Part shown: piece by piece, positions 1 through 64,000 of the stretch
How positions within the stretch are numbered: the first letter of the stretch is position 1
Layout of the letters: each line of letters begins with the position of its first letter
DNA from: Aureococcus anophagefferens
Lineage: Eukaryota > Sar > Pelagophyceae > Pelagomonadales > Pelagomonadaceae
DNA length: 64,000 nt
Assembly (NCBI RefSeq): GCF_000186865.1
Contig: NW_008705590.1
Location: forward strand, 402,341-466,340
Direction of reading: 5' to 3'
The notes under the pieces: generated by a model
Database searches by the model: none
The model's input: the letters and a program-made list of their open reading frames with translations, nothing else
Told to the model about the DNA's origin: nothing
Translations under genes and position numbers: made by a program

Positions 1-2
1 AC

Positions 3-3000
3 CTGCGGTCGGGGCCGCCGGGCTCCGAGGATTCGTCGCTCTCGGGCGCCCGGTCGCTCGGCGCGCTGCGCGTCGGGTCGTCGACGCTCGTGTCGACGGT
101 GAAGACGGCGTCCCTCGAGAGCGCGGCGCCGACCCGCGCGGCGGCGGCCGCGGGCGCGTACGCCGAGGCGCCCGCGCCGTCCGAGGACGCGCCGCCGCCG
201 ATGATCCACACGGCGCGCACGGCGTCGCCGACGCCGGGGAGCCGCAAGCGGCCCCGGCGCGGCGACGACGCGCGGCCGCGGACCGCCGACGAGCGGCCGC
301 GGACCGCCGACGCGGCGACGCCGCCGCCGGGCCGCCTCGCGGGCGTCGACGTCGACGAGCTGCTCGGCGCGTCGCGCGACAAGGCCATCCTCGCGGCCGA
401 CGCGTCGCGGCCCGAGCACGAGCTCGCCCTGTTGGAGAACCGGAGCGTGGGCACGCGCGTGACCTTCGACGGCGAGTCCCTGAGCCAGTCGGCCGCGCAT
501 GAGACCGTCTCTCTGGAGGAGCAGAAGACGCTCGAGGGCTCCGAGGCGTCGCCCTTCCCCCTCACGTCCATCGAGGAGGACATGGCGGACCTCACGGAGG
601 CCGTCGGCGGGCCCTACTGCGACATCGACGCGGAATTATTCCTCTCCGCGCACGGCCTCGCGCCGCGGATCCCCCGGAAGAAGACCGTGCGCCTGCTCGA
701 GCGGCTCTTCGCGCCGCCCGTGGGCACGCTGACGCTGGACCAGGCGCGGTTCCTGAGCGCTTTAGACTTCACGCGGCGGGAGCGGAACATGATCGCGGCG
801 ACGCGCGCGGCCGACGGCGGCGGCGGCGGCGGCGCGGGCACGGCGCGCGGCTGGACCGCGGCGCTCTCGCGCGTGACGGGCGGCGAATTGGTAGACGACC
901 CGGTCGTCGAGGACGAGGAGGCGCGCCTGCGGGCCCGGCGGCGGGACTTCACGGTCATGGGCACCGCGCGCAACGAGGCCGCGCTCCGCGCGGCCGACGC
1001 GGCCGTCCAGGGCCACGTGCTCCTGAAAAACGGCGACGTCCCGGGCGTCGGGCCCCTGGGCCGGTCGCCGGCGAAACAGGAGCGGCCGGGCCCGGCCCTC
1101 GACCCCATCGTCGTCAAGCCGTCGGAGGCGAACCGGCTGAACCACGCGTCCGCGGTCATCCGCGAGCAGTCCAAGGTCGCCGCGGCCGCGCGGCGCGTCA
1201 TCACGGACGCGGCCGCGCGCGACGAGCCGCCGGCGCTGGCGGCCGCGGGCGCGCACCTCGTCCACGCGACGCACGACGGCACGGCGAACGGCGCGCTCAA
1301 GGTCGCGGACCCCATGCCCCTCTACGACCTGTTGCGGCTCCTCGACCCGAAGGAGCGGGGCTACTGCAAGGCGTCGGAGTTCAAAACGGCGATCCGCTGC
1401 GCCGCGGGGAACGCGCTGAGCGACAAGGAGATCGACCACCTGGCGGGCCACTACGCCATCGGCGGCGGCCACGCGGAGGACGAGGAGCCCGACGAGCGGC
1501 TCGGGCTCCGGACCGAGGGCCGCGCGCGGAGCGGCGCCGAATTCAACCACCGGTTCGGGTGGTTCTGGTCAAACTTCAGAATGCTCTAGCTCGATCACAT
1601 CGAAGTCGATTCGGCTGATTTTTGGACGAATCGATTGTTCTCGTCGAGTTCTCGAAGCACAGCCGAAGAGCTTGCGTCGAAACTGTCGCATATGCGCACA
1701 TTGAAGTCGAGTTGAAGATTTGACTTCGGCACAGGCGCGGAGCGGCGCGGGCTTCTACGGCGCCGAGGGCAAGGACCCCCTGGCGGAGCCCCTCGTGGAC
1801 TACAACCTCTTCATCAGCTCCGCGAAGCTCGGCGCGGCCTTCGGGCAGGCGCTGCCGTCCGTGCCGTCGGCGCCGTGGTTCAACCTGCAGCGCCGCGAGC
1901 TCGGCGAGCCCGCGCCCCTGGTCGTGCGCACGCTCCGGGGCGCCGACGGCCGGCGCAAGGGCGTCCACGAGCAGCGGAGCACCGCGGGCTCCTGGGACGC
2001 CTACCTGCGCCGCGTCAAGGAGGACCGGTCCGGCGCGTTCGCGTACCTCGTCCGCCGGGGCTTCAAGGCGCTGCGCCACTCGCGGGCCACGCTCGCGTGC
2101 CGGCGCTGGCTCGTCCTGACGGCGCGGCGCGGCGCGGCGGTGCTGGACTTGAAGGCGCGCGCGCGCTTGGCCTACGCGCACTGGATGCGCCAGGTCGCGG
2201 CCAGGGCAGGACAAGAGAGCGAAATTCCCAACTTCAAAGGCTCCTTTCTCGGCCGTTGTCCACTCGTTTCGGCTGATTTTTGGACGAGCGATCATCTCTC
2301 GGAACGGTCTCGAAGCGTGGATGCTTTTCCCGGAACGCGCGCGCGCGGAACACTCACGTTGAAGCGACGTTGAATCACCATTTTGCTGCCCAGGTCGCGG
2401 CGGACGCGTGGCTCAAGCGGCGCGTCGAGGGCGCGCGGCGCCTCATGGAGCGGCGCGCGGACGCGACGCGCTTCCTCGCCATCAAGGCGCGCCTCGCGAA
2501 CCAGCTCGCGGAGGCTCTAGCGCGGGGCCGCGCGAACGCGAACCGCGCGCACGAGCTCTACTACAACCGCTGCGTCGCCTACGAGTACCTCCGGCGGCGC
2601 GGCATCAAGTCCAAGGCGTTGTCCACGGACATGCAGGCGGCCCAGGAGGACCTGAGCAGGCTCGGCACGAACGCCGTGGCGACGCAGGTCATGCGCCAGA
2701 TGGCGCGCGAGTGGCTGTCCGCGCGGTCGCGCGGCGTCATGGACGCGTACAACGAGCAGTGCCGCGTCGCCGAGGAGCTGCGGGAGATGGCGAAGAAGGT
2801 CTTCGCCCAGCAGCAGCTGCGCTTCCGCGACGCGGAGCTGCTCAAGCAGACCGCCGCGAAGACGGCCGTGCACGGGCCCAAGCGCGACGCGTGCCAGTTC
2901 CTCATGTCCAAGCTCGGCGAGGCGGCCATCGCGCGCGTCTACCGCACGCAGAACGCCTTCGAGAGTTTATTGGCGCGGGCGACGGCCTGCATCGCCCACT

Positions 3001-5201
3001 GCGACAACCAGGACCGCGCGAAGACATGGCTCCGGAGCCGCGTCGGCGGGCTCCGCCACGTCGACGAGAACCGCGACGAGGCCAACGGCTGGCTCGTCGC
3101 CGTGGGCAAGCACGCGAAGAAGACGGCCGTCGCCCAGGCGCGCGCGCGCACCTGGCTCGTGCTCCAGAAGGACAACCTGCAGCGGGCCCAGGTCATCCAG
3201 AAGCAGGGCCTGGCGAAGAAGGAGCTCGCGTCCGCGATCCAGCAGGCCAAGGACAAGGCTTTGGGCGACAAGCTGCGGAAGAAGTTCCCGCGGCGCTTCG
3301 CCGAGCTCGAGAAGCTCGTCCGGGCCGAGGAGAAGAAGGTCGTCAAGGACCGGCAGAAGATGTCGCTCGAGGAGCGCGTCGAGCTCGTCGTCACGGACGT
3401 CTTCAATCAGTACGACGTCGACGCCAGCGGTGAGATCGACCGCACGGAGTTCGTCGCCATGATGCGCAACGGCCTGCTCCTGGGCCTCTCGGAGCCGCCG
3501 AAGCGCGCCGCGCTCAAGGACGCGTTCACGCAGATCGACATCGGCCGCGACGGCACCGTCGAGTTCTCCGAGTTCTACAAGTGGTTCACGCACGCGCGGG
3601 CCAAGGGCAAGGAGGGCGCCAAGGTCGCGCCGTCCCTCGAGTCCATCGTCCCCGCCAAGGAGCGCGCGCTGACGCGCATGCTCAAGGAGTACCGGTCCGG
3701 GGCCCTCGCGCTCGACGCCGAGGACCTCAAGCCGCCGCCGCCGAAGAAGCTCGAGGGCGCCGCGTCCATCCGGCGGCCCCTGGCGGAGCTCGAGTCGACG
3801 GACAAGGACCGGGGCTCCCTCGACGACCGCCTCAAAGCCAAGCTCGAGGCCAAGGACTCCGGCCCGCAGGTCGTCGACTCGCGCGGCCGCGTCGAGGAGA
3901 AGGCCGAGAAGGAGGACACGGTGAAGAAGGCGCTCATGGAGCGGCGCGAGCAGGAGATGCGCGGCGAGAACGACCGCGCGTCCGACGCGCTCCTGAGCGA
4001 CGCGAAGCGCGTCTTCGCGCTCATCGACGTCGACGGCTCCGGGAAATTGGCGACGGAGGAGATTTTAAGGGCCATCAAGGAGGACGAGCGCGTCGCGGAC
4101 TTCCTCAAGACGACGCCGAACAAGTTGCTGCAGTACTTCCTCGTGCCCGCCAAGGTCGCCGTCGCCATGGCCGAGGCCGACGCGGACGGCGACGGCGAGA
4201 TCAGCGTCGACGAGTGGGACGCGCTCATCCAGAAGGCGCTCATGGCGAAGCTCGACATCATGGGCGGCCGCCGCGTCGAGGACGACGCCTTCGCCGAGTC
4301 CTTCCTCGCGCTGGCGAACCAGATCTACGACATCATCGACGCGGATGGCGACGAGAATCTGGACAAGCAGGAGATGGTCAAGGCCGTGCAGCACGACGAG
4401 GACGTCATCGAGTTCCTGGTCATGTGCAAGGTCACGGAGCTCCAGGACCTGCTCGTGCCCTCGAAGCTGTCGCGGGCGCTCGACGACATCGACGCGGACA
4501 AGGACGGCATCATCCAGAAGCGGGAGTGGATGGAGTCCATCGACCGCGCGCTGAAGGCGTGCCTCGCGGCGCGCGCGGAGGAGCGCGAGGACGACGACCG
4601 CTTCTCCATCGAATTCCTGAGCCTGGCGCGCGAGGTCTTCCAGCTCATCGACACGGACGGCAGCGCGTCCCTCGACAAGGACGAGATCGTCCGGGGCGTC
4701 GAGGTCAACGGCGACGTGCAGAAGTTCCTCATCTCCTGCGGCAACCAGTACCTCCAGTACCTGCTCGTCCCCGCGCGCGTCAAGGCCATGCTCTGGGAGC
4801 TCGACACGGACCACGACGAGTCCATCTCCCTCGAGGAGTGGGACGCGGCCATCGACAGCGCGCTCAAGACCAAGCTCGACGCGCGGCGCGCGGGCCGCGA
4901 GCGCGACCGCAAGGCCGCGGTCGACGAGCAGCTCCAGGCGGCCCTCAAGGTCAACGCCAAGACGCTCGAGATGGCCAAGCTCGGCAAGAAGCCCGCGGGC
5001 GGCTGGCCGACCATGGGCAAGGACGGCAACGTCCGCGGCGGCGAGTCGCGGGAGCAGCTCCTCGGCCTCACGCCCGAGCAGCTCGCCGAGCAGGCCCGCC
5101 TCGAGAAGGAGGCGCTCAAGGCCGCCTTCGTCGCCCGGCCGAAGAACGCCAAGGGCATCGCCATCTCCGACCGCAGGTCGCGCCTGTGCATCGTCATGTA
5201 A
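3..5201 (+). CDS. Large multi-EF-hand protein with W-L helical repeats (5' partial)
   Basis: Exons 3-1523, 1735-2193 and 2394-5201, about 1,595 residues in the window. The frame is open to the window edge and the first apparent start is a GTG, so the 5' end is missing. Both introns are introner elements (phase 0). The N-terminal ~500 residues are Ala/Arg/Pro-rich with a degenerate EF-like stretch near residue 430. Residues ~620-980 are helical with recurring 'A..WL' units (AADAWLKRR, AREWL, AKTWL, ANGWL, ARTWL), like IQ or spectrin-type repeats. The C-terminal half has eight EF-hand loops with intact DxDxSG or DxDxDG cores (e.g. DVDASGEIDRTE ~1000, DVDGSGKLATEE ~1203, DADGDGEISVDE ~1256, DTDHDESISLEE ~1463), arranged as pairs. 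Likely a calcium-responsive cytoskeletal or scaffold protein; the function is inference. Confidence 0.85.
1532..1734 (+). mobile_element. Introner element, family B (copy B1)
   Basis: A 203-bp element flanked by a perfect 8-bp target duplication GCGCGGAG (1524-1531 and 1735-1742). The right end is GACTTCGGCACAG. The left end CGGCGCCGAATTC matches its reverse complement at about 10 of 13 positions, so the left terminus is decayed. The intron is 1524-1734 (211 bp): its donor is the GC opening the upstream target copy and its acceptor is the terminal CAG. Splicing gives ...GRARSGAGFYG..., in frame. The core TCGGCTGATTTTTGGAC is shared with family A. There is no ORF, so it is non-autonomous. Retention would stop translation at 1587. 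Confidence 0.92.
2202..2393 (+). mobile_element. Introner element, family A (copy A1)
   Basis: A 192-bp element between 8-bp duplications GTCGCGGC (2194-2201 and 2394-2401). The left end begins CAGGGCAGG and the right end is TTTTGCTGCCCAG, imperfect inverted termini sharing GGGCAG. The intron is 2194-2393 (200 bp): donor GT from the target copy, acceptor CAG from the element end. Splicing restores WMRQ|VAADAW in phase 0. Internal sequence is near-identical to the copies at 44345 and 55235. Confidence 0.95.
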
Positions 5202-5254
5202 TTAGCATATGGACCCCAAATACCCCAGACACCTGCGGTTTACTACAAGTAGAT

Positions 5255-5810
5255 CTAGCGCAATCTGACCTCGACCTCGTCCGCGGCGAACTCCTGAAAC
5301 TCCGAAAGGAGATCTCGCAAATAGCCAGGGATGTTCGGATCAAGCTCCTGAGTGAGCCAGTACACATAGAGGGGCCTGTAGAGGCCCTCCCAGGGCTCAC
5401 CGCCCGATTCGAGGCGCTCGAGAGAAGCTCCTTCAAATCACTTGCGGCCGCCTCCATCTCGCCAGATCCGAGTTTCTCGAGTTTGTCAACGTGCGCAAAT
5501 AATTCCATCAGGCGTTGCACCTTGCCGGGGTCGGAACCGCTGTCGAGCCCACGCTTGAGGTGCGCCAGGAACTTGTCATTGGCGGCGAACTTGTCTCTGG
5601 CGGCGTCTGTAACGATGACATCGATCAGGTCGCTCCTTCTCGGGGTAGGGTTCGGTCCTGATGAGATCGTGTCCGTTGAGGCGCGCCGCGAGGTCGTCCG
5701 TGGCGGCGTCGTCCTGGACGATGGCCGTGAAGCTCTTGAGCATCGTCTTAATGAGCAGGTCGAGGCACGGTTTGTACGACGTGACCGTTATAAAATNGCG
5801 GTTCGCGGTT
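5255..5810 (-). pseudogene. Broken gene remnant of unknown origin, adjoining an assembly gap
   Basis: On the minus strand three consecutive frames carry protein-like sequence ending at a stop (plus 5255-5257). The first piece runs TVTSYKPCLDLLIKTMLK... to ...YPEKER. The second runs SDLIDVIVTDAARDKF... to ...ASDLK. The third runs GASLERLESGGEPWEG... to ...EVEVRLR. Two frameshifts join them, at about 5635 and about 5430. Codon use is far less GC3-rich than the neighbours (ATT, TTA, TTT, AAT and GAT occur). The 5' part is lost in the N run. I do not recognise the family. It could be a degraded transferred or viral-like gene, or a poorly sequenced native gene. Confidence 0.5.
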
Positions 5811-5860
5811 NNNNNNNNNNNNNNNNNNNNNNNNNNNNNNNNNNNNNNNNNNNNNNNNNN
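5811..5860. other. Assembly gap (50 N)
   Basis: A run of 50 N with one further N at 5797. The round size suggests a placeholder of unknown true length, so the join between the remnant at 5255-5810 and the gene ending at 5903 is not verified. Confidence 0.97.
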
Positions 5861-5902
5861 GGGGGGTCGTTGTTCGGCGCCGTCGCCGGCGCGCGTCGCT
5901 CG

Positions 5903-8900
5903 CTAGGCCTCGAGCGTCCAGAAGACGAGCGCGGCGGTCGCGGCGAGCGCGAAGATGGCCCAGACGGCCCACGAGGCCCCGTCGCAGGGGTGGGCCGCCT
6001 CGTCGAAGTGGGCCTCGAAGGTCGCGTAGGCCGCGACGGTCCAGACGGCGCCCGCGGCGACGCGGTGCGACGCCGCGCGCCACGCGACCGCGCGGAGGCC
6101 GTTCGTGAGCTCGAGCGCCTTGACGCAGACGGCGACGTAGATGCCCGTGACGAGGGCCATGTTCGTGTAGCCCCAGGACTCCTTGGGGATGACGTAGAGG
6201 ACGAGCTGGGACTTGCGCGTGAGGAGCACGTGGAACTGGAGGAGGTAGAACTCGAGCGAGTGCATGCCGATCCACTCGACGGGCCGCGCCACGTGGTTCG
6301 TGAGCCAGGGCGTCGCGTTCCGCGCGAGGAGGTAGGCGGGGATCCACAGGGGCCCGACGTAGGCGTTGATCTTGCGGTACTCCGCGCCGCCGTCGCAGCA
6401 GTACGCGGGCCGCTTCGCGACGGAGACGGCGACGGCGAGCGCGGCGGCCGCGCAGACGCCGAGCGCGCCCTTCTTCGCCGCGGCCATGGCCGGCCAGGCG
6501 TCGCGGAAGCGCGCGTAGACCGCGGCGAAGAGGAGGCCGTGGATGGAGCTCAGGTAGTCCATGCGCGTCCGGGACCAGAAGTAGTCCGCCGTGTGGTCGG
6601 AGATCTTCGCGAGCCACCAGTCGAAGACGTAGTAGTACGGCGTCCCCCGCGCGCCGTCGCGCTGCGCGCCCGGGAGCAGGGGCGGCACCCAGAGCACGAC
6701 CGTGAGGACGACCATGAAGACCACGCCCAGCGCCTTCTCCGCGTCGCGCGCCTCGCGGCCCGCCTTGCGATCCGGCGCCGCCCAGCCGAGGCACCGGCCG
6801 CCGACGAACCGCGCGGCGCCCAGGCTCAGGAAGATGAGCCCGAAGTGGACCGTCGCGAGCGCGACGAAGTAGTAGTCGATCCACGCCGTGTTCGTCGCCA
6901 TGGCGAGGAGCGCGCAGAGGAAGTTCATGCGCCAGAGCTGCTGCGCGAAGCGCTTCGGCGAAAAGTCCGCGGAGCTCCAGAAGTAGACGCCGTTGCCGAA
7001 GCCCGTGAGCCAGACGTAGGCGCTCACGGCCCAGCGGATGGGCACGTAGACGTCCTGGGCGTTCGTGTAGTGGTACGCGACGAAGGCGACCTGCATCCAG
7101 CCCTTCCACTCGTTCGCCTGCGCGCGGCTCATGAAGAGCGCGGCCTCCTTGCCGCCGTCGACCTCGAGGGGCCGCATCTGCCAGGCGCTCGCGAGGGCCA
7201 GCGACGCCATGACGAAGGTCCAGAGGTCCACGTTCTCCGTCCGCACGGTCGTCCCCGCGGGCAGCAGCCCCGCGGGCATGCGCGAGTCGCCGATCGCGCA
7301 GGCCGCGAGGAGGAGGCCCATCTGCGCCGCGGCGGCGCACGCGGCGCGCGTCTTCGCGCCGGACGGCGGCGGCGGCGGCGGCGCCTCGGCCCGGGCCTCG
7401 ACGTCGCCGGCCTCGGACTCGTCGGCGTCCGAGTCGCCGCCGTCGTAGAGCGAGAACGCGACGGACGACATGCGGCCGTCGCGCCCGCCCGTCGCCGGCG
7501 CGTACTCGGAGAACTGCGACGCGCTCTTCCGCCCGCCGACGTAGTGCGACAGGCGCGACGCGGACGTCCGCGACGCGCGGTGGCGCCGCGACGCGCTCGC
7601 GTGGGTCACGCTCACGGAATTGCGCCCCGTCGCCGCCTCGCGCTTCTCCATGTCCCGCAGCACGGCGAGCGCCGCGCCCGACAGCTCGACGTCGATGGGG
7701 TCGCCCCGCTTCTCCGCGGCCGGCGGCGCGCCCGTCGCGGGCCCGCGCCCGACGCGGGCCCGCGCGGCCGCGACGAGCGCCGCGGCGAGCACGGCGACGG
7801 CGACGGCGAGGAGGACGCGCTGCCCGGGCGCGGGGCAGACGCCGAGGACCTCGCTCAGCTCCGGGCCGTCGCGCGCGTAGGCGACGCCGTCCGGGCCGTC
7901 GAGGGAGCCGCAGGTCGACACGTCGCGCACGTTGCCGTCGTTCCCGTAGCCGCCCTCGTCGTCGTCCTCGCGCGGCGGCGGCGCGGGGTTCGGCGCCCGC
8001 GTCGGCCGCGGCGTCGGCGCCGGCGTCGGCGAAGGGGTGTCGCCCGGCCGGGGCGTGGGCCGCGGCGTCGGCGAGCGCGTCGGCTTCGGCGTGCCCGGGC
8101 CGCCGCCGGCGAGGCAGGACTCGCGGCCGAGCTTCCGCGCGACCTTGTTGAGGAAGAGCTGGACCCAGGCGTACTGCACGGCCGCGCGCGGGTGGCCGCC
8201 GTCGAAGGTGCGGCCGTCCGGGTCCCCCGGGTCGCCCGCGCCGACGTCGCTGAGGTCCGCCGTGTCCTGCACGTCCATGATCTCGACGCCGCGGTCGCTG
8301 AGGACCTGGGTCGCCACGGCGTTCATCGCGGAGACGGCGATGGACCCCTCGCGGAGCTCGCCCGCGTCCATCTTCGTGTCGCCGCAGCAGTTGCAGGTCC
8401 GCCAGACGGCCATCTTGCCGTCCGCCTGGAAGTGGCGCAGGAGGCCGTCGTAGAGCGCCGCGACCTCGTCGCCGTAGGCGTCGAGGCACGCGCCCTTCTC
8501 GTACATGTCCGACTCCTCGCAGTCCGTGCCGTCGTCGTCCGACGCCTTGAGCTCCCACCACCCGCTGTTGGCCAGGAGGACGTCGTAGCCGCCCCGGAGC
8601 TCGCCGCTCAGCGTCTCGAGGTCGCCGTACCACGTGTCCTGGATGAAGAAGAAGGTCGTCGTCGCGCCGCCCTCGAAGGCCGCACTAATCTTCTGGCGGT
8701 GCGACGACTTCTCCGGCGACCGGTCCGTGCCGTCGTCGGTCCACGTCGTCCCGTCGTCGTAGTAGTCGTCCGTCGGCTCGGGGCCCCAGTGGTCACCCTC
8801 GTACTCCGGCGGGATCTCGCCCGTGTTGAGGAAGTAGTTGAGCGTGAAGGCGAAGTAGCGCTGGATCGAATCGCCGAGGATCGCGACGCGCGTATTTGAT

Positions 8901-10353
8901 AAAACGCAGAGCGCCGCGTCGCGGTCGACCGTCTGGAGGCCCGCGTAGCCGTGGTGCAGGCCCTGGAGCAGGTCCGGCGTCGCCAGCGAAGCCGCGGCGC
9001 CCCAGCCGCCCGCCGGCACCCACGCCGCGTCGGGTCGACGCCCGCGTCGAACGCGAGGCGGCGCCGGTCCGCGCGCGCTTTCGCGCCCCGCGACGCGAAG
9101 CCCCCGTACCAGGCCGCGTAGCGCCGCGCCGCGGCCGCCGTCATCGCCGGGGCTTCGGCGTCGCCCGCGAGCGTGACGCGCGGGAGGCCCGCGTCGCGGT
9201 CGCCGAAGAGGTCGCCGCGGATCGCCGCCGCGTAGTCGTCCGCTCCCGCCAGCTCCGCGTCGAGGCGGTTCACGCCCGCGTAGTGCTCGCCGTCGGACCG
9301 CGCGCTCGCCGCGAAGGCGAGGGCGTTGCCCCGGACGCGCGCGTGGACGACGCCGAGGCCGCGCGCGGCGCAGAACGCGTCGAAGTGCGCCGTCCACATG
9401 CTCCCGGGCGCGCCCGCGGCGGCCGGCGCGTCGCCGCGCGCCGCGGCCAGGGACCGCCGGTACCAGCGCGCGACGAGGGACTCGCGGTAGGTCCGCGCGT
9501 CGCGCTCCGCGTAGGGCGTGCCGTCCGCGCCGGCCGAGTACGACTTCTCGTCGTCGACGGCGTTCCCTAGTTTGCGGAACCACTTGCGGAACGCGAGCCA
9601 GACGCCCGGCTCCGGCGAGAAGCCCCAGGGCCCGACGTGGCCGAAGACGTAGAGGCCGTCGTCCGCGGGCGCCAGGGGCGCGAGCTTGTTTTGGGCCGCG
9701 GCCGCGTCGCCGAGCTCGCGCGCCGTACCGTCGAGGCGGCTCCGCTGGCGCTGGAGCGACACGCCCGCGACGCCCGGCGCGCCGCGCGACGCCGCCACGG
9801 CGTCGGTGAGGAAGCGGAACCACGCCGGCGACGCGACGACGTCGTCCTCGAAGACGACCGCGCGCCGCCCCTCGTCGCCGAAGACCGACGGGTCGTACGC
9901 CGCCAACCACGCGCCTCGAACGCCGCGGTTCTCCTCGACGTCGACGACGATCGCCTCGCCGCGGGGCCACGTCGACGCCCAGGCGCGGGCCGTCTTGAGT
10001 ACCTGGGGGGGGAGGGGGGGGGTCGCCGCGCGCGCGAGGGAGAGGGAGGCGCGGGCGCGCGCGTGCTTCCGGTCGCGGCCGAGGCCGCGGTTCCGCCCGA
10101 ACCACGACGTCCGCGGCAGGCCGTCGACGAAGATCTCCACGGAGATGTCCGCCGCGTCGGGATAGTCCGCCGCGTCGAGGGACGCGAGCAGGCGCCGCAG
10201 TTCGGGCTCGCGCCGCTGGGCGAGGACCTTGACGCCGAGCGACCGGAGCGCCGGCGCCGCGGGCGCGCCCCCGCGCCCGGCGACGGCCGCGGGGGACCCC
10301 CCGAAGACGCAACCGACCGCGGCGAGAGCGCCGACGAGCACGCGAAACACCAT
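5903..10353 (-). CDS. Glycosyltransferase-like + SGNH + CAS1 10-TM acyltransferase fusion (one frameshift)
   Basis: The start is ATG at 10353 followed by a signal peptide (MVFRVLVGALAAVGCVFGG); an upstream TTG is not used. Residues ~35-430 look like a GT-A glycosyltransferase: LGVKVLAQRREPELRRLLAS, then an acidic VVFEDDVV motif. The frame then shifts once near 9035; adding one base to CCGACG gives VDPDAAWVPAGGW, so one gene is likely. Next is an SGNH esterase-like domain (AILGDSIQRYFAF; FDGGHP supplies the late Asp/His block), a Thr/Pro linker, a TM helix, and a CAS1 membrane acyltransferase domain (NEWKGWMQVAFVAYHYTNAQ, WLTGFGNGVYFW, HSLEFYLLQFH). In this family the SGNH plus Cas1 pair O-acetylates sugars in the Golgi (CASD1, RWA, Cas1p). 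The extra GT domain suggests coupled glycan synthesis and acetylation. Total length is 4,451 nt, one short of a codon multiple. Confidence 0.85.
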
Positions 10354-10699
10354 TTGCTTGAGACAAATTTTGGTTTCGCACGGCAAACACTTGGCAAACC
10401 GCGATTTCGGGCCGAGGAGGTTCGACTTGTCGACGACAGCTCAGCCTACGCTCTACGCACGCCTACGAGGCGTCCTACGCCTCTTCCTCGGCCTCCTGGC
10501 GACGGCTGGGACATCGAATCATTCTCGCGTCGTCGTCGACGACGACTGCGCCAGGACAGGCGTGGTCACAGAAGAGTCTACAGGGGCCTCGCGGCCGTCG
10601 CGGCCTTCGACGCGTCGCGGCAGCGCGAGCGCGCGCCGGAGGTCGCCGCGAAGCGGGTGCTTCTAAAACCCGGGGTGTTGTGCCATCGACACGCCGCAG
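10354..10699. other. Intergenic region between two minus-strand genes
   Basis: No gene-like frame seen. It should hold the promoter of the gene starting at 10353. It contains an 18-bp perfect palindrome, GTCGTCGTCGACGACGAC, at 10529-10546, made of a GTC/GAC run around a SalI-type core; this may be simple sequence. Confidence 0.5.
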
Positions 10700-12322
10700 T
10701 TATTCCTTCCCCCCCGTGAGCCAGCGCGCGAGGCGCAGGCGCTGGACGCGGACCTCGGCGAGGAAAACTTTCTTCGTCGCGCTGACGGTCCCGCGGAAGT
10801 TCTGCCACGTGAGCTTCAGGGGCAGGAGCGGGTCGTCGTCGGAGCCGTCCTGGAGGCCCGCGAGCTGGTCGGCCGACGCCGCGACCGCGGCCGCGTCGCC
10901 GCGCGTGCGGGACCGGTACTTGGCCGCGCGGCGGACGGCCGCGTAGGAGATGAAGGGCAGGGGCAGCGCCAGGATCTTCGGCACGGCCTCGACGAGGAGC
11001 GCGGCGGTGCCCACGCAGAGCACGGAGATGGCGTGCGCGTAGGGCACCTGCGCGTTCGCCTTGCCCGCCTGCGCGCTGTAGGCCTCGGCGATGCCCGCGT
11101 TGCGGCTCTTGGCCGCGACGCTCTCCTCGCCCCGCGCCAAGTTGTACTCGCAGGCGACGAAGCTCACGGCGACCTGGAAGCCCCCCCAGGCCGTCGCGAC
11201 GATCGACGCGAGCACGGCCGCGTCCTGGCCCGACGACTCGCTGAGGCTCGCGACGGCGCCCGCGATGAGCGGCGCGGGCAGGAAGGCGCGGACGAAGCCC
11301 GTCCAGGCGTCGGTGTCGGCCTTGGACTCGATCTCGACGATCTCCGTGACCGACTTCCACGTGCGGCCGATGTCCGCCTTCGTCGCGAATCGGCGCCGGC
11401 CGAGCGCCTGCGCGCGGAGCGCGCGCCGCGACGCGTCCTGCTCCGCGAGCACGGCCACGGACGCCGTCAGCAGGGAGACGACGGGGCACGCCAGCAGGAT
11501 CAGCGTCTTCACGGAGGCCGCGACTTCCCTTTCCATGGGCGCGCTCTCCATGGGCGAGGCCAGATCCGGGCGCGCGGGGCTGCCGAAGAGGAGCTGCCAG
11601 CCCGGCAGCGTCGCCGCGGCGGGGGCCGCCGCGGCCGCGCCGTCCGCGGCCGCCGGCGCGGCGCTCCCGGGCTCCGGGAGCGTCGGCAGGGTCCAGCTCA
11701 TCACCTTCGCGAGCCCCGGCGACGCGTAGGACGCGATGCTCGCCGACTCGCCCTCCTCGGGGACCGCGAGCTCGAGGGCCTTGTCCGTCAGCAGCGACAG
11801 GTTCAGCGCCGCGACGCTCACGAGGACGCAGACCGGGAGCAGGCTCTTGACGCGCACCGCGCCGCACACGATCTCCTCGGCCTCGGCGGCCGCCCGCGTC
11901 GAGATGGCCGCGATCTCGCGGGCGTTGGCGCGCGCCGTGGAGCACTGCCACTCCTCGTAGGACCCGATGGCGTCCGTGACGCACGTGCCCGCGACAATAG
12001 ACGTCGTCGCGAGGTGGAGCGGCACGATCGACGTCGGCGCGAGCGCCATCACCGCCGCCCAGGCGACGGCCGTGTTGAGGATCGCCGCCTGCGTCGACTT
12101 GATCGGTTCGAACTGGTCCATGTCCTCGTCCACGGCCTCGATGCCCGTCGTGAACCGCTCGATGTTGCGCTTGATCGGGTCCATGGTCGTGTCCACGCGC
12201 TGGACTTCACCGAGTTTTTCCGAGATGGAGGCGGCATGTCTCCGCGTTTCGAGGGCGCGGTGCGGCGCTGGGAGGTGGAAGGCCGACGCGACGCCCAGGC
12301 AGAATAGCGCAAGGCGCATCAT
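10700..12322 (-). CDS. Predicted plastid-targeted multi-pass membrane protein
   Basis: 540 residues from ATG 12322 (a second ATG follows at 12319; the longer frame begins with a non-ATG codon). The leader MMRLALFCLGVASAFHLPAP is a hydrophobic signal ending in ASAF, the heterokont bipartite plastid-targeting pattern. Downstream are several hydrophobic helices (e.g. AVAWAAVMALAPTSIVPLH, LLPVCVLVSVAALNLSLL, TLILLACPVVSLLTASVAVL, HAISVLCVGTAALLVEAV) separated by Ala/Glu-rich helices. There is an Ala/Pro-rich insert near residue 230 and a basic C-terminus. No family recognised. Likely a plastid envelope or thylakoid membrane protein of unknown role. Confidence 0.75.
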   Translation of the reverse strand: MMRLALFCLGVASAFHLPAPHRALETRRHAASISEKLGEVQRVDTTMDPIKRNIERFTTGIEAVDEDMDQFEPIKSTQAAILNTAVAWAAVMALAPTSIVPLHLATTSIVAGTCVTDAIGSYEEWQCSTARANAREIAAISTRAAAEAEEIVCGAVRVKSLLPVCVLVSVAALNLSLLTDKALELAVPEEGESASIASYASPGLAKVMSWTLPTLPEPGSAAPAAADGAAAAAPAAATLPGWQLLFGSPARPDLASPMESAPMEREVAASVKTLILLACPVVSLLTASVAVLAEQDASRRALRAQALGRRRFATKADIGRTWKSVTEIVEIESKADTDAWTGFVRAFLPAPLIAGAVASLSESSGQDAAVLASIVATAWGGFQVAVSFVACEYNLARGEESVAAKSRNAGIAEAYSAQAGKANAQVPYAHAISVLCVGTAALLVEAVPKILALPLPFISYAAVRRAAKYRSRTRGDAAAVAASADQLAGLQDGSDDDPLLPLKLTWQNFRGTVSATKKVFLAEVRVQRLRLARWLTGGKE

Positions 12323-12776
12323 CGTCCTCGGCGCCACGCACGAAAGCGGCTCTTTTGGCTCAGGCCTCAACCTTGAGGCAGAAATACCGCGCGCAGCCGC
12401 TGCAACGGCTCCTCAGAGCTCGCTTTATTATATATAGCAATCTGGGCGTTCTCAAATCCAAACTCCCTGACGCGTGCCGAAACCTAAGGACGCGTGCGTT
12501 CGGCCGGCCGATCTCACGACCTGGGGTTCGCAGCTTGCCTCAGCGGCCATGGGTGACGGTCGGCCATTGACCGTCTGGGTGATAATGTCGGAGACCCCCT
12601 TCCTCTGCTCAGTACATCTGGGCGCGCGTGCGGAGACTGCGGCCGCAGCTCTTCACCTCCGGAAACCGTGACCTCATTGAGGCTTACTTTGTCCACAGCG
12701 AGGAGAGGTCGACGCGCTTGCCCTCGACGATGACGGGCGTGATCCGGCTCTGAGAGCGACTTGGCCTAAAAAAGCC
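12323..12776. other. Divergent intergenic region with a possible exon remnant
   Basis: About 450 bp between divergently transcribed genes, less GC-rich around 12360-12480 (contains TTTATTATATATAG at ~12423-12436, a possible TATA-like element). On the minus strand 12684-12754 reads SRITPVIVEGKRVDLSSLWTK and then stop, preceded by CTCTCAG, an acceptor-like sequence. That is protein-like but has no partner exon I can find. Confidence 0.4.
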
Positions 12777-15473
12777 ATGAAGCCCACGACCCGCGGCCCG
12801 CTTTCCCAGCGCTGGGCGCGGTTCCTCTTGGGTCTGTCGGCCTTTAGCGTCCTGCCGCCGCTGGGCCCGCGCGTGCTCGTCGCCGGCGGCAGCGACGCCT
12901 CCGCCGCGGTGGCCTGGGGCTACGTCTGCGTGGCGTCGGGCTGCGGCCTGCGGGTCGGCGCCCTGCTGCGGCGCGGCGCGGCGGCGCTGCCGGCCTGGGC
13001 CGCGGCGCCGCGCTGGGCCGCGTGGGCGGCGGTGCTCGCGGCGCACGCGGCGCTCGGCGCGGCGCGGACGCGGCGCGGCGCGGCGTGCTGGCGCTTCGCG
13101 GCGTCCGTCGCCGCGGCGCTCGCCTGCGGCGGCGGCGGCCCCGACCGGTCGCGCGGCGCCGACGGCTGGCGGCTGGGCGGCCGCGCGGCGGGCGCCGCGG
13201 CGCCGCTGGCGAGGTTGGTCGCGCGGTCGACGTACCGGCGGTGCCTCCGGGGCCTGCTCGTGGCCGCGGCGCCGCCGGGCGCGCCGCGGCCGCCGAAGAA
13301 GCCCGCGTTCGGGGACGTCCTGCGCGCGCTCGCCGCCGCCGCGGCGTCGGCCGCCGCGGAGTCCGCGCGCGCGCGGCCCGGCGCGTGGCTTTTAGGCGGC
13401 GGCGCGCTGGCCGCGATCTGCTGGTGCTACCGCGCGTTCCGCCGCATGCCCGCGAGCGAGCCGGAGCTCGCGCCGGCGCTGCCCATGGCGCGGGCGCCGA
13501 GCGAGGGCACGCTCCACCGGCTGGGGTCGCCGACGCGGCGCCGCGCGCCGCGGCTCTACGTCGAGTCGTGCGGCGGCGACCGGGCGGCCGCGGAGGCGCG
13601 GTGGCGCAAGACCGTGGCCTGGCGGCGGGCCAACGACGTCGCCGCCGTCGTCCGGGTCGGCCAGCCCAAGTACCACGACGTGAAGCAGATGTACCCGCAC
13701 CACTTCGGCGGGCGGTCGAAGCGCGGCGAGATCATCATGTGGGAGCTGCTGGGCCAGCTCGACACGGCCGTGCTCCGGAGCGGCCGCGTGTCCATGGAGG
13801 AGGCCTTCCGCCACTTCATCTTCATCCACGAGTACGCGGCGTTGAAGTTTGAAGGCGAGGAGACGGAGCTCGTGACCGTGCTCGACGTCGCGGGGCTCCG
13901 CTTCAGCGAGGTGAACTCGTTCCTCCTGCGCCTCGTCGCGACGGCGTCGGACGTGCTGAACAACCTCGCGCCCTTCCGCGTGCGGCGCATCTTCATCCTC
14001 AACGCGCCGTCGTGGTTCGGCGCGGCGTGGGCGGGCGTGCGGCGCGTGCTGCCCGCGGAGACGCGGCACAAGGTCACGATCGTCGGCGCGGACTACGCGT
14101 CGACCCTCGCGGAGCTGGCGGACCACGACGAGCTGCCGTCGACCTACGGGGGCGGCGGCCCGCCGCTGAGCCAGGCCGAGGACGAGCTCGACATGCTCGA
14201 GGCCGTCTGCGTGCTCAACTCGGGCGGCGCGGTCGACTTCCTCGAGCGGGGCTCGGACTCCGACGCGTCCCCGGCGTCGGCGTCGCCGCAGCGCGCGGCG
14301 TCGCCGGAGGTGGGATCGCCGGACGCGCCCGCGTCGCCCGCGCCGCGGCCGCGGTGGGCGCCGTGGCGAATGCCCGCCGCGCCGCGCGCGCACCTCGGCG
14401 CGGCCAACGACTTCTACTACTGCGACCAGCGCAGGCGCTGGGTGCTGCGCGGCGACGAGGAGGACGGCGCGGCGCCGGGCGGCGGCGACGCCGACGAGGA
14501 CGCGCTCGTCGTCGCCATCCAGGCCGCGACGCTCCGGCGGTCGATGTCGTCGGAGAAGGCGCTCGGCTCGCTCAAGGCGCGGACGGCCGACGACCTCATG
14601 CGCACGCTGCCCGAGGCCTTCTCCGTGCCCGGCCACCAGAGGCGCGCGCCGGCGCGCCGCGGCGCGCCGCCGCCGCCGCGGACGCGCGCGGAGTCGCTCG
14701 AGCTCGACGACGACGGCGACGACGGCCGCGAGGATTTGGGCGACCCCGCGCTGGCCGTCGGCCTCTACCTGGGCCTGGGCCTGACCTGGGCCTGCCAGTC
14801 CTTCCTCTTCGCCGCCGCGCCGACGTGGCTCCTCGGGCCCGCGTCGCGCGGCGGGCTGGGCTTCCGCGCGGCGGACGCGGCGGGCGCGGCCGTCGCCGCG
14901 TGCGGCGCGCTGGGGCTGCTGCGCTGGCGCTGCTCCGAGGCCCTCGCGCGCATGCCGGAGCGCGCGCCGCTGCGGGCCTACCGCGTCGCCACGGCGCTCG
15001 GCGTCGTCGTCAACGTCGCCGCGCCGACCTACGCGAAGAGCCTCGCGGACGACCGCCTGCCCCGCGACTCGTCGGCCGTGCACGTCGCCGTCGCGCTCAC
15101 GGGCGCCGCCTGGCTCCTGGGCGCGCGCTTCGCGACGGACGCGGCGGACGCGGCCGCGGCGATGATGCTCCAGTCCCACGCGACGTCGCGCGCGGTCGCG
15201 GCCGCGGGCCTGTCGGACGCGGGCCGCGTCGCGGGCGCGCTCCTGGCGACCCTGGTCGTGCCCCGGGCGCTCGAGGCCGGCGCCCACGCGGCGACGGGCC
15301 TCTACGCGGCCGCGGGCGCCAGCGCGCTGCTCTACGCGCTCTCCGTCGCCGTCTACCGCCGCGTGCTCGGCGACGTCTCCGACGACGGCGCCGGCGGCGC
15401 CTGCGCCGTCTTCCTCGAGGTCCCCGCCCGCGACGTCCAGCGCCTCGTCGACGACTGCATCGAGAGCGGGTGA
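12777..15473 (+). CDS. CRAL-TRIO (Sec14-like) domain membrane protein
   Basis: 898 residues from ATG 12777. The N-terminal ~230 residues hold hydrophobic, probably membrane-spanning segments. A CRAL-TRIO lipid-binding domain spans roughly residues 265-460: an N-lobe helix (AEARWRKTVAWRRAN), then FHFIF-type core FRHFIFIHEYAA, VTVLDVAGLRFSEVNSF and RRIFILNAPSWFGAAW, then the closing ADHDELPSTYGGGG, all matching Sec14 motifs. A low-complexity acidic/Ser/Pro linker follows (~480-650). The C-terminal ~250 residues contain further hydrophobic helices. Sec14 domains exchange phosphoinositides, sterols or tocopherols between membranes. A CRAL-TRIO core between two membrane regions is unusual. The substrate cannot be told from sequence. 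Confidence 0.85.
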   Translation: MKPTTRGPLSQRWARFLLGLSAFSVLPPLGPRVLVAGGSDASAAVAWGYVCVASGCGLRVGALLRRGAAALPAWAAAPRWAAWAAVLAAHAALGAARTRRGAACWRFAASVAAALACGGGGPDRSRGADGWRLGGRAAGAAAPLARLVARSTYRRCLRGLLVAAAPPGAPRPPKKPAFGDVLRALAAAAASAAAESARARPGAWLLGGGALAAICWCYRAFRRMPASEPELAPALPMARAPSEGTLHRLGSPTRRRAPRLYVESCGGDRAAAEARWRKTVAWRRANDVAAVVRVGQPKYHDVKQMYPHHFGGRSKRGEIIMWELLGQLDTAVLRSGRVSMEEAFRHFIFIHEYAALKFEGEETELVTVLDVAGLRFSEVNSFLLRLVATASDVLNNLAPFRVRRIFILNAPSWFGAAWAGVRRVLPAETRHKVTIVGADYASTLAELADHDELPSTYGGGGPPLSQAEDELDMLEAVCVLNSGGAVDFLERGSDSDASPASASPQRAASPEVGSPDAPASPAPRPRWAPWRMPAAPRAHLGAANDFYYCDQRRRWVLRGDEEDGAAPGGGDADEDALVVAIQAATLRRSMSSEKALGSLKARTADDLMRTLPEAFSVPGHQRRAPARRGAPPPPRTRAESLELDDDGDDGREDLGDPALAVGLYLGLGLTWACQSFLFAAAPTWLLGPASRGGLGFRAADAAGAAVAACGALGLLRWRCSEALARMPERAPLRAYRVATALGVVVNVAAPTYAKSLADDRLPRDSSAVHVAVALTGAAWLLGARFATDAADAAAAMMLQSHATSRAVAAAGLSDAGRVAGALLATLVVPRALEAGAHAATGLYAAAGASALLYALSVAVYRRVLGDVSDDGAGGACAVFLEVPARDVQRLVDDCIESG

Positions 15474-15779
15474 GATGCTTTAAACACTGACTTCAAACTT
15501 GTCGGATACTAGAAGTACACACCAGTGCATGATGCAGCCGACCTTGAATTGAACCCAATGATGAAGTGAGTGCATTTGAGGGGGGGCTTATCCAGGGGGG
15601 TTCGTGGGGTACCTTGGCGAGCCGAGCCAGGTGGCGGCCGGAGGCCGCCCCCTAGCCGTCGCAGCGGAGGTTGGTCGTGAGGGTGGCGAGGGCGGCGCGG
15701 TCCGCGAGGGCAGCCCGACTCGCGAGCGCGGCCCGCCACTGCGAGAATCCGCGCGCGCGCACACGCACTGCACCGCACC
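15474..15779. other. Intergenic region upstream of the SDR/FAD fusion gene
   Basis: 306 bp with no supported gene. The first ~80 bp are relatively AT-rich, followed by a G-rich tract near 15580-15600 and a GC-rich 5' leader running into GCACCATGGCG, a good start context, at 15780. Confidence 0.45.
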
Positions 15780-18621
15780 ATGGCGGGCAGCCTCCTCTGG
15801 ATCGCGGCGGCCTGCGTCCCGCTCCTCGTCTACCGCCCGCCCGTCGAGCTGCTCCGCGAACTCTTCACGCGGCTCTACCACGTGCAGAGCCATCTCCCGG
15901 CGGCCCTCGCGAAGCAGTGGCGCCTCGGCGCGACGCTGCTGCTGCAGCTCGTCCCGGCCATGGACCCCGCGGCGGACCCCTACCTCACGGCCTACGACGT
16001 GCCGCCCTGCGCGGCGGGCAACGGCAAGTCCGCCGTGCTCATCACGGGCGCGACGGGCATGGTCGGCCTCCACCTCATGGACCTGCTGCTCCGAACGACG
16101 GACGCGCGCGTCTTCGCCGTCGTGCGGCGGCGATCGCTCGAGAAGCTGCGGCGCGACGCCGGGAAATACGGCCTCGCCCTCCCCCAGTTCGAGGGCCGGG
16201 TGACGATCAGCGTCCGGTGGCCGGGACGATTTCCGAGAGATTTCGGGTGGGGAAACGATGAAACATCGTGACCGACATGCTTGGTAGGTCACGATCCTCG
16301 ACGGCGACTGCAAGAAGCGGCACCTGGGCCTCGGCGCGGCCGCGTGGCGCGACGTCGAGCGCGACGTCGGCTACTGCTTCCACCTCGCGGCGAACTCGTC
16401 CTTCGTCGCGACCTACGAGATTTTACGAAGCGACTGGATGCCGAGCTACGTGGACCTCCTCGAGTTCTGCGCGCGCGCGGGCGTCGCGTTCCACCTCGTC
16501 GGGTCCGTGGGCCGCTTCGCCGTCGCGGTGCCGGAGAACCGGACGCGGCGCGGCGTCTGGACGTCGGGCTACATGCGCCAGAAGTACGTCCAGTACGAGC
16601 TCCTGCAGAAGTTCTTCGCGAGGGGCCTCGGCGGGAGCTGGACGGACTGCGCCTACATCCTGGGCACGGTCGCGGGCGGCGGCGCGAACCCGGGCTTCCA
16701 CGACTCCATGTGGAAGGCCGCGGCGATCCAGCGCGCGGTCGGCGTCGCGTTCCCCGGCGACGCGACGCTCGTCCCCGTGGACGCGCTCGTCGAGGCGCTC
16801 TGGGTCAACGCGACGGCCGGGGCCGTGGCGCCCTACATGTCCCTCCGCCTGAAGCGCGTGCTCGCGTCCGCGGACATCGGCGTCGCGACGACCGTGGGCG
16901 CCGCGGACTTTTGGCGCGCCGCGGACGCCGCGGGCTTCCCGCGCGTCGCCGTGCGCGCGTTCGTGCCGCCGGACATCGACGCGCTCGTCGCGGCCATGCA
17001 CCGCCCCTTCGAGGCGCCGCCGGCCGTGCGCGCGATCTTCGACGCCGTCGACGAAGAAGCCGTCATCGCCGCGAACTTCGCGTACGCGCGGCGCGAGTTC
17101 GGCGCGCTCGAGGCCTGGCTGCCCCGCCGCGGGCCCGCCGCGCGCCACGCGTCGGCGTCCTACCCCTACGGCGCGAACCACAACGGCACCGTCGCCCTGG
17201 GGCGCGTCGCCGCGACGCCGTCGGCGGCGGCGGACGTCGCGAAGCTCCTCCGGGCGGACGCGGCCTCCGGCGTGCGGTGCGTCGGGAGCGCGAAGAGCAA
17301 CACGGCCTGCCTCGCCGCGCCCCGCGGCGCCGCGATCCTGCGCCTCGACCCGGCGCCGGGCCTCGTGGCCGTCGCCGAGGACCGCGCGACGGCGACCGTC
17401 GGCGCGGGCGTCTGCCTCCGCGACGTCGTCGCCGCGCTCGGCCGCGAGGGCCTCATGCTCTACTCGGCCGTGGAGATCGGGAACCTGACCATGGGCGCCG
17501 CGGCGGTGTGCCACACGAAGAACCGCCACGCGCCGGGCGACAAGGGCATCCTGTCGTCCTACGTCGCCGGCGCGACGTTCGTCGACGGCCGGGGCCGCGT
17601 CCACGAGGTGCGCACGGGCGACCACGCCGCGGGCGGCGGCCCGGGGCCCGGCGACTACCACCGCGTCGACGGCAAGGACGCGGCGGGCCCCCGGTCGCCG
17701 GCGGCGGTCATGCGCCACCTGCGGTCGTCGCACGGCCTCCTCGGCGTCGTCGTCGACGTCGTCGTCGCCGTGCGGCCCGCGGCGGGGAGGTCCGTCGACC
17801 ACGCGGTCTACGCGTCGGCGGCGGACTTCGCCGACGTCGCGCGGGACCACGCGAACAGCGGCGGCTCCGTCTTCGCCTACCTCTCGCCCTCGCTCGACCG
17901 CTACCTCGTCGAGACGCAGAAGCCGACGCTCAAGCCCCCGAAGGGCCACTGGTTCTGGGCCGCGCGCGAGGTCTTCATCACGGCGCTCTTCCCCTTTTTG
18001 TTCCGCGTCGGCGACCTGCTCCCCGCGACGGTCGCGCGCCTCTTCTACGGCCTGCTCCACGTCGCGGGCGAGGCCGCCCTCACGCGGCTCCACGCGCACG
18101 GCTCCGCGCCGCCGGGCGCGCACGTGGGCTGGCACGACCACGGCTCCTGGACCAAGTTCCAGTGGACGTTTTTGGCCTTCCCCCTGGACCGCGCCGGCCG
18201 CCTCTTCGACGAGCTCCGCGCGTTCTGCGACGCCTACGAGCGGTCGACGGGCTACGCGAACGCCTACTTCGTGTCCTACGTCATGGAGCGCGACGCCTTC
18301 GCGACCTTCTCCTACGCGGCGGCCGGGCCCGTCGTCACCGTCGACCCCATCGCGGCCAACGCCTGCGGCCGCTTCCTCCCCTTTTGCGAGGCGCTCGCGG
18401 CGCACCTCGACGCGACCGTCGGCGGGCTCAAGGGCGCGTTCAACCAGTCCGTCGGCGTCGCGCCGCGCGCGCTCGGCGCCGCCGTGCGGGCCAACGCCGG
18501 CGCCGGCGACTTCCTCCAGCTCCGCAAGGAGTACGACCCGCAGGGCCGCTTCCTCAACGCGTTCTTCGAGGAGATCCTGGCGGGCGTCGCGTCGGACGCG
18601 CCCATCGCCGCGGGCCTCTAG
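15780..18621 (+). CDS. Extended SDR (thioester/acyl reductase-like) fused to FAD-linked oxidase
   Basis: Exons 15780-16199 and 16288-18621, 917 residues. The N-terminus has a hydrophobic segment (LLWIAAACVPLLVY). Residues ~83-420 are an NAD(P)-binding Rossmann domain of the extended SDR / male-sterility / thioester-reductase type: AVLITGATGMVGLHLMDLLL carries GxxGxxG, then FAVVRR, then YCFHLAANSS. The usual YxxxK is not obvious; GYMRQKYVQYELL (Y..x..K) is the likeliest equivalent. Residues ~430-620 are an FAD_binding_4 (GLO/BBE-like) domain (ASAVEIGN-like SAVEIGNLTMGAAAVCHTKN). The C-terminus has WTFLAFPLDRAG and ends RKEYDPQGRFLNAFF, the typical tail of gulonolactone-oxidase-type enzymes. 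Likely a redox enzyme acting on an acyl or sugar-derived substrate. The fusion is seen directly; the reaction is inferred. Confidence 0.85.
16200..16287 (+). other. Spliceosomal intron, 88 bp, flanked by a near-duplication
   Basis: GT at 16200, TAG ending 16287. Splicing gives FEGR|VTILDGDCKKRH and links two frames that are otherwise interrupted. The first nine bases, GTGACGATC, are almost repeated after the acceptor (GTCACGATC, 16288-16296; 8 of 9), the same architecture as the introners but with no inverted termini. A short hairpin ACGATG-AAA-CATCGT lies at 16255-16269. Confidence 0.85.
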
Positions 18622-18674
18622 GAGGGGCGGCGCGGAGGCGGGGCGCGCCGCCTCATGCGCGAGAGAGAGGCGAC

Positions 18675-20574
18675 TTAGATCCAGTCGACGCCCAACGCGA
18701 CGGCCGTGAGGGCGATGGTCACGGGCAGGAAGAGGATGCGGCACAAGATGTCGAGCTGGAGGGACCGGGGCTTGGTGAAGAAGAGGGGCTCGTCGACGAT
18801 GGAGCCGGAGACGATCGCGTCGGGGCCCGAGCCGACGAGGTCGACGAACTCCTTGAAGTCGAACATGGCGTCGTTCGGGTCCATGATGGGGCTGCCGTGC
18901 TTCCTCTTGTAGTAGACCATCGTGAGGTAGGCCTGGTCCGGCGTCACGTAGTAGCCGTAGTTCTGGAGCGAGGTCGCGAGCTCGCGGTGGTTGATCGTGC
19001 CGCTGTGGTCGGAGTCCGCGCGGTCGAAGACGGCGCGGAGCGCGTCGAGGAGCCGGTCCGTGAGCGCGCCCCGATGCATCTGGACGACGGACATGAGCCG
19101 CCGCGAGGACGCCTTCTTCGCGAGCTTCGGCGCCGCCGCGGCCTCCGCGGCGTACGGCCCGCCGCCGCGCTCCACGAGGACGTCGACGTGCGGGCCCGCG
19201 ATGGGCACGTCGCCGAGCGTCAGCGCGCGGACGCGGGGCCGGTCGCGCGCGTACTCGAAGGGCGCGAGGCCCTCCGCGGCGGCGGGCGCGCCGCCCTCGG
19301 TGAAGACCTCGAGGTGGCTGAGCAGGAGCTTGTTGCTCTTGACCATGCAGCGGCGGCGCTCCTCCTGGATCCGCTCGCGGCCGAGGAAGTAGCAGACGGC
19401 GCCGTACTCGAGGACGCACGCGACGGAGATGACCTGGCACGTGATGAGGAACTTCGTGAGCCTCGTCACGTAGGAGAGGACCTGCATGCGCGCGTAGGAC
19501 TGGGTCTGGAGCGTGAGCATGATGAGCACGGGGATGACGGCGATGGCGACGCGCGCGGGCCCGACGTGGCGGTCGACCCAGAAGCCCACGTAGTTGATGA
19601 GCAGGAACATCATCGCCGGGAGCACGGTCTGCAGGAAGTAGAAGTTGGGCTTCCGCTTGAACCGGAAGGTCATGTGCGCCTCGCTGTAGTCCCTGGACGT
19701 GCGGATCACCGTGTCCACCGTCGCCGACGTGCCCTTGATTCTCCACGCGTTGTTCCCGTGCGTCCCGAGCGTCACCTGCGGCTCCCAGTACTGGACGCGC
19801 TGCGTGTCGTAGGGCGCGAAGCCGATGGTCACGGAGCACTCCTGCTCGTCGAAGGGCAGGTGCCGCAGGTCGAGCTGGCACCGGAACGTGTCGTCGACGC
19901 GGACGTTGTGCGTGATGCTCCCGGACGGGTAGATCGCGAGCGACAGCGTCGTCGTCGCGGGCCTCGCGGACCCGTCGACGAAGTACCAGCTGCTCTGCCA
20001 GATCCTGTCGTGGTAGGCCGGGCTCAGGATCCACTAGTACTGGTTCGTCCTCGCAGTCCGGCGTGTACGCGTACGCGAGCCGCATGTCGACCCACATGAG
20101 CCGCAGCGTGCCCACGGCGTGGAGCAGGTTCTTGTGCTCGTCGATGTCGAAGTCCGTGAGCTCGAAGAAGGGGTAGAGGAACACCGGCGTCGCCTCGACG
20201 TCGCCGAAGAGCCACTGCGTCGGCAGCATCGTGCTGTCGTAGTTCGGCGCGCGCCCGCCGCGCGTCGACCCGTCGTCGCCCAAGATGAAGGCCTCGAGCT
20301 CGGCCGTCGACAGGAACGTGTTGTTGCCGATCGTCTCCCAGATCTGGTGATCCGTCCAGTTGAAGCGCCCGTAAAAGTCCCAGGCGATGCCGTCCCAGCT
20401 GGCGTAGCGGCAGCCCGAGTCCGTCCAATTATCATAAAGGTCCTCGTAGTAGGTGTAGTAGTAGCCGTACGTGCCGAAGTTCACCTCGTAGTCACAATCC
20501 TCGTAGCCACAATCCTCGCAGAACGCGCAGCGCGCGGCGAGCGCCGCGAGCGCCGCCATGACACACGCCCGCAT
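18675..20574 (-). CDS. Cys-loop ligand-gated ion channel with an EF-hand in the M3-M4 loop (one frameshift)
   Basis: Start ATG 20574 with a signal peptide (MRACVMAALAALAARC). The ~180-residue start of the ligand-binding domain is Tyr/Asp-rich with WVDMRLAY. Near 20035 the frame must shift by one and an in-frame TAG lies just before WILSPAYHDRIW. After that CQLDLRHLPFDEQEC is a canonical Cys-loop (13 residues between cysteines, Pro-Phe-Asp core). M1 is FYFLQTVLPAMMFLLINYV, M2 VAIAVIPVLIMLTLQTQSY, then M3, and M4 ends at LPVTIALTAVALGVDWI. The M3-M4 loop contains DRADSDHSGTINHRELATSL, an EF-hand loop, and a second degenerate one (DPNDAMFDFKEF). Pentameric channels open to neurotransmitter-like ligands; this loop suggests direct calcium control. 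The frameshift plus stop may be a sequencing error or a real lesion. Confidence 0.82.
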
Positions 20575-20770
20575 CCTTGCCTGGAGGAGAGGAGAGGAGG
20601 AGAGAGAGGCTGCCTTTGATATGAGCGTTTCATCTAGGATGCTGGTAATGCAGTAATGTTGCAATTAATGTTGCTGCGATCCTCGTCGACGTCCCACGCT
20701 CTGTTATGGCCGAACCCGCGGGGCAGCGCCGCTTCGTGGCAAGGTTGTGGTCGTAAGTTACCACCGCGGT

Positions 20771-22102
20771 ATGGCCGACGCCGAGGGGCAGCTTCGGCCG
20801 CCGAGCAAGGCCAGGGTGCAGCCCATCGCCCTGGAGGATGGCCTCCGCGACAACCTCGACCGGCCCGCGCGGCGGCGGAAGCGCGACGCGGCGCTCCACG
20901 CCGCGCGCGTCGCGCTGCCCGTCGTCGAGGCGGCCCTCGTCGGCCTCCCGCGGACGGCGACGACGCTCGCGTGCCAGTGCGCGATCCTCGCGTGCTACAG
21001 CGCCGAGGCCTGCGGCGCCGCCCTCGGCGGCGGCGACCTCGGACCGCTCGCCGTCGCGGCCGCGTCGTGGGCGGCGCTGTTCCTCGCGCCCGGCCTCGCG
21101 GCGCTCCGGGCCGCGCGCGTCGTCGGCGTCGCCGACGCCGTCGAGGCGTCGTCGGCGAACGACGACGTGCGGCGGACGGCCGCCGCCGTGCGCCTCATGA
21201 GCGACAACTTCGCGCGCGAGCTCACGGCGCGGGGCCACGGCGGCCTCGCGCTCTTGTTGCTCCTCGCGCTCGCTCTGTACGTCTTCGGCGCGGCGCTGCA
21301 CACGAGCCTGGGCGACTCCGGCGCGGATCACTTCGCGGAGTGCTCGACGCTGGGGCGGTCCATGTTCACGGCGCTGCGCATCCCCGTCTTCGACGACGTG
21401 GGCATGAGCTTCTTCGTCGAGACCGCGAAGGCCGGCCGGCTCGAGGCCTTCGCCATCTGCTGCCTCGCCGTCGTCGTCGTCGGCTTCGGTGTTTTGAGCG
21501 GGCTGATCGCCATCTTCGGCAACGGCTTCGTCGTCCTCGCCGACGACGACGGCGACGAGAGCGGCGACGAGACGCCCGAGGGCGGCGACGGCGGCGACGC
21601 GCCGGACGAGGCGCCGGGCGCGGCCGCGGCGACGCCGGCGCCGCCGCCGGCCGAGAAGCGGCCGTCGTCGCCGCGCGTCGACAGCTTCAACAGCCGGCGG
21701 CGGCGGCCGCCGTCCTCGCGGAACAACCTCGCGTCCGCGCGGCGCGCGTTCCCGGGCTGGGCCGAGACGGCGACGCCGCGGTTCAACGCCCGGCGGCGGA
21801 GCCGCGCGCAGACCATGGACACGAGCCCCGCGGGCCGCCGGGGCCGCCGGGGCTCCCGCGGCGACGTCGACGTGCAGATCGCCATGCTCCACGCGAAGGT
21901 CGACGCGCTCATCGCGGCGCACGCGGCGCAGACGCCCCCGCGGGATCCCCCGGGCCGGCCGCCGCCGGCGGCGCGCCGCGCGCTGCCGACGCTCCCGAGC
22001 GGCATCTCGAAGACGGCCTTCTCGCCCATCGAGGCGTCGCCCGACGTGCCGGAGCGCGCGCTCGACGAGCCGGAGACGTCGCCCGTCTACGCGATGGCGT
22101 AA
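20771..22102 (+). CDS. Ion-channel pore protein (Ion_trans-like S5-P-S6)
   Basis: 443 residues from ATG 20771 (the frame extends upstream only to a GTG). Three or more hydrophobic segments lie between residues 50 and 120. Next come GLALLLLLALALYVFGAALH (S5-like) and the re-entrant CSTLGRSMFTALRIPVFDD, which resembles the pore helix and filter of voltage-gated Na/Ca channels (FGRSMFTLFQ-type). The S6-like segment is AICCLAVVVVGFGVLSGLIAIFGNGF. The C-terminal third is acidic then Ser/Arg-rich, with a short coiled segment (DVQIAMLHAKVDALIAAHAA). An S4 with regularly spaced arginines is not clear, so voltage sensing is doubtful. It resembles a single-domain EukCat-like channel, but this is inference from one motif region. 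Confidence 0.6.
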   Translation: MADAEGQLRPPSKARVQPIALEDGLRDNLDRPARRRKRDAALHAARVALPVVEAALVGLPRTATTLACQCAILACYSAEACGAALGGGDLGPLAVAAASWAALFLAPGLAALRAARVVGVADAVEASSANDDVRRTAAAVRLMSDNFARELTARGHGGLALLLLLALALYVFGAALHTSLGDSGADHFAECSTLGRSMFTALRIPVFDDVGMSFFVETAKAGRLEAFAICCLAVVVVGFGVLSGLIAIFGNGFVVLADDDGDESGDETPEGGDGGDAPDEAPGAAAATPAPPPAEKRPSSPRVDSFNSRRRRPPSSRNNLASARRAFPGWAETATPRFNARRRSRAQTMDTSPAGRRGRRGSRGDVDVQIAMLHAKVDALIAAHAAQTPPRDPPGRPPPAARRALPTLPSGISKTAFSPIEASPDVPERALDEPETSPVYAMA

Positions 22103-22235
22103 GCATCGGCAGTCGTGTCGGCGGATGGTGGATGCATTCAACTTTCCGGCAACACCCATGCACCATCGACGCGCGCTGTTCACATGAGTTCACGCGCTGC
22201 CGCGGCAAAGCCTGTTGCTCGCATCCTCGTCAATC

Positions 22236-23423
22236 ATGGGCGCCTGTTCCGCTAAAAGCGCGGCCTCGGACCCGAAGAGCGTCGACGAGGTCATCGCCCG
22301 CGTGGTGAAGACCAAGGGCGCGACGCTGGACCTGAGCGCGGCGCCCGCGGGCAGCGACGCGCCCCCGGGGCTCCTGCACCGCTGCGGCCTGAGCCTCGGC
22401 GGCGAGGTGCCCGAGGCCGTCTACGGCGCTTCGTCCGTGACGACCCTGTCGCTCAAGTGCGGCGCGCTGCCGGTGCTGTCGCCGTCGGTCGCGCGGCTCT
22501 CGCGGCTCGCGGTCCTCGACGTCTCGGAGAACGGGCTCGCGTCGCTCCCCGCGGAGCTCGGCGCGCTCGCCTGCCTCGCGACGCTCGACGTCTCGGAGAA
22601 CAAGCTGGCGACGCTGCCCGCGGAGGTCGGGAAGCTCGGGAAGCTGACGACGCTCGTCGCCTTCAAGAACGTCATGACGGCGCTCCCCGACGCGCTCGGC
22701 GACTGCTCGGCGCTCGCGAACCTCAACCTCTACAACAACAAGCTGACGAAGCTGCCCGCGACGCTCGCGAACCTGGAGAACCTCGAGGACGTGAACCTCG
22801 GCGCGAACAAGCTGAAGATGACGCCCAAGCTCGACAAGTGGTCCAAGGTCCGCGAGCTCCGGCTCCACCAGAACAACCTCATCTCCCAGTTCCTGCCGTC
22901 CTTCGCGGGCCTGGCGTCCCTCGAGCTCCTGAAGATCGAGCGGAACCTCGCGCTCTCCGCCTTCCCGGCGCTCGGCGTCCACGCGAAGCTCGAGTCCATC
23001 GAGTGCAACAACTGCTCGCTCGAGGCGCTCCCCGACGCCGCGACGCTCGCCGCGGCGCTGCCCGCGCTCCAGTACCTGACGATCCACGCGAACCGCCTCG
23101 CGGAGCTCCCGGCGCTGGCGCTCCCCGAGCTCACGACGCTCAACGCGGGCTCGAACAAGGCGCTCGCGCGCGTGCCGGACCTCACCGCGTGCCCGAAGCT
23201 CCGCGTGCTCTTCGTCGACGACTGCGCCATCGTCGAGGTCGACGCCGCCAACACGCCGGCGGCCTTCCCGGGCCTCGAGCGGCTCCAGGTCGGCGGCAAC
23301 AAGATGGACGAGCCGGCGAAGGTCCTCGTCGCGAGCTTCGACGGCCTCGTCCGGAGCAACGGCGGCTGGATCCGCGGCGCGGAGCCCCCGGGCGTCATGC
23401 CCCCGCCCGCGCCGCAGCGCTGA
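22236..23423 (+). CDS. Leucine-rich repeat protein, probably membrane-anchored by acylation
   Basis: 395 residues from ATG 22236, starting MGACSAKS: Gly2 and Cys4 suggest N-myristoylation and palmitoylation. About a dozen LRRs run from residue ~70 to ~370 with the LxxLxLxxNxLxxLPxxL pattern of plant/Roco-type intracellular LRRs (e.g. LAVLDVSENGLASLPAELGA, LATLDVSENKLATLPAEVGK, LANLNLYNNKLTKLP). It resembles tubulin-cofactor-E or PIRL-like LRR proteins. No catalytic domain. Likely a protein-interaction scaffold at a membrane. Confidence 0.85.
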   Translation: MGACSAKSAASDPKSVDEVIARVVKTKGATLDLSAAPAGSDAPPGLLHRCGLSLGGEVPEAVYGASSVTTLSLKCGALPVLSPSVARLSRLAVLDVSENGLASLPAELGALACLATLDVSENKLATLPAEVGKLGKLTTLVAFKNVMTALPDALGDCSALANLNLYNNKLTKLPATLANLENLEDVNLGANKLKMTPKLDKWSKVRELRLHQNNLISQFLPSFAGLASLELLKIERNLALSAFPALGVHAKLESIECNNCSLEALPDAATLAAALPALQYLTIHANRLAELPALALPELTTLNAGSNKALARVPDLTACPKLRVLFVDDCAIVEVDAANTPAAFPGLERLQVGGNKMDEPAKVLVASFDGLVRSNGGWIRGAEPPGVMPPPAPQR

Positions 23424-23525
23424 AGCGCCGGTGCCGACCCCGCCAAAAGCGCGAGGCGCCCGCCTGCAGCGCATCCCTCGGTCGTCGTAACTCCCCGCTT
23501 CGTGACAGGAGGGCGGCTTACGCGC

Positions 23526-25130
23526 CTACTCGAGGTCGGCGACGTCGACGACGTCGTCCCCCGCGGCCTCGTCGTCGGACGCGACGCTGAGCTCGTACCG
23601 GTCGTCGTCGTCGTCGTCGGAGCGGTCGAGGAGCGACACGTCGTCGTCGGGGAAGTCCTCGTGGAGGACGCGCGGGCTGAGCCAGAACTCGACGACGAGC
23701 GAGAAGACCTCGACGGGGAAGTCCTTGGCGCCGAAGAGGGCCGCGATCGTGTGGTGGATCTTCAGCGTGGCGCGGTAGGCCTTGGTGCCCGCGTCCGCGC
23801 CGCCGCACGTGTACGCGAAGGCCGCGAAGTAGGGCGTCGACGCCGCGAACGCCGCGCTCGCCTCGTAGCGCGCGCGGCCCGCGAAGACGAGGGCCCGGAG
23901 GCTCGCGAGGGCGGCGCGCTCGGCGGCGCACCAGGCCCCGAGGCCGCCGCGGCGCTCGCAGCCCGCGAGGAACTCGATGCACTCGCGCTGCTCGAGGACG
24001 CGCTCGTCGCAGTTGGCCGCGCCGTGCTTGTGGATCGCGTAGTCGAGCGGCGACCGCGCGCCGGACGGCAGCGCGCGCACGGCGAGGGACGCGCCGGCGC
24101 GGAGGAGCTTGAAGACGCAGCCGAGGTGGCCGTAGCGCGCCGCGAGGAAGATGGGCGTGTGGCCCGCGTTCGCCGTGTGGTCCGGGTCGCAGCCCGGGCG
24201 CCGGAGGAGCGCGGCCATGGCGCCGTCGCAGCCGAAGCGCGCCGCGAGGTAGAGGGGGTCGAAGCCGTCGCAGTCCCGCGCGTGGAGCTCGGCGCCGGCG
24301 TCGAGGAGCGCGTCCACGGCCGCCTCCCGGTCCGCGAGCGCGGCGACGTGGAGCGGCGTGCACCGGCCGCGCCGCGCCGTCGCGACGGGGCCGTAGTGGC
24401 CGTCGGCGTCCGCCGCGTGCGCCGGCGCGTTGGGGTGGTGCAGGCAGAGTGCCAGGAGCCCCATGCGGCCCTTGGCCGCCGCGTAGTGCACGAGCGACAC
24501 GACGTTCGAGTCGAGCTGCGACGCCTTGCGCGCCGTGATCTCGGGCGTCATGCGGGTGGCGACGCAGTACTCGGGCCGGAGCAGGTCGAGGCGCCCGTCG
24601 TCGAAGAGCGCCACGGCGACGGCCTCGCCCCCGGCGACGTTCGGCGACAGCACCGCGCGCGCGAGCGCCGTGAGCGCCGCCGGCTCGTCGTCGCCGAAGA
24701 AGTTCATCCGCCGCGGCCGCGGGTCCGCGCCCCGCGCCAGGAGCTCCCGGACCGTGGCCGCGTCGCCCTCGGCGGCCCGCTGGAGCAGGAGCAGGTGGAG
24801 GTCGTCCTCCGTGGGGCCCACGAGCGAATCGCGTACCTGGGCGGTCGAGGGGGTTTCGAGCGGTTCGCGCGCGCGCGCGCGCGCGCGCCGGGGCGGGGGA
24901 GGGGCGGGGGCGGCGGGGGTCGGGGCGTCTGGGCGGGGGCGGCGCACCTCGTTGTGAGCCGACGCCCCCTCGTCCGAGGACTCGCTGTCTTGGTCGTCGT
25001 CCACTCGTCGGAGCTTTTTTACCCGGTCGACCTCACTTTCCGCGGCGCGGTCGTCGAGGGGGTTCGTTCGCTTCGCATTTATGGTCTGCCCGCTCGGGAG
25101 CCCCCCGGTTTTGGGGGGGTTGTTCTCCAT
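23526..25130 (-). CDS. Ankyrin-repeat protein
   Basis: 534 residues from ATG 25130. The N-terminal ~110 residues are basic/acidic low complexity and include a (CG)n run at ~24870-24888. Four to six ankyrin repeats follow (residues ~125-370: DLHLLLLQRAAEGDAATVRE, TPLHVAALADREAAVDALLD, DPLYLAARFGCDGAMAALLR, TPIFLAARYGHLGCVFKLLR). A C-terminal helical region has HHTIAALFGAKDFPVEVF, and the tail is acidic. The stretch encoding VRRPRPDAPT...STAQ (between GAG|GTGCGC and CAG|GTACGC) is C-rich, in frame, and bounded by GT...CAG with similar flanks, so it could be a retained or optional intron. Partner unknown. Confidence 0.82.
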   Translation of the reverse strand: MENNPPKTGGLPSGQTINAKRTNPLDDRAAESEVDRVKKLRRVDDDQDSESSDEGASAHNEVRRPRPDAPTPAAPAPPPPRRARARAREPLETPSTAQVRDSLVGPTEDDLHLLLLQRAAEGDAATVRELLARGADPRPRRMNFFGDDEPAALTALARAVLSPNVAGGEAVAVALFDDGRLDLLRPEYCVATRMTPEITARKASQLDSNVVSLVHYAAAKGRMGLLALCLHHPNAPAHAADADGHYGPVATARRGRCTPLHVAALADREAAVDALLDAGAELHARDCDGFDPLYLAARFGCDGAMAALLRRPGCDPDHTANAGHTPIFLAARYGHLGCVFKLLRAGASLAVRALPSGARSPLDYAIHKHGAANCDERVLEQRECIEFLAGCERRGGLGAWCAAERAALASLRALVFAGRARYEASAAFAASTPYFAAFAYTCGGADAGTKAYRATLKIHHTIAALFGAKDFPVEVFSLVVEFWLSPRVLHEDFPDDDVSLLDRSDDDDDDRYELSVASDDEAAGDDVVDVADLE

Positions 25131-25551
25131 CTCGGGGGCGGCGGAGCTCCGAGATGCTCAAAACCGCTCGAGCGCCAAGCCGGTTTGTGTCGGCGGATTG
25201 GACGCCTCCGGAGTCGTCCGTCAGGCCTTCCGTCGCATCGCGAGTCGCGTCCCGAGACTCGGACGGTCTTGCCCCTACGCCCCGGCTGTAACGCTCGTCT
25301 CCTACCTGGGCGGATCCCCGGGTTTGGCGTCCCGCGTTTCGCGTTGCGCTCGCGTCACGTCCGGCGGTCCCGCGTGGACCCCGCACTCCCGACGTGCGCC
25401 GCAGGAAGTCCCCGGCAGACCGCGCGCCGACGCACCGAAGCGACCCCGGATAAAAGAGAACGAAAAGCAAATCGAACAACCACACACATTAGAATTTCCG
25501 AGGGTCCGTCGAGCACTTCGGCGGACCGCGCGCCGTCGCCGGGCGCCGTCC
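25131..25551. other. Intergenic region
   Basis: About 420 bp between two minus-strand genes, with a 3' part of somewhat lower GC (25440-25500 is A-rich). A frame on the plus strand is open throughout but has no recognisable protein features and ordinary shadow composition. I see no RNA gene or repeat. Confidence 0.4.
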
Positions 25552-26265
25552 TCACCAAGCGCCCGCGGGCACGGGCGCGTCGAGGCCGTCGAACATGTCG
25601 CGCTTGACGCCCGCCCAGGCGAGGCCGTAGGGCGGCGACAGCATCTGGCCGTTGATCTGGACGCGGTCGACCTCGTGCTTGTAGACGAAGCCCTCGTCGG
25701 TGAGGGAGAAGTAGGACACGGCGTCGACGTGCGTGGGGCGGGCGCCGATCTGGGGCCAGCCCTTCATGGTCCACTCCGAGTACCAGGTCACGATGACGCG
25801 CTTGCCCGCCCAGTCGTAGCGGAGCTTGTACGTCACGGAAACGTCGCGGACCGCGAAGCGCCGGAAGGCGCGCACCATGGCGAAGAACTGCTTGTAGGAC
25901 GCGAGCCCCCGCGCCTGCACGGCCTGGGGGTCGCTGAGCTCGACGTCGTCCGTGTAGATATCCCACTGGAACTCGCGGTCCGCGAATTCCGGGACGTCCA
26001 TGCGGAGCGTGTCGATGCACTTGCCCAGGTTGAGCTCGAACTCGCTCGGCCCCTTCTTCAGCTCCGCGGGGGGCGCCGCCGACGCGTCCCCGCCGAGGAG
26101 GCCGTCGAGCGCCGGCACGTCGCTCGGGATGTCGAGGCAGTCCGGCATGTTGTAGACGCGCTCGACGGCCGCGCAGAGCGGCGCGCGGCGCGTCGCGGCG
26201 CGCGCCGCCGGGGCCACGAGGGCCGAGGCCGCGGGGAGGACGAAGAGGATGGCCGCGGCGATCAT
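25552..26265 (-). CDS. Plastid-targeted SnoaL/DUF2358-like protein
   Basis: 237 residues from ATG 26265 (the frame is open upstream only to a GTG). The leader MIAAAILFVLPAASALVAPA has a hydrophobic core followed by ASALVAP, a bipartite plastid signal. The mature part (~residues 70-200) has the cone-like NTF2 fold pattern of DUF2358/SnoaL-like proteins: FADREFQWDIYTDDVELSDP, then GLASYKQFFAMVRAF, then LRYDWAGKRVIVTWYSEWTM. Such proteins are common in algae and plants, mostly without known activity. No catalytic residues are assigned. Confidence 0.7.
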   Translation of the reverse strand: MIAAAILFVLPAASALVAPAARAATRRAPLCAAVERVYNMPDCLDIPSDVPALDGLLGGDASAAPPAELKKGPSEFELNLGKCIDTLRMDVPEFADREFQWDIYTDDVELSDPQAVQARGLASYKQFFAMVRAFRRFAVRDVSVTYKLRYDWAGKRVIVTWYSEWTMKGWPQIGARPTHVDAVSYFSLTDEGFVYKHEVDRVQINGQMLSPPYGLAWAGVKRDMFDGLDAPVPAGAW

Positions 26266-26440
26266 CGTTTGCCGTGTCTGGTTGGGGTTCACGCAGGTGC
26301 AAGCGACGGCGATCTCGTGGCAACGCACTCGCGAACGAATCGGAGCATCAAGCCGGCATATCGCCGTTCACCATGCAACGTGCGCTCCGGGTTGCAGTAC
26401 AGCATGGGCTGCCTCAATCTCCTTCTGGAGTAATATCCCC

Positions 26441-26488
26441 GATGCAAGATGACCAGAGCTGCAGTAGCGCGATGCGAGATGACCAGAG
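26441..26488 (+). repeat. Short direct repeat spanning a start codon
   Basis: GATGCAAGATGACCAGAGC (26441-26459) recurs at 26470-26488 as GATGCGAGATGACCAGAGC with one difference. Both copies contain an in-frame ATG (26442 and 26471) and encode MQDDQS / MRDDQS, so the duplication also duplicated the possible start. Confidence 0.8.
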
Positions 26489-28061
26489 CACGATCGATGT
26501 CCGCGTCGTGCACTCGAAAAAAGGCGTCATCGTGCGTCGCGGCGCGTCGACGGACACGGCGGAGGTCGCGCGGCTCGAGTGGGGCGCGGCCGTGCGCGTC
26601 GCGCGCGTGGAGGGCGCGCGGGCGCTGCTGGCGCAGCCGACTGCGGGCTGGGTGACCGAACGGCTGCTGCGCGCGCCGGCGCGCGACGCGCCCGCGCGCC
26701 TCGGCGTCGTCCACCACGTCGCCGGCGACCGCGACGCCGCGGCGCCGCGGCCGGCGATCTGCGTCGTGCTCGCCGCGCACGTGTCGAGCGCCGCGCGCCT
26801 CGCGAGCCTCGGCGCCGCCGCGAGGTCCGTCATCGGCGGGCCCTGGCCGCCGGCCTGCCTCGTCGTCGGCTGGTCGTCGGCGCCGCGGTGGCGCGACGCG
26901 ACGCGCGACGCGCTCGCGGCCGCCGCGCGCGACGCCGCGCGCGCGCGCGGCGCGCCGCTCGTGTCCCTCGAGCAGCGGAGGCCGCACAGCCAGTTCGAGC
27001 ACTACGGCGCGCTCGCGGCCGAGGCGGCGCGCTGGTGCGGCGAGGGCTGCTGGTTGCTCTTCCACGACGACGACGACCTGAGCCACCCGCTGCGGGCGCG
27101 GGCCTACGCCGAGGCCGTCGCGTCCGCGCCGGCGGCCGCGCGGACGGTCTGCGCCATGTGGCGCTGCGTGCCGTCGAAGGACTGCGCCGAGGAGCGGTGC
27201 CGCGCGCGGACGCCCGGCGCCGTGGACGCGCTCCTCGCGGAGGGCCTCGCGGAGCGCTGCGGCCGGCCCGTGCGCGATCGGACGGGCGCCGTCGTCGGCG
27301 GCGACGGCATCGAGTACTACCACTGCGCCGTGCGCCCCGCGGAGGTCGCGGCGTTCTGCGCCGGCGCGACGCGCGAGCTCCTCGGGAGCCGCTACGCCGA
27401 CGTGTGCTTCTGTCGCTGGCTGCGCGTCGCGCACGCGGCGCCCGGCGCGTTCGCCATCTTCGAGCCCGAGATGAGCTTCGACGCCTGCTGGCTCTACTAC
27501 TACCAGCGGTCGCCGGGGGACAACCTCAGCCAGACGGTGCGCCCGGACCTCGCCTTCGCGGACGCGCACCTCGAGGACGCGCGGCGGTCGTGCCCGGGGC
27601 TGCCGCGCGAGAGCCTCGCCCACTTCGGGAGCCAGTGGCTCCAGCAGCTCGACCTCTTCTGCATGATCCACGCCCACGGCGCCGGCGACCGCGTGCCCGC
27701 GGGCAAGTTCGTCTTCGGCGCGCTGCAGGTCCTGAACCAGCTCGCGTCCATCGGCTACGGGAGGCCCTCCGGCGGCGCGGTGCTCCTCTGGCTCGGCGCG
27801 CGGACGCTGCCGACGCTCCTGCGCCGCGCGGACGCGCTCGGCGTCCGGTCGGACCCGCCCGCGGCGACGCTCCTGCGCGCCGCCGACGCCGCCGCGGCGC
27901 CGCCGCTCGAGGTCCAGCTCGCGGCGCTCAAGGCGAGGCGCGGCGACGACCGCGCCGAGGACGGGTCCTGGGACGCCAAGCTCGCGCGCTTCCAGGTCAC
28001 GATCCTCGCGCACTGCATCCAGGCCATCCAGAAGCCGCCGAAGAGCCTCGGCCAACGGTAA
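26442..28061 (+). CDS. SH3-like + GT-A glycosyltransferase-like protein
   Basis: 539 residues from ATG 26442 (alternative 26471). Residues ~20-80 resemble a bacterial-type SH3 domain (RVVHSKKGVIVRRGASTDT, then GWVTERLLR). Residues ~100-400 look like a GT-A nucleotide-sugar-binding fold: ICVVLAAHVSSAARLASLGA, then LLFHDDDDLSHPLRARAYAE, where the DDDD run is a DXD-type metal motif. Later there is FEPEMSFDACWLYYYQRS. There is no signal peptide or TM, so a cytosolic or non-classical location. Substrate unknown. It could equally be an unclassified glycosyltransferase-like protein lacking activity. Confidence 0.6.
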   Translation: MQDDQSCSSAMRDDQSTIDVRVVHSKKGVIVRRGASTDTAEVARLEWGAAVRVARVEGARALLAQPTAGWVTERLLRAPARDAPARLGVVHHVAGDRDAAAPRPAICVVLAAHVSSAARLASLGAAARSVIGGPWPPACLVVGWSSAPRWRDATRDALAAAARDAARARGAPLVSLEQRRPHSQFEHYGALAAEAARWCGEGCWLLFHDDDDLSHPLRARAYAEAVASAPAAARTVCAMWRCVPSKDCAEERCRARTPGAVDALLAEGLAERCGRPVRDRTGAVVGGDGIEYYHCAVRPAEVAAFCAGATRELLGSRYADVCFCRWLRVAHAAPGAFAIFEPEMSFDACWLYYYQRSPGDNLSQTVRPDLAFADAHLEDARRSCPGLPRESLAHFGSQWLQQLDLFCMIHAHGAGDRVPAGKFVFGALQVLNQLASIGYGRPSGGAVLLWLGARTLPTLLRRADALGVRSDPPAATLLRAADAAAAPPLEVQLAALKARRGDDRAEDGSWDAKLARFQVTILAHCIQAIQKPPKSLGQR

Positions 28062-28313
28062 CAGACGTGCCTTGTGGGGGCTTAAACACGGCGCCCGTCA
28101 CAACAAAGACACCAGGCTGCCCTTCTGCCTTAGCTTCTGCCGGCACAATCTTAGCACAATCTTCGTCGCGTCCGGGTAAAGGAGCACTGCAACTTGCATC
28201 ATTAATATGTGTCAAAGCATGGAACGCTCGTTAGACAGATAGTCTAGCCCCGACGGCAGCACAAGTGTGGCGTCGATGGGCGCAGCGATGCCGCGGCACA
28301 GCGATAGCATGCG

Positions 28314-30409
28314 ATGAGGGCGGCGATCGTCGCGCTGGCCGCGCTGGCGCGCAGCGCCGGCGGCGAAGCGCCGACGCCGGCGCCGACGCCGGCGCCGCCG
28401 ACGGCGCCGCCGACGGCGCCGGCGCCGACGACGTTTTACCGACCGAGCGCATCGCCGACGGAGGAGTTCTGCGCGCCGCGGCGCATCCGAGATCGGCTCG
28501 AGACGTGCGACGACGCCGCGCGGTACGGCGCCGACTGCCACGCGCTCGAGGTGCACCTCGGCGTCAACTGCGGCGACTGCGCCTGCGTCGCGGACACGAC
28601 GGGCCTCGGCACGGGCTGGACCTTCGGGGCCTACGTCGACGACGCCTGCGAGGACCCGCTCCGCCACTGGGACGGCGACGTCGTCGTCGCCGATCTGCCG
28701 AGCGGCGCGCGGACCTTCGCGAACGACGCCTGCGCGGCGGCGACGTGGTCCGGCACGGCCATCTCCTTCCGCGGCCGCTGCGCGTCCGGCAGCGTCTACT
28801 TCAGGATGTTCGAGGGCGAGGGCTGCAACGCGTCGCGGCCCTACGACGACAGGGACCGCGTCTGGCTCGCGGCGTCGCCGTTCCCGCTGTCGGACGGGAG
28901 CTTCTGCGCGCCCGTGGAGCACGTGGGCTCGGCCTGGGACAACCCCCGCGAGTACCTGCTATTTTCCTGCTTCGACACGCCCGTTCCGACCGCCGCGCCG
29001 ACGTTCGCGCCGACGCACTCGTTCCCGCCGACGGAGGCGCCGACGGTGTCGCCGACGGTCTCGCCCGCGCGCGACCGGCGTCCTTTTGGTCGGGAAAACA
29101 GCAAACAGCGTCATTGTCATAGGCGCCGACGCCGGATCCTACCCTGGCGCCCTCGCCGCTCCCGAGTATGCTACCCACGCCAGAACCGTCGCCGCTGCCC
29201 AGCGAAACGCCGACGTCCGCGCCGACCATCTCGCCGGTCCCGACGCGCTGCCCGATTCCCGCGCCGACGTCCGTGCCCACCACCGGCGGTCCCACGGCGT
29301 GTCCCACTCGCGAGCCGACGTCCGAGCCGACGCGCACGCCGTCGATATCGCCGTATCCGACGACCTACGCGCCATCGCCGGCACCCTCGTACCCTCCGAC
29401 GACGACGGCGCGGCCGACGGCCGCCCCGACGTCGCATCCGACCCCTTCGCCGTCGATGAGCCAGCGGCCCTCCTCGAGCAAACCGAGCTATGAGCCCTCG
29501 CCGGCGCCCTCGACGACGCTGTCGCCGACGCTGTCGCCGACGCTGGGCGCGCCGTCGCTGGGCGCGCCGTCGCCGTGCCCCTCGCCGCTCCCGACGCCCG
29601 CGCCGACCGCGCTCCCGACGAAACGCCAGCTGCGAGGCCTCGCGCTGTTCGTGCGCACCGTCCGGCGACGCTACGGCGTCGGCGTCTTCGTCTTGTTCGG
29701 CGCGGCGGTCAGCATGGCCGCGTGCCTCGCGGGCGCGGTGATGCAGGCGTCGATCCAGCGGCGCGCGGAACGCCGGAAGCGGGACTACGCGATGCCGGCG
29801 ATGCCCGAGTACGCGATGCCCGAGCTGTTCTACCCGCCGCCGGACCTGCGCCGCCTCCAGGAGGCCGAGCGATTGGCCGCGGAGCGGCGCGCGCGCGCGG
29901 CGCCCGAGCCGCCGCCGCCGACGCCGCCGCCGCCGCCGGCGGGCGCGGCCGAGCCCGGGGCCGCGACCGCGCCGGCGCCCCCGGCGCCGCCCCCGCCGAG
30001 CCCGCCGGCGGCGCCCGCGACGCCGCGTCGACCGCGGCGCCGCGACCTCAGCATCGACCCGTCCGCGGACCTCGACTTTTGGGCGCCGCCGACGTACTGG
30101 ACGCCGAAGCGCGGCGGGCGCGGCGACGCGCCGACGACGGTCTTCGTCGTGAAGTCGTCCGTGGCCCAACTGGGATCGCCCAAGGTCGCGCCGTCGCCGC
30201 CGTCCACGCCGTCGAAGCTGCCGCGCCGCGTCGTCGTCACGCCCTCGTCGCGCGGCGGCGGCGTCGGCGGCGTCGCGAGCTCGCCCGCGGCGCCGGAGCC
30301 CGAGACGCCGCGGCGGTCGCCGCCGCGCTTCTTCCGGTCGCCCGTGTCGCCGTCCCGGCTCCGGGGCGACCCCGACCCGGAGCTCGAGCCGCGGCGCCTC
30401 TTCCAATAA
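28314..30409 (+). CDS. Secreted/surface Cys-rich protein with long PT-repeat stalk and one TM helix
   Basis: Exons 28314-29057 and 29123-30409, 676 residues. The start MRAAIVALAALARSAGG is a signal peptide. A short PTPAP linker leads to a ~170-residue Cys-rich globular domain (C..C pairs such as NCGDCACVADTTG). A PT/PS-repeat stalk follows (APTFAPTHSFPPTEAPTVSP...), typical of stramenopile surface proteins. Next are a TM helix GVGVFVLFGAAVSMAACLAG and a basic, Pro-rich cytoplasmic tail. The intron sits inside the PT stalk. An alternative donor at 29046 would drop four residues of the repeat. Probable cell-surface or wall-anchored protein; ligand unknown. Confidence 0.78.
29058..29122 (+). other. 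Spliceosomal intron, 65 bp
   Basis: GTCTCG at 29058, ...GTCATAG ending 29122. Removal joins ...PTEAPTVSPT to APTPDPTLAPSP in phase 0, continuing the PT repeat across two frames. The intron centre is AT-richer (TTTTGGTCGGGAAAACAGC). The donor could also be GTG at 29046 (77 bp). Confidence 0.8.
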
Positions 30410-30499
30410 CATATCCACCGGACATGTAAGCGCGTGCGACGCGACGCCCGTGGGTAAGGAGGACTGGTAGTTGCGGCGCGGGGATGGGAGGCCGGTCCT

Positions 30500-30527
30500 G
30501 GGGTCTGTGTTGTCCCCGGCAGACCCC
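30500..30527. repeat. Small inverted repeat in intergenic region
   Basis: GGGGTCTG (30500-30507) and CAGACCCC (30520-30527) form a perfect 8-bp stem with a 12-nt loop. It lies between convergent genes (ends 30409 and 30664), so it could affect 3' ends; function unproven. Confidence 0.45.
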
Positions 30528-30663
30528 GCGCCGGAGCTCGCGTGCGGAGGCCGGTCAGCCGACTTTTTGGACCAGTTATTTCCTGTTTCAGCATGTTGCT
30601 TTCAATCAAGTTGGCCTTTTGGGCCGTGTCTATGATTTCAAGAGAAGGTTCGTAGGTACGATG

Positions 30664-33193
30664 TTAGCGCAGCTTCGACGGGCAGCAGACGAGGCAGCAG
30701 GGGCAGTTGTCGACCATGAAGTCGGACTTCTTCGAGGACGCGTGGGACCGGTCGATCTCCAGGGACCTGCCGATGTTCGCGAAGCCCGCCTCGTCGAAGG
30801 CGCCGCCGGCCTCGACGACCTTGGCCAGCGCCAGGAGCGTCGTGTCGTCGCGGAAGAGCAGGTCGTCCGGCAGGCCCGCGCACCCGAACTTGGCCTCGAG
30901 GACGCCCTTGAACTGCGCGAGGTCCATGGAGTCGATGCCCGAGTCCACGAGGGGCTGCGTCGCGCGGATCGAGTCCGCGGGCCGCCGCGCCAGCAGCGCG
31001 AGCTCCGTCGCGAGGTCCGCTAAAACGCCGCCCGCGGCGACCGCGCCGTCGGCGCCCGCGGCGCGCGGCTGGCTCGCGACGAGGCGCGTCGTCTCGTCCG
31101 TCGGTGGCGCGGCGCCGTCGCGCAGGTTCGCGGCGAAGGCGACCTTCAGCGACCCCGCCGCGTGGCCCGCCTTGCAGCGCTTCCGCGCGATCTTGCCCGA
31201 CGTCGTCTTCGCGATCGTCCGCGGCTTCAGGAACACGAGGGCGTCGACGGCCGCGCCGTGCTCCGCGGCGACGGCGTTCGCGACGAGCTCCGCGAGGGCG
31301 CCGTAGCCCAACGCGCCGTCCGGGCCCTCGCGCGCCGCCAAACCCCGCCGCCGCCGCTGCGCGGCGTCGTCGTCGCGGACCTCCGCGAGGACGACGAGCC
31401 GCTCCTCGCCGCCGTCGTCGACGGAGAACGCCGCGACGCAGCCCGGGCGCAGCGACTCCGGCGCGGCCCGCTCGACGGACCGCTCGATGTCCTGGGGGTA
31501 GTGGTTCTTGCCCCGGAGGATGACGAGGTCCTTGAGGCGGCCGCAGACGAAGAGCTCGCCGCGGAGCAGGAAGCCGACGTCGCCCGTGCGGAGCCAGGGC
31601 CCCCCGGTGCCGTCGGCGAGCTCCGCGCGGAACTCGCCGTCGCAGTCCCGGTTCCAGTAGCCGGCGGCCGTGGACGGCGACGACACCCAGATCTCGCCGA
31701 CGCGGCCCTCGCCGAGCCGCTTTTTCGGGCCGTCGTCGTCGTCGCCGCAGTTGGACACGATCGCGACGTCGACGCCCGCGTCGGCCCGCGGCGCGCCGCA
31801 GCCCACGAGCCACTCGCCGTTCGCCGCCTCGACGACGAGGCCGTCGGCGCGCAGCGCGTCGCCGTCGACGCGCGCGGCCGCCGCGCCGTTGCACGTGACC
31901 ATGACCGTCGACTCCGCGAGGCCGTAGGTCGGGAAGACGACGTTCTCCGGCAGGCCGTGCTCCCGCCCGTAGAAGGCGACGAAAGCGTCGAGCGCGCCCT
32001 TGTCGACGGGCTCCGCGGCGTCGATCATGTGCTCGACGCAGCTCAGGTCGAGCCTCGCCGCCGGCGGCTTCCGCGTCGACAGCGCGTACGCGAAGTTCGG
32101 CGCCTGCATGTGCGTGCCCCGGAACTTGGCGATGGCCTCGAGCCAACAGGCCGGCCGCTTCACGAAGGTGAACGGCGACGCGTAGAAGCCCGACCCGCCG
32201 CAGCGGAGCGTGCCGAGGTAGCTCCCGATCAAGCCCATGTCGTGGTACTGGGGCAGCCAGGAGACGCACACCGTCTTCTCCGTCGCTTTCAGCTCGGAGA
32301 CGATGAGGGTCAGGTTGTGGGTCAGGGACGCGTGCGTGATGACGACGCCCTTGGGCTCGGACGTCGAGCCCGACCTGTGTGCAAATCAACCGGTGGAACG
32401 CCCCGTCCGGCAAAAACTTCAAACCTCTCTAGCTCGGTCACATCGAAGTCGATTCGGCTGATTTTTGGACGGATCGATTGCTCTCGTCGAGTTCTCGAAG
32501 CACAGCGGAAGTGATTGTGTCAAAACATTCGAATACGCTCACATTGAAGTCGGGTTGAAGATTTGATTTCCACACAGAGCCCGACGTGTACTGGAGGAAC
32601 GCGACGTTCGCGTGGGGGCCGTCGACGGGCCCGTGGGGCAGGCCGTCGCCCTTCTTGCCCAGGTCCGCGTCGCAGACGATCCACTTGAGCGACTCGGGCC
32701 AGGCGACGCCCCGGGGCCCGAAGACGGACGCCGCGGACGCCGCGAGCGCGCCGGCCTTCTTCGCCCAGCCGTACGCCGTCGACGTGAGCGCGAACCGGGC
32801 GTCGCAGGAGCCGCAGATGGACACGAAGGCGCCGAGCTCCGCCGTGAACTTCTTCCGCGGCTCCGGCGGGAACACGGGCACGGCGACGCAGCCGCGGCGG
32901 CCGCAGCCCAGGAACGCGACGACGAAGCTGAGGCACGGCTCGTAGACGAGCACGCAGCGGTCGCCGACGCCGACGCCCTCCCGGTTCGCGAGGCGCCAGG
33001 CGACGCGCGCCGCCAGGAGCTCCACGGACGCGTAGCTGAGCTGCCGGCCGAGCTCGACGGCGCCCCGCTTGTCGTCCCACCAGCTGAAGAGCGGCACCTC
33101 GCCCTTCTCCCGGGCGCGGACCGCCAGGAGCTCCGACAGCGACGTCGCTTGGTCCGCCGTCCCTTCGCCGGTGAGGCACGCTGCCGCAGCCAT
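30664..33193 (-). CDS. Fatty acyl-AMP ligase with C-terminal acyl-carrier domain
   Basis: Exons (minus) 33193-32586 and 32374-30664, 772 residues. Adenylate-forming fold: the P-loop is YTSGSTSEPKGVVITH, whose codon for its first Thr is split by the introner. Then SWLPQYHDMGLIGSYLG, a hallmark of the FAAL/FadD32 group, GLAES, GGPWLRTGDVGFL and the catalytic Lys region RTIAKTTSGKIARKRC. FAALs make acyl-AMP and pass the acyl group to a carrier rather than to CoA. Here the carrier is attached: LVDSGIDSMDLAQFKGVLEA carries the phosphopantetheine Ser. The protein ends in a Cys-rich tail, NCPCCLVCCPSKLR, possibly lipidated. No reductase or ketosynthase follows in the chain. The start is ATG 33193. 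Confidence 0.9.
32375..32577 (+). mobile_element. Introner element, family B (copy B3), antisense to its host gene
   Basis: A 203-bp element with termini CTGTGTGCAAATC and GATTTCCACACAG (12 of 13 matching as an inverted repeat) and a perfect 8-bp duplication AGCCCGAC (32367-32374 and 32578-32585). Its internal sequence reads like B1 and B2 on the plus strand, but the host gene runs on the minus strand. On the host strand the intron is 32585 down to 32375 (211 bp): the target copy GTCGGGCT gives the GT donor, and the element's left end read backwards gives ...GCACACAG. Splicing restores QYT|SGSTSEPKG. Confidence 0.93.
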
Positions 33194-33719
33194 CGTCGCG
33201 GCGCGCGATCTCGCGCACGCAGTGCGGTTGTTGCCGCCGTGCAAGGCTATTTTGTGGCTGTGGCAACCAGCTTGCTTGAAGGGGTCCTTGAAGTTCAACC
33301 ATGTGCCGGACCTCCTCGCGGACCCCAAATAACCGGGACACCGTGCGATTTTGCGGTTTTGACTCCACCCAATGCCTTGAAGCGGGCCTGGTCGATCCTC
33401 GACCTCTTGTGCGCGCCGGCGGACTTCGGCGCCGGCGGGCGGCGTCGAGTTCGAGGACTCGGACTTGGAGACGACGACGTGGAGCCCGCTGTCCTACCTC
33501 GTGTCCTTCGTGCCTCGCGTCCTACCTCGGCCGAAGCGGCAGACGTCGCTACCGGACAACGGCCAAGTGAGTTTTTTTCACGGCTCCTTGACGTCAACAC
33601 ACAAGTGCTTGCAGTCTTCCTAACGAACAATCGCATCTCTCGAATCTGTGTGCTCAGCACCACGACTGACTGTCATTTGCATCTCTCCGATGCATCAACG
33701 CACCGTGCCAGTGCATACG
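33194..33719. other. Divergent intergenic region with an orphan exon-like segment
   Basis: On the plus strand ~33360-33567 reads protein-like, but in two frames: NALKRAWSILDLLCAPADF, then GVEFEDSDLETTTWSPLSYL and LVSFVPRVLP... to PDNGQ. It is followed by GTGAGTTTTTTT, a perfect donor consensus, at 33568. No downstream exon that continues it was found. It may be a gene fragment or the 5' exon of an unannotated transcript. At 33320 the motif GGACCCCAAATA resembles one at 5211. Confidence 0.4.
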
Positions 33720-34936
33720 ATGCATCGCACGCACCGGATCACGGATCTGGCCATGCGCGTGGCCTCGTTTGCGTCTTTCGCGGCGTCCGCGACGACGACG
33801 ACGAAGCCATCAACGGCGACGCGCATCCACATCGGCTCCTGCTCGGACACGGAGGAGTTCCAGCCCATGTGGTCGACGCTGCGCCGGCGGCGCGGCGACG
33901 CCTTCTTCTGGGGCGGCGACATCGTCTACGGCGACCGCTTCTCGCCCGAGGTCGAGCGCCTGCCCGCGACGTACCGCGCCGCGCAGGAGCTCCTCGGCGC
34001 GCTGCGCCCGACGCCGGCGAACGCGTCCATGCTCCAGGCGCTCTACGGCAAGCAGAAGCGCGAGTCGGGCTACGCGGCCTACGCCGCGTCGCTGGCCGTC
34101 GTCGACGGCATCTGGGACGACCACGACTTCGGCGTCGACAACGCTCACGGCGGCACGCTCGACGGCGCGACGAAGGACGCGCACAAGGCCGCGCTCCTCG
34201 ACTTCCTCGACGTCGCNNNNNNNNNNNNNNNNNNNNNNNNNNNNNNNNNNNNNNNNNNNNNNNNNNGGGCTGGTTCGAGTACCCGGCGGAACGGCAGCGG
34301 CTCTTCGAGGCCCTCGCGCGGCACAACGCGACGGCCTTCCTCGTCTCCGGCGACGTCCACTTCGCGGAGCTGAGCGCCTACGCCTGCGAGGGCGGCGGGC
34401 GGCGGCGCGCGGTCGCGGAGCTCACGACGTCGGGGCTGTCGCACGCGTGGGGCTCGCGGGACCCGGCCTTCTACGACTCGCGCGCGCTGCACCGCTTCAA
34501 GCACTTCGCCATGGTCGTCCACCAGTTCATCCTCCGCCGCTTCGTCTGGACCTACCAGCTCCCGGGGGGGCGGTACCACCTGGGCCTCAACGCCGGCGAG
34601 CTCGACGTCGACGCGGAGGCCGGGACGCTCGTCGCGCGCGCGCTCGACCACCGGGGCCGCGTCGCGCTGGAGCGCACCTGGGCCTTGGAGGAGCTGCACG
34701 TCGGCGCCCTCGGCGCCGGGCCCCTGGCCTGCGCGCCCGTCCGCGGCGCCGCGTCGCGGCCCGCGGCGGCGCTCGGCTTCGCCGCGACCTACGCGGTCGT
34801 CGCCGCGCCCGTGGTCCTCTACCTCGCGCTCACGCTCGCCCTCGCCTACCGGGTCCTCCGCTGCGTCTGGGCGACGCTCTCGCCCGACCGCCTCAGCCGC
34901 GCGCGGAGCCTCTCGGACCTCGTCTTTCTCGTCTGA
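33720..34936 (+). CDS. PhoD-like alkaline phosphatase/phosphodiesterase, membrane-anchored (spans gap)
   Basis: Start taken at ATG 33720 (alternatives 33690, 33753), giving a signal-like N-terminus. Metal-site motifs of the PhoD metallophosphatase fold are visible: HIGSCSDTEEFQPMW, then FFWGGDIVYGDRFSPEVE, GIWDDHDFGVDNAHGG, and after the gap FLVSGDVHFAELSAYACEGG and TTSGLSHAWG. Near the C-terminus FAATYAVVAAPVVLYLALTL is a TM anchor. Family members cleave phosphate mono- or diesters outside the cell, used in phosphate scavenging. The 50-N gap (34217-34266) hides part of the catalytic middle and the two halves are in different frames, so the true gap size is unknown. Confidence 0.82.
34217..34266. 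other. Assembly gap (50 N)
   Basis: A run of 50 N inside the PhoD-like gene. The reading frame differs on the two sides, so the placeholder length is not the real one. Confidence 0.97.
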
Positions 34937-35481
34937 CGAACGCACTGCATTGTAACAAATCCCGCCGGCGCGCCGCCGCCGCGTAACGGAGATAGGGCGC
35001 GTCGTTACGACTTTCGGCGCCGGCGCGGGGGGCCATCCGGAAATTGGCGGAACGCGAGGAGCGCCGCGCGACGGAGCTCGCGGTCGCGCAGCACCAGCTC
35101 CGCACGGAGAAGGCGACGGCGCTCCAGGCCCGCTCCGCCAACAAGCAGGCGCGGGACGCCGCCGAGCGCATCTTCGGCGACGGCGAGGGTAACGAAAGGC
35201 GTCTTGAAGTCAAATTGCACCTCGTCAGATTCTTCGAAACTCTTCGAAGCAAGCTCGCATCAGGAACTCATCGCATCTTCGGCACTGCGACGCACCCACA
35301 AGCACGAACACGTCTCGCTGCAATGGTTCGACCGCTTGAGGACACGACCAACCACCTCGCGCCGCGGCGCACGAAGTTCGCGCCCGCGCGGAAGCCGGCA
35401 CCGTTGCAAGATCTCGATGCAATCGCAACCAAGCCTTACGTTCCCGAGCGCAAGAAGCACGCGGAGCGGCCGACGACGAAG
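34937..35481. other. Upstream region with an orphan coiled-coil exon
   Basis: On the plus strand ~35020-35190 encodes a charged helical segment (LAEREERRATELAVAQHQL, then ARSANKQARDAAERIFGDG) followed by GAGGGTAACG, a possible donor. The frame stays open into the methyltransferase gene at 35482, so it may be a 5' exon of that gene with an intron between, or a gene fragment. Sequence 35190-35330 is clearly lower in GC, like a leader or intron. Confidence 0.4.
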
Positions 35482-36183
35482 ATGAATCGGTCGTTGCAGC
35501 TGCTCTTCGTCGCGTGGCTCGTCGCGCCCTACGCCATCTCAAGCCTCGTGGACCCGGTCGGCTGCGCGGCCGCGTGGCGCTGGAATCTCAACACGCTCAA
35601 GCACCTGCACGCGTACCAGTCCTCGCCGCTGTTCCTCGCGGCCTGCGCCATGCTCGCCGTCGAGCGCGTCGTCTACACCGTCGTCTGGTGCTACCCGAAG
35701 GCCTGGCTCCGCTTCACGCGCGGCGTCCTGCGCGACACCTACTTCTACGGCGCCGGCGACAACGTCGTCGACGTGATCTACAAGTTCTTCAAGATCAACA
35801 AGTGCTTCCAGGGCGGCGGCTTCGCGCTCCTCTACTTCCTCGCCGCGCCGGCGATCCGGCCGGGCGAGATCTCGCTCTTCCAGTGGGTCGTCGGCGCCAA
35901 CCTCGTCGCGCTCGGCCAGGCGCTCAACGTCGGCATCTACCGGAGCATCGGCAAGGTCGGCGTGTACTACGGCTACAAGTACGGCATGAGCGTGCCCTGG
36001 TGCACGGGCTTCCCCTTCAACGTCTGCTGCGCGCACCCGCAGTACCTCGGCTCCGCGCTCACGGCCTACGGCTTTGTGCTCCTCGCCGCGACGGACGCGC
36101 ACGTGCTCCGCGGCTGGGGCGGCCTGGCGCACGTCCAGGCGCTCCAGTACGCCTACATGTCCTTCGTCGAGCACAACCTCTGA
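35482..36183 (+). CDS. Phospholipid N-methyltransferase (PEMT/OPI3-like)
   Basis: 233 residues from ATG 35482. The longer open frame to 35044 begins with TTG and probably includes non-coding sequence. Multi-pass: LLFVAWLVAPYAISSL, PLFLAACAMLAVERVVYTVV and FQWVVGANLVALGQALNVGI are hydrophobic. GIYRSIGKVGVYYGYKYG, then PWCTGFPFNVCCAHPQYLGS, then YMSFVEHNL match the conserved SAM-binding and C-terminal blocks of class II phosphatidylethanolamine N-methyltransferases, which make phosphatidylcholine in the ER. Length is usual for the family (~200-230). Confidence 0.78.
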   Translation: MNRSLQLLFVAWLVAPYAISSLVDPVGCAAAWRWNLNTLKHLHAYQSSPLFLAACAMLAVERVVYTVVWCYPKAWLRFTRGVLRDTYFYGAGDNVVDVIYKFFKINKCFQGGGFALLYFLAAPAIRPGEISLFQWVVGANLVALGQALNVGIYRSIGKVGVYYGYKYGMSVPWCTGFPFNVCCAHPQYLGSALTAYGFVLLAATDAHVLRGWGGLAHVQALQYAYMSFVEHNL

Positions 36184-36354
36184 GGGGCCTCTTCCCCGCG
36201 TATCGCGAGCGCGGCCGCCTCGAGCGGCCGCCCTCGACGCGCCCGCCCTCGACGCGCTCCCGGCGTCCCGCTGGTCGTAGCGTGTATGTTAAATAAGTAG
36301 CCCTTGTGTGGATGGGCACCGAGTTCCCGAGCTCAAGGAGCCTCGATGATTACC

Positions 36355-36993
36355 CTACGTGGCGACGTGGACGTAGGCCGTGGTGAGGACAAAGGCCGTC
36401 GTCACGTTGAGCGCCGCGACGGTGCGCTTGGTGCCGTCGTGGTACTCCGCGCCGAAGTAGGAGCCGATGTTCGTGTAGGGCGACAGCGCGCCGAGCGCGA
36501 ACGCGCGGCGCGCCGTCGGCGGCGCGCCGGCGCGGACCGCGGCCTAGGAATTCAGCGGCACGAGCGCGACCTGGACGAACGACCTCGTCGCGACGACGGC
36601 GGACACGTCGCGGACCTCGCGCGCCCGGGCTCGGCGCGGAGAGGCCGATGAGCGCGAACACGACCGGCGCGAAGGCGCTCCCGAGCGCGAGCGACGCTGG
36701 CCCGCGGTCATCTCGCGGCGTCCTCGGCCTCCCGGTCGACGATCGCTTGGACGCGCTTCTTGAACGCGGCGAAATCGTCGGGCTTGGACGCCTGCTCGTC
36801 GAACGGGTCGTCGTTGTAGCCGCTCGAGCATGGATCACCCCCACAATAATGGGCGCCGTACACGGTCTCTGTCGGCTCCTGCTCTCGCTCTGGCTTCGCG
36901 CCGACGACGCGCGCGCGTCGTCGCGGGTGCGTCGACGGCACGAAGCCGAGCGCGGTAGAGGCGAGCAGCATAGCCGCGACCGCGCGCGCGCGC
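36355..36993 (-). pseudogene. Plastid-targeted small membrane protein, reading frame broken
   Basis: Starts at ATG 36993: MRARAVAAMLLASTALGF|VPS, a plastid leader. It continues GAHYCGGDPCSSGYND and FAAFKKRVQAIVDREAEDAA. The frame then shifts to DDRGPASLALGSAFAPVVFA (a TM-like segment) and shifts again to REVRDVSAVVATRSFVQVA. It meets an in-frame TAG at ~36544 and continues ALGALSPYTNIGSYFGAEYH and ALNVTTAFVLTTAYVHVAT to a stop at 36355. The protein-like sequence persists across every break, so this is either a very young pseudogene or an error-rich stretch of assembly. Family not recognised. Confidence 0.55.
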
Positions 36994-37117
36994 ATTGCTC
37001 GCAAACTCGCGCGCAGCTCGACCACGCGCCGACGCAGCCCACCAGCCCGCGTCAAGAGCGTCAAGCTTGTCGAAGATCGGTCGAAGGTGCCGCTGCCGTG
37101 TCTTGTTGCAGCACGCA

Positions 37118-38053
37118 ATGGACTCAAGCCCGCGGGCGCAGCGAGAGGTGGACGCACCGCGCACCGCGAGTTCGCGGGCGCAGCAGCGAGAGGACGGCGA
37201 GTGCGAGGAGGGCGAGTGCGAGGCGGACGACTGGCTCTCGCGCGCCCGCGCCCTTGGGCCGCGGCTCCGTGCCCTCCATTCCGACGAGCCGAGCGCCCCC
37301 CACGACGCGTCGGCCTTTCCGAGCTGGACGCAGCTGCACGTGTCGGCGCCCGGCGGGCGGCACGACGGCGAGTCCGGCCGGCGCGCGCTCGACGCGCTGC
37401 GCCGCGACCGGCGCTTCGACGCGCCGGACGCGTACGCGCGGCAGTGCCGGGCGCTCGGCGGCGTCGACGCGGCCGCGTGCCACGTCCTGCGGGACTACGG
37501 CGCCAGGCCCGGCGAGTTCTACGAGGAGGTGCGCGAGGCGCAGAACGCGCTCTGGGCCGCGGCGCGCTGCGCGCGGGGCGCGTCGAACGAGCGCGCGGGC
37601 CGGCACCGCGACGCGATCCGCTGCTACGCCGACGCCGTCGCGCTCGACGACACGTCCGCGGACGCGTTCCGGGGCCGCGCGCGCGCGGCCGTGGAGACCC
37701 TGGACGAGCCCGACGCGCTCCTCGACGACGCCGCGGCGCTGAAGCGCGCGCGGCTCGCCGTCGACGACCTCGCGCGCGCCGCGGCGCTCGGCGGCGAGGA
37801 CCGCGGCGACGCGGACCTGCGGCGCCGCGCGACGGAGACGCGGGACCGCTGCGCCCGGAGCCGGCCGGGCGTCGTCGTCTCCGCGTCCAACGACGCGCGC
37901 GCGCGCCAGGCGGCGCGCCGGCCCGGCGACCGCGCGCCCGCGGCCGCGCCGTCGTCGTCGTCGTCGGACCGCCTCGTCCGCGCGCTCGTCTCCGCCGGCC
38001 GGAAGAAGCACAAGAAGGAGAAGAAGGAGAAGAAGAAGGCGCGCGCCTCCTAA
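37118..38053 (+). CDS. TPR-like protein with Lys-rich tail
   Basis: 311 residues from ATG 37118. N-terminal acidic patch (EDGECEEGECEADDW). Residues ~140-250 are helical and include a TPR-like unit, NERAGRHRDAIRCYADAVAL, DDTSADAFRGRARA. The tail is Ser-rich then KKHKKEKKEKKKARAS, a nuclear/nucleolar-type basic end. No enzymatic motif. Its stop is 17 bp from that of the convergent gene at 38071. Probably a co-chaperone-like or nuclear adaptor protein; not identified. Confidence 0.65.
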   Translation: MDSSPRAQREVDAPRTASSRAQQREDGECEEGECEADDWLSRARALGPRLRALHSDEPSAPHDASAFPSWTQLHVSAPGGRHDGESGRRALDALRRDRRFDAPDAYARQCRALGGVDAAACHVLRDYGARPGEFYEEVREAQNALWAAARCARGASNERAGRHRDAIRCYADAVALDDTSADAFRGRARAAVETLDEPDALLDDAAALKRARLAVDDLARAAALGGEDRGDADLRRRATETRDRCARSRPGVVVSASNDARARQAARRPGDRAPAAAPSSSSSDRLVRALVSAGRKKHKKEKKEKKKARAS

Positions 38054-38070
38054 CCGACGAGTCTAGAGTC

Positions 38071-40707
38071 TTATTTGGCGGGGCCGGGGGGCGCCGGCGG
38101 CGTCGCGATGCCCGCGAGGCTGCCGCGCGCCGGCGGGTCGCGGACGAAGCGCCGCGCGCGGTCGGCGACGTGCGCCATCGCGGCGCGCGCCTTCGCGTTG
38201 TTCACCGTCGCTTCGATGGCCCGGTCGAGGTACGCGAGCGCCGGGACGACCGCGTCCGAGAGCGCGGCGTCCGCGGCCTCGGACGCGCCGGGGACGAAGG
38301 GCGCCGCGCCGCCGGCGGTCCTCTGCTTGCACCCCTGCAGGAAGTAGCAGAGCTCCGACGCAGCCCGCGCGTTGGGCGAGGGCCCGCCGACCGAGAGGCG
38401 CTCCGCGACCGCGCGGCTCAGGAGCGTCTCCGCGAAGGCGGCCCAATTCACGGGGACGGGGTCGCTCCTCGTGACGAGCTCAAAGTCCCGCGCCGCCGCG
38501 GCGTAGTCCCTGGCCTCGAGGTTGGCCTCGGCGCGCAGGTAGGCGACGGTGCGGGTCGCCTCGTGGGTCGCCTCGCGGGTCGCCGCGTCGCCGACGCCGC
38601 GTCGCGCGGTCGCCGCGAGCTCCGCGTCCGTGCGGTCGAGCGCCGCGGCGGCGGCCGCGCGGAAGTCGGGCGCGGGGCCCGGGGCGCCCGCGAAGGCCGC
38701 GCTCGCGCGCGCCCACCACGTCGCGCCGCCGCTTCCGGCGCCGGGCGCGCACGCGGCGGCGAACTCCGCGCGCCACGCCGCCGCGCTCCGCGGCGCGTAG
38801 GGATCGTACTTCGTGTGGAAGTTGGAGACGTAGGCCTCCGGCTTCACGTCGTAGAACGCCGCGCACCGGTCGCGCCGCGCCGCCGCGCCGCTCCGCAGGT
38901 CCTGCAGGAGGCCGCCCGCGATCGCCACGACCGCGACGGCGGCGACCGCGGCCGAGCCCCAGCGCTGGCACTTCTGGCCCGCCGCGAGCGCCTCGTCGAG
39001 CGCGGCGTCGTCGTCCCGCGCCGCGGCCTTGGGCGGCGACCGGACCTTCCGCGGCGTCCGGGCCTTGCGCGCGCCGCCGCCGCCGCGCGTCGCCGGCGGC
39101 GGCGTCGCGGGCGACGCGGGCGACGGCGGCGGCGGCGCGGTCGCGGCGCCGGCGACGGCCAGCGACGGCAGCGACGCCGCGCGCGCGGCCGGCGCCGGCG
39201 GCGCGAGCGCGGCGAGCGCCGCCGCGGACCGGTGCCGGCGCTTCGACCGGGCCGTCACCCAGGCGTCGGGCGGTGGCCGCGGCGCGGGCGCCGGGAACGG
39301 CGCGTCCAGGGACGCCTCCGTGACGCCGGAGACGAAGGAGACCTCCGACGGCCCGCGCCGGTGGCCGCGGTCCGGCGCCTCGGCCTCCGGGGGCAGCGAC
39401 GCGATGGTCCGGGTCCCGGCCTCGGACGCCGCGGCGTCCGCGGGGTCCGAGGGCAGGGACGCGAAGGTCCCGGCCTCCGAGGCCGTGACCCGCGCCTCCT
39501 CCTCCGCGACGGCGGCCGCGGAGTCGCCGGAGTCGCCGGAGTTCGGCTCCGACGGGCGCCGCGGGTGCCCGGAGAAGGACGCCTCCGTGACGCCGGAGAC
39601 GACGGAGATCTCCGACGGCTGCCGCAGGTGGCCCGGCTCCGGCGCGGGCGCCGCGGGCTCGACCGACGGCGTCGGGCACGCCGAGCTCGCCGCGGCCGAC
39701 GGCGTCGTCGCCGCGGAGCTCGCCGCCGCGGCCGCGGGCCCCGACTTCTCGGACGCGAGGGCCGACGTCTCGGACGCGACGGACCAGGTGCCGGCCTCGG
39801 AGGACGCCGTGACCTCCGGCGGCGCGGCCGCGGCCGCGCGCGCGGCCGCGGACCACGCCGAGAGCCGCGACGCGGCCTCGGAGCCCGTGACCTCGCGCGC
39901 CGGCGGGCCGTCCGCGCAGCCGCAGGGCACGCGGCGGCCGCGCCAGCCGTCGAGGAGCGCCGCGGCGGGCGCGCCCTGGGCCCGCAGCACCTCCGCGAGC
40001 ACCTCGGCCCGGAGGCCGTCGCCCATGCCCCGGTCCTCGAGGCGCTCGCAGAGGCCCTCGAGCGCGACGTCCGTGCCCGCGTCGCGCGGGTCCGCGGGCC
40101 GGTCGGCGCAGAGGCAGGACGCGCAGCCGCAGCGGCAGGCGTAGCGCCGCACGGCGCCCCCGGCGAGCAGGGCCTCGACGACGCCCGCGAGCGACGCCGG
40201 CGCGGGGAACGCGACGCCGTCGCGCTCGACGCCCGCGGCCTCGAGCGCGGCGTCGACGGCGGACGCGGCCGCGGGGCGCAGGAGGTGGAAGGTCGCCGTC
40301 GCCTTGGCGAAGTCCGCCTCGTAGCGCTCGACGAAGAGGCCCGCGGACTCGAGCGCGCGGCTCGCGACGTCGACGCACCCGGAGCAGCGGACGTCGCCGA
40401 CGACGACGGCCGCGAGCGCCGCCTCGGCCGCGGCGGACGCCGGGGACGCCGGCGGGGACGCCGGGGGGCTCCGGGGGGGCGCCGGGGGGAGTTTGAGCGG
40501 GTCGAACAGGGGCGGCGTGGGGGGCCGCTCCTCTTTCGATTCGTCGACGCCGATCTCGTCGACGGGCGCGGCGTCGAGGGCCCGCCACGCCTCCAGGGGG
40601 CGCGAGGGCGCCTCCGGCGCGTCGTCGGCGCTCCAGTGCTTCGGGCCCGATTTTTTTGTGCGTCGACGAGTCATCAGGATCGTGTACAATGCTCGCCCGG
40701 TCGGCAT
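38071..40707 (-). CDS. HMA-like / Cys-rich N-terminus, single-TM, TPR-like C-terminus protein
   Basis: 878 residues from ATG 40707 (ATG 40674 is an alternative). Residues ~95-160 resemble a heavy-metal-associated ferredoxin fold: VVVGDVRCSGCVDVASRALE has the CxxC metal pair. A second Cys cluster is YACRCGCASCLCADR (~215-230). The middle is Ser/Ala/Glu low complexity with imperfect repeats of a phosphorylatable unit (PSEISVVSGVTEASFSG and PSEVSFVSGVTEASLDA). One TM helix is GSAAVAAVAVVAIAGGLLQD (~630). The C-terminal ~240 residues are helical and TPR-like (TVAYLRAEANLEARDYAAAA). Possibly a membrane metal-binding scaffold. No known architecture matches. Confidence 0.65.
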   Translation of the reverse strand: MPTGRALYTILMTRRRTKKSGPKHWSADDAPEAPSRPLEAWRALDAAPVDEIGVDESKEERPPTPPLFDPLKLPPAPPRSPPASPPASPASAAAEAALAAVVVGDVRCSGCVDVASRALESAGLFVERYEADFAKATATFHLLRPAAASAVDAALEAAGVERDGVAFPAPASLAGVVEALLAGGAVRRYACRCGCASCLCADRPADPRDAGTDVALEGLCERLEDRGMGDGLRAEVLAEVLRAQGAPAAALLDGWRGRRVPCGCADGPPAREVTGSEAASRLSAWSAAARAAAAAPPEVTASSEAGTWSVASETSALASEKSGPAAAAASSAATTPSAAASSACPTPSVEPAAPAPEPGHLRQPSEISVVSGVTEASFSGHPRRPSEPNSGDSGDSAAAVAEEEARVTASEAGTFASLPSDPADAAASEAGTRTIASLPPEAEAPDRGHRRGPSEVSFVSGVTEASLDAPFPAPAPRPPPDAWVTARSKRRHRSAAALAALAPPAPAARAASLPSLAVAGAATAPPPPSPASPATPPPATRGGGGARKARTPRKVRSPPKAAARDDDAALDEALAAGQKCQRWGSAAVAAVAVVAIAGGLLQDLRSGAAARRDRCAAFYDVKPEAYVSNFHTKYDPYAPRSAAAWRAEFAAACAPGAGSGGATWWARASAAFAGAPGPAPDFRAAAAAALDRTDAELAATARRGVGDAATREATHEATRTVAYLRAEANLEARDYAAAARDFELVTRSDPVPVNWAAFAETLLSRAVAERLSVGGPSPNARAASELCYFLQGCKQRTAGGAAPFVPGASEAADAALSDAVVPALAYLDRAIEATVNNAKARAAMAHVADRARRFVRDPPARGSLAGIATPPAPPGPAK

Positions 40708-40925
40708 TTTTTACCGCAATAGCGCACGCCGCGCGCGCCGAGGCTCGAGCTTCGGACAATATCTTTTTGCGCAACAGCCCGCGCGAGCCTCGCGCGGCCA
40801 AGCCGACGTCGTCGCGGCGGGTTACGGCGCGGCAGCCGTTTAGAGTACACGTGTAGGGGTCTAAAATATCGGCGGTACCGCCCCGCCGTGAACCACCAGC
40901 TGAGCGCACGACTTAAAATTTTTTT

Positions 40926-42191
40926 TTACCGATGCGGCACGTTGTCCCCGCCCGCCTCGGCGTCCGGGAGGGCCACGTCGACGCAGTCCGTCGGCCCGGC
41001 GAGCCCCGCGGGGCAGCAGTCGAAGGCCGGCCGGTGCTTCGTGTGCGTCAGGAAGGGCGCGCCGGCGCCGCGCGGGCCCGGCCGGCCCTTGGCGGGCACG
41101 GCGCGGAAGGCCGGGAGCGCGTCGCCGCCGCACGTGCCCGGCCGCGGCGCCGTCGGCGCCATGGGGAACATGAGGAAGTGGGGGAACTCGAGGAGCAGGT
41201 CCTCGCGGAGGTGGTGGAGGCCCGCGCCGCGCGCGCCCGCGGCTTTGCGGAGGAACTGGGGCCAGGCGGCCTTCACGTAGTCGAAGACGACGACGCGCCG
41301 CGCGTGCTTGTAGGTCAGCAGGCTCCCGGACGAGTAGTTGCGGCTCACGTAGTCCAGGAGCCGCCCGTCGTAGGCCAGCCGCGGCGCGTCGACGCTCCAG
41401 AGCGTGAAGAGCGCGTGCCAGAGCACGAGCTGGTCCTTGTCGCCGCACCGGTCCGTCCACCAGAGCTCGAGGAGCGCGCGCGCCCAGTCGCCGCGCCGCA
41501 CCATGAGCACGGCCGCGTTGACGAAGACCTGGTAGTGCTCCGTGCCCGCGGCGACGTCGACGCCGGCGCCGAGGAAGGCGAAGTAGCACTCGAGGAGGCC
41601 CGGCCGGAGGAAGCTCGCCCGCGTGACGACGGCGTCCGCGTCGAGCACGAGCACCTCGTCGACGCCCGCGCGCTCGAGGGCCGCGTGGACGGCGACGGCC
41701 TTGATCCAGTGGTTGCTCGCGCGGCCGAGCGCGCACCGCGGGCTCGGCGCGACGGTCGCGTCGATGTCGCCGAGGAAGAGGAGGAAGTCGACGCGCTCGC
41801 GGCCGCAGTAGCAGAGCTTGTTCCAGACGTAGAGCGCCCATGGCCGCAGGTACGCGGCGTCCGTGGCGATCGTCAGCAGCGCGGTCCGCTTCCCGACGTC
41901 GTCGTAGCGCCGCGCGCAGAGCAGCGGCGCCGCGCCCGGCGCGGCGCCGCCGTCGCCGCCGCCGTCGCCGAGGATCGTCTCGCGGCGCCCGCTCGCGGCG
42001 ACGAGGTGCAGCGTCCGCGCGCCAAAGTCCTCCTCGAGGGCGCAGCCGAGCTCCACGGCCGGCCACGGCGCGCCGCCCAGCGCCGTCGCGTTCGCCTGCC
42101 ACGGCCGCGTCGCGTTGCGCACCCTGCCGTGCCGCCGCCGCGCGACGACGACGGGTATGACGAGCAGAGCCCACCGCGCGGCGACCATCAT
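40926..42191 (-). CDS. Type II membrane glycosyltransferase (GT-A, DXD)
   Basis: 421 residues from ATG 42191 (a second ATG follows at once). N-terminal signal-anchor MMVAARWALLVIPVVVARRR. The lumenal domain has LLTIATDAAYLRPWALYVWN, then VDEVLVLDADAVVTRAS, whose DAD is the metal-binding DXD, then VFVNAAVLMVRRGDWARALL and DKDQLVLWHALFTLW, which resemble GT34/GT77-like Golgi glycosyltransferases. A C-terminal HTKHRPAFDCCP region is present. Probably Golgi glycan synthesis. Donor and acceptor unknown. Confidence 0.7.
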   Translation of the reverse strand: MMVAARWALLVIPVVVARRRHGRVRNATRPWQANATALGGAPWPAVELGCALEEDFGARTLHLVAASGRRETILGDGGGDGGAAPGAAPLLCARRYDDVGKRTALLTIATDAAYLRPWALYVWNKLCYCGRERVDFLLFLGDIDATVAPSPRCALGRASNHWIKAVAVHAALERAGVDEVLVLDADAVVTRASFLRPGLLECYFAFLGAGVDVAAGTEHYQVFVNAAVLMVRRGDWARALLELWWTDRCGDKDQLVLWHALFTLWSVDAPRLAYDGRLLDYVSRNYSSGSLLTYKHARRVVVFDYVKAAWPQFLRKAAGARGAGLHHLREDLLLEFPHFLMFPMAPTAPRPGTCGGDALPAFRAVPAKGRPGPRGAGAPFLTHTKHRPAFDCCPAGLAGPTDCVDVALPDAEAGGDNVPHR

Positions 42192-42345
42192 CGATCACCA
42201 AAGCAATCTGAAGACTGTGGCCCGCTGCGAGGCGCATCGCAATTAATCAACAAAGCCAACGATGAAGGGCATCTTTCCTTTCAACGAGCCGTATACGCGG
42301 GCCGAGAGAGAGAGCAAGCTCGGCGTGTATAGCGTCGCCTCGTTA

Positions 42346-43548
42346 TCACACGAAGGACTTCTTCTCGTCGGCGCCCTTGAGGCGGTCGCCGCCGAGCTTG
42401 TTGCCGACGGCGTGCATGGCCGAGGACGACGAGCCGAAGTACTCGCTGCCGCTCCAGACGACGAAGCGGCCGTGCTTCCAGACGCCGTCGCGGCACTTGC
42501 CGTTGCGCGTGCGCGTCGTGCCCGCGCCGTGCTTCTCGTTGCTCTTCCAGTGGCCCTCGTGCTTCTCGCCGCTGGGCTCGAGGAAGACGCCGAAGCCCGT
42601 CCGCGCGCCGTCCTCCCACTGCCCCTCGTACTTGGTGTTGTTGCCCCAGTAGTACGTGCCGACGCCGTGGAAGCGGTTCCGGCGCCACTCGCCGTCGTAG
42701 GTGTCCTTGGACTTGTAGTAGACCACGGAGCCCTGGCCCGACTTGTAGCCGGCCTCGAAGTTGCCGCGGTACTTGGCGAAGGGCGTCCGGTACGTGCCGA
42801 GGCCGTGGAACGCGTCGTCGGCGAAGGCGCCCTCGTAGACCGTGCCGTCCTCCCAGGTCTCCTTGCCCTCGCCGTGGCGCTTCGACCGCCGCCACTCGCC
42901 CTCGTAGACGCGCTGCCGCTGCTTGCCCGGCCGCCGCTTGTACGTGTAGACGCCCGCGCCGTGGCGCATGCCGTTGCGGAACGCGCCCTCGTAGACGTCG
43001 CCCGTCGGGAAGACGCACTTCCCGTGGCCGTGGCGCACGCCGTCGTCGAGCTGGCCCTCGTACTTGCCCGCGCGCGCGAGGTGCGCCGGCGGCGGCTCGG
43101 GCAGCTCGCCGTTGTAGGCCTTGTTCGGGAACTCGTCGGCGGGCTTGCCCTTGGACGACCCGCGGCGGTGGCCCTTGCGGCTCGGCGAGCCGTCCTTCTT
43201 CTTCTTCGAGGGCTCCTTGAGGTTCGCGCCGCAGCCGGCGCAGAAGTTCGCGTCGTCGCCGTAGGGCCGGTCGCACTGGTGGCACTTTTTTTCCCGCGGC
43301 TTCGCCGGCGACGTCTCCGCGGGCGCGCTCGGCGGCTGCACGACGCGGCCGATCTCCTGGTAGACCATCTTCTCCATCTTCATGCCGATGGCCTTGCTCT
43401 TCGCCGCGCCCGACACCTTCTCGAGGCCCGCGCCGGCGGCGGCGGCGAAGGAGATGTCCAGGTTCGCCTTCTGCGCGGGCGCCGGCGACGACGCGTCGAA
43501 GGCGCCGCCCTTGCTCGACCCGCTGCCCACGGAGAGGTCGTCGGTCAT
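42346..43548 (-). CDS. MORN-repeat protein with zinc ribbon
   Basis: 400 residues from ATG 43548. Residues ~88-112 form a CxxC...CxxC zinc ribbon (KCHQCDRPYGDDANFCAGCG). A Lys/Ser-rich linker follows. From ~160 to ~375 there are about nine MORN repeats of the YEGxxxxGxxHGxG type (YEGQLDDGVRHGHGKCVF, YEGAFRNGMRHGAGVYTY, YDGEWRRNRFHGVGTYYW, YEGQWEDGARTGFGVFLE). MORN proteins lie at membranes or on axonemal and cytoskeletal structures. No kinase domain is attached, unlike plant PIP5Ks. Confidence 0.88.
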   Translation of the reverse strand: MTDDLSVGSGSSKGGAFDASSPAPAQKANLDISFAAAAGAGLEKVSGAAKSKAIGMKMEKMVYQEIGRVVQPPSAPAETSPAKPREKKCHQCDRPYGDDANFCAGCGANLKEPSKKKKDGSPSRKGHRRGSSKGKPADEFPNKAYNGELPEPPPAHLARAGKYEGQLDDGVRHGHGKCVFPTGDVYEGAFRNGMRHGAGVYTYKRRPGKQRQRVYEGEWRRSKRHGEGKETWEDGTVYEGAFADDAFHGLGTYRTPFAKYRGNFEAGYKSGQGSVVYYKSKDTYDGEWRRNRFHGVGTYYWGNNTKYEGQWEDGARTGFGVFLEPSGEKHEGHWKSNEKHGAGTTRTRNGKCRDGVWKHGRFVVWSGSEYFGSSSSAMHAVGNKLGGDRLKGADEKKSFV

Positions 43549-43662
43549 GGTCTCGATCTATTGGCGGCCAGCCGAACGATCGAAACCAAATGATGCTCGA
43601 GCTAACGATCGAGGTCCATCGAGGCGCTGGGCAGCCCAATTAGAAATTAACTAGGCCCTATA

Positions 43663-43674
43663 TTGAACGTTCAA
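43663..43674. promoter_or_regulatory. 12-bp palindrome upstream of a start codon
   Basis: TTGAACGTTCAA, a perfect palindrome 28 bp before the ATG at 43702 and followed by a half-repeat GTTCAA at 43680-43685. It sits in a short AT-rich leader between divergent genes and could be a protein-binding site. No family assigned. Confidence 0.3.
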
Positions 43675-43701
43675 GAATTGTTCAAGGGGCCGCTTTTCAC
43701 G

Positions 43702-45412
43702 ATGTTCGCGCTCATCATGATCCTAGCCTCCGCGGCCTCCGCCCACGTCGTGGACCCCAAGGGCCTCGTCCGAACGCCCACGGGCGCCACGGTCGCGAAC
43801 GCGTCGAACATCAACTCCGCCCAGTCGCGCGCCGTCGTCGCCACGGGCGTCGACTCGGCGTGGGTCAAGCACCTGGGCCCCTCGGACTCCCTCGACGCCT
43901 GCGGGGCCCTCTGCGCGGCCCTCTCCGCCGCCAACGGCACGGCCTGCCGGAGCTACACGCGCTACGCCGACGCGCACGCCAACGAGACGCTCCGGGGCAA
44001 ATGCTACGGCCACGTCGACCGCGCGTGGCTGCCCCTCGCGCAGGACCACGTCGACGCGGGCATCCTCGACCTGCCCTGCGCCTCGGCCCTCGACTGCAGC
44101 CTCAACGGCGCCTGCGTCGCGCCGTCGGACCTGCCGCATCCCGTCTGCGAGTGCGACGGCGGCTGGACGGGCCCCCGCTGCGAGTCGCTCGACTTCGAGG
44201 ACGTCGACGGCGCCGTCCTGGGCTTCGACCCCGTGGAGGGCGGCGCGAACATGTCGAGCTGGGGCGGGGGCATCCTCCAGATCGACGGCACCTGGCACCT
44301 CTGGGCCTCGGAGCTCGCGAACCACTGCGGCATCTCGTCGTACACAGGGCAGCAAAAGAGAGCGAAATTCCCAACTTCAAAGGCTCCGATCTCGGCCATT
44401 TTCCACTCGTTTTGGCTGACTTTTGGACGAGCGATCATCTCTCGGAACGGTCTCGAAGCGTGGATGCTGTTTCCGGAACGCGCGCGCGCGGAACACTCAC
44501 GTTGAAGCGACGTTGAATCACTCTTGTGCTGCCCAGGTCGTACATCCTCAACTCGGGCGTCGTCCACGCGACGGCGGCGGACGTCGCCGGGCCCTACGTC
44601 AAGGACGGCGCCGCGGGCTACGTCATCCCGCCCTTCGCCCACGAGCCCGTGGTGTCGCGCGCGCCGACGGGCGAAATCGTCCTCGTCGCGGTCGCGGGGC
44701 AATTGAACGCGTCGTTCCCGAGCTGCGACTGCGTCGACGGCACGACGGTCGCCGGCTGCGGCTGCGGCGCCATCCCGGGCAACGACTGCCACCCCCAGGT
44801 GCCCACGCTGCTCTTCGCCGACGGACCCGCGGGCCCCTGGACGAGCCGGCCGCTCTTCCCCGACGCGACGCGCGGGGAGAACCCGAGCGTCTGGATCGCG
44901 CGCGGCTCCGGCGTCGTATGCGCGCGCGTCGAAAAGGGGGGAGGTCGCCCCATAGGTCCAACGGCAGCGCCTACGGCATGTCGCGCGGCGGCTCCATGTC
45001 CGCGTTCGCGGCCGACTGGCGGAACGCGTCGGCGTGGGTCCACGGCGTCGAGGGCGCGAGCGGCCTGCCCGGCAAGCCCGACGTCGAGGACCCCTTCATC
45101 TACCAGGACGGCGAGGACCGCTTCCACGCGCTCCTCCACAACCTCGAGGGGCCCCACATGGGCGCGGACCCCATGCTCGTGGGCGTCCACGCGTTCAGCG
45201 AGGACGGCCTCGCCTGGCACTACGGCGGCCTCGCCTACACGAACGTCGTCCGGCTCGCGGACAACACGTCGGCGACCTTCAACCGCCGCGAGCGGCCCCA
45301 CCTCGTCTTCGGCGAGGGCGACGCCGCGCGGCGGCCGCTCGCGCTCGCGACGAGCGCGGAGGCCCGGGGCGCCGGCGACCGGAGCTTCACGCTCGTCCAG
45401 GCCCTCCGCTAA
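43702..45412 (+). CDS. Secreted EGF + GH43/GH32-like beta-propeller glycosidase-type protein
   Basis: Start ATG 43702 with signal peptide MFALIMILASAASA (upstream TTG ignored). Exon 1 ends 44336 and exon 2 starts 44537, flanking an introner. Splicing gives CGIS|SYILNSGVV. A second discontinuity near 44905-44955 shifts frame (…NPSVWIARGSG to SNGSAYGMSRGGSMS); the stretch ending CCCATAG at 44955 looks like a short intron with an uncertain, possibly GC, donor. An EGF-like domain lies at ~130-165 (CSLNGACV, then CECDGGWTGPRCE). After it is a five-bladed propeller-like fold (DGTWHLWASELANHCG, then HEPVVSRAPTGEIVLVAVAG, VEDPFIYQDGEDRFHALLH) as in GH43/GH32 enzymes. Likely extracellular glycan binding or cleavage. 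Catalytic acids not assigned. Confidence 0.78.
44345..44536 (+). mobile_element. Introner element, family A (copy A2)
   Basis: 192 bp; begins CAGGGCAGCAAAAGAG and ends CTTGTGCTGCCCAG. Perfect 8-bp duplication GTCGTACA (44337-44344 and 44537-44544). The intron is 44337-44536, 200 bp, in phase 2. Donor GT comes from the target copy and acceptor CAG from the element. It differs from A3 at only a handful of positions. Confidence 0.95.
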
Positions 45413-45413
45413 G

Positions 45414-47663
45414 TTAGGACAGGGACCGCACGAGGCGGTCGTCGCGGAAGAGCGCCGCGCGGTCCGCGGGCGTGGACCCGGAGACCGTCGTCTTCCGCTT
45501 GTCCGCGCCGGCCTCGAGGAGGATCGTCACCATGCCGTAGAGGCCCCGGCTCGCGCAGAGGTGGAGCGGCGTCGACCCGTCGCGCTTGACGGCGTCGACC
45601 TCCGCGCCGCGCGCGAGGAGCGCCTCCGCGACGGGGAGCGCGTTCGTCCACGCGGCCACGTGCAGCGGCGAGTCGCCGTCGAGCGTCCGCGCCGTCGCGT
45701 CCGCGCCGGCATCCAACAGCGCCTCCGTCGCCTCGCGGCTGCCCACGGCCGCCGCGAGGTGCAGCGGCGTCGACCCGTCGGTCGTGCGCGCGTCGACGAC
45801 GGCCGGCGCGCGGCCGACGACGTCGAGGAGCGCCCGCAGCGCGTCGAGGCGCTTGTGGCGCACGGCGAGGTGGACGCAGGTCTCGTGGCAGCCGCCCCGC
45901 TGGGGCAGGGCCGGGTCCGCGCCCGCGCGGAGCAGCGCCGCGAGCGCGCGCGCCTTCCCGCGCTCCGCGGCGACGTGCGCCGGCGCGAGGCCCCGGCGGC
46001 TGTAGGCGTCCGGGTCCGCGCCCCCGGCGACCAGGTCGGGCACGAGGGGCGCGGGGTCGAAGTCCGGCGGCCGCGCGCAGCCCACGACGCGGTGGAGCGG
46101 CGAGAAGCGCTCGACGTAGTCGCGGCGGTCCGCGTAGGGCGTCGCGGCGTCCTCGGGCGCGACGCCGCGCGCGCGCGGCGCCGCGCCGTCGAGGGGCGCG
46201 CGCGCCGCGGCCGCGAGGAGCGCGCGCGCGGCGTCGACGGCCCCGCGGCTGCAGGCGACGTGGAGCGGCGTCGACCCGTGCTCGTCGCGGCGGTGCGGGT
46301 CCGCGCCCGCCCTCAACAGCGCGTCGACGATGCCCGGCCGGCCCGGCAGCGGGCTCAGCGCGCAGTGGTGCAGGGGCGTCGAGTCCGCCGCGGCGACGAG
46401 GCGCGTCGGCGGCGCGGCGTCGACGGGGCTCGCGCCCCTGGACCGCGCGTTCGCGTCCGCGCCGCGGTCCAGTAAGAGCGCGACGACGGCCCGCGACGCG
46501 CCCGCGGCCGCGAGGTGGAGCGGCAGCGCGCCGTCGCGGAGCGACGGCCCGTCGAGGGGGAACCGGAAATCGCCGAGCAGCGCCGCGCAGCACCGCGCCG
46601 CGCCGTTCAGCGCCGCCGCGTGGAGCAGGCCGTCGCCGCCGAGCGCGTCGACGCGGAGCTCGTGGAGCACGCGATGCTCGCCGACGGGCCGCAGCGCGTC
46701 GAGCATCGCGTCGGCGTCGTCCCGGCGGAGCGCGGCGACGGCGCCGCGCGCGGCCCGGAGCCGCGCGGCCGCCTCCTCGGCGCCGGGCGCGGCGGCGTCG
46801 GCCGACGACCGCGGCGACGCCCGGGGGCTCGTCGACGGCGGCGCGGGCGCGGGCGCGGGCCGCGGCGACCCCGGCGACGGCGGCGACCCGGGCTGGCCCG
46901 CGCCGCGGCGCGAGCCGCGGCCCGCGGCGCGCGCGAGCTGGAGCGCGCGCCGCTGCTGCGCGTGGAGCCGCCCGAGGATGGCGGCCCAGTGCTGCATCTC
47001 CGGCACGTCGCGCGCGTGGTCCGCCAGCGCGCTCACGAGGTGCGGCCGCTGGAGCACGACGCGCGGCGCCGCGTGCGGCGGCACGCTCCCGAGGCCGAGG
47101 CGCGTGCGCAGCTGGGGCGAGTGCGCGAGCACGCCCGTGATGGCGCGGCAGACGACGGCCGCGCGCTCGTTGGACAGGTGCAGCGCGCCGACGCCGCCGC
47201 TCCGGGGCTGCGGCGCCGCGGCGCGCGTCGCCGCGGCCGCGGGCGCGGGCGCCGCGGGCGGGATCCACCGCTCGGGCATGGCCGGCAGGCCCCGCGCCGC
47301 GCGCCACTCGCCGATCTGGGCGCGGAGCGCGTGGTTCGGCACGAGGTTCGCGCCGCCCATCGGCTCGCGCGTCCGCGGCGACGTGTCGTGGGTCGCGAGC
47401 CACGTCGCGATGGCCGCGCGCTCGTAGGAGTGGCCGTCGTTGGCGACGACGGGGTCGCCCATCATGGACAGCGTGATGGGACAGAGGAGCTCCGGCGGCT
47501 CGTCGCCGGGGCTCGTCGCCGCCTCGGCCGGGGCTTCGGCTTCGGGAGGCTCGGGAGGCGCGTCGTAGGCGCTCGCGGCCCCCGTCGCCGACAGCGACGA
47601 CGACGAGTCGTCCGCCTCCTGCGCCATGGCGTCGCCCTCGAGGGAGGATTCGTTCGCGCCCAT
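45414..47663 (-). CDS. U-box E3 ubiquitin ligase with ankyrin repeats
   Basis: 749 residues from ATG 47663 (MGANESS; the upstream GTG is not used). U-box at ~57-125: ELLCPITLSMMGDPVVANDG, HSYERAAIATWLATHDTSP, then NLVPNHALRAQIGEW, the standard E2-binding fold lacking zinc ligands. A helical spacer (~150-290) is followed by 10-12 ankyrin repeats to the C-terminus (STPLHVACSRGAVDAARALL, STPLHLAAAVGSREATEALL, DSPLHVAAWTNALPVAEALL, STPLHLCASRGLYGMVTILL). It ubiquitinates proteins selected by the ankyrin surface. Its stop codon is one base from the stop of the convergent gene ending 45412, so the transcripts must overlap. Confidence 0.92.
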   Translation of the reverse strand: MGANESSLEGDAMAQEADDSSSSLSATGAASAYDAPPEPPEAEAPAEAATSPGDEPPELLCPITLSMMGDPVVANDGHSYERAAIATWLATHDTSPRTREPMGGANLVPNHALRAQIGEWRAARGLPAMPERWIPPAAPAPAAAATRAAAPQPRSGGVGALHLSNERAAVVCRAITGVLAHSPQLRTRLGLGSVPPHAAPRVVLQRPHLVSALADHARDVPEMQHWAAILGRLHAQQRRALQLARAAGRGSRRGAGQPGSPPSPGSPRPAPAPAPPSTSPRASPRSSADAAAPGAEEAAARLRAARGAVAALRRDDADAMLDALRPVGEHRVLHELRVDALGGDGLLHAAALNGAARCCAALLGDFRFPLDGPSLRDGALPLHLAAAGASRAVVALLLDRGADANARSRGASPVDAAPPTRLVAAADSTPLHHCALSPLPGRPGIVDALLRAGADPHRRDEHGSTPLHVACSRGAVDAARALLAAAARAPLDGAAPRARGVAPEDAATPYADRRDYVERFSPLHRVVGCARPPDFDPAPLVPDLVAGGADPDAYSRRGLAPAHVAAERGKARALAALLRAGADPALPQRGGCHETCVHLAVRHKRLDALRALLDVVGRAPAVVDARTTDGSTPLHLAAAVGSREATEALLDAGADATARTLDGDSPLHVAAWTNALPVAEALLARGAEVDAVKRDGSTPLHLCASRGLYGMVTILLEAGADKRKTTVSGSTPADRAALFRDDRLVRSLS

Positions 47664-47881
47664 GGTCACTGGCGCCGCCGGGAGCGTCGAGACTGGCCAG
47701 CTCGCATCCAGCGCCTCGCGGGCTGTGGCAGCTGAAGGTTGGCGATGCAGCGCATGGTGCAGCGCTCAGCGCGTGGGCGCCGACGTCCAGCGCCAGACGC
47801 GCGGGCCCAGCGCACGCAAAAATTAGCCGAAACCGCGAGAAACGCGCCGTTACTCGGCTCGGACGAAGGGGCGACGCGCGC

Positions 47882-48835
47882 TCACCGCGGCGCGAGCGTG
47901 CCGAACGCGCGGTCCCAGAGCGTGAAGCGCTTGGCGAAGTTGCAGGCCTTCGGGCGCGTGTGGTGCGCGTCGTGGTCCCGCGTCGTGAGGGCGATGCCGA
48001 GGAGGCGCGGCAGCCAGACGCACTGGGGGAACGACGTCGCGTCGCTGTGGCAGCCGCAGTGGCCCGCGACCTCGACGTAGGCCTTGTAGGCCCAGAGCAG
48101 CGCGGCGTCGCCGGCGGCCAGGGGCCGGCCCCGCGCGGCCGCGAGGGCGCCGAGGGCCGCGAGGGCGGGCAGCGCGTTGCACGCGACGAGGTCCGTCGGC
48201 GACTGCTCGTACGCGAGCACCGGGCCGAGGCCGTGCGCGCCGTGGGCGCCGTGGTGCGTCGCGTGGCTCCGGCGCAGGAACCGCGCCAGGGCGCCGCCGC
48301 CCGCCGCGTGGCAGGCGCGGTGCGCGCCGTAGTGGCCGAGGTCGAAGGCGACCTCGAAGCAAAAAGACACCGCGACGAACGCCGCGGGGCCGCTGCGCGC
48401 GCCCGCGGCGGCGACGAGGCCCGCGGCGCGCGCGGCGAGGAGCACGGCGCCGTCGACGGGCGCGGCGACGAAGCAGAGCTTGAGCCACGCGGACCGGCGC
48501 GCGGCGGCCGGCGGCGGCGCGCGCCCGCCGATGCGCTCGCGGCCGCGCGTCGCGAACTCGAGGAACAGCACGACGGCGGCGTCGCGGCAGGCGCAGGCGA
48601 CGACGCAGGCCGCGTAGGCCCGCGCCAGCGGCGGCGGCGCCGCGCCCCGCAGCTGCCGCTCGAGCCACGCCGCGGCGACGGCGACGGCGACGATGGCGCC
48701 GTTGACGGCGACGAAGGGCCGCACCCAGCGCAGCGGGGGTTTCTCGGCGGACGTTTTTGTGGTTGCCGGGCGCGCCCAGGCGGCCAGGGAAGCGGCGGCG
48801 ACGACCATGGCACTGCGTTTCTGTACTACAATCAT
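47882..48835 (-). CDS. Fatty acid hydroxylase / sterol desaturase superfamily membrane enzyme
   Basis: 317 residues from ATG 48835 (or 48808). Hydrophobic helices: FVAVNGAIVAVAVAAAWL, ARAYAACVVACACRDAAVV, GPAAFVAVSFCFEVAFDLG. Three histidine boxes of the di-iron superfamily are present: HYGAHRACH, then RSHATHHGAHG, and near the end RDHDAHHTRPKACNFAKRF. These enzymes hydroxylate or desaturate sterols, fatty acids or carotenoids in the ER or plastid. The second box continues into an extra HGAHG, more His-rich than usual. Substrate unknown. Confidence 0.82.
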   Translation of the reverse strand: MIVVQKRSAMVVAAASLAAWARPATTKTSAEKPPLRWVRPFVAVNGAIVAVAVAAAWLERQLRGAAPPPLARAYAACVVACACRDAAVVLFLEFATRGRERIGGRAPPPAAARRSAWLKLCFVAAPVDGAVLLAARAAGLVAAAGARSGPAAFVAVSFCFEVAFDLGHYGAHRACHAAGGGALARFLRRSHATHHGAHGAHGLGPVLAYEQSPTDLVACNALPALAALGALAAARGRPLAAGDAALLWAYKAYVEVAGHCGCHSDATSFPQCVWLPRLLGIALTTRDHDAHHTRPKACNFAKRFTLWDRAFGTLAPR

Positions 48836-49096
48836 AAGCTTTGCCGCGAGCTACGGCAACGTCAAGGAAGTGTCGATGTTGGTGGTGTGTCCTCGGCGTG
48901 AGCCTAGAGCGTGAGCCTGCGGCGGCAGCCTTCGCGACCAACGTGCCAAATACCCTCTCCTCCTTCTTTACGTCGCCGTCGCGCCGCGCGAAGCTACTTC
49001 GAGGGTCTTAACTTGGCCTTAAACTTGGCCGTGGCCGCGGCGGAGGAAGTGGCGGAGGCCCGCGCGCCGTGCACTGGCGAGACAAGCAAAGTAGGC

Positions 49097-49903
49097 TCAA
49101 GTTACGACGGCCTTGCGCATGACGACGGAGTAGCGCGGTCCCCACTCGCGGATGAGCGTCGGGCTCCGGAGGTCGACGAGCTCCGTCGCCGCGGCGTCGA
49201 CGCCCCAGCCGTAGGCGTCCGACGCCGCGGCCTCGCGCCACCAGGCCCGCGTGACCTCCTCCGCCGGCTCGGCGCCGGGCGGCGGCTTCAGGTACAGGCC
49301 CGCGCCGGCGTCCGCTTCCGCGCGCGGCGGGCGGATGTTGCCGACGAAGACGACGCCGCCCGGCTTGACGAGTCGCGCCATCTCCCGCACCCAGCGGCCC
49401 GTCAGCTCCGCCTCGGCCTTCCCCGTCGCCGCGCCCGCCTCCACGTAGCCGCAGAGCGCCGCGTCGTAGGAACGGCGCGGCACCCAGGACAGGTTCAGCG
49501 AGTCGCCGACGCAGAAAACACCATCGGGGAGCGCGCGGCGCGCCTCGTCGAGCGCCGCGGACGACACGTCGTTGCCCGCGACGCGCAGCGCGCCGAGGCG
49601 CCGCCGGAGCCCGCGCAGGAGCCAGCCGGCGCCCACGGCGCTCTCGAAGACGGCGTCGCCGGCCGCGAGGCCCAGGCGCGGCGCGACCTCGTCGACGAAG
49701 GCCTCGTAGTCGTCGTAGGCCACGCCCCAGTTCCCGACGTCCGCGACGCCGTCGCCCTCGTACCAGTCGACGACGCGGCCGTAGGTCGTCGCGCAGTGCT
49801 GCGCCTGCCACTCGCAGCAGTCCAGCGCGCACCGAGGCGGCGTGGTGTAGCGCTGGCGGCCCGGCTGCAGGGCCGCTGCCGGGAGGAGGAGGAGCAATTT
49901 CAT
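49097..49903 (-). CDS. SAM-dependent methyltransferase (class I), signal-bearing
   Basis: 268 residues from ATG 49903. N-terminal hydrophobic leader MKLLLLLPAAALQ. The Rossmann methyltransferase core is visible as AGDAVFESAVGAGWLLRGLR (motif I variant with ESAVGAG in place of DxGxGxG), LRVAGNDVSSAALDEARRAL (motif II acidic residue) and VREMARLVKPGGVVFVGNIR (post-motif). The tail includes LVDLRSPTLIREWGPRYSVV. Small-molecule methyltransferase of unknown substrate. The leader suggests ER, plastid or secretion. Confidence 0.75.
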   Translation of the reverse strand: MKLLLLLPAAALQPGRQRYTTPPRCALDCCEWQAQHCATTYGRVVDWYEGDGVADVGNWGVAYDDYEAFVDEVAPRLGLAAGDAVFESAVGAGWLLRGLRRRLGALRVAGNDVSSAALDEARRALPDGVFCVGDSLNLSWVPRRSYDAALCGYVEAGAATGKAEAELTGRWVREMARLVKPGGVVFVGNIRPPRAEADAGAGLYLKPPPGAEPAEEVTRAWWREAAASDAYGWGVDAAATELVDLRSPTLIREWGPRYSVVMRKAVVT

Positions 49904-50333
49904 CGACGACGCGTCGGCTGGTCGCGTGACAGTTCCTGCGCGCGGTCTGCTACGATTTGCGACGACGCGCGACGCGTCGGCTGGGTCGCGTGACGACCAG
50001 TTCCTGCGCGAAATCTGCTACGACGATGCTCGAGTTTTTATTGCGAGCATCGCGTTACAAGCACTGCAAGCCTGGTGCAAATCAGGTTCAACATAGGATC
50101 GCGGCGCCTCCGAACGCGCCTGGGACGAGCTACGCGCGAAAACTAAAGGCCAGACCCGCTGCACCGACGCGTGCCGTGCCGCAGCCGCCCGGCGCGAGTC
50201 AGAATAGGCCGCGCCTTCCGACCGTGAACGCCGCCACGACGCGCCGCCGCGCGACGAGCCAAGCTCAAAACAACAGAGAAGTCGCGCGTAAAATAGTAAG
50301 TTGGTTACATGGTCCGGAGCGGAGAAACAAGAC
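49904..50333. other. Intergenic region with tandem duplication
   Basis: About 430 bp between two minus-strand genes. It holds an imperfect tandem repeat (see 49906-50025). The rest, 50030-50330, has several A/T-richer stretches and no supported coding frame. Confidence 0.5.
49906..50025 (+). repeat. Imperfect tandem duplication upstream of the methyltransferase start
   Basis: Unit 1 (~49906-49950) contains GACGCGTCGGCTGGTCGCGTGAC, broken here as GACGCGTCGGCTGG and TCGCGTGACA, then GTTCCTGCGCG and TCTGCTACGA. Unit 2 (~49970-50025) repeats GACGCGTCGGCTGG, TCGCGTGACGA, GTTCCTGCGCG and TCTGCTACGA with small insertions. It lies in the 5' flank of the gene starting at 49903. Confidence 0.75.
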
Positions 50334-50828
50334 TCAGGGCATCGGCGGCGGCGGCGGCGCCTGGAAGTGGGCCGCCTGCGGCGGCATGGCGACGGGGTGC
50401 CCCGCGAACTGCATGGGCAGCCCGCCGCCGGCGTCGAAGAGCGGCATGGGCGGCATGACGGCGGGCGCCTCGCCGTAGGACTCCGGGTAGCCCTGCTGGG
50501 GCAGGTGGAGGTGCCGGACGACGAGCCGCTCGTCGATCTCGACTTGCGTCGCGACGGTCTTCATGTCCGGCGGCGTCTCGCCGTCGGCGCGGAGCACGCG
50601 CGGCTGGTACGGGCAGATGTGGCCGCGCTTCGGCTGCCCGCACTTGGAACACCGGTAGTTGGTCCGGTTCCGCCGTCGCGCGCCGTTCGCCGCCGCGGCG
50701 CCGCCGGCCGCGGCGCCGCCGGCCGCGGGCACGGGCGCGGCGGACGGCGCGCCGCCGGCGCCGGCGTCGGCCGTCGTCACCATGGCGTCCGGCGCCGCGA
50801 AGGGCTGCTTGGCGTCGAAGCCCGACAT
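50334..50828 (-). CDS. Small Pro-rich protein with a C-x2-C-x5-H-x2-C zinc-knuckle-like motif
   Basis: 164 residues from ATG 50828 (MSGFDAKQPF). The frame extends upstream without an ATG-supported domain. The only conserved element is RTNYRCSKCGQPKRGHICPY, a CxxCGxPKxGHxC zinc-binding motif that recurs in many eukaryotic nuclear proteins. The flanks are Ala/Gly-rich before and Pro/Met/Ala-rich after. Probably a nucleic-acid- or protein-binding nuclear factor; not further identified. Confidence 0.65.
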   Translation of the reverse strand: MSGFDAKQPFAAPDAMVTTADAGAGGAPSAAPVPAAGGAAAGGAAAANGARRRNRTNYRCSKCGQPKRGHICPYQPRVLRADGETPPDMKTVATQVEIDERLVVRHLHLPQQGYPESYGEAPAVMPPMPLFDAGGGLPMQFAGHPVAMPPQAAHFQAPPPPPMP

Positions 50829-51314
50829 GGGGCGGGGCACCGAAAGCTTTTCGAGGAACGCGCCGAGAACGGGGCGCGGCGGCGATGGCGCGCCGCCGGA
50901 GCTCGGAGTTTTGAGGCGAGGGTGTTCGAACGTCCGTCCACGAGCCAGGCGCGCCGCCGCTCGGACGTTCGGACGCCCCGTTCGCACCTCCAGTCCGCGT
51001 CCACCCGAGCTGCTTTGTGAGAGAGAGCCGGCTCCTTCCCGGCTGCGTTACCACAAGTCTCACGAGGCGATTCGGCGATGGCCACACCATCCCATCCGGT
51101 AGGGCCTACCGAAGGGCGCGACGCATCTCTCGAGGCGGCGAGACGCCTCCTGGCTGGCGCTGGCCGGGTGTGCTAGGCGCTATCCTTAGCGCATCGGCAG
51201 GCAGGCGAGCCGACCCCCTGCCGCGCAAGCTCATGTTGCGGCTCGACCATCAAGTGGCGAGGTGAGGACACCGACGCCGCTCGAGGACATCCGCCGGCCC
51301 TCGTGCCGCCCTCG
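50829..51314. other. Divergent promoter region
   Basis: 486 bp between divergent genes (starts 50828 and 51315). Open frames here have shadow composition only. I see no repeat or RNA gene. Confidence 0.4.
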
Positions 51315-51989
51315 ATGGTAGCTATGGCCTCCTACTTCCCGCCCCTCGTCATCGCCGGCTGCAGCGGCGCGGGAAAGGGGACGCTCATCGCGAAGCTCAT
51401 GGCCTACGACGCCGCGTCCTTCGGCTTCTCCGTGAGCCACACGACGCGGTCGCCGCGGCCCGGCGAGGTCGACGGCGAGCACTACCACTTCAGCGACGTC
51501 GCCTCCGTGAAGCGCGACATCGACGCGGGCCTCTTCATCGAGTCCGCGAACGTCCACGGCAACTACTACGGCACGTCCAAAGCGGCCGTCGAGGCCGTGC
51601 AGGCCGCGGGCAAGATCTGCATCCTCGACATCGACGTCCAGGGCGTGCAGCTCGTGAAGAAGTGCGGCATGGACTGCAAGTACATGTGGATCGAGGCGCC
51701 GGACATGGCGGCGCTCGAGGCGCGGCTCCGGGGCCGCGGCACGGAGACGGAGGAGAAGGTGCTCAAGCGCATGGGCAACGCCGAGGTCGAGATGGCCTTC
51801 GCCCACCCCCTCGACGGCCACGCCGAGAAGCCCTTCGACGCCTACGTCGTCAACGGCGACGTCGACGCCGCGCACGCGGAGATGGTCGCCGTCCTCGAGG
51901 GCTGGTACCCCCACATCGCCGCGCCGAAGCGCGCCAACCCCTGCGCCGTCGTCTCGGGCTTCTTCGGCAAGCTCTTCTCGCCGCGCTAG
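51315..51989 (+). CDS. GUK1: Guanylate kinase
   Basis: 224 residues from ATG 51315 (ATG 51324 also possible). The P-loop is AGCSGAGKGTLIAKL, with Cys where most guanylate kinases have Pro. The GMP-binding block is FSVSHTTRSPRPGEVDGEHY, then HYHFSDVASVKRDIDAGLF and ESANVHGNYYGTSKAAVE. Walker-B-like ILDIDVQGVQLVKK and the lid Arg region ARLRGRGTETEEKVLKRM are present. All are diagnostic. It phosphorylates GMP to GDP with ATP in purine salvage. Length is normal, with a ~20-residue C-terminal extension. No plastid leader, so cytosolic. Confidence 0.94.
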   Translation: MVAMASYFPPLVIAGCSGAGKGTLIAKLMAYDAASFGFSVSHTTRSPRPGEVDGEHYHFSDVASVKRDIDAGLFIESANVHGNYYGTSKAAVEAVQAAGKICILDIDVQGVQLVKKCGMDCKYMWIEAPDMAALEARLRGRGTETEEKVLKRMGNAEVEMAFAHPLDGHAEKPFDAYVVNGDVDAAHAEMVAVLEGWYPHIAAPKRANPCAVVSGFFGKLFSPR

Positions 51990-52111
51990 GGCGCGCCCGC
52001 GGCCTAAGATGTGACGACCGGGCTCGGCCGCGCAGATTCGCGCGTCGCTCGGTCGCGCGCGGCGGCGCCACGCGCGGCGCCCGCGCCCCGCCTCGTCCGG
52101 ACCGGCGCGCC

Positions 52112-53314
52112 TTAGGGCTCCCAGGGCACGCGCCGGTTCCCCGGCAGGCACAGGTCCGCGAAGACGGCCGAGTCCGCGTCGCGGAACTGCGCCGCGAGGC
52201 ACGGGTCGAGCGCGTCGAGCTCCAAGGCGACGTCGTCGAAGTTCGCCACGCTCCGCCGCAGGTCGTCGCTCGTGATCTTGACGGACGTCGACCGGGCGAG
52301 GACCTCGGGCACGGGCTCGCCCTTGCCGCCGAGCCCGACGGCCGCGAAGAGGCGCTCGATCTCCGCCTTCGGGTCCAGTTGGAGCGCCTCGTAGTACATG
52401 ACGAAGGGCCGCGCCCCGCCGGCGGCCTCCGTGACGTTGTCGAGGAGCGAAGACCACTTGAGCGCGTCGCCGTGCGCGCCCGCGGCGAGCTTGCCCGCGT
52501 GGAGCGCGAGCGGCTTCTCGAGCTCCGCGCCTGGGCAGCACTGATTCAATGTCGCTTCAACGTGAGTGTTCCGCGCGCGCGCGTTCCGGAAAAAAAAACA
52601 TCCACGCTTCGAGACCGTTCCGAGAGACGATCGCTCGTCCAAAAATCAGCCAAAACGAGTGGAAAACGGCCGAGATATGAGCCTTTGAAGTTGGGACTTT
52701 CGCTCTCTTTTCCTGCCCTGCTCCGCGCGGTGCTCCTCGTAGCACTCGCGGGCTTTGGCGGTGACGACCTTGTGCGTGCCCCAGCAGAACTTCTGGAGCA
52801 CGTCGGCGTGGACGTTGCTGACCTTGCGCTTGACGAGGTTCGACCGCGCGTAGACCACGGGCGTCACGTCCGGCAGGCGCAGCAGCCGGGGCCAGTCGCC
52901 GCGCCAGGTGAGCGGCGCCGCGTTCTGCCGCAGGAGGTGCTCCGCGGCGACGTCGAAGCCCACGATCTTGCCCGCGAGGCAGCCCGGCCGCGCGCGCGGG
53001 TCCTCGGCGGCGGCGACGGCGAACGTCGGCACGCCCGCGTCGTCGTAGGCCCTGCAGGTCATGTTGCAGCGCGGCGCGCCGAGGATGCCGAGGAACGTGC
53101 GCAGCGTGTCGCTCCGCACGCGGGACGGATCCACCTGGACTTTCTTATTGAAGCAGTTGTTCGCCTCGTGCTCGAAGTACGCCACCGCCGGCTCGTGGGC
53201 CAGCATGTCGGCCATCCACGTGCTCCCGGTCCGCGACTCCTTGAAGACGACGATCTTGTAGGCCTTCTTGTAGGCCGCGGTTCTCACCACGAGGAGGAGC
53301 AGGAAGCCTCGCAT
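52112..53314 (-). CDS. Sulfotransferase-like protein, secretory
   Basis: Exons (minus) 53314-52729 and 52530-52112, 334 residues. Start ATG 53314, signal MRGFLLLLVVRTAA. YKIVVFKESRTGSTWMADML is the 5'-phosphosulfate loop region of PAPS-dependent sulfotransferases (K/R-x-R-x-G-S-T-W). VTPVVYARSNLVKRKVSNVH gives the 3'-phosphate-binding Arg/Ser. The end PKAEIERLFAAVGLG, then CLAAQFRD, is typical of the C-terminal helix. Its intron is an introner with a GC donor, joining EEHR|AELEKPL. Likely sulfates carbohydrate in the Golgi, fitting the sulfated polysaccharides of marine algae. Confidence 0.82.
52531..52720 (-). mobile_element. Introner element, family A (copy A4), GC donor
   Basis: 190 bp on the minus strand, sense to its host. 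On that strand it begins CAGGGCAGGAAAAGAG and ends GTGCTGCCCAG. The 8-bp duplication reads GCGCGGAG on the host strand (plus 52721-52728 and 52523-52530). The intron is 52728 down to 52531 (198 bp) with donor GC from the target copy and acceptor CAG. Same target octamer as copy B1. It carries an A9 run (GGAAAAAAAAAC on plus) where other copies have fewer bases. Confidence 0.93.
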
Positions 53315-53479
53315 CGCCGTCAGATTTTATGCCCAATTTTTATCCCATGCCGGGCTGCATCTCCCGGCCGCGGACGAGGGATTTCTACTAGTAATTTGTG
53401 ATAATTTTGTGGCAGCTCGATCAGCTCGCGCCCGCGCCGCCGCAGGCCGGCCATCGAGGGCGCGAACGCGGCCGCCAAG

Positions 53480-56400
53480 ATGCTCGACTCGTCCGTGGAG
53501 CCCGAGCGCTTCGCGGAGCGCGTCGTCGTGCTCCTCGACTCCGCCGAGGGCCTCATGGCCCGGACGCACCGCCTCTCGGAGCAGCTGCGGAGCGAGGAGA
53601 AGCGGTTCAAGGCGCTCAAGGAGCCCGAGTGGAAGGGCGTGCGGTCGAAGCTGACCAAGGCCTTCCCCGAGCTGCCGGACCTGAGCCGCGACTCGAAGCG
53701 CGGCGCGGCGCCCGGAAAACCCGCGCGTTTCCGCGGGGAAAACGAACGACGGGAGAATCCGCAGGTACGAGTCGTTCCAGAAGAGCGCGGCGGGGACCAT
53801 GGGCGAGCTCAAGTACGCCTACGAGCTCTTCCTGGACCTCGAGGCCCACGTCGCCGTCCACGCGGCCACCCTGAAGGCCATGGCCGCGCAGCTCGCGTGC
53901 TGGGATTTGACGGTCGGCCGCGAGTCGTCGCGCGCGTTCGTCGCGCTCTTCTCGGCCTTCGTCCGGGTCGTCGCGCTGGCGGGCATGGTCGACGACCGGC
54001 GGCTCGTCTGCTCGCTCTACGCCGCGGCCCACGCCTGCGCGCGCGGGTCCAGCGAGCCCAAGTTCGCGCGCTTGGCGCAGCAGTCGCTGCGGACGTACGA
54101 CGAGCCGTTCCGATCCGTCGGCGCGGTGTTCGCGGACTACGTGCCCGTCGTCGGCACGCTCGTGAAGAACGTGCTCAAGCACGTCCTGCTGATCGTCGGC
54201 GGCTCCGGCGAGCTCCTGCGGCGCAACGCGCTGACGATGCTCGAGGACAACCTGTCGCTCGGGCAGCCGACGATGGCGCCGCTCGACGCGCAGCACAAGG
54301 GCCGGAGCGACGTGCCCCTGCTCCACGGCGAGCTCCTCGAGGGCCGCGGCGCCTGCGACTTTGTGGTCTTCGCGACGCTGGCGACGCCGGGCGTCCTCGC
54401 GGACCCGGGCTGCCTCGCGTGCTGCCAGCTCGCGTGCGAGGACGCCTTGGTGACCGGCGTCTACCGGTCGTCGACGGTCAACGTCCACGCGGAGCTCGAG
54501 GGCCTGGGCAAGGCCTGGCCGCCGCGGGGCTACTCGGGCAAGTGGCCGCGGGACCTGAAGCTGTCGAAGACCTTCAAGGAGTGGTCCAAGGCCGCGGTGC
54601 TCAACTGCGGCCACCGGCACCGCGAGCGGCGCGCGTACCTCTGCGGCGAGCTCGACGTCATGCAGGGCCTGCTCACCGCCGTGCCGGGCCTCGCCGCGCC
54701 CAAGGCGCCCCTCGCCGTCGCCGCGTGTGCGCTCGCGCACGACGAGGTGCTCTGGGCGCTCCGCCACTCGCCCGCGAACGGCGCCGCGGCCTACCCGCCC
54801 AAGTACCGCGTCAAGCACTACGACGCCGACAACTTCTCCTTGAAGGGCGTCGAGAAGCTCGCGGCCGCGGCCGTCGACCTCGGCGCGCTGCTCCGGCGCG
54901 AGCGGCGCGCCGTCGCGCGGTACCACGTCGAGTTCCTCGCCAAGGCCGACGCGGCGGCGCTCGAGGCGCTCGGGGCCCGCGCGGCGGCGGCGCTGCCCGC
55001 GGACCACGTGCCGAGGAACGCGCCCGCGTTCTTCGAGAGGCTCGGCGACCGCCTCGCGAAGCTCGGCGACGGCGAGTGCGGCAAGTGCGCGGACGACGCG
55101 CTCGCGGCCATGGCGCGCGCGGAGCGCGACGGCCACTTCGTCGGCGGCCGCGGCGCCGCGGCGGGGCTCCGGCGGTCGACGCTCGGCACGTTGGTGCTCG
55201 ACTGGCGCCGCGTGCATTTCGTGCTCGTCGGGTCCAGGGCAGCAAAAGAGAGCGAAATTCCCAACTTCAAAGGCTCCTATCTCGGCCGTTTCCCACTCGT
55301 TTCGGCTGATTTTTGGACAAGCGATCATCTCTCGGAACGGTCTCGAAGCGTGGATGCTTTTTCCGGAACGCGCGCGCGCGGAACACTCACGTTGAAGCGA
55401 CGTTGAATCACCCTTTTGCTGCCCAGGTCGGGTCGACGCACGCGGCGTCGATGCTCAAGGACGGCTCCGTGCGCGACGCCTGCGCGCGCCTGAACCTCGT
55501 TGTGGACCACTGCGGCCTCGCCGACGGGTCGCTGGCGCTCGCGCACTGCGACGCGGGCGCGTGGTGGCCCTACCGGCTCCTCCTCGAGGACGCGGCCGCG
55601 GCCGCGCTCAAGTCGGGCGACGCGCTCGCGGCGCCGCGGGCGCTCCGGGCCATGCTCGCGACGGCGCGGGCCGCGCGGCGCACGCAGGGCCACCCGGCGC
55701 AGGAGGGCGACTGCGCCGACCTCGAGCGCGACGCGCGCGCGTTCGGCGCTGTGTGGAATTCGACCGCCGGTTTGGGTGGTCCCGACCAAACTTGAGAATT
55801 CTCGAGCTCGATCAAATCGACGTCGATTCGGCTGATTTTTGGATGAACCGATGGCTCTCGTCGAGTTCTCGAAGCACAGCCGAAGAGCTTGCGTCGAAAC
55901 CGTCGCATACGCGCACATTGAAGTCGGGTTGAAGATTTGAATTCCACGCAGGTTCGGCGAGCGGACGCTCGAGCTCCTCCGCGCGGGCGTGTCGTCGTCG
56001 CTGCGGACCATCGCCGCCAAGGAGGACCAGCTCGCGTGCCAGATCGCGCCCGTGGAGGCGGCCTACCGCCTCGAGCGCCGCGAGGCCGCGCAGCGCGAGC
56101 TCGACCGCAAGGGCGGCGGCGGCGAGCGCGCCAAGGAGGAGCCGCCCGCGGGCTACGAGTCGCTCCCCGCCAACGCCGCGTCCGTGCAGCCCCTCGCCGT
56201 CGCCGACGCGCGCCTCGCGGCGACCATGGCCTGGGCCAAAAGCGACCACCGCGAGGACCCGGACGCGTCGCCCGACGCGGCCGCCGTCGTCGTCGGCGAC
56301 GCGAAGCTGCGGCCCGCCGAGGCCGCGCGCGACGCCGTGCTCGCCTTCCTCGACAGGCAGATCCCCCGCGCCTTCTTCGACGACGAGGGCCGGCTCATCC

Positions 56401-57740
56401 GGCCGACGACGGCGGAGCGCGTCGTCGGGTCCGCGCTCGCCGCGGCCGCGCGCGCGGCGGGCTACGTCGACGTCGACTACGCGGGCCACGTCTACCGCAC
56501 CCTGGGCCCCCGCGGCGGGCCGGACTCGAAGGAGCACTCGCCCCTCGCCGGGCGCGTCGCCGACGCCTACGTGGCCGCCGTCCGCGGCCTGCCGCGGACG
56601 GTCGTCTACTGCCCCGAGCGGCACCGGTTCCAGTCCGCGGTCGAGTCGCGGACGCGCGAGCCCCTCTACGCGGAGACGCTGTTGAGCGCGCCGGAGCTCG
56701 ACGCGCTCTTCCGCGTGCTCGGCGCCGACGGCGCGCGGTGCCTCGACGGCGCGCTCGCGCGCGCGGCCGTCGACGAGATGGCGCGGTGCAAGAAGTGCGT
56801 CTGCGGCAAGCACGCGCTCAAGGCGCTCGAGGCCTGCCGCCGGGGCGCCCTCGGCGGCGACTGGGTGCCCCACGCGGCGGCGCTCCGCGAGGCGGGCTAC
56901 CTGGACCAGCTCGTCGACGCGGCCATCAAGTTAGGAAATCTGCTCGCGCTCCGGAATTTGGGCCGCGAGGCGCTCGCGCGGACGTCGCACGTCGCGGCGC
57001 CGCACCTGCTCAAGACGGCGCTGTTAGCGCTGGACACGCTCGACGCGGCGACGGCCTGCAAGGCCGCGCCGCCCTGGCTCCTGCCGCCGCCGCGGAAGGC
57101 CCACGACCCGACGTACCACCGGGACCTCGGCGACGAGGACTCGCCGCTCTACCGCGCGCTCGTCGCCGACTCGCCCTACGGCGCGGCGCCCTTCGAGCGC
57201 GACGGCAACCTCCACGCCGAGGCGGCGGGCCTCGTCGACTCCGTCGACGAGTGGGCGCTCCTGCCGACGGCGTTCGCGGTGGCCCTGTCCGCGGACGCGT
57301 GGAAGCCCGCGCGCTGGGTGCCGGCGCTCAACGCCTTCGACAACGGCCACCACGTGATGTCCCTCGCGATCCGCGCCCTGGCCCACGTGTCCTCCGGGCC
57401 GCCGGGCGACGCGCGCGCCGCGAAGCTCGCGACGACGCGCGTCGCCGACTTCGTCGCCGCGGGCGCGGCGGCCGTGACGTGGATGCGCCTCCACGAGAAG
57501 GAGCCCCACTTCTGCGAGCTCCCGCTCCGCGCCCAGTGCGCCTTCCTCGAGGCCGTGGCCCTCGGCGCGAACCTCCCGCGGTCCTTCCTCGAGGAGCACC
57601 TCCCCTACCCCGTCATCCACGCGTCCCTCATGGACATCGCCATGGACCGCCAGACGGCCCTCGACGAGAAGGCCCGCCCCTTCGACCCCTCGGCCTTCGA
57701 CGTCGTCGCGTCCGAGAAGCCCGCCGGCGGCGGCGAGTGA
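53480..57740 (+). CDS. NCKAP1: NCKAP1/HEM (Nap1) subunit of the SCAR/WAVE complex
   Basis: Exons 53480-53697, 53765-55226, 55427-55740 and 55952-57740, 1,260 residues (family ~1,130). The total is an exact codon multiple across all four exons. Recognisable family blocks: YAYELFLDLEAHVAVHAATL; HRERRAYLCGELDVMQGLL with LAAPKAPLAVAACALAHDEV and LWALRHSP; RSTLGTLVLDWRRVHFVL; FDNGHHVMSLAIRAL; and the end FLEEHLPYPVIHASLMDIAM. Nap1 pairs with CYFIP in the pentameric WAVE complex that activates Arp2/3 for actin branching. Intron 1 (53698-53764, ~67 bp) has an uncertain, probably GC, donor. Introns 2 and 3 are introners. An upstream exon is possible, since an acceptor-like CCGCAG precedes in-frame codons before the ATG. 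Confidence 0.9.
55235..55426 (+). mobile_element. Introner element, family A (copy A3)
   Basis: 192 bp, starting CAGGGCAGCAAAAGAG and ending CTTTTGCTGCCCAG, flanked by GTCGGGTC (55227-55234 and 55427-55434). The intron is 55227-55426 (200 bp, phase 0); splicing gives HFVL|VGSTHAAS. GT donor from the duplication, CAG acceptor from the element. Confidence 0.95.
55749..55951 (+). mobile_element. Introner element, family B (copy B2)
   Basis: 203 bp with termini CTGTGTGGAATTC and GAATTCCACGCAG (12 of 13) and duplication GTTCGGCG (55741-55748 and 55952-55959). The intron is 55741-55951 (211 bp, phase 2); splicing gives RDARA|FGERTLEL. It lies 314 coding bases downstream of copy A3. Confidence 0.95.
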
Positions 57741-57818
57741 CCGCCGCGCGCGTCCCCGCCCCCGACGCGTACGTAACGACGGCGGCCCTGCGGTGGCCTT
57801 CTGCTCGAGCCCGCGCTG

Positions 57819-57926
57819 GGACTCGGCAGGCGCCACCCGTGCGCACGCCTCGCCCGCGGAGCGGGCCGGGCTCACCCGCTCGGACTCGGCAGGCGCCACC
57901 CGTGCGCACGCCTCGCCCGCGGAGCG
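57819..57926 (+). repeat. Two identical 45-bp direct repeats (63-bp period)
   Basis: The 45-bp unit, starting GGACTCGGCAGGCGCC and ending CGCCCGCGGAGCG, occurs at 57819-57863 and again, identical, at 57882-57926, with an 18-bp spacer. It lies between the convergent genes ending at 57740 and 58031. Only two copies, no further structure. Confidence 0.9.
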
Positions 57927-58030
57927 CTCCATGCGCCGACGCGGGCGCCGCCGGTCTTCCGCACGCGGCGCGAACGGCGTTCCTTCCGCGAGCTTAGCGC
58001 GCGGTCGGCGACATTTTTCGGCGGGCGACC

Positions 58031-58600
58031 CTACAGCTTGAGCGAGGCGGCGTACTCGCCGGAGAGGACCTTCTTCTTGTTCATTTTTTTGCGGTCCTCC
58101 GCGGAGATGTACTCCTTGGTGCCGTCGACCTCGGCGCCGGCGATTTTCGGCGCGACGAGGGGGTCCTTCGTCAGCGCCTTGAGCGACTTCGTGTCGTCGG
58201 CGAGCGCGCGCTTGCCGTTGACCTCCTGGGCGACGATCGTCTTCTTGCGCGCGGCGGACGTGCCGAACTCCTGGTCGGCCGCCTTGGCGCCGAGCTTCTC
58301 CGCGGCGTCGAGGTCGATGGAGTTGACGTCGACGGTCTTCGAGCCGTACTCGAGGCGCGTCTTGTCCTTCTTCTTGTCCTTCTTCGCCTTCGCCGCGAGG
58401 TAGTCGTCGTAGCTGTCGGCCTCGGCGGGTTGCGCCATGAAGGTCGTCGCGCCGAAGACGGCGCCGACGCCCGTCGCGAGCTCGGTCATAAATCCCCGCC
58501 GGCTCGCGGACGCGTCCAGGCTTTGCCTCGGCGCCGAGGACGGCGCGAGCGCCACGGCCGTGGCGGCCATCGCGACGATCGACAACTTGCAGACGGCCAT
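58031..58600 (-). CDS. Predicted thylakoid-lumen protein (Tat-type signal)
   Basis: 189 residues from ATG 58600 (the upstream frame has only a TTG). The leader has two parts: MAVCKLSIVAMAATAVALAP (signal) and, after a short basic stretch, SRRGFMTELATGVGAVFGAT, a twin-arginine signal, ending AQPAEA for lumenal cleavage. The mature ~125 residues are Lys/Asp-rich and helical (DDYLAAKAKKDKKKDKTRLE, DAAEKLGAKAADQEF, EDRKKMNKKKVLSGEYAASL). The pattern fits small extrinsic lumenal proteins of photosystems, but I cannot assign one. Confidence 0.72.
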   Translation of the reverse strand: MAVCKLSIVAMAATAVALAPSSAPRQSLDASASRRGFMTELATGVGAVFGATTFMAQPAEADSYDDYLAAKAKKDKKKDKTRLEYGSKTVDVNSIDLDAAEKLGAKAADQEFGTSAARKKTIVAQEVNGKRALADDTKSLKALTKDPLVAPKIAGAEVDGTKEYISAEDRKKMNKKKVLSGEYAASLKL

Positions 58601-58799
58601 CTCGACGATCGACGATCGACGGCAAGGTGACAGGATCGGCAAGGTGCTAGCCTAAGATCCCCTAGTCCAGCGAGCCGATCGAGCCGCTGCCCGCACCTTC
58701 TCGCATCGATCCTCGGGCTGCCCGAATGGTGAGTATGGTCATTCCGAACCACAGTCCCGCAGCGCCACACAGAAGAACAACAGCAACGCACCCATCGTC

Positions 58800-60324
58800 A
58801 TGGGCATCGACTTTCGCGATTCGTCCTACTACCGCCGCACCTGGTGGAGCAAGCGCACGGTCAAGGACGGCGAGGCCGCCGTCAAGTGGAGCCTCGGCGG
58901 GAAAGCGCGCGAGATCGTCGGCCCCTGCCGCATTCGCACCTTCTTTGCGACGATCCGCTTCTTGGACCGCGCGAAGGCCGGGCCTTTTGAGTACCTCCGC
59001 GTCGAGCACCGCTCGGGCAACGTCGAGCACCTCCGCGGGCCGCGCGCTTTGTGGGTGAACCCCGTGCTCCACGAGCGCGTGACCGTCGAGAAGGCGCTCC
59101 ACCTCACGTCGCCCGCCGAGGCCATCGTCGTCTACCGCGCGTCCATCGGCGAGGCCGCCGCGCCCGCCGCCGCCGACGGCAAAGCCGCCCGCGACGGCGA
59201 GGCCTCGCCGCAGCTCCGCGGCTTCGAGACGGAGCCTCGCCAAGGGCGAACCGGTCGAGCGGCTCCGGCGCGTCGTCGCGGGCCCCACGGTCTTCGCCCC
59301 CGCCTTCGGGGAGCGCGTCCACGAGTTCCGCTGGGCGTCGGGCTCCTTCCGCACGCTGCAGCTGTCGCCGTCGACGCTGCCCCTCGCGGCGCCGCTGACG
59401 ACGCGCGACGGCGCGACGGCGACGGTGGCCCTCCGCGCGGGCTACGAGATCGAGGACGTCGAGAAGCTCCTCGACGGCGGCGGCGACCTGCCCGCGGAGC
59501 TCGCGAGCTCGCTCCGCTCGGATCTGATCGCGCTCGGGTGGAACCGCGGCGTCCGCGCGTTTCGTACGTCGCGCACCCCCCTCGCACGGTAGGCGCGACG
59601 TCGACGCGGACGACCTGCGCAACGTCGGCGCGCTCCAGGACGCGCTCCGCCCCCGCGACGGCGAGACCAAGGAGACGAGCGCGGCGCGCGCGCTGCCCCA
59701 CGTCGCGCGGCGCGCGGCCGAGCTCGGCGCGCGGCTCCGCGGCGTCGAGATCCGCGGCTGCGAGCCCACGACGCGTTGCAGCGGCGCTGGCGCCGCGCCG
59801 ACGACGCCGCGGCGGCCGCGGCCAAGGACAGGGACGTCGCCGCCGCCGAGGCGCGCGCGACGCGCGCGGGCGACCTCGAGCACGCGGCGCTCGTCGCCGC
59901 CGCGGCGCGAAAGTGCGAGCTCGCGCGCGTCGAGGCCCAGGCCGCGGGCGACCGCGCGGCCGCGGACCACGGCCGCGCCGTCGAGGCGCGCCGCCGCGCC
60001 GCGGAGCTCGAGGCGCTCGACGCGGCCCTGAAGCGCGAGGCCGCGGAGCGCGGCCACGCGGACGTCGTCGCCGCGGCGTCGCGGGACCTCGAGCTCGCGG
60101 ACCTCGACGCCGCGAAGCTCGAGAGGGACCTCGCGGGCGACGCGCGCCGGGCGACGCGCGGCGCCGCGGCCCACGACGAGACCGTGCGCTTCCTCGCGGA
60201 CCTGAGGGACAAGGCCGGCGTCGACACGGGCGACGTCCTCAAGGCGCCGGCGAAGGAGGAGCCGCCCCTCGAGTCGCGCGTCGAGGCCCTCCTCGCCACG
60301 GCCCTCCTCAAGGCCCGCGCCTAG
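58800..60324 (+). CDS. Band-7/SPFH-like protein with coiled-coil tail (frame changes)
   Basis: Start ATG 58800 (MGIDFRDSSYYRRTWWSKRT). Three frame changes. The first is explained by a 94-bp GT-AG intron (59141-59234), giving VVYR|ALAKGEPVERLRRV. The second, near 59568-59592, could be a 25-nt tiny intron (GTCGCG...GGTAG) or an indel. The third, near 59775, looks like a 1-2 nt indel. The pieces together read as an SPFH pattern: LTTRDGATATVALRAGYEIE, then DLPAELASSLRSDLIALGW, then LRGVEIRGCEP. A long Ala/Glu/Arg coiled coil of ~170 residues follows, as in band-7/prohibitin proteins. Likely a membrane-domain scaffold. The stop is 4 bp from that of the convergent gene. Confidence 0.6.
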
Positions 60325-60328
60325 GTTT

Positions 60329-61564
60329 TTAAAGGCGACAGCTCGGGTCCCTCGACCGCATGTGGATGGCGTCGATGGCGGCGAGGACCTCGTCGTTGAG
60401 GCGCGCCGGTTCGCCGAAGGGCGCGAGGTTCGCCTCGAGCTGGTCCAGGTCCGTGGCGCCGACGATGACGGAGCCCGCGTCGAGGAAGCGGCGCGTGCGG
60501 ACGAAGGCGATCGCCAGGTCCGCCGGCGTCGTCCCGACCTCCTCGGCGAGCCTGCAGTAGTCCTCGGACGCGGCGAGCGTCTCCGCGCTCGCCGTGTCCG
60601 GGCACCAGCGCGCCATGTACTTTGGGTATTTGATGAAGCGCGAAGTCGCCGACGCGCCGCCGCCGTCGCGGTACTTGCCGCTGAGCAGGCCGCCGCCGAG
60701 CACGCTCCAGGGCAGCAACCCGATGCCGCCGCAGCGGTCGCAGGCCTCCGCGAGGTCCGCGTCGAAGCGACGGTCGACGAGCGAGTAGGAGTTCTGGATG
60801 CTCGCGAGCCCGTCCGACGTGCCCAGCGCCTCGCAGGCCTGGTGCCAGCGCGCGACCCCGAAGGGCGTCTCGTTGCTGAGCCCGAACGCTCGGATCTTGC
60901 CCGCGTCCACCAAATCGCGCAGCGCTTCGGCGGTCTCCTCGATGGGCACCTCGTCGTCGCGTTTCTTGTGCTGGTAGACCGTGTCGCCGAAGAGCGGCAC
61001 GTAGCGGTCCGGCCAGTGGAGCTGGAGCAGGTCGACGCGGTCCGTCTTGAGCCGCCGCAGCGACGCGTCGCACGCGGCTTTGACCGACGCGGCGTCGAGG
61101 CGGCAGTCGGGCGCCGGCGACGTCGGCGGCGTCGTCCGCGCGGCGGCGACGGCGCTCCGCGGCATGTAGCCCGTGACCTTCGTCGCAATCACGAGCTCGT
61201 CCCGCGCCGCCTTGTGCCGGTCGAGGTAGTCGCCTAGAATCTCCTCCGTCGCGCCGGCGCGCCACTCGTCCGCGAACGTCGGCACGGGGTACATCTCCGC
61301 CGTGTCGATGAAGTTGACGCCGTGCTCGCGCGCGAGGTCGATCTGCGCGTCGGCGTCGCGCTGGTCGTTCTGGACACCCCAGGTCATCGTGCCGAGGCAG
61401 GCCTCGCTGACGCGCAGCGACGACTGGCCGAGGTTGCGCATGTGCATGGCGCGCGCCGTCGCGAGCGACGCGGCCATCACATGATGCATCGTGTGAGCAT
61501 GCGAACACGCTGAGAGCAGCGATGCCAGCAGCGCGAAGCGCTGCACGCAAGCGCGACCGGCCAT
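60329..61564 (-). CDS. Aldo-keto reductase (Tas-like)
   Basis: 411 residues from ATG 61564 (preceding GTG ignored). N-terminal leader QRFALLASLLSACSHA suggests targeting. TIM-barrel AKR motifs: SEACLGTMTWGVQNDQRDAD, NFIDTAEMYPVP with the catalytic D and Y, the Lys in ELVIATKVTGYM, LLQLHWPDRYVPLF with the catalytic His, GLSNETPFGV and IQNSYSLVDRR. Near the C-terminus SVIVGATDLDQLEANL binds NADPH. It closely follows bacterial Tas / plant KAB-like AKRs that reduce aldehydes with NADPH. Active-site tetrad D-Y-K-H is intact by inspection. Confidence 0.9.
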   Translation of the reverse strand: MAGRACVQRFALLASLLSACSHAHTMHHVMAASLATARAMHMRNLGQSSLRVSEACLGTMTWGVQNDQRDADAQIDLAREHGVNFIDTAEMYPVPTFADEWRAGATEEILGDYLDRHKAARDELVIATKVTGYMPRSAVAAARTTPPTSPAPDCRLDAASVKAACDASLRRLKTDRVDLLQLHWPDRYVPLFGDTVYQHKKRDDEVPIEETAEALRDLVDAGKIRAFGLSNETPFGVARWHQACEALGTSDGLASIQNSYSLVDRRFDADLAEACDRCGGIGLLPWSVLGGGLLSGKYRDGGGASATSRFIKYPKYMARWCPDTASAETLAASEDYCRLAEEVGTTPADLAIAFVRTRRFLDAGSVIVGATDLDQLEANLAPFGEPARLNDEVLAAIDAIHMRSRDPSCRL

Positions 61565-61869
61565 CGTCAGCGTCTCGAGCCTCACCACTTACTCAATGTC
61601 GACTTCAAGATCGCTGAGCAGTCGACGCCATGCCACGTTGACCAAGTTATTGAAGGGGGAGCACACCCGAAGATCCCGCCGGGGAAGGCGCGGGCGGAGG
61701 CCTAGCCGGGGATCTGGCGAACCACACCGGCCCCCTCCTCCACCCTGAAGATCGTGCGCGCACTCGTTAGCGCCAGGCGGCGCATCATCGCCAGCTCAGT
61801 GAGTGATGCACGGCCTCGTCAACATCGACGTCAATCACAGCAGGCGACGTCATATGCATGCCACCCTTA
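61565..61869. other. Intergenic region between minus-strand genes
   Basis: 305 bp, no supported gene. It contains AGATCCC (~61672) and GGGATCT (~61708), an inverted pair around a G-rich centre, and AT-richer flanks. No homology to the introners beyond a few bases. Confidence 0.35.
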
Positions 61870-62577
61870 CTACAAGCGCGCGGCGGCGGTCGCGGCGGCG
61901 GTCGCCGCCTTGTCCTCGACGCCGACGATGAAGAGGACGGCGTAGTCCTGCTTCGCGCAGCCCGCGACGCCGGGCATCGCCGCGCCCGGCGTGACCGGGA
62001 AGTCCTTCGGCGCGGCGCTCGCGGGCGAGCAGGCGCCGCCCGGCGGCGGCGTGTAGCGCGCCGAGCGGCAGGGCAGGTGCGTCACGTCGTAGAGCGACCC
62101 GTCCCGCAGCGTCCAGCCGCCGTCTTTGGCGACGTCCAACACCGTCGTGACCTCGCGCGCGCCCGTCACGACGTACTTCCCCGCGGGCAGCGGGTCCGGC
62201 TGCTCCATGATCAGGCCGTGCTCCTCGAGCCACCAGTCGTCGCCGTCGAAGGCCCAGCCCGCCGTGGCCTTGCCCTTCTTCGAGAGCTGCTCGAAGCCCT
62301 GGAGTCGCACGCCTCGCGGGCCCGGGTCCGCGCGCCAGATGCCCCAGTCCTGCGCGCCGGTGCCCGCTTTCGCGGTCGGATCGCCGAGCGCGGCGACGAA
62401 CTGGATCGGGTTGATCTTCTTGTAGGTGACGCCGTCCTTGACGTTCGTGTTCTCCTTGGCCAGAGCGAGGTTGGGCGCGATAGCGAGAACCGCGGCGCTC
62501 GTCGCCGGCGCGAAGCCGCGGCGCGTGAGTTTTAGAGCGTTCGTAACGGAAGCCACAAGGAGCACGGCGCGCATCAT
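61870..62577 (-). CDS. Predicted thylakoid-lumen protein
   Basis: 235 residues from ATG 62577 (MM start; the longer frame has no ATG). The leader MMRAVLLVASVTNALKLTRR ends in a twin-arginine RRGFAPATSAAVLAIAPNLA stretch with ALAKE cleavage, i.e. bipartite plastid plus lumen transfer. The mature part has INPIQFVAALGDPTAKAGTG, WAFDGDDWWLEEHGLIMEQP and VTTVLDVAKDGGWTLRDGSL, and ends in a Cys-containing tail. Not identified; abundant in algae by pattern. A second lumenal gene lies ~3.3 kb away at 58031. Confidence 0.7.
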   Translation of the reverse strand: MMRAVLLVASVTNALKLTRRGFAPATSAAVLAIAPNLALAKENTNVKDGVTYKKINPIQFVAALGDPTAKAGTGAQDWGIWRADPGPRGVRLQGFEQLSKKGKATAGWAFDGDDWWLEEHGLIMEQPDPLPAGKYVVTGAREVTTVLDVAKDGGWTLRDGSLYDVTHLPCRSARYTPPPGGACSPASAAPKDFPVTPGAAMPGVAGCAKQDYAVLFIVGVEDKAATAAATAAARL

Positions 62578-62752
62578 CGTGCTTGCGTGCGACAGCGCGT
62601 GCGCCGCGGCCGAGCTCTTCTCGATCGAGGTCAACTTGGCAACGCGGTGCGTCGACGCTCTCCGGTTCACGGCAACGATGAACTAACGATGCCGTCTGTG
62701 AAGCGATGGTGTGCAAAGCCGGGCTGCCGCAGCCTGCGACCTAAAACACGGC

Positions 62753-63982
62753 ATGCAGGCGGCGATGGCAACCAGAGGCCTCGTCGTCCTCGTCGTCGCT
62801 GCGCGCACCGGTGCCTCCTGGCCGCGCTTCCGCGCGACGGAGCTGAGCCAATTGAACGTGCACGCGATCCACATTCCCAAGGCCGGCGGCACGACGGCCG
62901 ACGCGGCGGCGAATATGATACGCTGCGAGGCGATGGCGTACGCGAAGCCGTACGCGTCGCCCGAGTGCGTCGCCATCTGCGACGCGTTTCGCCGGACCGG
63001 CGCGATCCCGTCGAAGGACGAGGTGCCCGGCGTCGGCGACCGCGAGCTGCGCCGCGCGTGCAACCCCATGCCGTCGCACGACGCGGCCCTCGAGCTCTGC
63101 CACGCGGCGCACGGCCTCGACCAGGCCTACGGCGCGCCGCTCGAGTCGCACGCGCGCAACCACCCCTGCGAGGTGCGCGCGCCGCCGCGGCGCTGGCCCG
63201 ACGCGCTCGGGCGCGACTTCCTCGCGCGCTACCCGCGGCGCCGCGACCGGCCCTGGTTCGGCTGCGCGCTCTGCTTCACGTTCCTGCGCGATCCCTGGCG
63301 CCGCGCGGTCAGCGGGTGGTTCTACCGCGGCCACCACCCCGGCAGCGACGAGTTCGGCGTCGGCTGGCCGCCCGTCGGCGGCTTCCTCGCGCGGCGGCGT
63401 CTCCGCGGGGAGGCCCGCGTCCGGCGGAACGCGTCGGCGACGTCCCCGGACTACGCGTCGGCGACGTTCCTGGACTACGCGCGCGCGTCGGCCTACGCGA
63501 ACGTCGCCACGCGCATGCTCGGCATGAACGAGCACGCGTACGCGGGCGCGGCGACGCCCGACGACGCGGCGCTGGCCCGCGGCGTCGGCGTCCTCCGACG
63601 CGTCCCCTTCGGGCTGCTCGAGGCGCCCCGCGAGTCCTACGCGCTGCTCGCGCGCGCGTTCTCCGTGAACGCGAGCACGTGCCACAAGCTCCGCGACGAC
63701 TTCCGGACGCTCGCGGACGTCGGCGCGCGCCGCTCGGACGCGGCGTCGCTGCGGCGCGCCGCGGCCGTCGCCTCGAACGCGACGCTGCGGCGGGCCTTCG
63801 AGCGCCACAACGGCCTCGACCGCGCGCTCTACGGAGCCGCGCGCGGCATCTTCTGCGACGAGTGGCGCGCCGCGCTCGCCGACCCGGCGTCCTGCATCCC
63901 GGCCCTCGCGCGGTCCGGCGACGTCGACGCCGCGCCGGGCATCTGCGCCGCGACCGGGTCCAAGGGCGCACGACATTACTAG
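62753..63982 (+). CDS. Carbohydrate sulfotransferase-like type II membrane/secreted protein
   Basis: 409 residues from ATG 62753 (second ATG 62765). Leader MATRGLVVLVVAARTGASWP. HAIHIPKAGGTTADAAANMI is the 5'-phosphosulfate-binding loop (HxPKxGGTT) of Golgi carbohydrate sulfotransferases. CFTFLRDPWRRAVSGWFYRG is the 3'-phosphate motif (RDPxxRxxSxWF). LLEAPRESYALLARAF lies in the usual C-terminal region. Many Cys and NAS/NAT sequons fit a lumenal enzyme. PAPS-dependent sulfation of glycan is the expected role. Acceptor unknown. It lies ~9.4 kb from the other sulfotransferase-like gene, without sequence similarity beyond motifs. Confidence 0.85.
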   Translation: MQAAMATRGLVVLVVAARTGASWPRFRATELSQLNVHAIHIPKAGGTTADAAANMIRCEAMAYAKPYASPECVAICDAFRRTGAIPSKDEVPGVGDRELRRACNPMPSHDAALELCHAAHGLDQAYGAPLESHARNHPCEVRAPPRRWPDALGRDFLARYPRRRDRPWFGCALCFTFLRDPWRRAVSGWFYRGHHPGSDEFGVGWPPVGGFLARRRLRGEARVRRNASATSPDYASATFLDYARASAYANVATRMLGMNEHAYAGAATPDDAALARGVGVLRRVPFGLLEAPRESYALLARAFSVNASTCHKLRDDFRTLADVGARRSDAASLRRAAAVASNATLRRAFERHNGLDRALYGAARGIFCDEWRAALADPASCIPALARSGDVDAAPGICAATGSKGARHY

Positions 63983-64000
63983 CGGGAGAGCGGAAGGGAT

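Follow-up and report, generated by a model that had tools for sequence, protein, structure and literature searches.

Seven short elements flanked by 8-bp duplications lie in genes of the window

In the 64,000-bp stretch of Aureococcus anophagefferens DNA that was analysed (the window), seven elements are each bordered on either side by a perfect 8-bp direct repeat (target site duplication, TSD). The copies at 2202, 44345, 52531 and 55235 (190-192 bp) belong to family A, with terminal inverted repeats (TIRs) CAGGGCAG...CTGCCCAG that carry a single mismatch at position 2, and the copies at 1532, 32375 and 55749 (203 bp) to family B, with TIRs CTGTGTGG...CCACACAG.

Predicted intron 1 (1524..1734, plus strand, 211 bp, GC-AG) consists of the TSD GCGCGGAG (1524-1531) and a family-B introner (1532-1734), followed by the second TSD at 1735-1742; the 5' end of this copy is divergent (CGGCGCC versus CTGTGTG) and its acceptor end is intact. 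Predicted intron 2 (2194..2393, plus strand, 200 bp, GT-AG) is made up of the TSD GTCGCGGC (2194-2201) and a family-A introner (2202-2393), with the second TSD at 2394-2401. Predicted intron 3 (32375..32585, minus strand, 211 bp, GT-AG) contains a family-B introner (32375-32577) between TSDs at 32367-32374 and 32578-32585; the repeat reads AGCCCGAC on the forward strand, and the intron borders on the coding strand are GTCGGGCT...CACACAG. Predicted intron 4 (44337..44536, plus strand, 200 bp, GT-AG) combines the TSD GTCGTACA (44337-44344) with a family-A introner (44345-44536), the second TSD lying at 44537-44544. Predicted intron 5 (52531..52728, minus strand, 198 bp, GC-AG) comprises a family-A introner (52531-52720) and the TSD at 52721-52728, with the other TSD at 52523-52530; the repeat is CTCCGCGC on the forward strand and the coding-strand borders are GCGCGGAG...CTGCCCAG. 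Predicted intron 6 (55227..55426, plus strand, 200 bp, GT-AG) joins the TSD GTCGGGTC (55227-55234) to a family-A introner (55235-55426), with the second TSD at 55427-55434, and predicted intron 7 (55741..55951, plus strand, 211 bp, GT-AG) joins the TSD GTTCGGCG (55741-55748) to a family-B introner (55749-55951), with the second TSD at 55952-55959.

Given the base composition of the window, one exact 8-bp match is expected by chance with a probability of 6.7e-5, and seven in seven with about 6e-30. A family-blind scan of the window for an 8-bp repeat, inverted ends (cut-off 9 matches of 12) and the G[TC]..AG rule picked up six sites, every one among the seven; the copy at 52531 was missed because its ends match at 8 of 12. 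Twenty shuffled windows yielded 1 site in total.

The initial annotation had proposed these seven copies with their perfect duplications, and all seven were recovered at the positions it gave. Its reading of each intron as one duplication plus the element, with the donor taken from the TSD and the acceptor formed by the element end, fits all seven at the sequence level. It also correctly recognised the copies as introners with TIRs and TSDs, assigned them to the Aureococcus group and described the right splice architecture. Its description of the donor as the first two bases of the upstream copy applies to the five plus-strand copies and needs correction for the other two: the copies at 32375 and 52531 serve minus-strand genes, so that their donor is formed by the final two bases of the right-hand repeat, read in reverse complement. 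The term 'nearly identical' for family A was slightly too strong, as the remaining A copies of the window are 90-96% identical to the copy at 2202, and the median divergence from the consensus is 6.2% for 16 A copies (15% for 12 B copies), none of these being top search matches.

Removal of one duplication plus the element restores host reading frames

When one duplication and the element are taken out, the host reading frame is restored for the window copies. Introns 1 and 2 belong to one host gene, in which removal of both leaves 1595 open codons from the left edge of the window to a stop at 5201. The sole named match of the protein encoded at 2394-5201 is JL721_2634 of Aureococcus anophagefferens, and the two agree except in blocks that the JL721_2634 model lacks, in a single divergent stretch and at a few residues. 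The host gene of intron 3 (copy 32375) encodes a fatty acyl-AMP ligase-like protein; the junction falls within YTSGST^SEPKG, and the rebuilt motif aligns without a gap to YTSGSTGDPKG of the solved ligase 7r7f_A. The first 333 residues of the intron 4 host protein have EGF-like matches only, all below the cut-off, and the intron 5 host protein (copy 52531; 334 residues) is sulfotransferase-like according to a Pfam match that is likewise below the cut-off. Introns 6 and 7 share one host gene, which is Nck-associated protein 1 (Nckap1)-like and without the two introns has 1214 open codons, 1176 when counted from a methionine. At the junctions of 55235 and 55749 there is no insertion or deletion relative to the related proteins P0003 (98% identical) and P0004 (67% identical).

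Genome-wide survey of introner copies

A first look at the 49.05-Mb assembly gave 2058 candidates for family A and 1727 for family B, two lists that may overlap because the families share a core, and 40 candidates of each family were scored. The A-terminus pattern occurs at 1695 places genome-wide compared to 38 in the control, which amounts to some 830 A elements even if every one showed both ends.

The sampled loci are biased toward copies most like those of the window and comprised 90 copies after de-duplication. In this sample an exact 8-bp duplication was found, with small boundary shifts allowed, for 74 of the 90 copies (A 40/47, B 34/43), and for 69 of the 90 without any shift. Identity at the ninth base drops to 19/40 (A) and 13/34 (B). 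Two B copies (L041 and L050:1501) are without a good TSD, matching at 5/8 positions each.

For the frame test five of the 90 copies were dropped, and four of the resulting 85 sit in two genes used for training the codon model. The frame was restored at offset 0 in 80 of the 85 copies, at offset 1 in 2 and at offset 2 in 0, so that the restoration of the host frame, claimed initially, extends from the window genes to most of the sampled copies. Among the five that fail are three (L052, L058 and L045) whose flanks disagree on the coding strand. Where the signals pointed to one strand and the flanks agreed, the splice strand predicted from the sequence alone was the coding strand in every copy (71/71); L052 and L058 have one-strand splice signals but disagreeing flanks and stand outside these 71. 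With the boundaries as measured, six of the 85 copies obey neither strand rule.

Donor rule, orientation and proposed mechanism

The window copies are almost certainly members of two families of known Aureococcus introners, that is, non-autonomous MITE-like DNA transposons which, judging from their borders, would be spliced as TSD plus element. In the mechanism that we propose, a transposase supplied from elsewhere would cut the target with an 8-bp stagger, gap repair would duplicate those 8 bp, and the transcript would hold TSD-element-TSD. Where the coding-strand TSD starts with GT or GC, this dinucleotide would serve as the donor and the AG at the 3' terminus of the element as the acceptor; the predicted intron thus comprises precisely one TSD and the element, and splicing would leave the mRNA unaltered. 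Insertions without a usable donor would presumably be removed by selection. Since the TIRs of B are symmetric, with a 3' CAG on either strand, B is expected to work in both orientations; in A a 3' CAG is usually confined to one strand, and nearly all of its copies share one orientation.

Among the first 100 listed of the 1695 A-terminus places, 57 ends carry AG, and G[TC] comes next in 57/57 (GT 32, GC 25), compared to a window background of 0.205 (20.5%). For B, a donor is present on at least one side in 100/100 of the first 100 listed of 180 places (background 0.364), and at the 12 ends among these 100 that are non-AG, the donor lies on the side served by the other end (12/12). Target preferences are common among DNA transposases, and the G[TC] rule could in principle reflect such a preference rather than selection for splicing, the more so as a mobilising transposase was not found in searches of the own genome. 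We consider this very unlikely, because the A rule is one-sided: the same ends (57/57, first 100 listed of 1695 places) all have G at position 1, whereas position 8, which would mirror it if a transposase acts on similar ends, is mixed (G18 C15 A15 T9). Moreover, among the 71 strand-decidable copies, of which A contributes 39 sense and 2 antisense, the B donor sits on whichever side the gene strand needs (17 sense, 13 antisense).

That the copies are ordinary, unspliced MITEs in pseudogenes or broken genes, and match the frame by chance, is extremely unlikely. Five of the 85 copies do misfit the frame test, and the junctions are known from sequence alone, but 80/85 restored frames, 71/71 decidable strands and G[TC] after AG in 57/57 (first 100 listed of 1695) would be unexpected among unspliced insertions, and in both genes checked the joined protein can be aligned to relatives. 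Spread as RNA through reverse splicing, as proposed for fungal introner-like elements, would agree with a repeated unit that coincides with the intron and with copies in genes, but can practically be dismissed in favour of spread as DNA, given the exact 8-bp TSDs and TIRs that mark DNA cut-and-paste, a duplicated host 8-mer that differs between sites (a few recur) and does not travel with the element, and the presence of B in genes both ways round, an arrangement that would not result from sense introns being reverse-spliced.

A conserved core shared by families A and B

The two families differ in their ends and have a conserved internal core in common. Per 10-bp bin, the blocks that B has in common with A are 88-97% conserved in the 12 B copies outside the top matches, against values down to 55-59% in other internal stretches; the 16 A copies outside the top matches are too alike to reveal the block contrast seen in B. 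Within the scored copies, duplicates included, there are 98 core matches with at most 2 mismatches. At 32375 the B core is antisense to the host gene. It is conceivable, though on balance improbable, that A and B are variants of a single element whose core, CGGCTGATTTTTGGACGA with its flanking blocks, is constrained, and whose terminal repeats, together with the acceptor and the orientation rule, have been exchanged. If so, the core would be the part read by the mobilising machinery or the spliceosome. Two 144-base pieces, the first from an A copy and the second from a B copy, did not show a consistent RNA fold (z-scores +2.1 and -2.0).

The 20-base core also matched one viral contig (L068), which has 39% G+C and is tailed phage-like by its frames. 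Transfer by a virus was rejected and the match is taken as chance, as the profile match is limited to the core and lies in an open frame of this phage-like contig.

Comparison with known introners

Huff, Zilberman and Roy (2016, Nature 538:533) reportedly located the co-opted splice site in the duplicated target. As summarised in later papers, the Aureococcus introners of Huff et al. (2016) take one splice site from the transposon and co-opt the other from the gene (PMC9612004, PMC10228655; also PMC9481584, PMC9860276). In those descriptions they are, in the same species, short non-autonomous TIR transposons with direct repeats, found in both orientations and carrying one splice site. Their characteristic length in A. 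anophagefferens is given as 210 bp (PMC9481584), and the introns of the window measure 198, 200 or 211 bp. No difference in kind was found in this comparison with the descriptions in later papers. As far as these accounts go, they attribute the mechanism to Huff et al. (2016) for Aureococcus, and we judge the finding to be already known.

Gozashti et al. (2022) describe a type in Symbiodinium (their Figure 2B) with a TSD donor and an element acceptor, an architecture shared by the window copies (PMC9860276). Their survey also has GC donors at up to 50% and, in Aureococcus sp., a family whose TSD is 8 bp (PMC9860276). The Aureococcus sp. example in their Figure 2F brings both of its splice sites with it and lengthens the mRNA by 12 nt (PMC9860276), whereas the window copies are predicted to add nothing. 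Insertion of introners in nucleosome linkers has been reported for A. anophagefferens (PMC9860276). The introner-like elements of ascomycetes are likewise similar introns multiplied across genes, but are reported without TIRs and TSDs, unlike A and B (PMC9860276). Introner elements of Amoebophrya have direct and inverted repeats at the intron borders, as here, but the direct repeats are 3-5 nt and variable in length and position, and the elements were defined among non-canonical introns (PMC7789003).

Introners are a documented route by which thousands of introns arise fast, and a clean example therefore bears on intron origins, a case already made with Aureococcus in 2016. The details added here are that B occurs in either orientation and A almost only in one, that GC accounts for 25 of 57 A donors (among the first 100 listed of 1695 places), and that the families share a core. 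What the window and genome offer is a measurable one-sided donor rule, two orientation behaviours, frequent GC donors and the conserved core.

Search for a mobilising transposase

Elements of 190-203 bp are too short to encode a transposase. Profile searches of the own genome, run exon by exon and therefore liable to miss split genes, gave 0 matches for KDZ (PF18758) and hAT (PF05699), for which the controls were silent too, and 0 for Merlin/IS1595 (PF12762) and MULE (PF10551). With the P-type profile (PF21787) one locus was found, on contig C25, and a protein search added two near-identical subtelomeric copies (L066/L067). The latter represent a P-type (THAP9-like) element of about 5.2 kb with TIRs CAAGGGGATCTTCAAG..., which are unlike those of A or B, and an 8-bp TSD was not found in the flanks of the L066 copy; we do not claim this element as the mobiliser. 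Neither the profile nor the protein searches of the own genome found a transposase with ends matching A or B. At the C25 locus the upstream stretch reads N. An introner-like copy adjoins the C25 transposase, but given the density of introners in the genome and a further B-like copy at a distance of 4.6 kb, this is not strong evidence for a connection.

Introners of the Window and Their Predicted Splice Architecture

Direct reading of the sequence bore out the starts proposed for the seven elements in the initial annotation and the identical 8-mers bounding each of them. Self-comparison placed 2202, 44345, 52531 (reverse) and 55235 in family A and 1532, 32375 and 55749 in family B; over the aligned parts, identity to one reference copy was 90–96% for the other A copies and 86–89% for the other B copies. 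A family-blind scan of the 64 kb, which used an 8-bp repeat, inverted ends and G[TC]..AG and no family sequence, returned six sites, every one among the seven introners, and the same scan gave one site in total on 20 shuffled windows. One tRNA was detected in the window (ARAGORN), and an Rfam search of it gave nothing above the cut-offs.

The proposal that each intron equals one 8-bp copy plus the element holds for all seven on the coding strand. The introns containing introners 1532, 2202, 32375, 44345, 52531, 55235 and 55749 (introns 1–7) are 211, 200, 211, 200, 198, 200 and 211 bp long and have the donors GC, GT, GT, GT, GC, GT and GT, respectively, and the acceptor is CAG in all seven. Joining is predicted to restore the host frame, as had been claimed: removal of introns 1 and 2 gives an open frame of 1595 codons, counted from the left edge of the window, removal of introns 6 and 7 one of 1214 codons, and excision of introns 3, 4 and 5 likewise leaves open frames. 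The protein at 2394–5201 matched an ENA record (P0001, 99% identical) and the A. anophagefferens hypothetical protein JL721_2634 (P0002, 88% identical), the mismatch with the latter consisting mostly of whole blocks absent from its gene model, plus one differing stretch. The DNA is assigned to A. anophagefferens or to a strain very close to it.

Two tests draw on more than open frames. Introner 32375 lies in a fatty acyl-AMP ligase relative, where the predicted junction rebuilds YTSGST^SEPKG, which aligns ungapped with YTSGSTGDPKG of the best solved structure. The host gene of introns 6 and 7 is Nckap1-like, and neither junction shows an indel relative to relatives that are 98% and 67% identical. 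Among five more distant relatives, deletions of 2–6 residues occur near the first junction in four, including an MMETSP transcript (55%), and in the fifth there is none; at the second junction, a single additional residue is present in three of the five and absent from the other two.

Copies, Frame and Orientation in the Assembly

The assembly to which the window belongs (49.05 Mb, 86 contigs) was searched and yielded 2058 first-look candidates for A and 1727 for B, in lists that may overlap, and 40 were scored per family. The locus sample consisted of 30 loci per family plus further copies in their flanks and is biased toward copies resembling those of the window. Searching the window and the 60 loci with a profile produced 102 matches; removal of seven partial or cut ones left 95, and de-duplication 90. 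An exact 8-bp target site duplication (TSD) was found in 40/47 A and 34/43 B copies when small boundary shifts were allowed (38/47 and 31/43 without shift), and identity falls at base 9 (19/40 and 13/34). The B copies at L041:1501 and L050:1501 have no matching TSD (5/8 each), perhaps as a result of recombination between copies. The B-like elements L004:1057, L040:2551 and L052:2839 are divergent, score low and have different terminal repeats, which suggests that there are more introner subfamilies besides A and B.

Omitting five copies (poor TSD, short or too near the locus end), 85 of the 90 were analyzed with a codon model trained on two window genes, in which four of the 85 lie. When exactly the TSD plus the element was excised, the flanks shared one coding frame in 80/85; a one-base shift fitted 2/85 and a two-base shift 0/85. 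The phases 0, 1 and 2 of 75 introns numbered 31, 14 and 30. For copies with splice letters on one strand and agreeing flanks, the strand given by the codon model was that of the splice letters in 71/71. Relative to the core, 39 of the A copies among these were sense and 2 antisense, and 17 of the B copies sense and 13 antisense. Two further A copies (L052 and L058), outside the 71, had one-strand signals and disagreeing flanks; by splice letters, A ran 40 one way and 3 the other. Because of these strand counts, B appears to function in both orientations and A nearly always in one. At the measured boundaries 6/85 copies fitted neither strand rule: by the printed letters, moving the boundary by one base brings four of them (L014, L050, L055 and the B copy of L032) into line with the rule, and the two L054 copies had been measured with a three-base shift.

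The A copies of L032 (1897), L036 (2544) and L058 (1148) carry splice signals opposite in strand to their core, backed by the codon model in two of three (L032 and L036). CAG is still found at both element ends on the splice-signal strand, as if the core had been flipped between the terminal bases.

The Donor Rule Genome-Wide

A degenerate pattern of the A terminus occurs at 1695 places in the assembly vs. 38 for the reversed control. The first 100 in the list cover contig 1 and the beginning of contig 2 and include some pairs of ends from a single element; 57 of them are AG ends, and a donor follows directly in 57/57 (GT in 32, GC in 25) against a G[TC] background in the window of 0.205. The other 43 had the complementary 5′-end signal in 37 cases and lacked it in 6. 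Position 8 of the TSD at the 57 AG ends is without a matching bias, so the rule is one-sided. The one-sidedness points to selection for splicing as its source, and away from a transposase that acts on similar ends and prefers such targets. The B-terminus pattern was found at 180 places vs. 0 in the control; in the first 100 listed, 88 have an AG end, and one flank or both carry a donor in all 100 (background 0.364); in the 12 without AG, the donor lies on the side that the opposite end serves (12/12). The observation is borne out far beyond chance, and the interpretation that introners would form introns from their own duplications holds at sequence level. The GC share of A donors, 25/57 at the listed AG ends and 24/39 in the locus sample, is in or near the range of up to 50% given for introner families in PMC9860276.

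A Shared Core and Published Introners

The A and B consensus sequences differ at their ends and have blocks in common centrally and toward the 3′ end. In 12 B copies outside the top matches, these blocks are conserved at 88–97% per 10-bp bin (70–130) and at 97% and 91% (170–190), and other stretches drop to 55–59%; 16 such A copies were too alike for a B-type contrast, their lowest bins being the ends and 120–130. An 18-base core (≤2 mismatches) gave 98 matches inside scored copies, duplicates included, and two more in introner-like copies on L062. A splicing role of the core is not obvious because B is apparently spliced both ways; a role in mobilization is a guess.

Huff et al. (2016) are reported to describe a co-opted splice site inside the duplicated target. 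According to PMC10228655, that study drew on transcriptomic data and described insertions in either orientation. In the passages compared, a characteristic length of ~210 bp is given for A. anophagefferens introners (PMC9481584), the mechanism is generalized (PMC9860276), and an 8-bp TSD is in print for Aureococcus sp. only (PMC9860276, legend of Fig. 2F). The passages compared do not state which splice site A. anophagefferens introners carry. As far as these sources extend, the architecture is already in print for this species except for TSD length and the carried site, and the seven window introners are an ordinary, clean case of a known phenomenon in the species of its first description. 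The shared core and the one-orientation habit of A were not found described in the passages compared, which come from papers later than Huff et al. 2016, and we claim no newness for either.

Transposase Search

The domains searched were those of transposase families known to make 8-bp or similar duplications. The mobilizer of the introners was not found among them (P-type, KDZ, hAT, Merlin and MULE; controls for hAT PF05699 and KDZ PF18758 were silent too), and P-type (THAP9-like) domains were the only ones matched. One kind is a subtelomeric element of ~5.2 kb with an intact 563-codon transposase frame, present as two 99.9% identical copies at the ends of contigs C2 and C11 (L066:2698–7969 and L067:4458–9667). 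In the L066 copy, the inverted ends span ~60 bp (CAAGGGGATCTTCAAG...), are unlike the terminal inverted repeats of introners and lack matching 8-bp flanks. The other is a gene on contig C25 at ~177.9–179.3 kb (L061:1063–2442 = L062:75–1454), a 460-codon frame in which seven TAG codons, but neither TAA nor TGA, break the reading. Its end is overlapped by an introner-like copy on the other strand, beyond which the DNA is richer in A+T; the upstream stretch consists of N.
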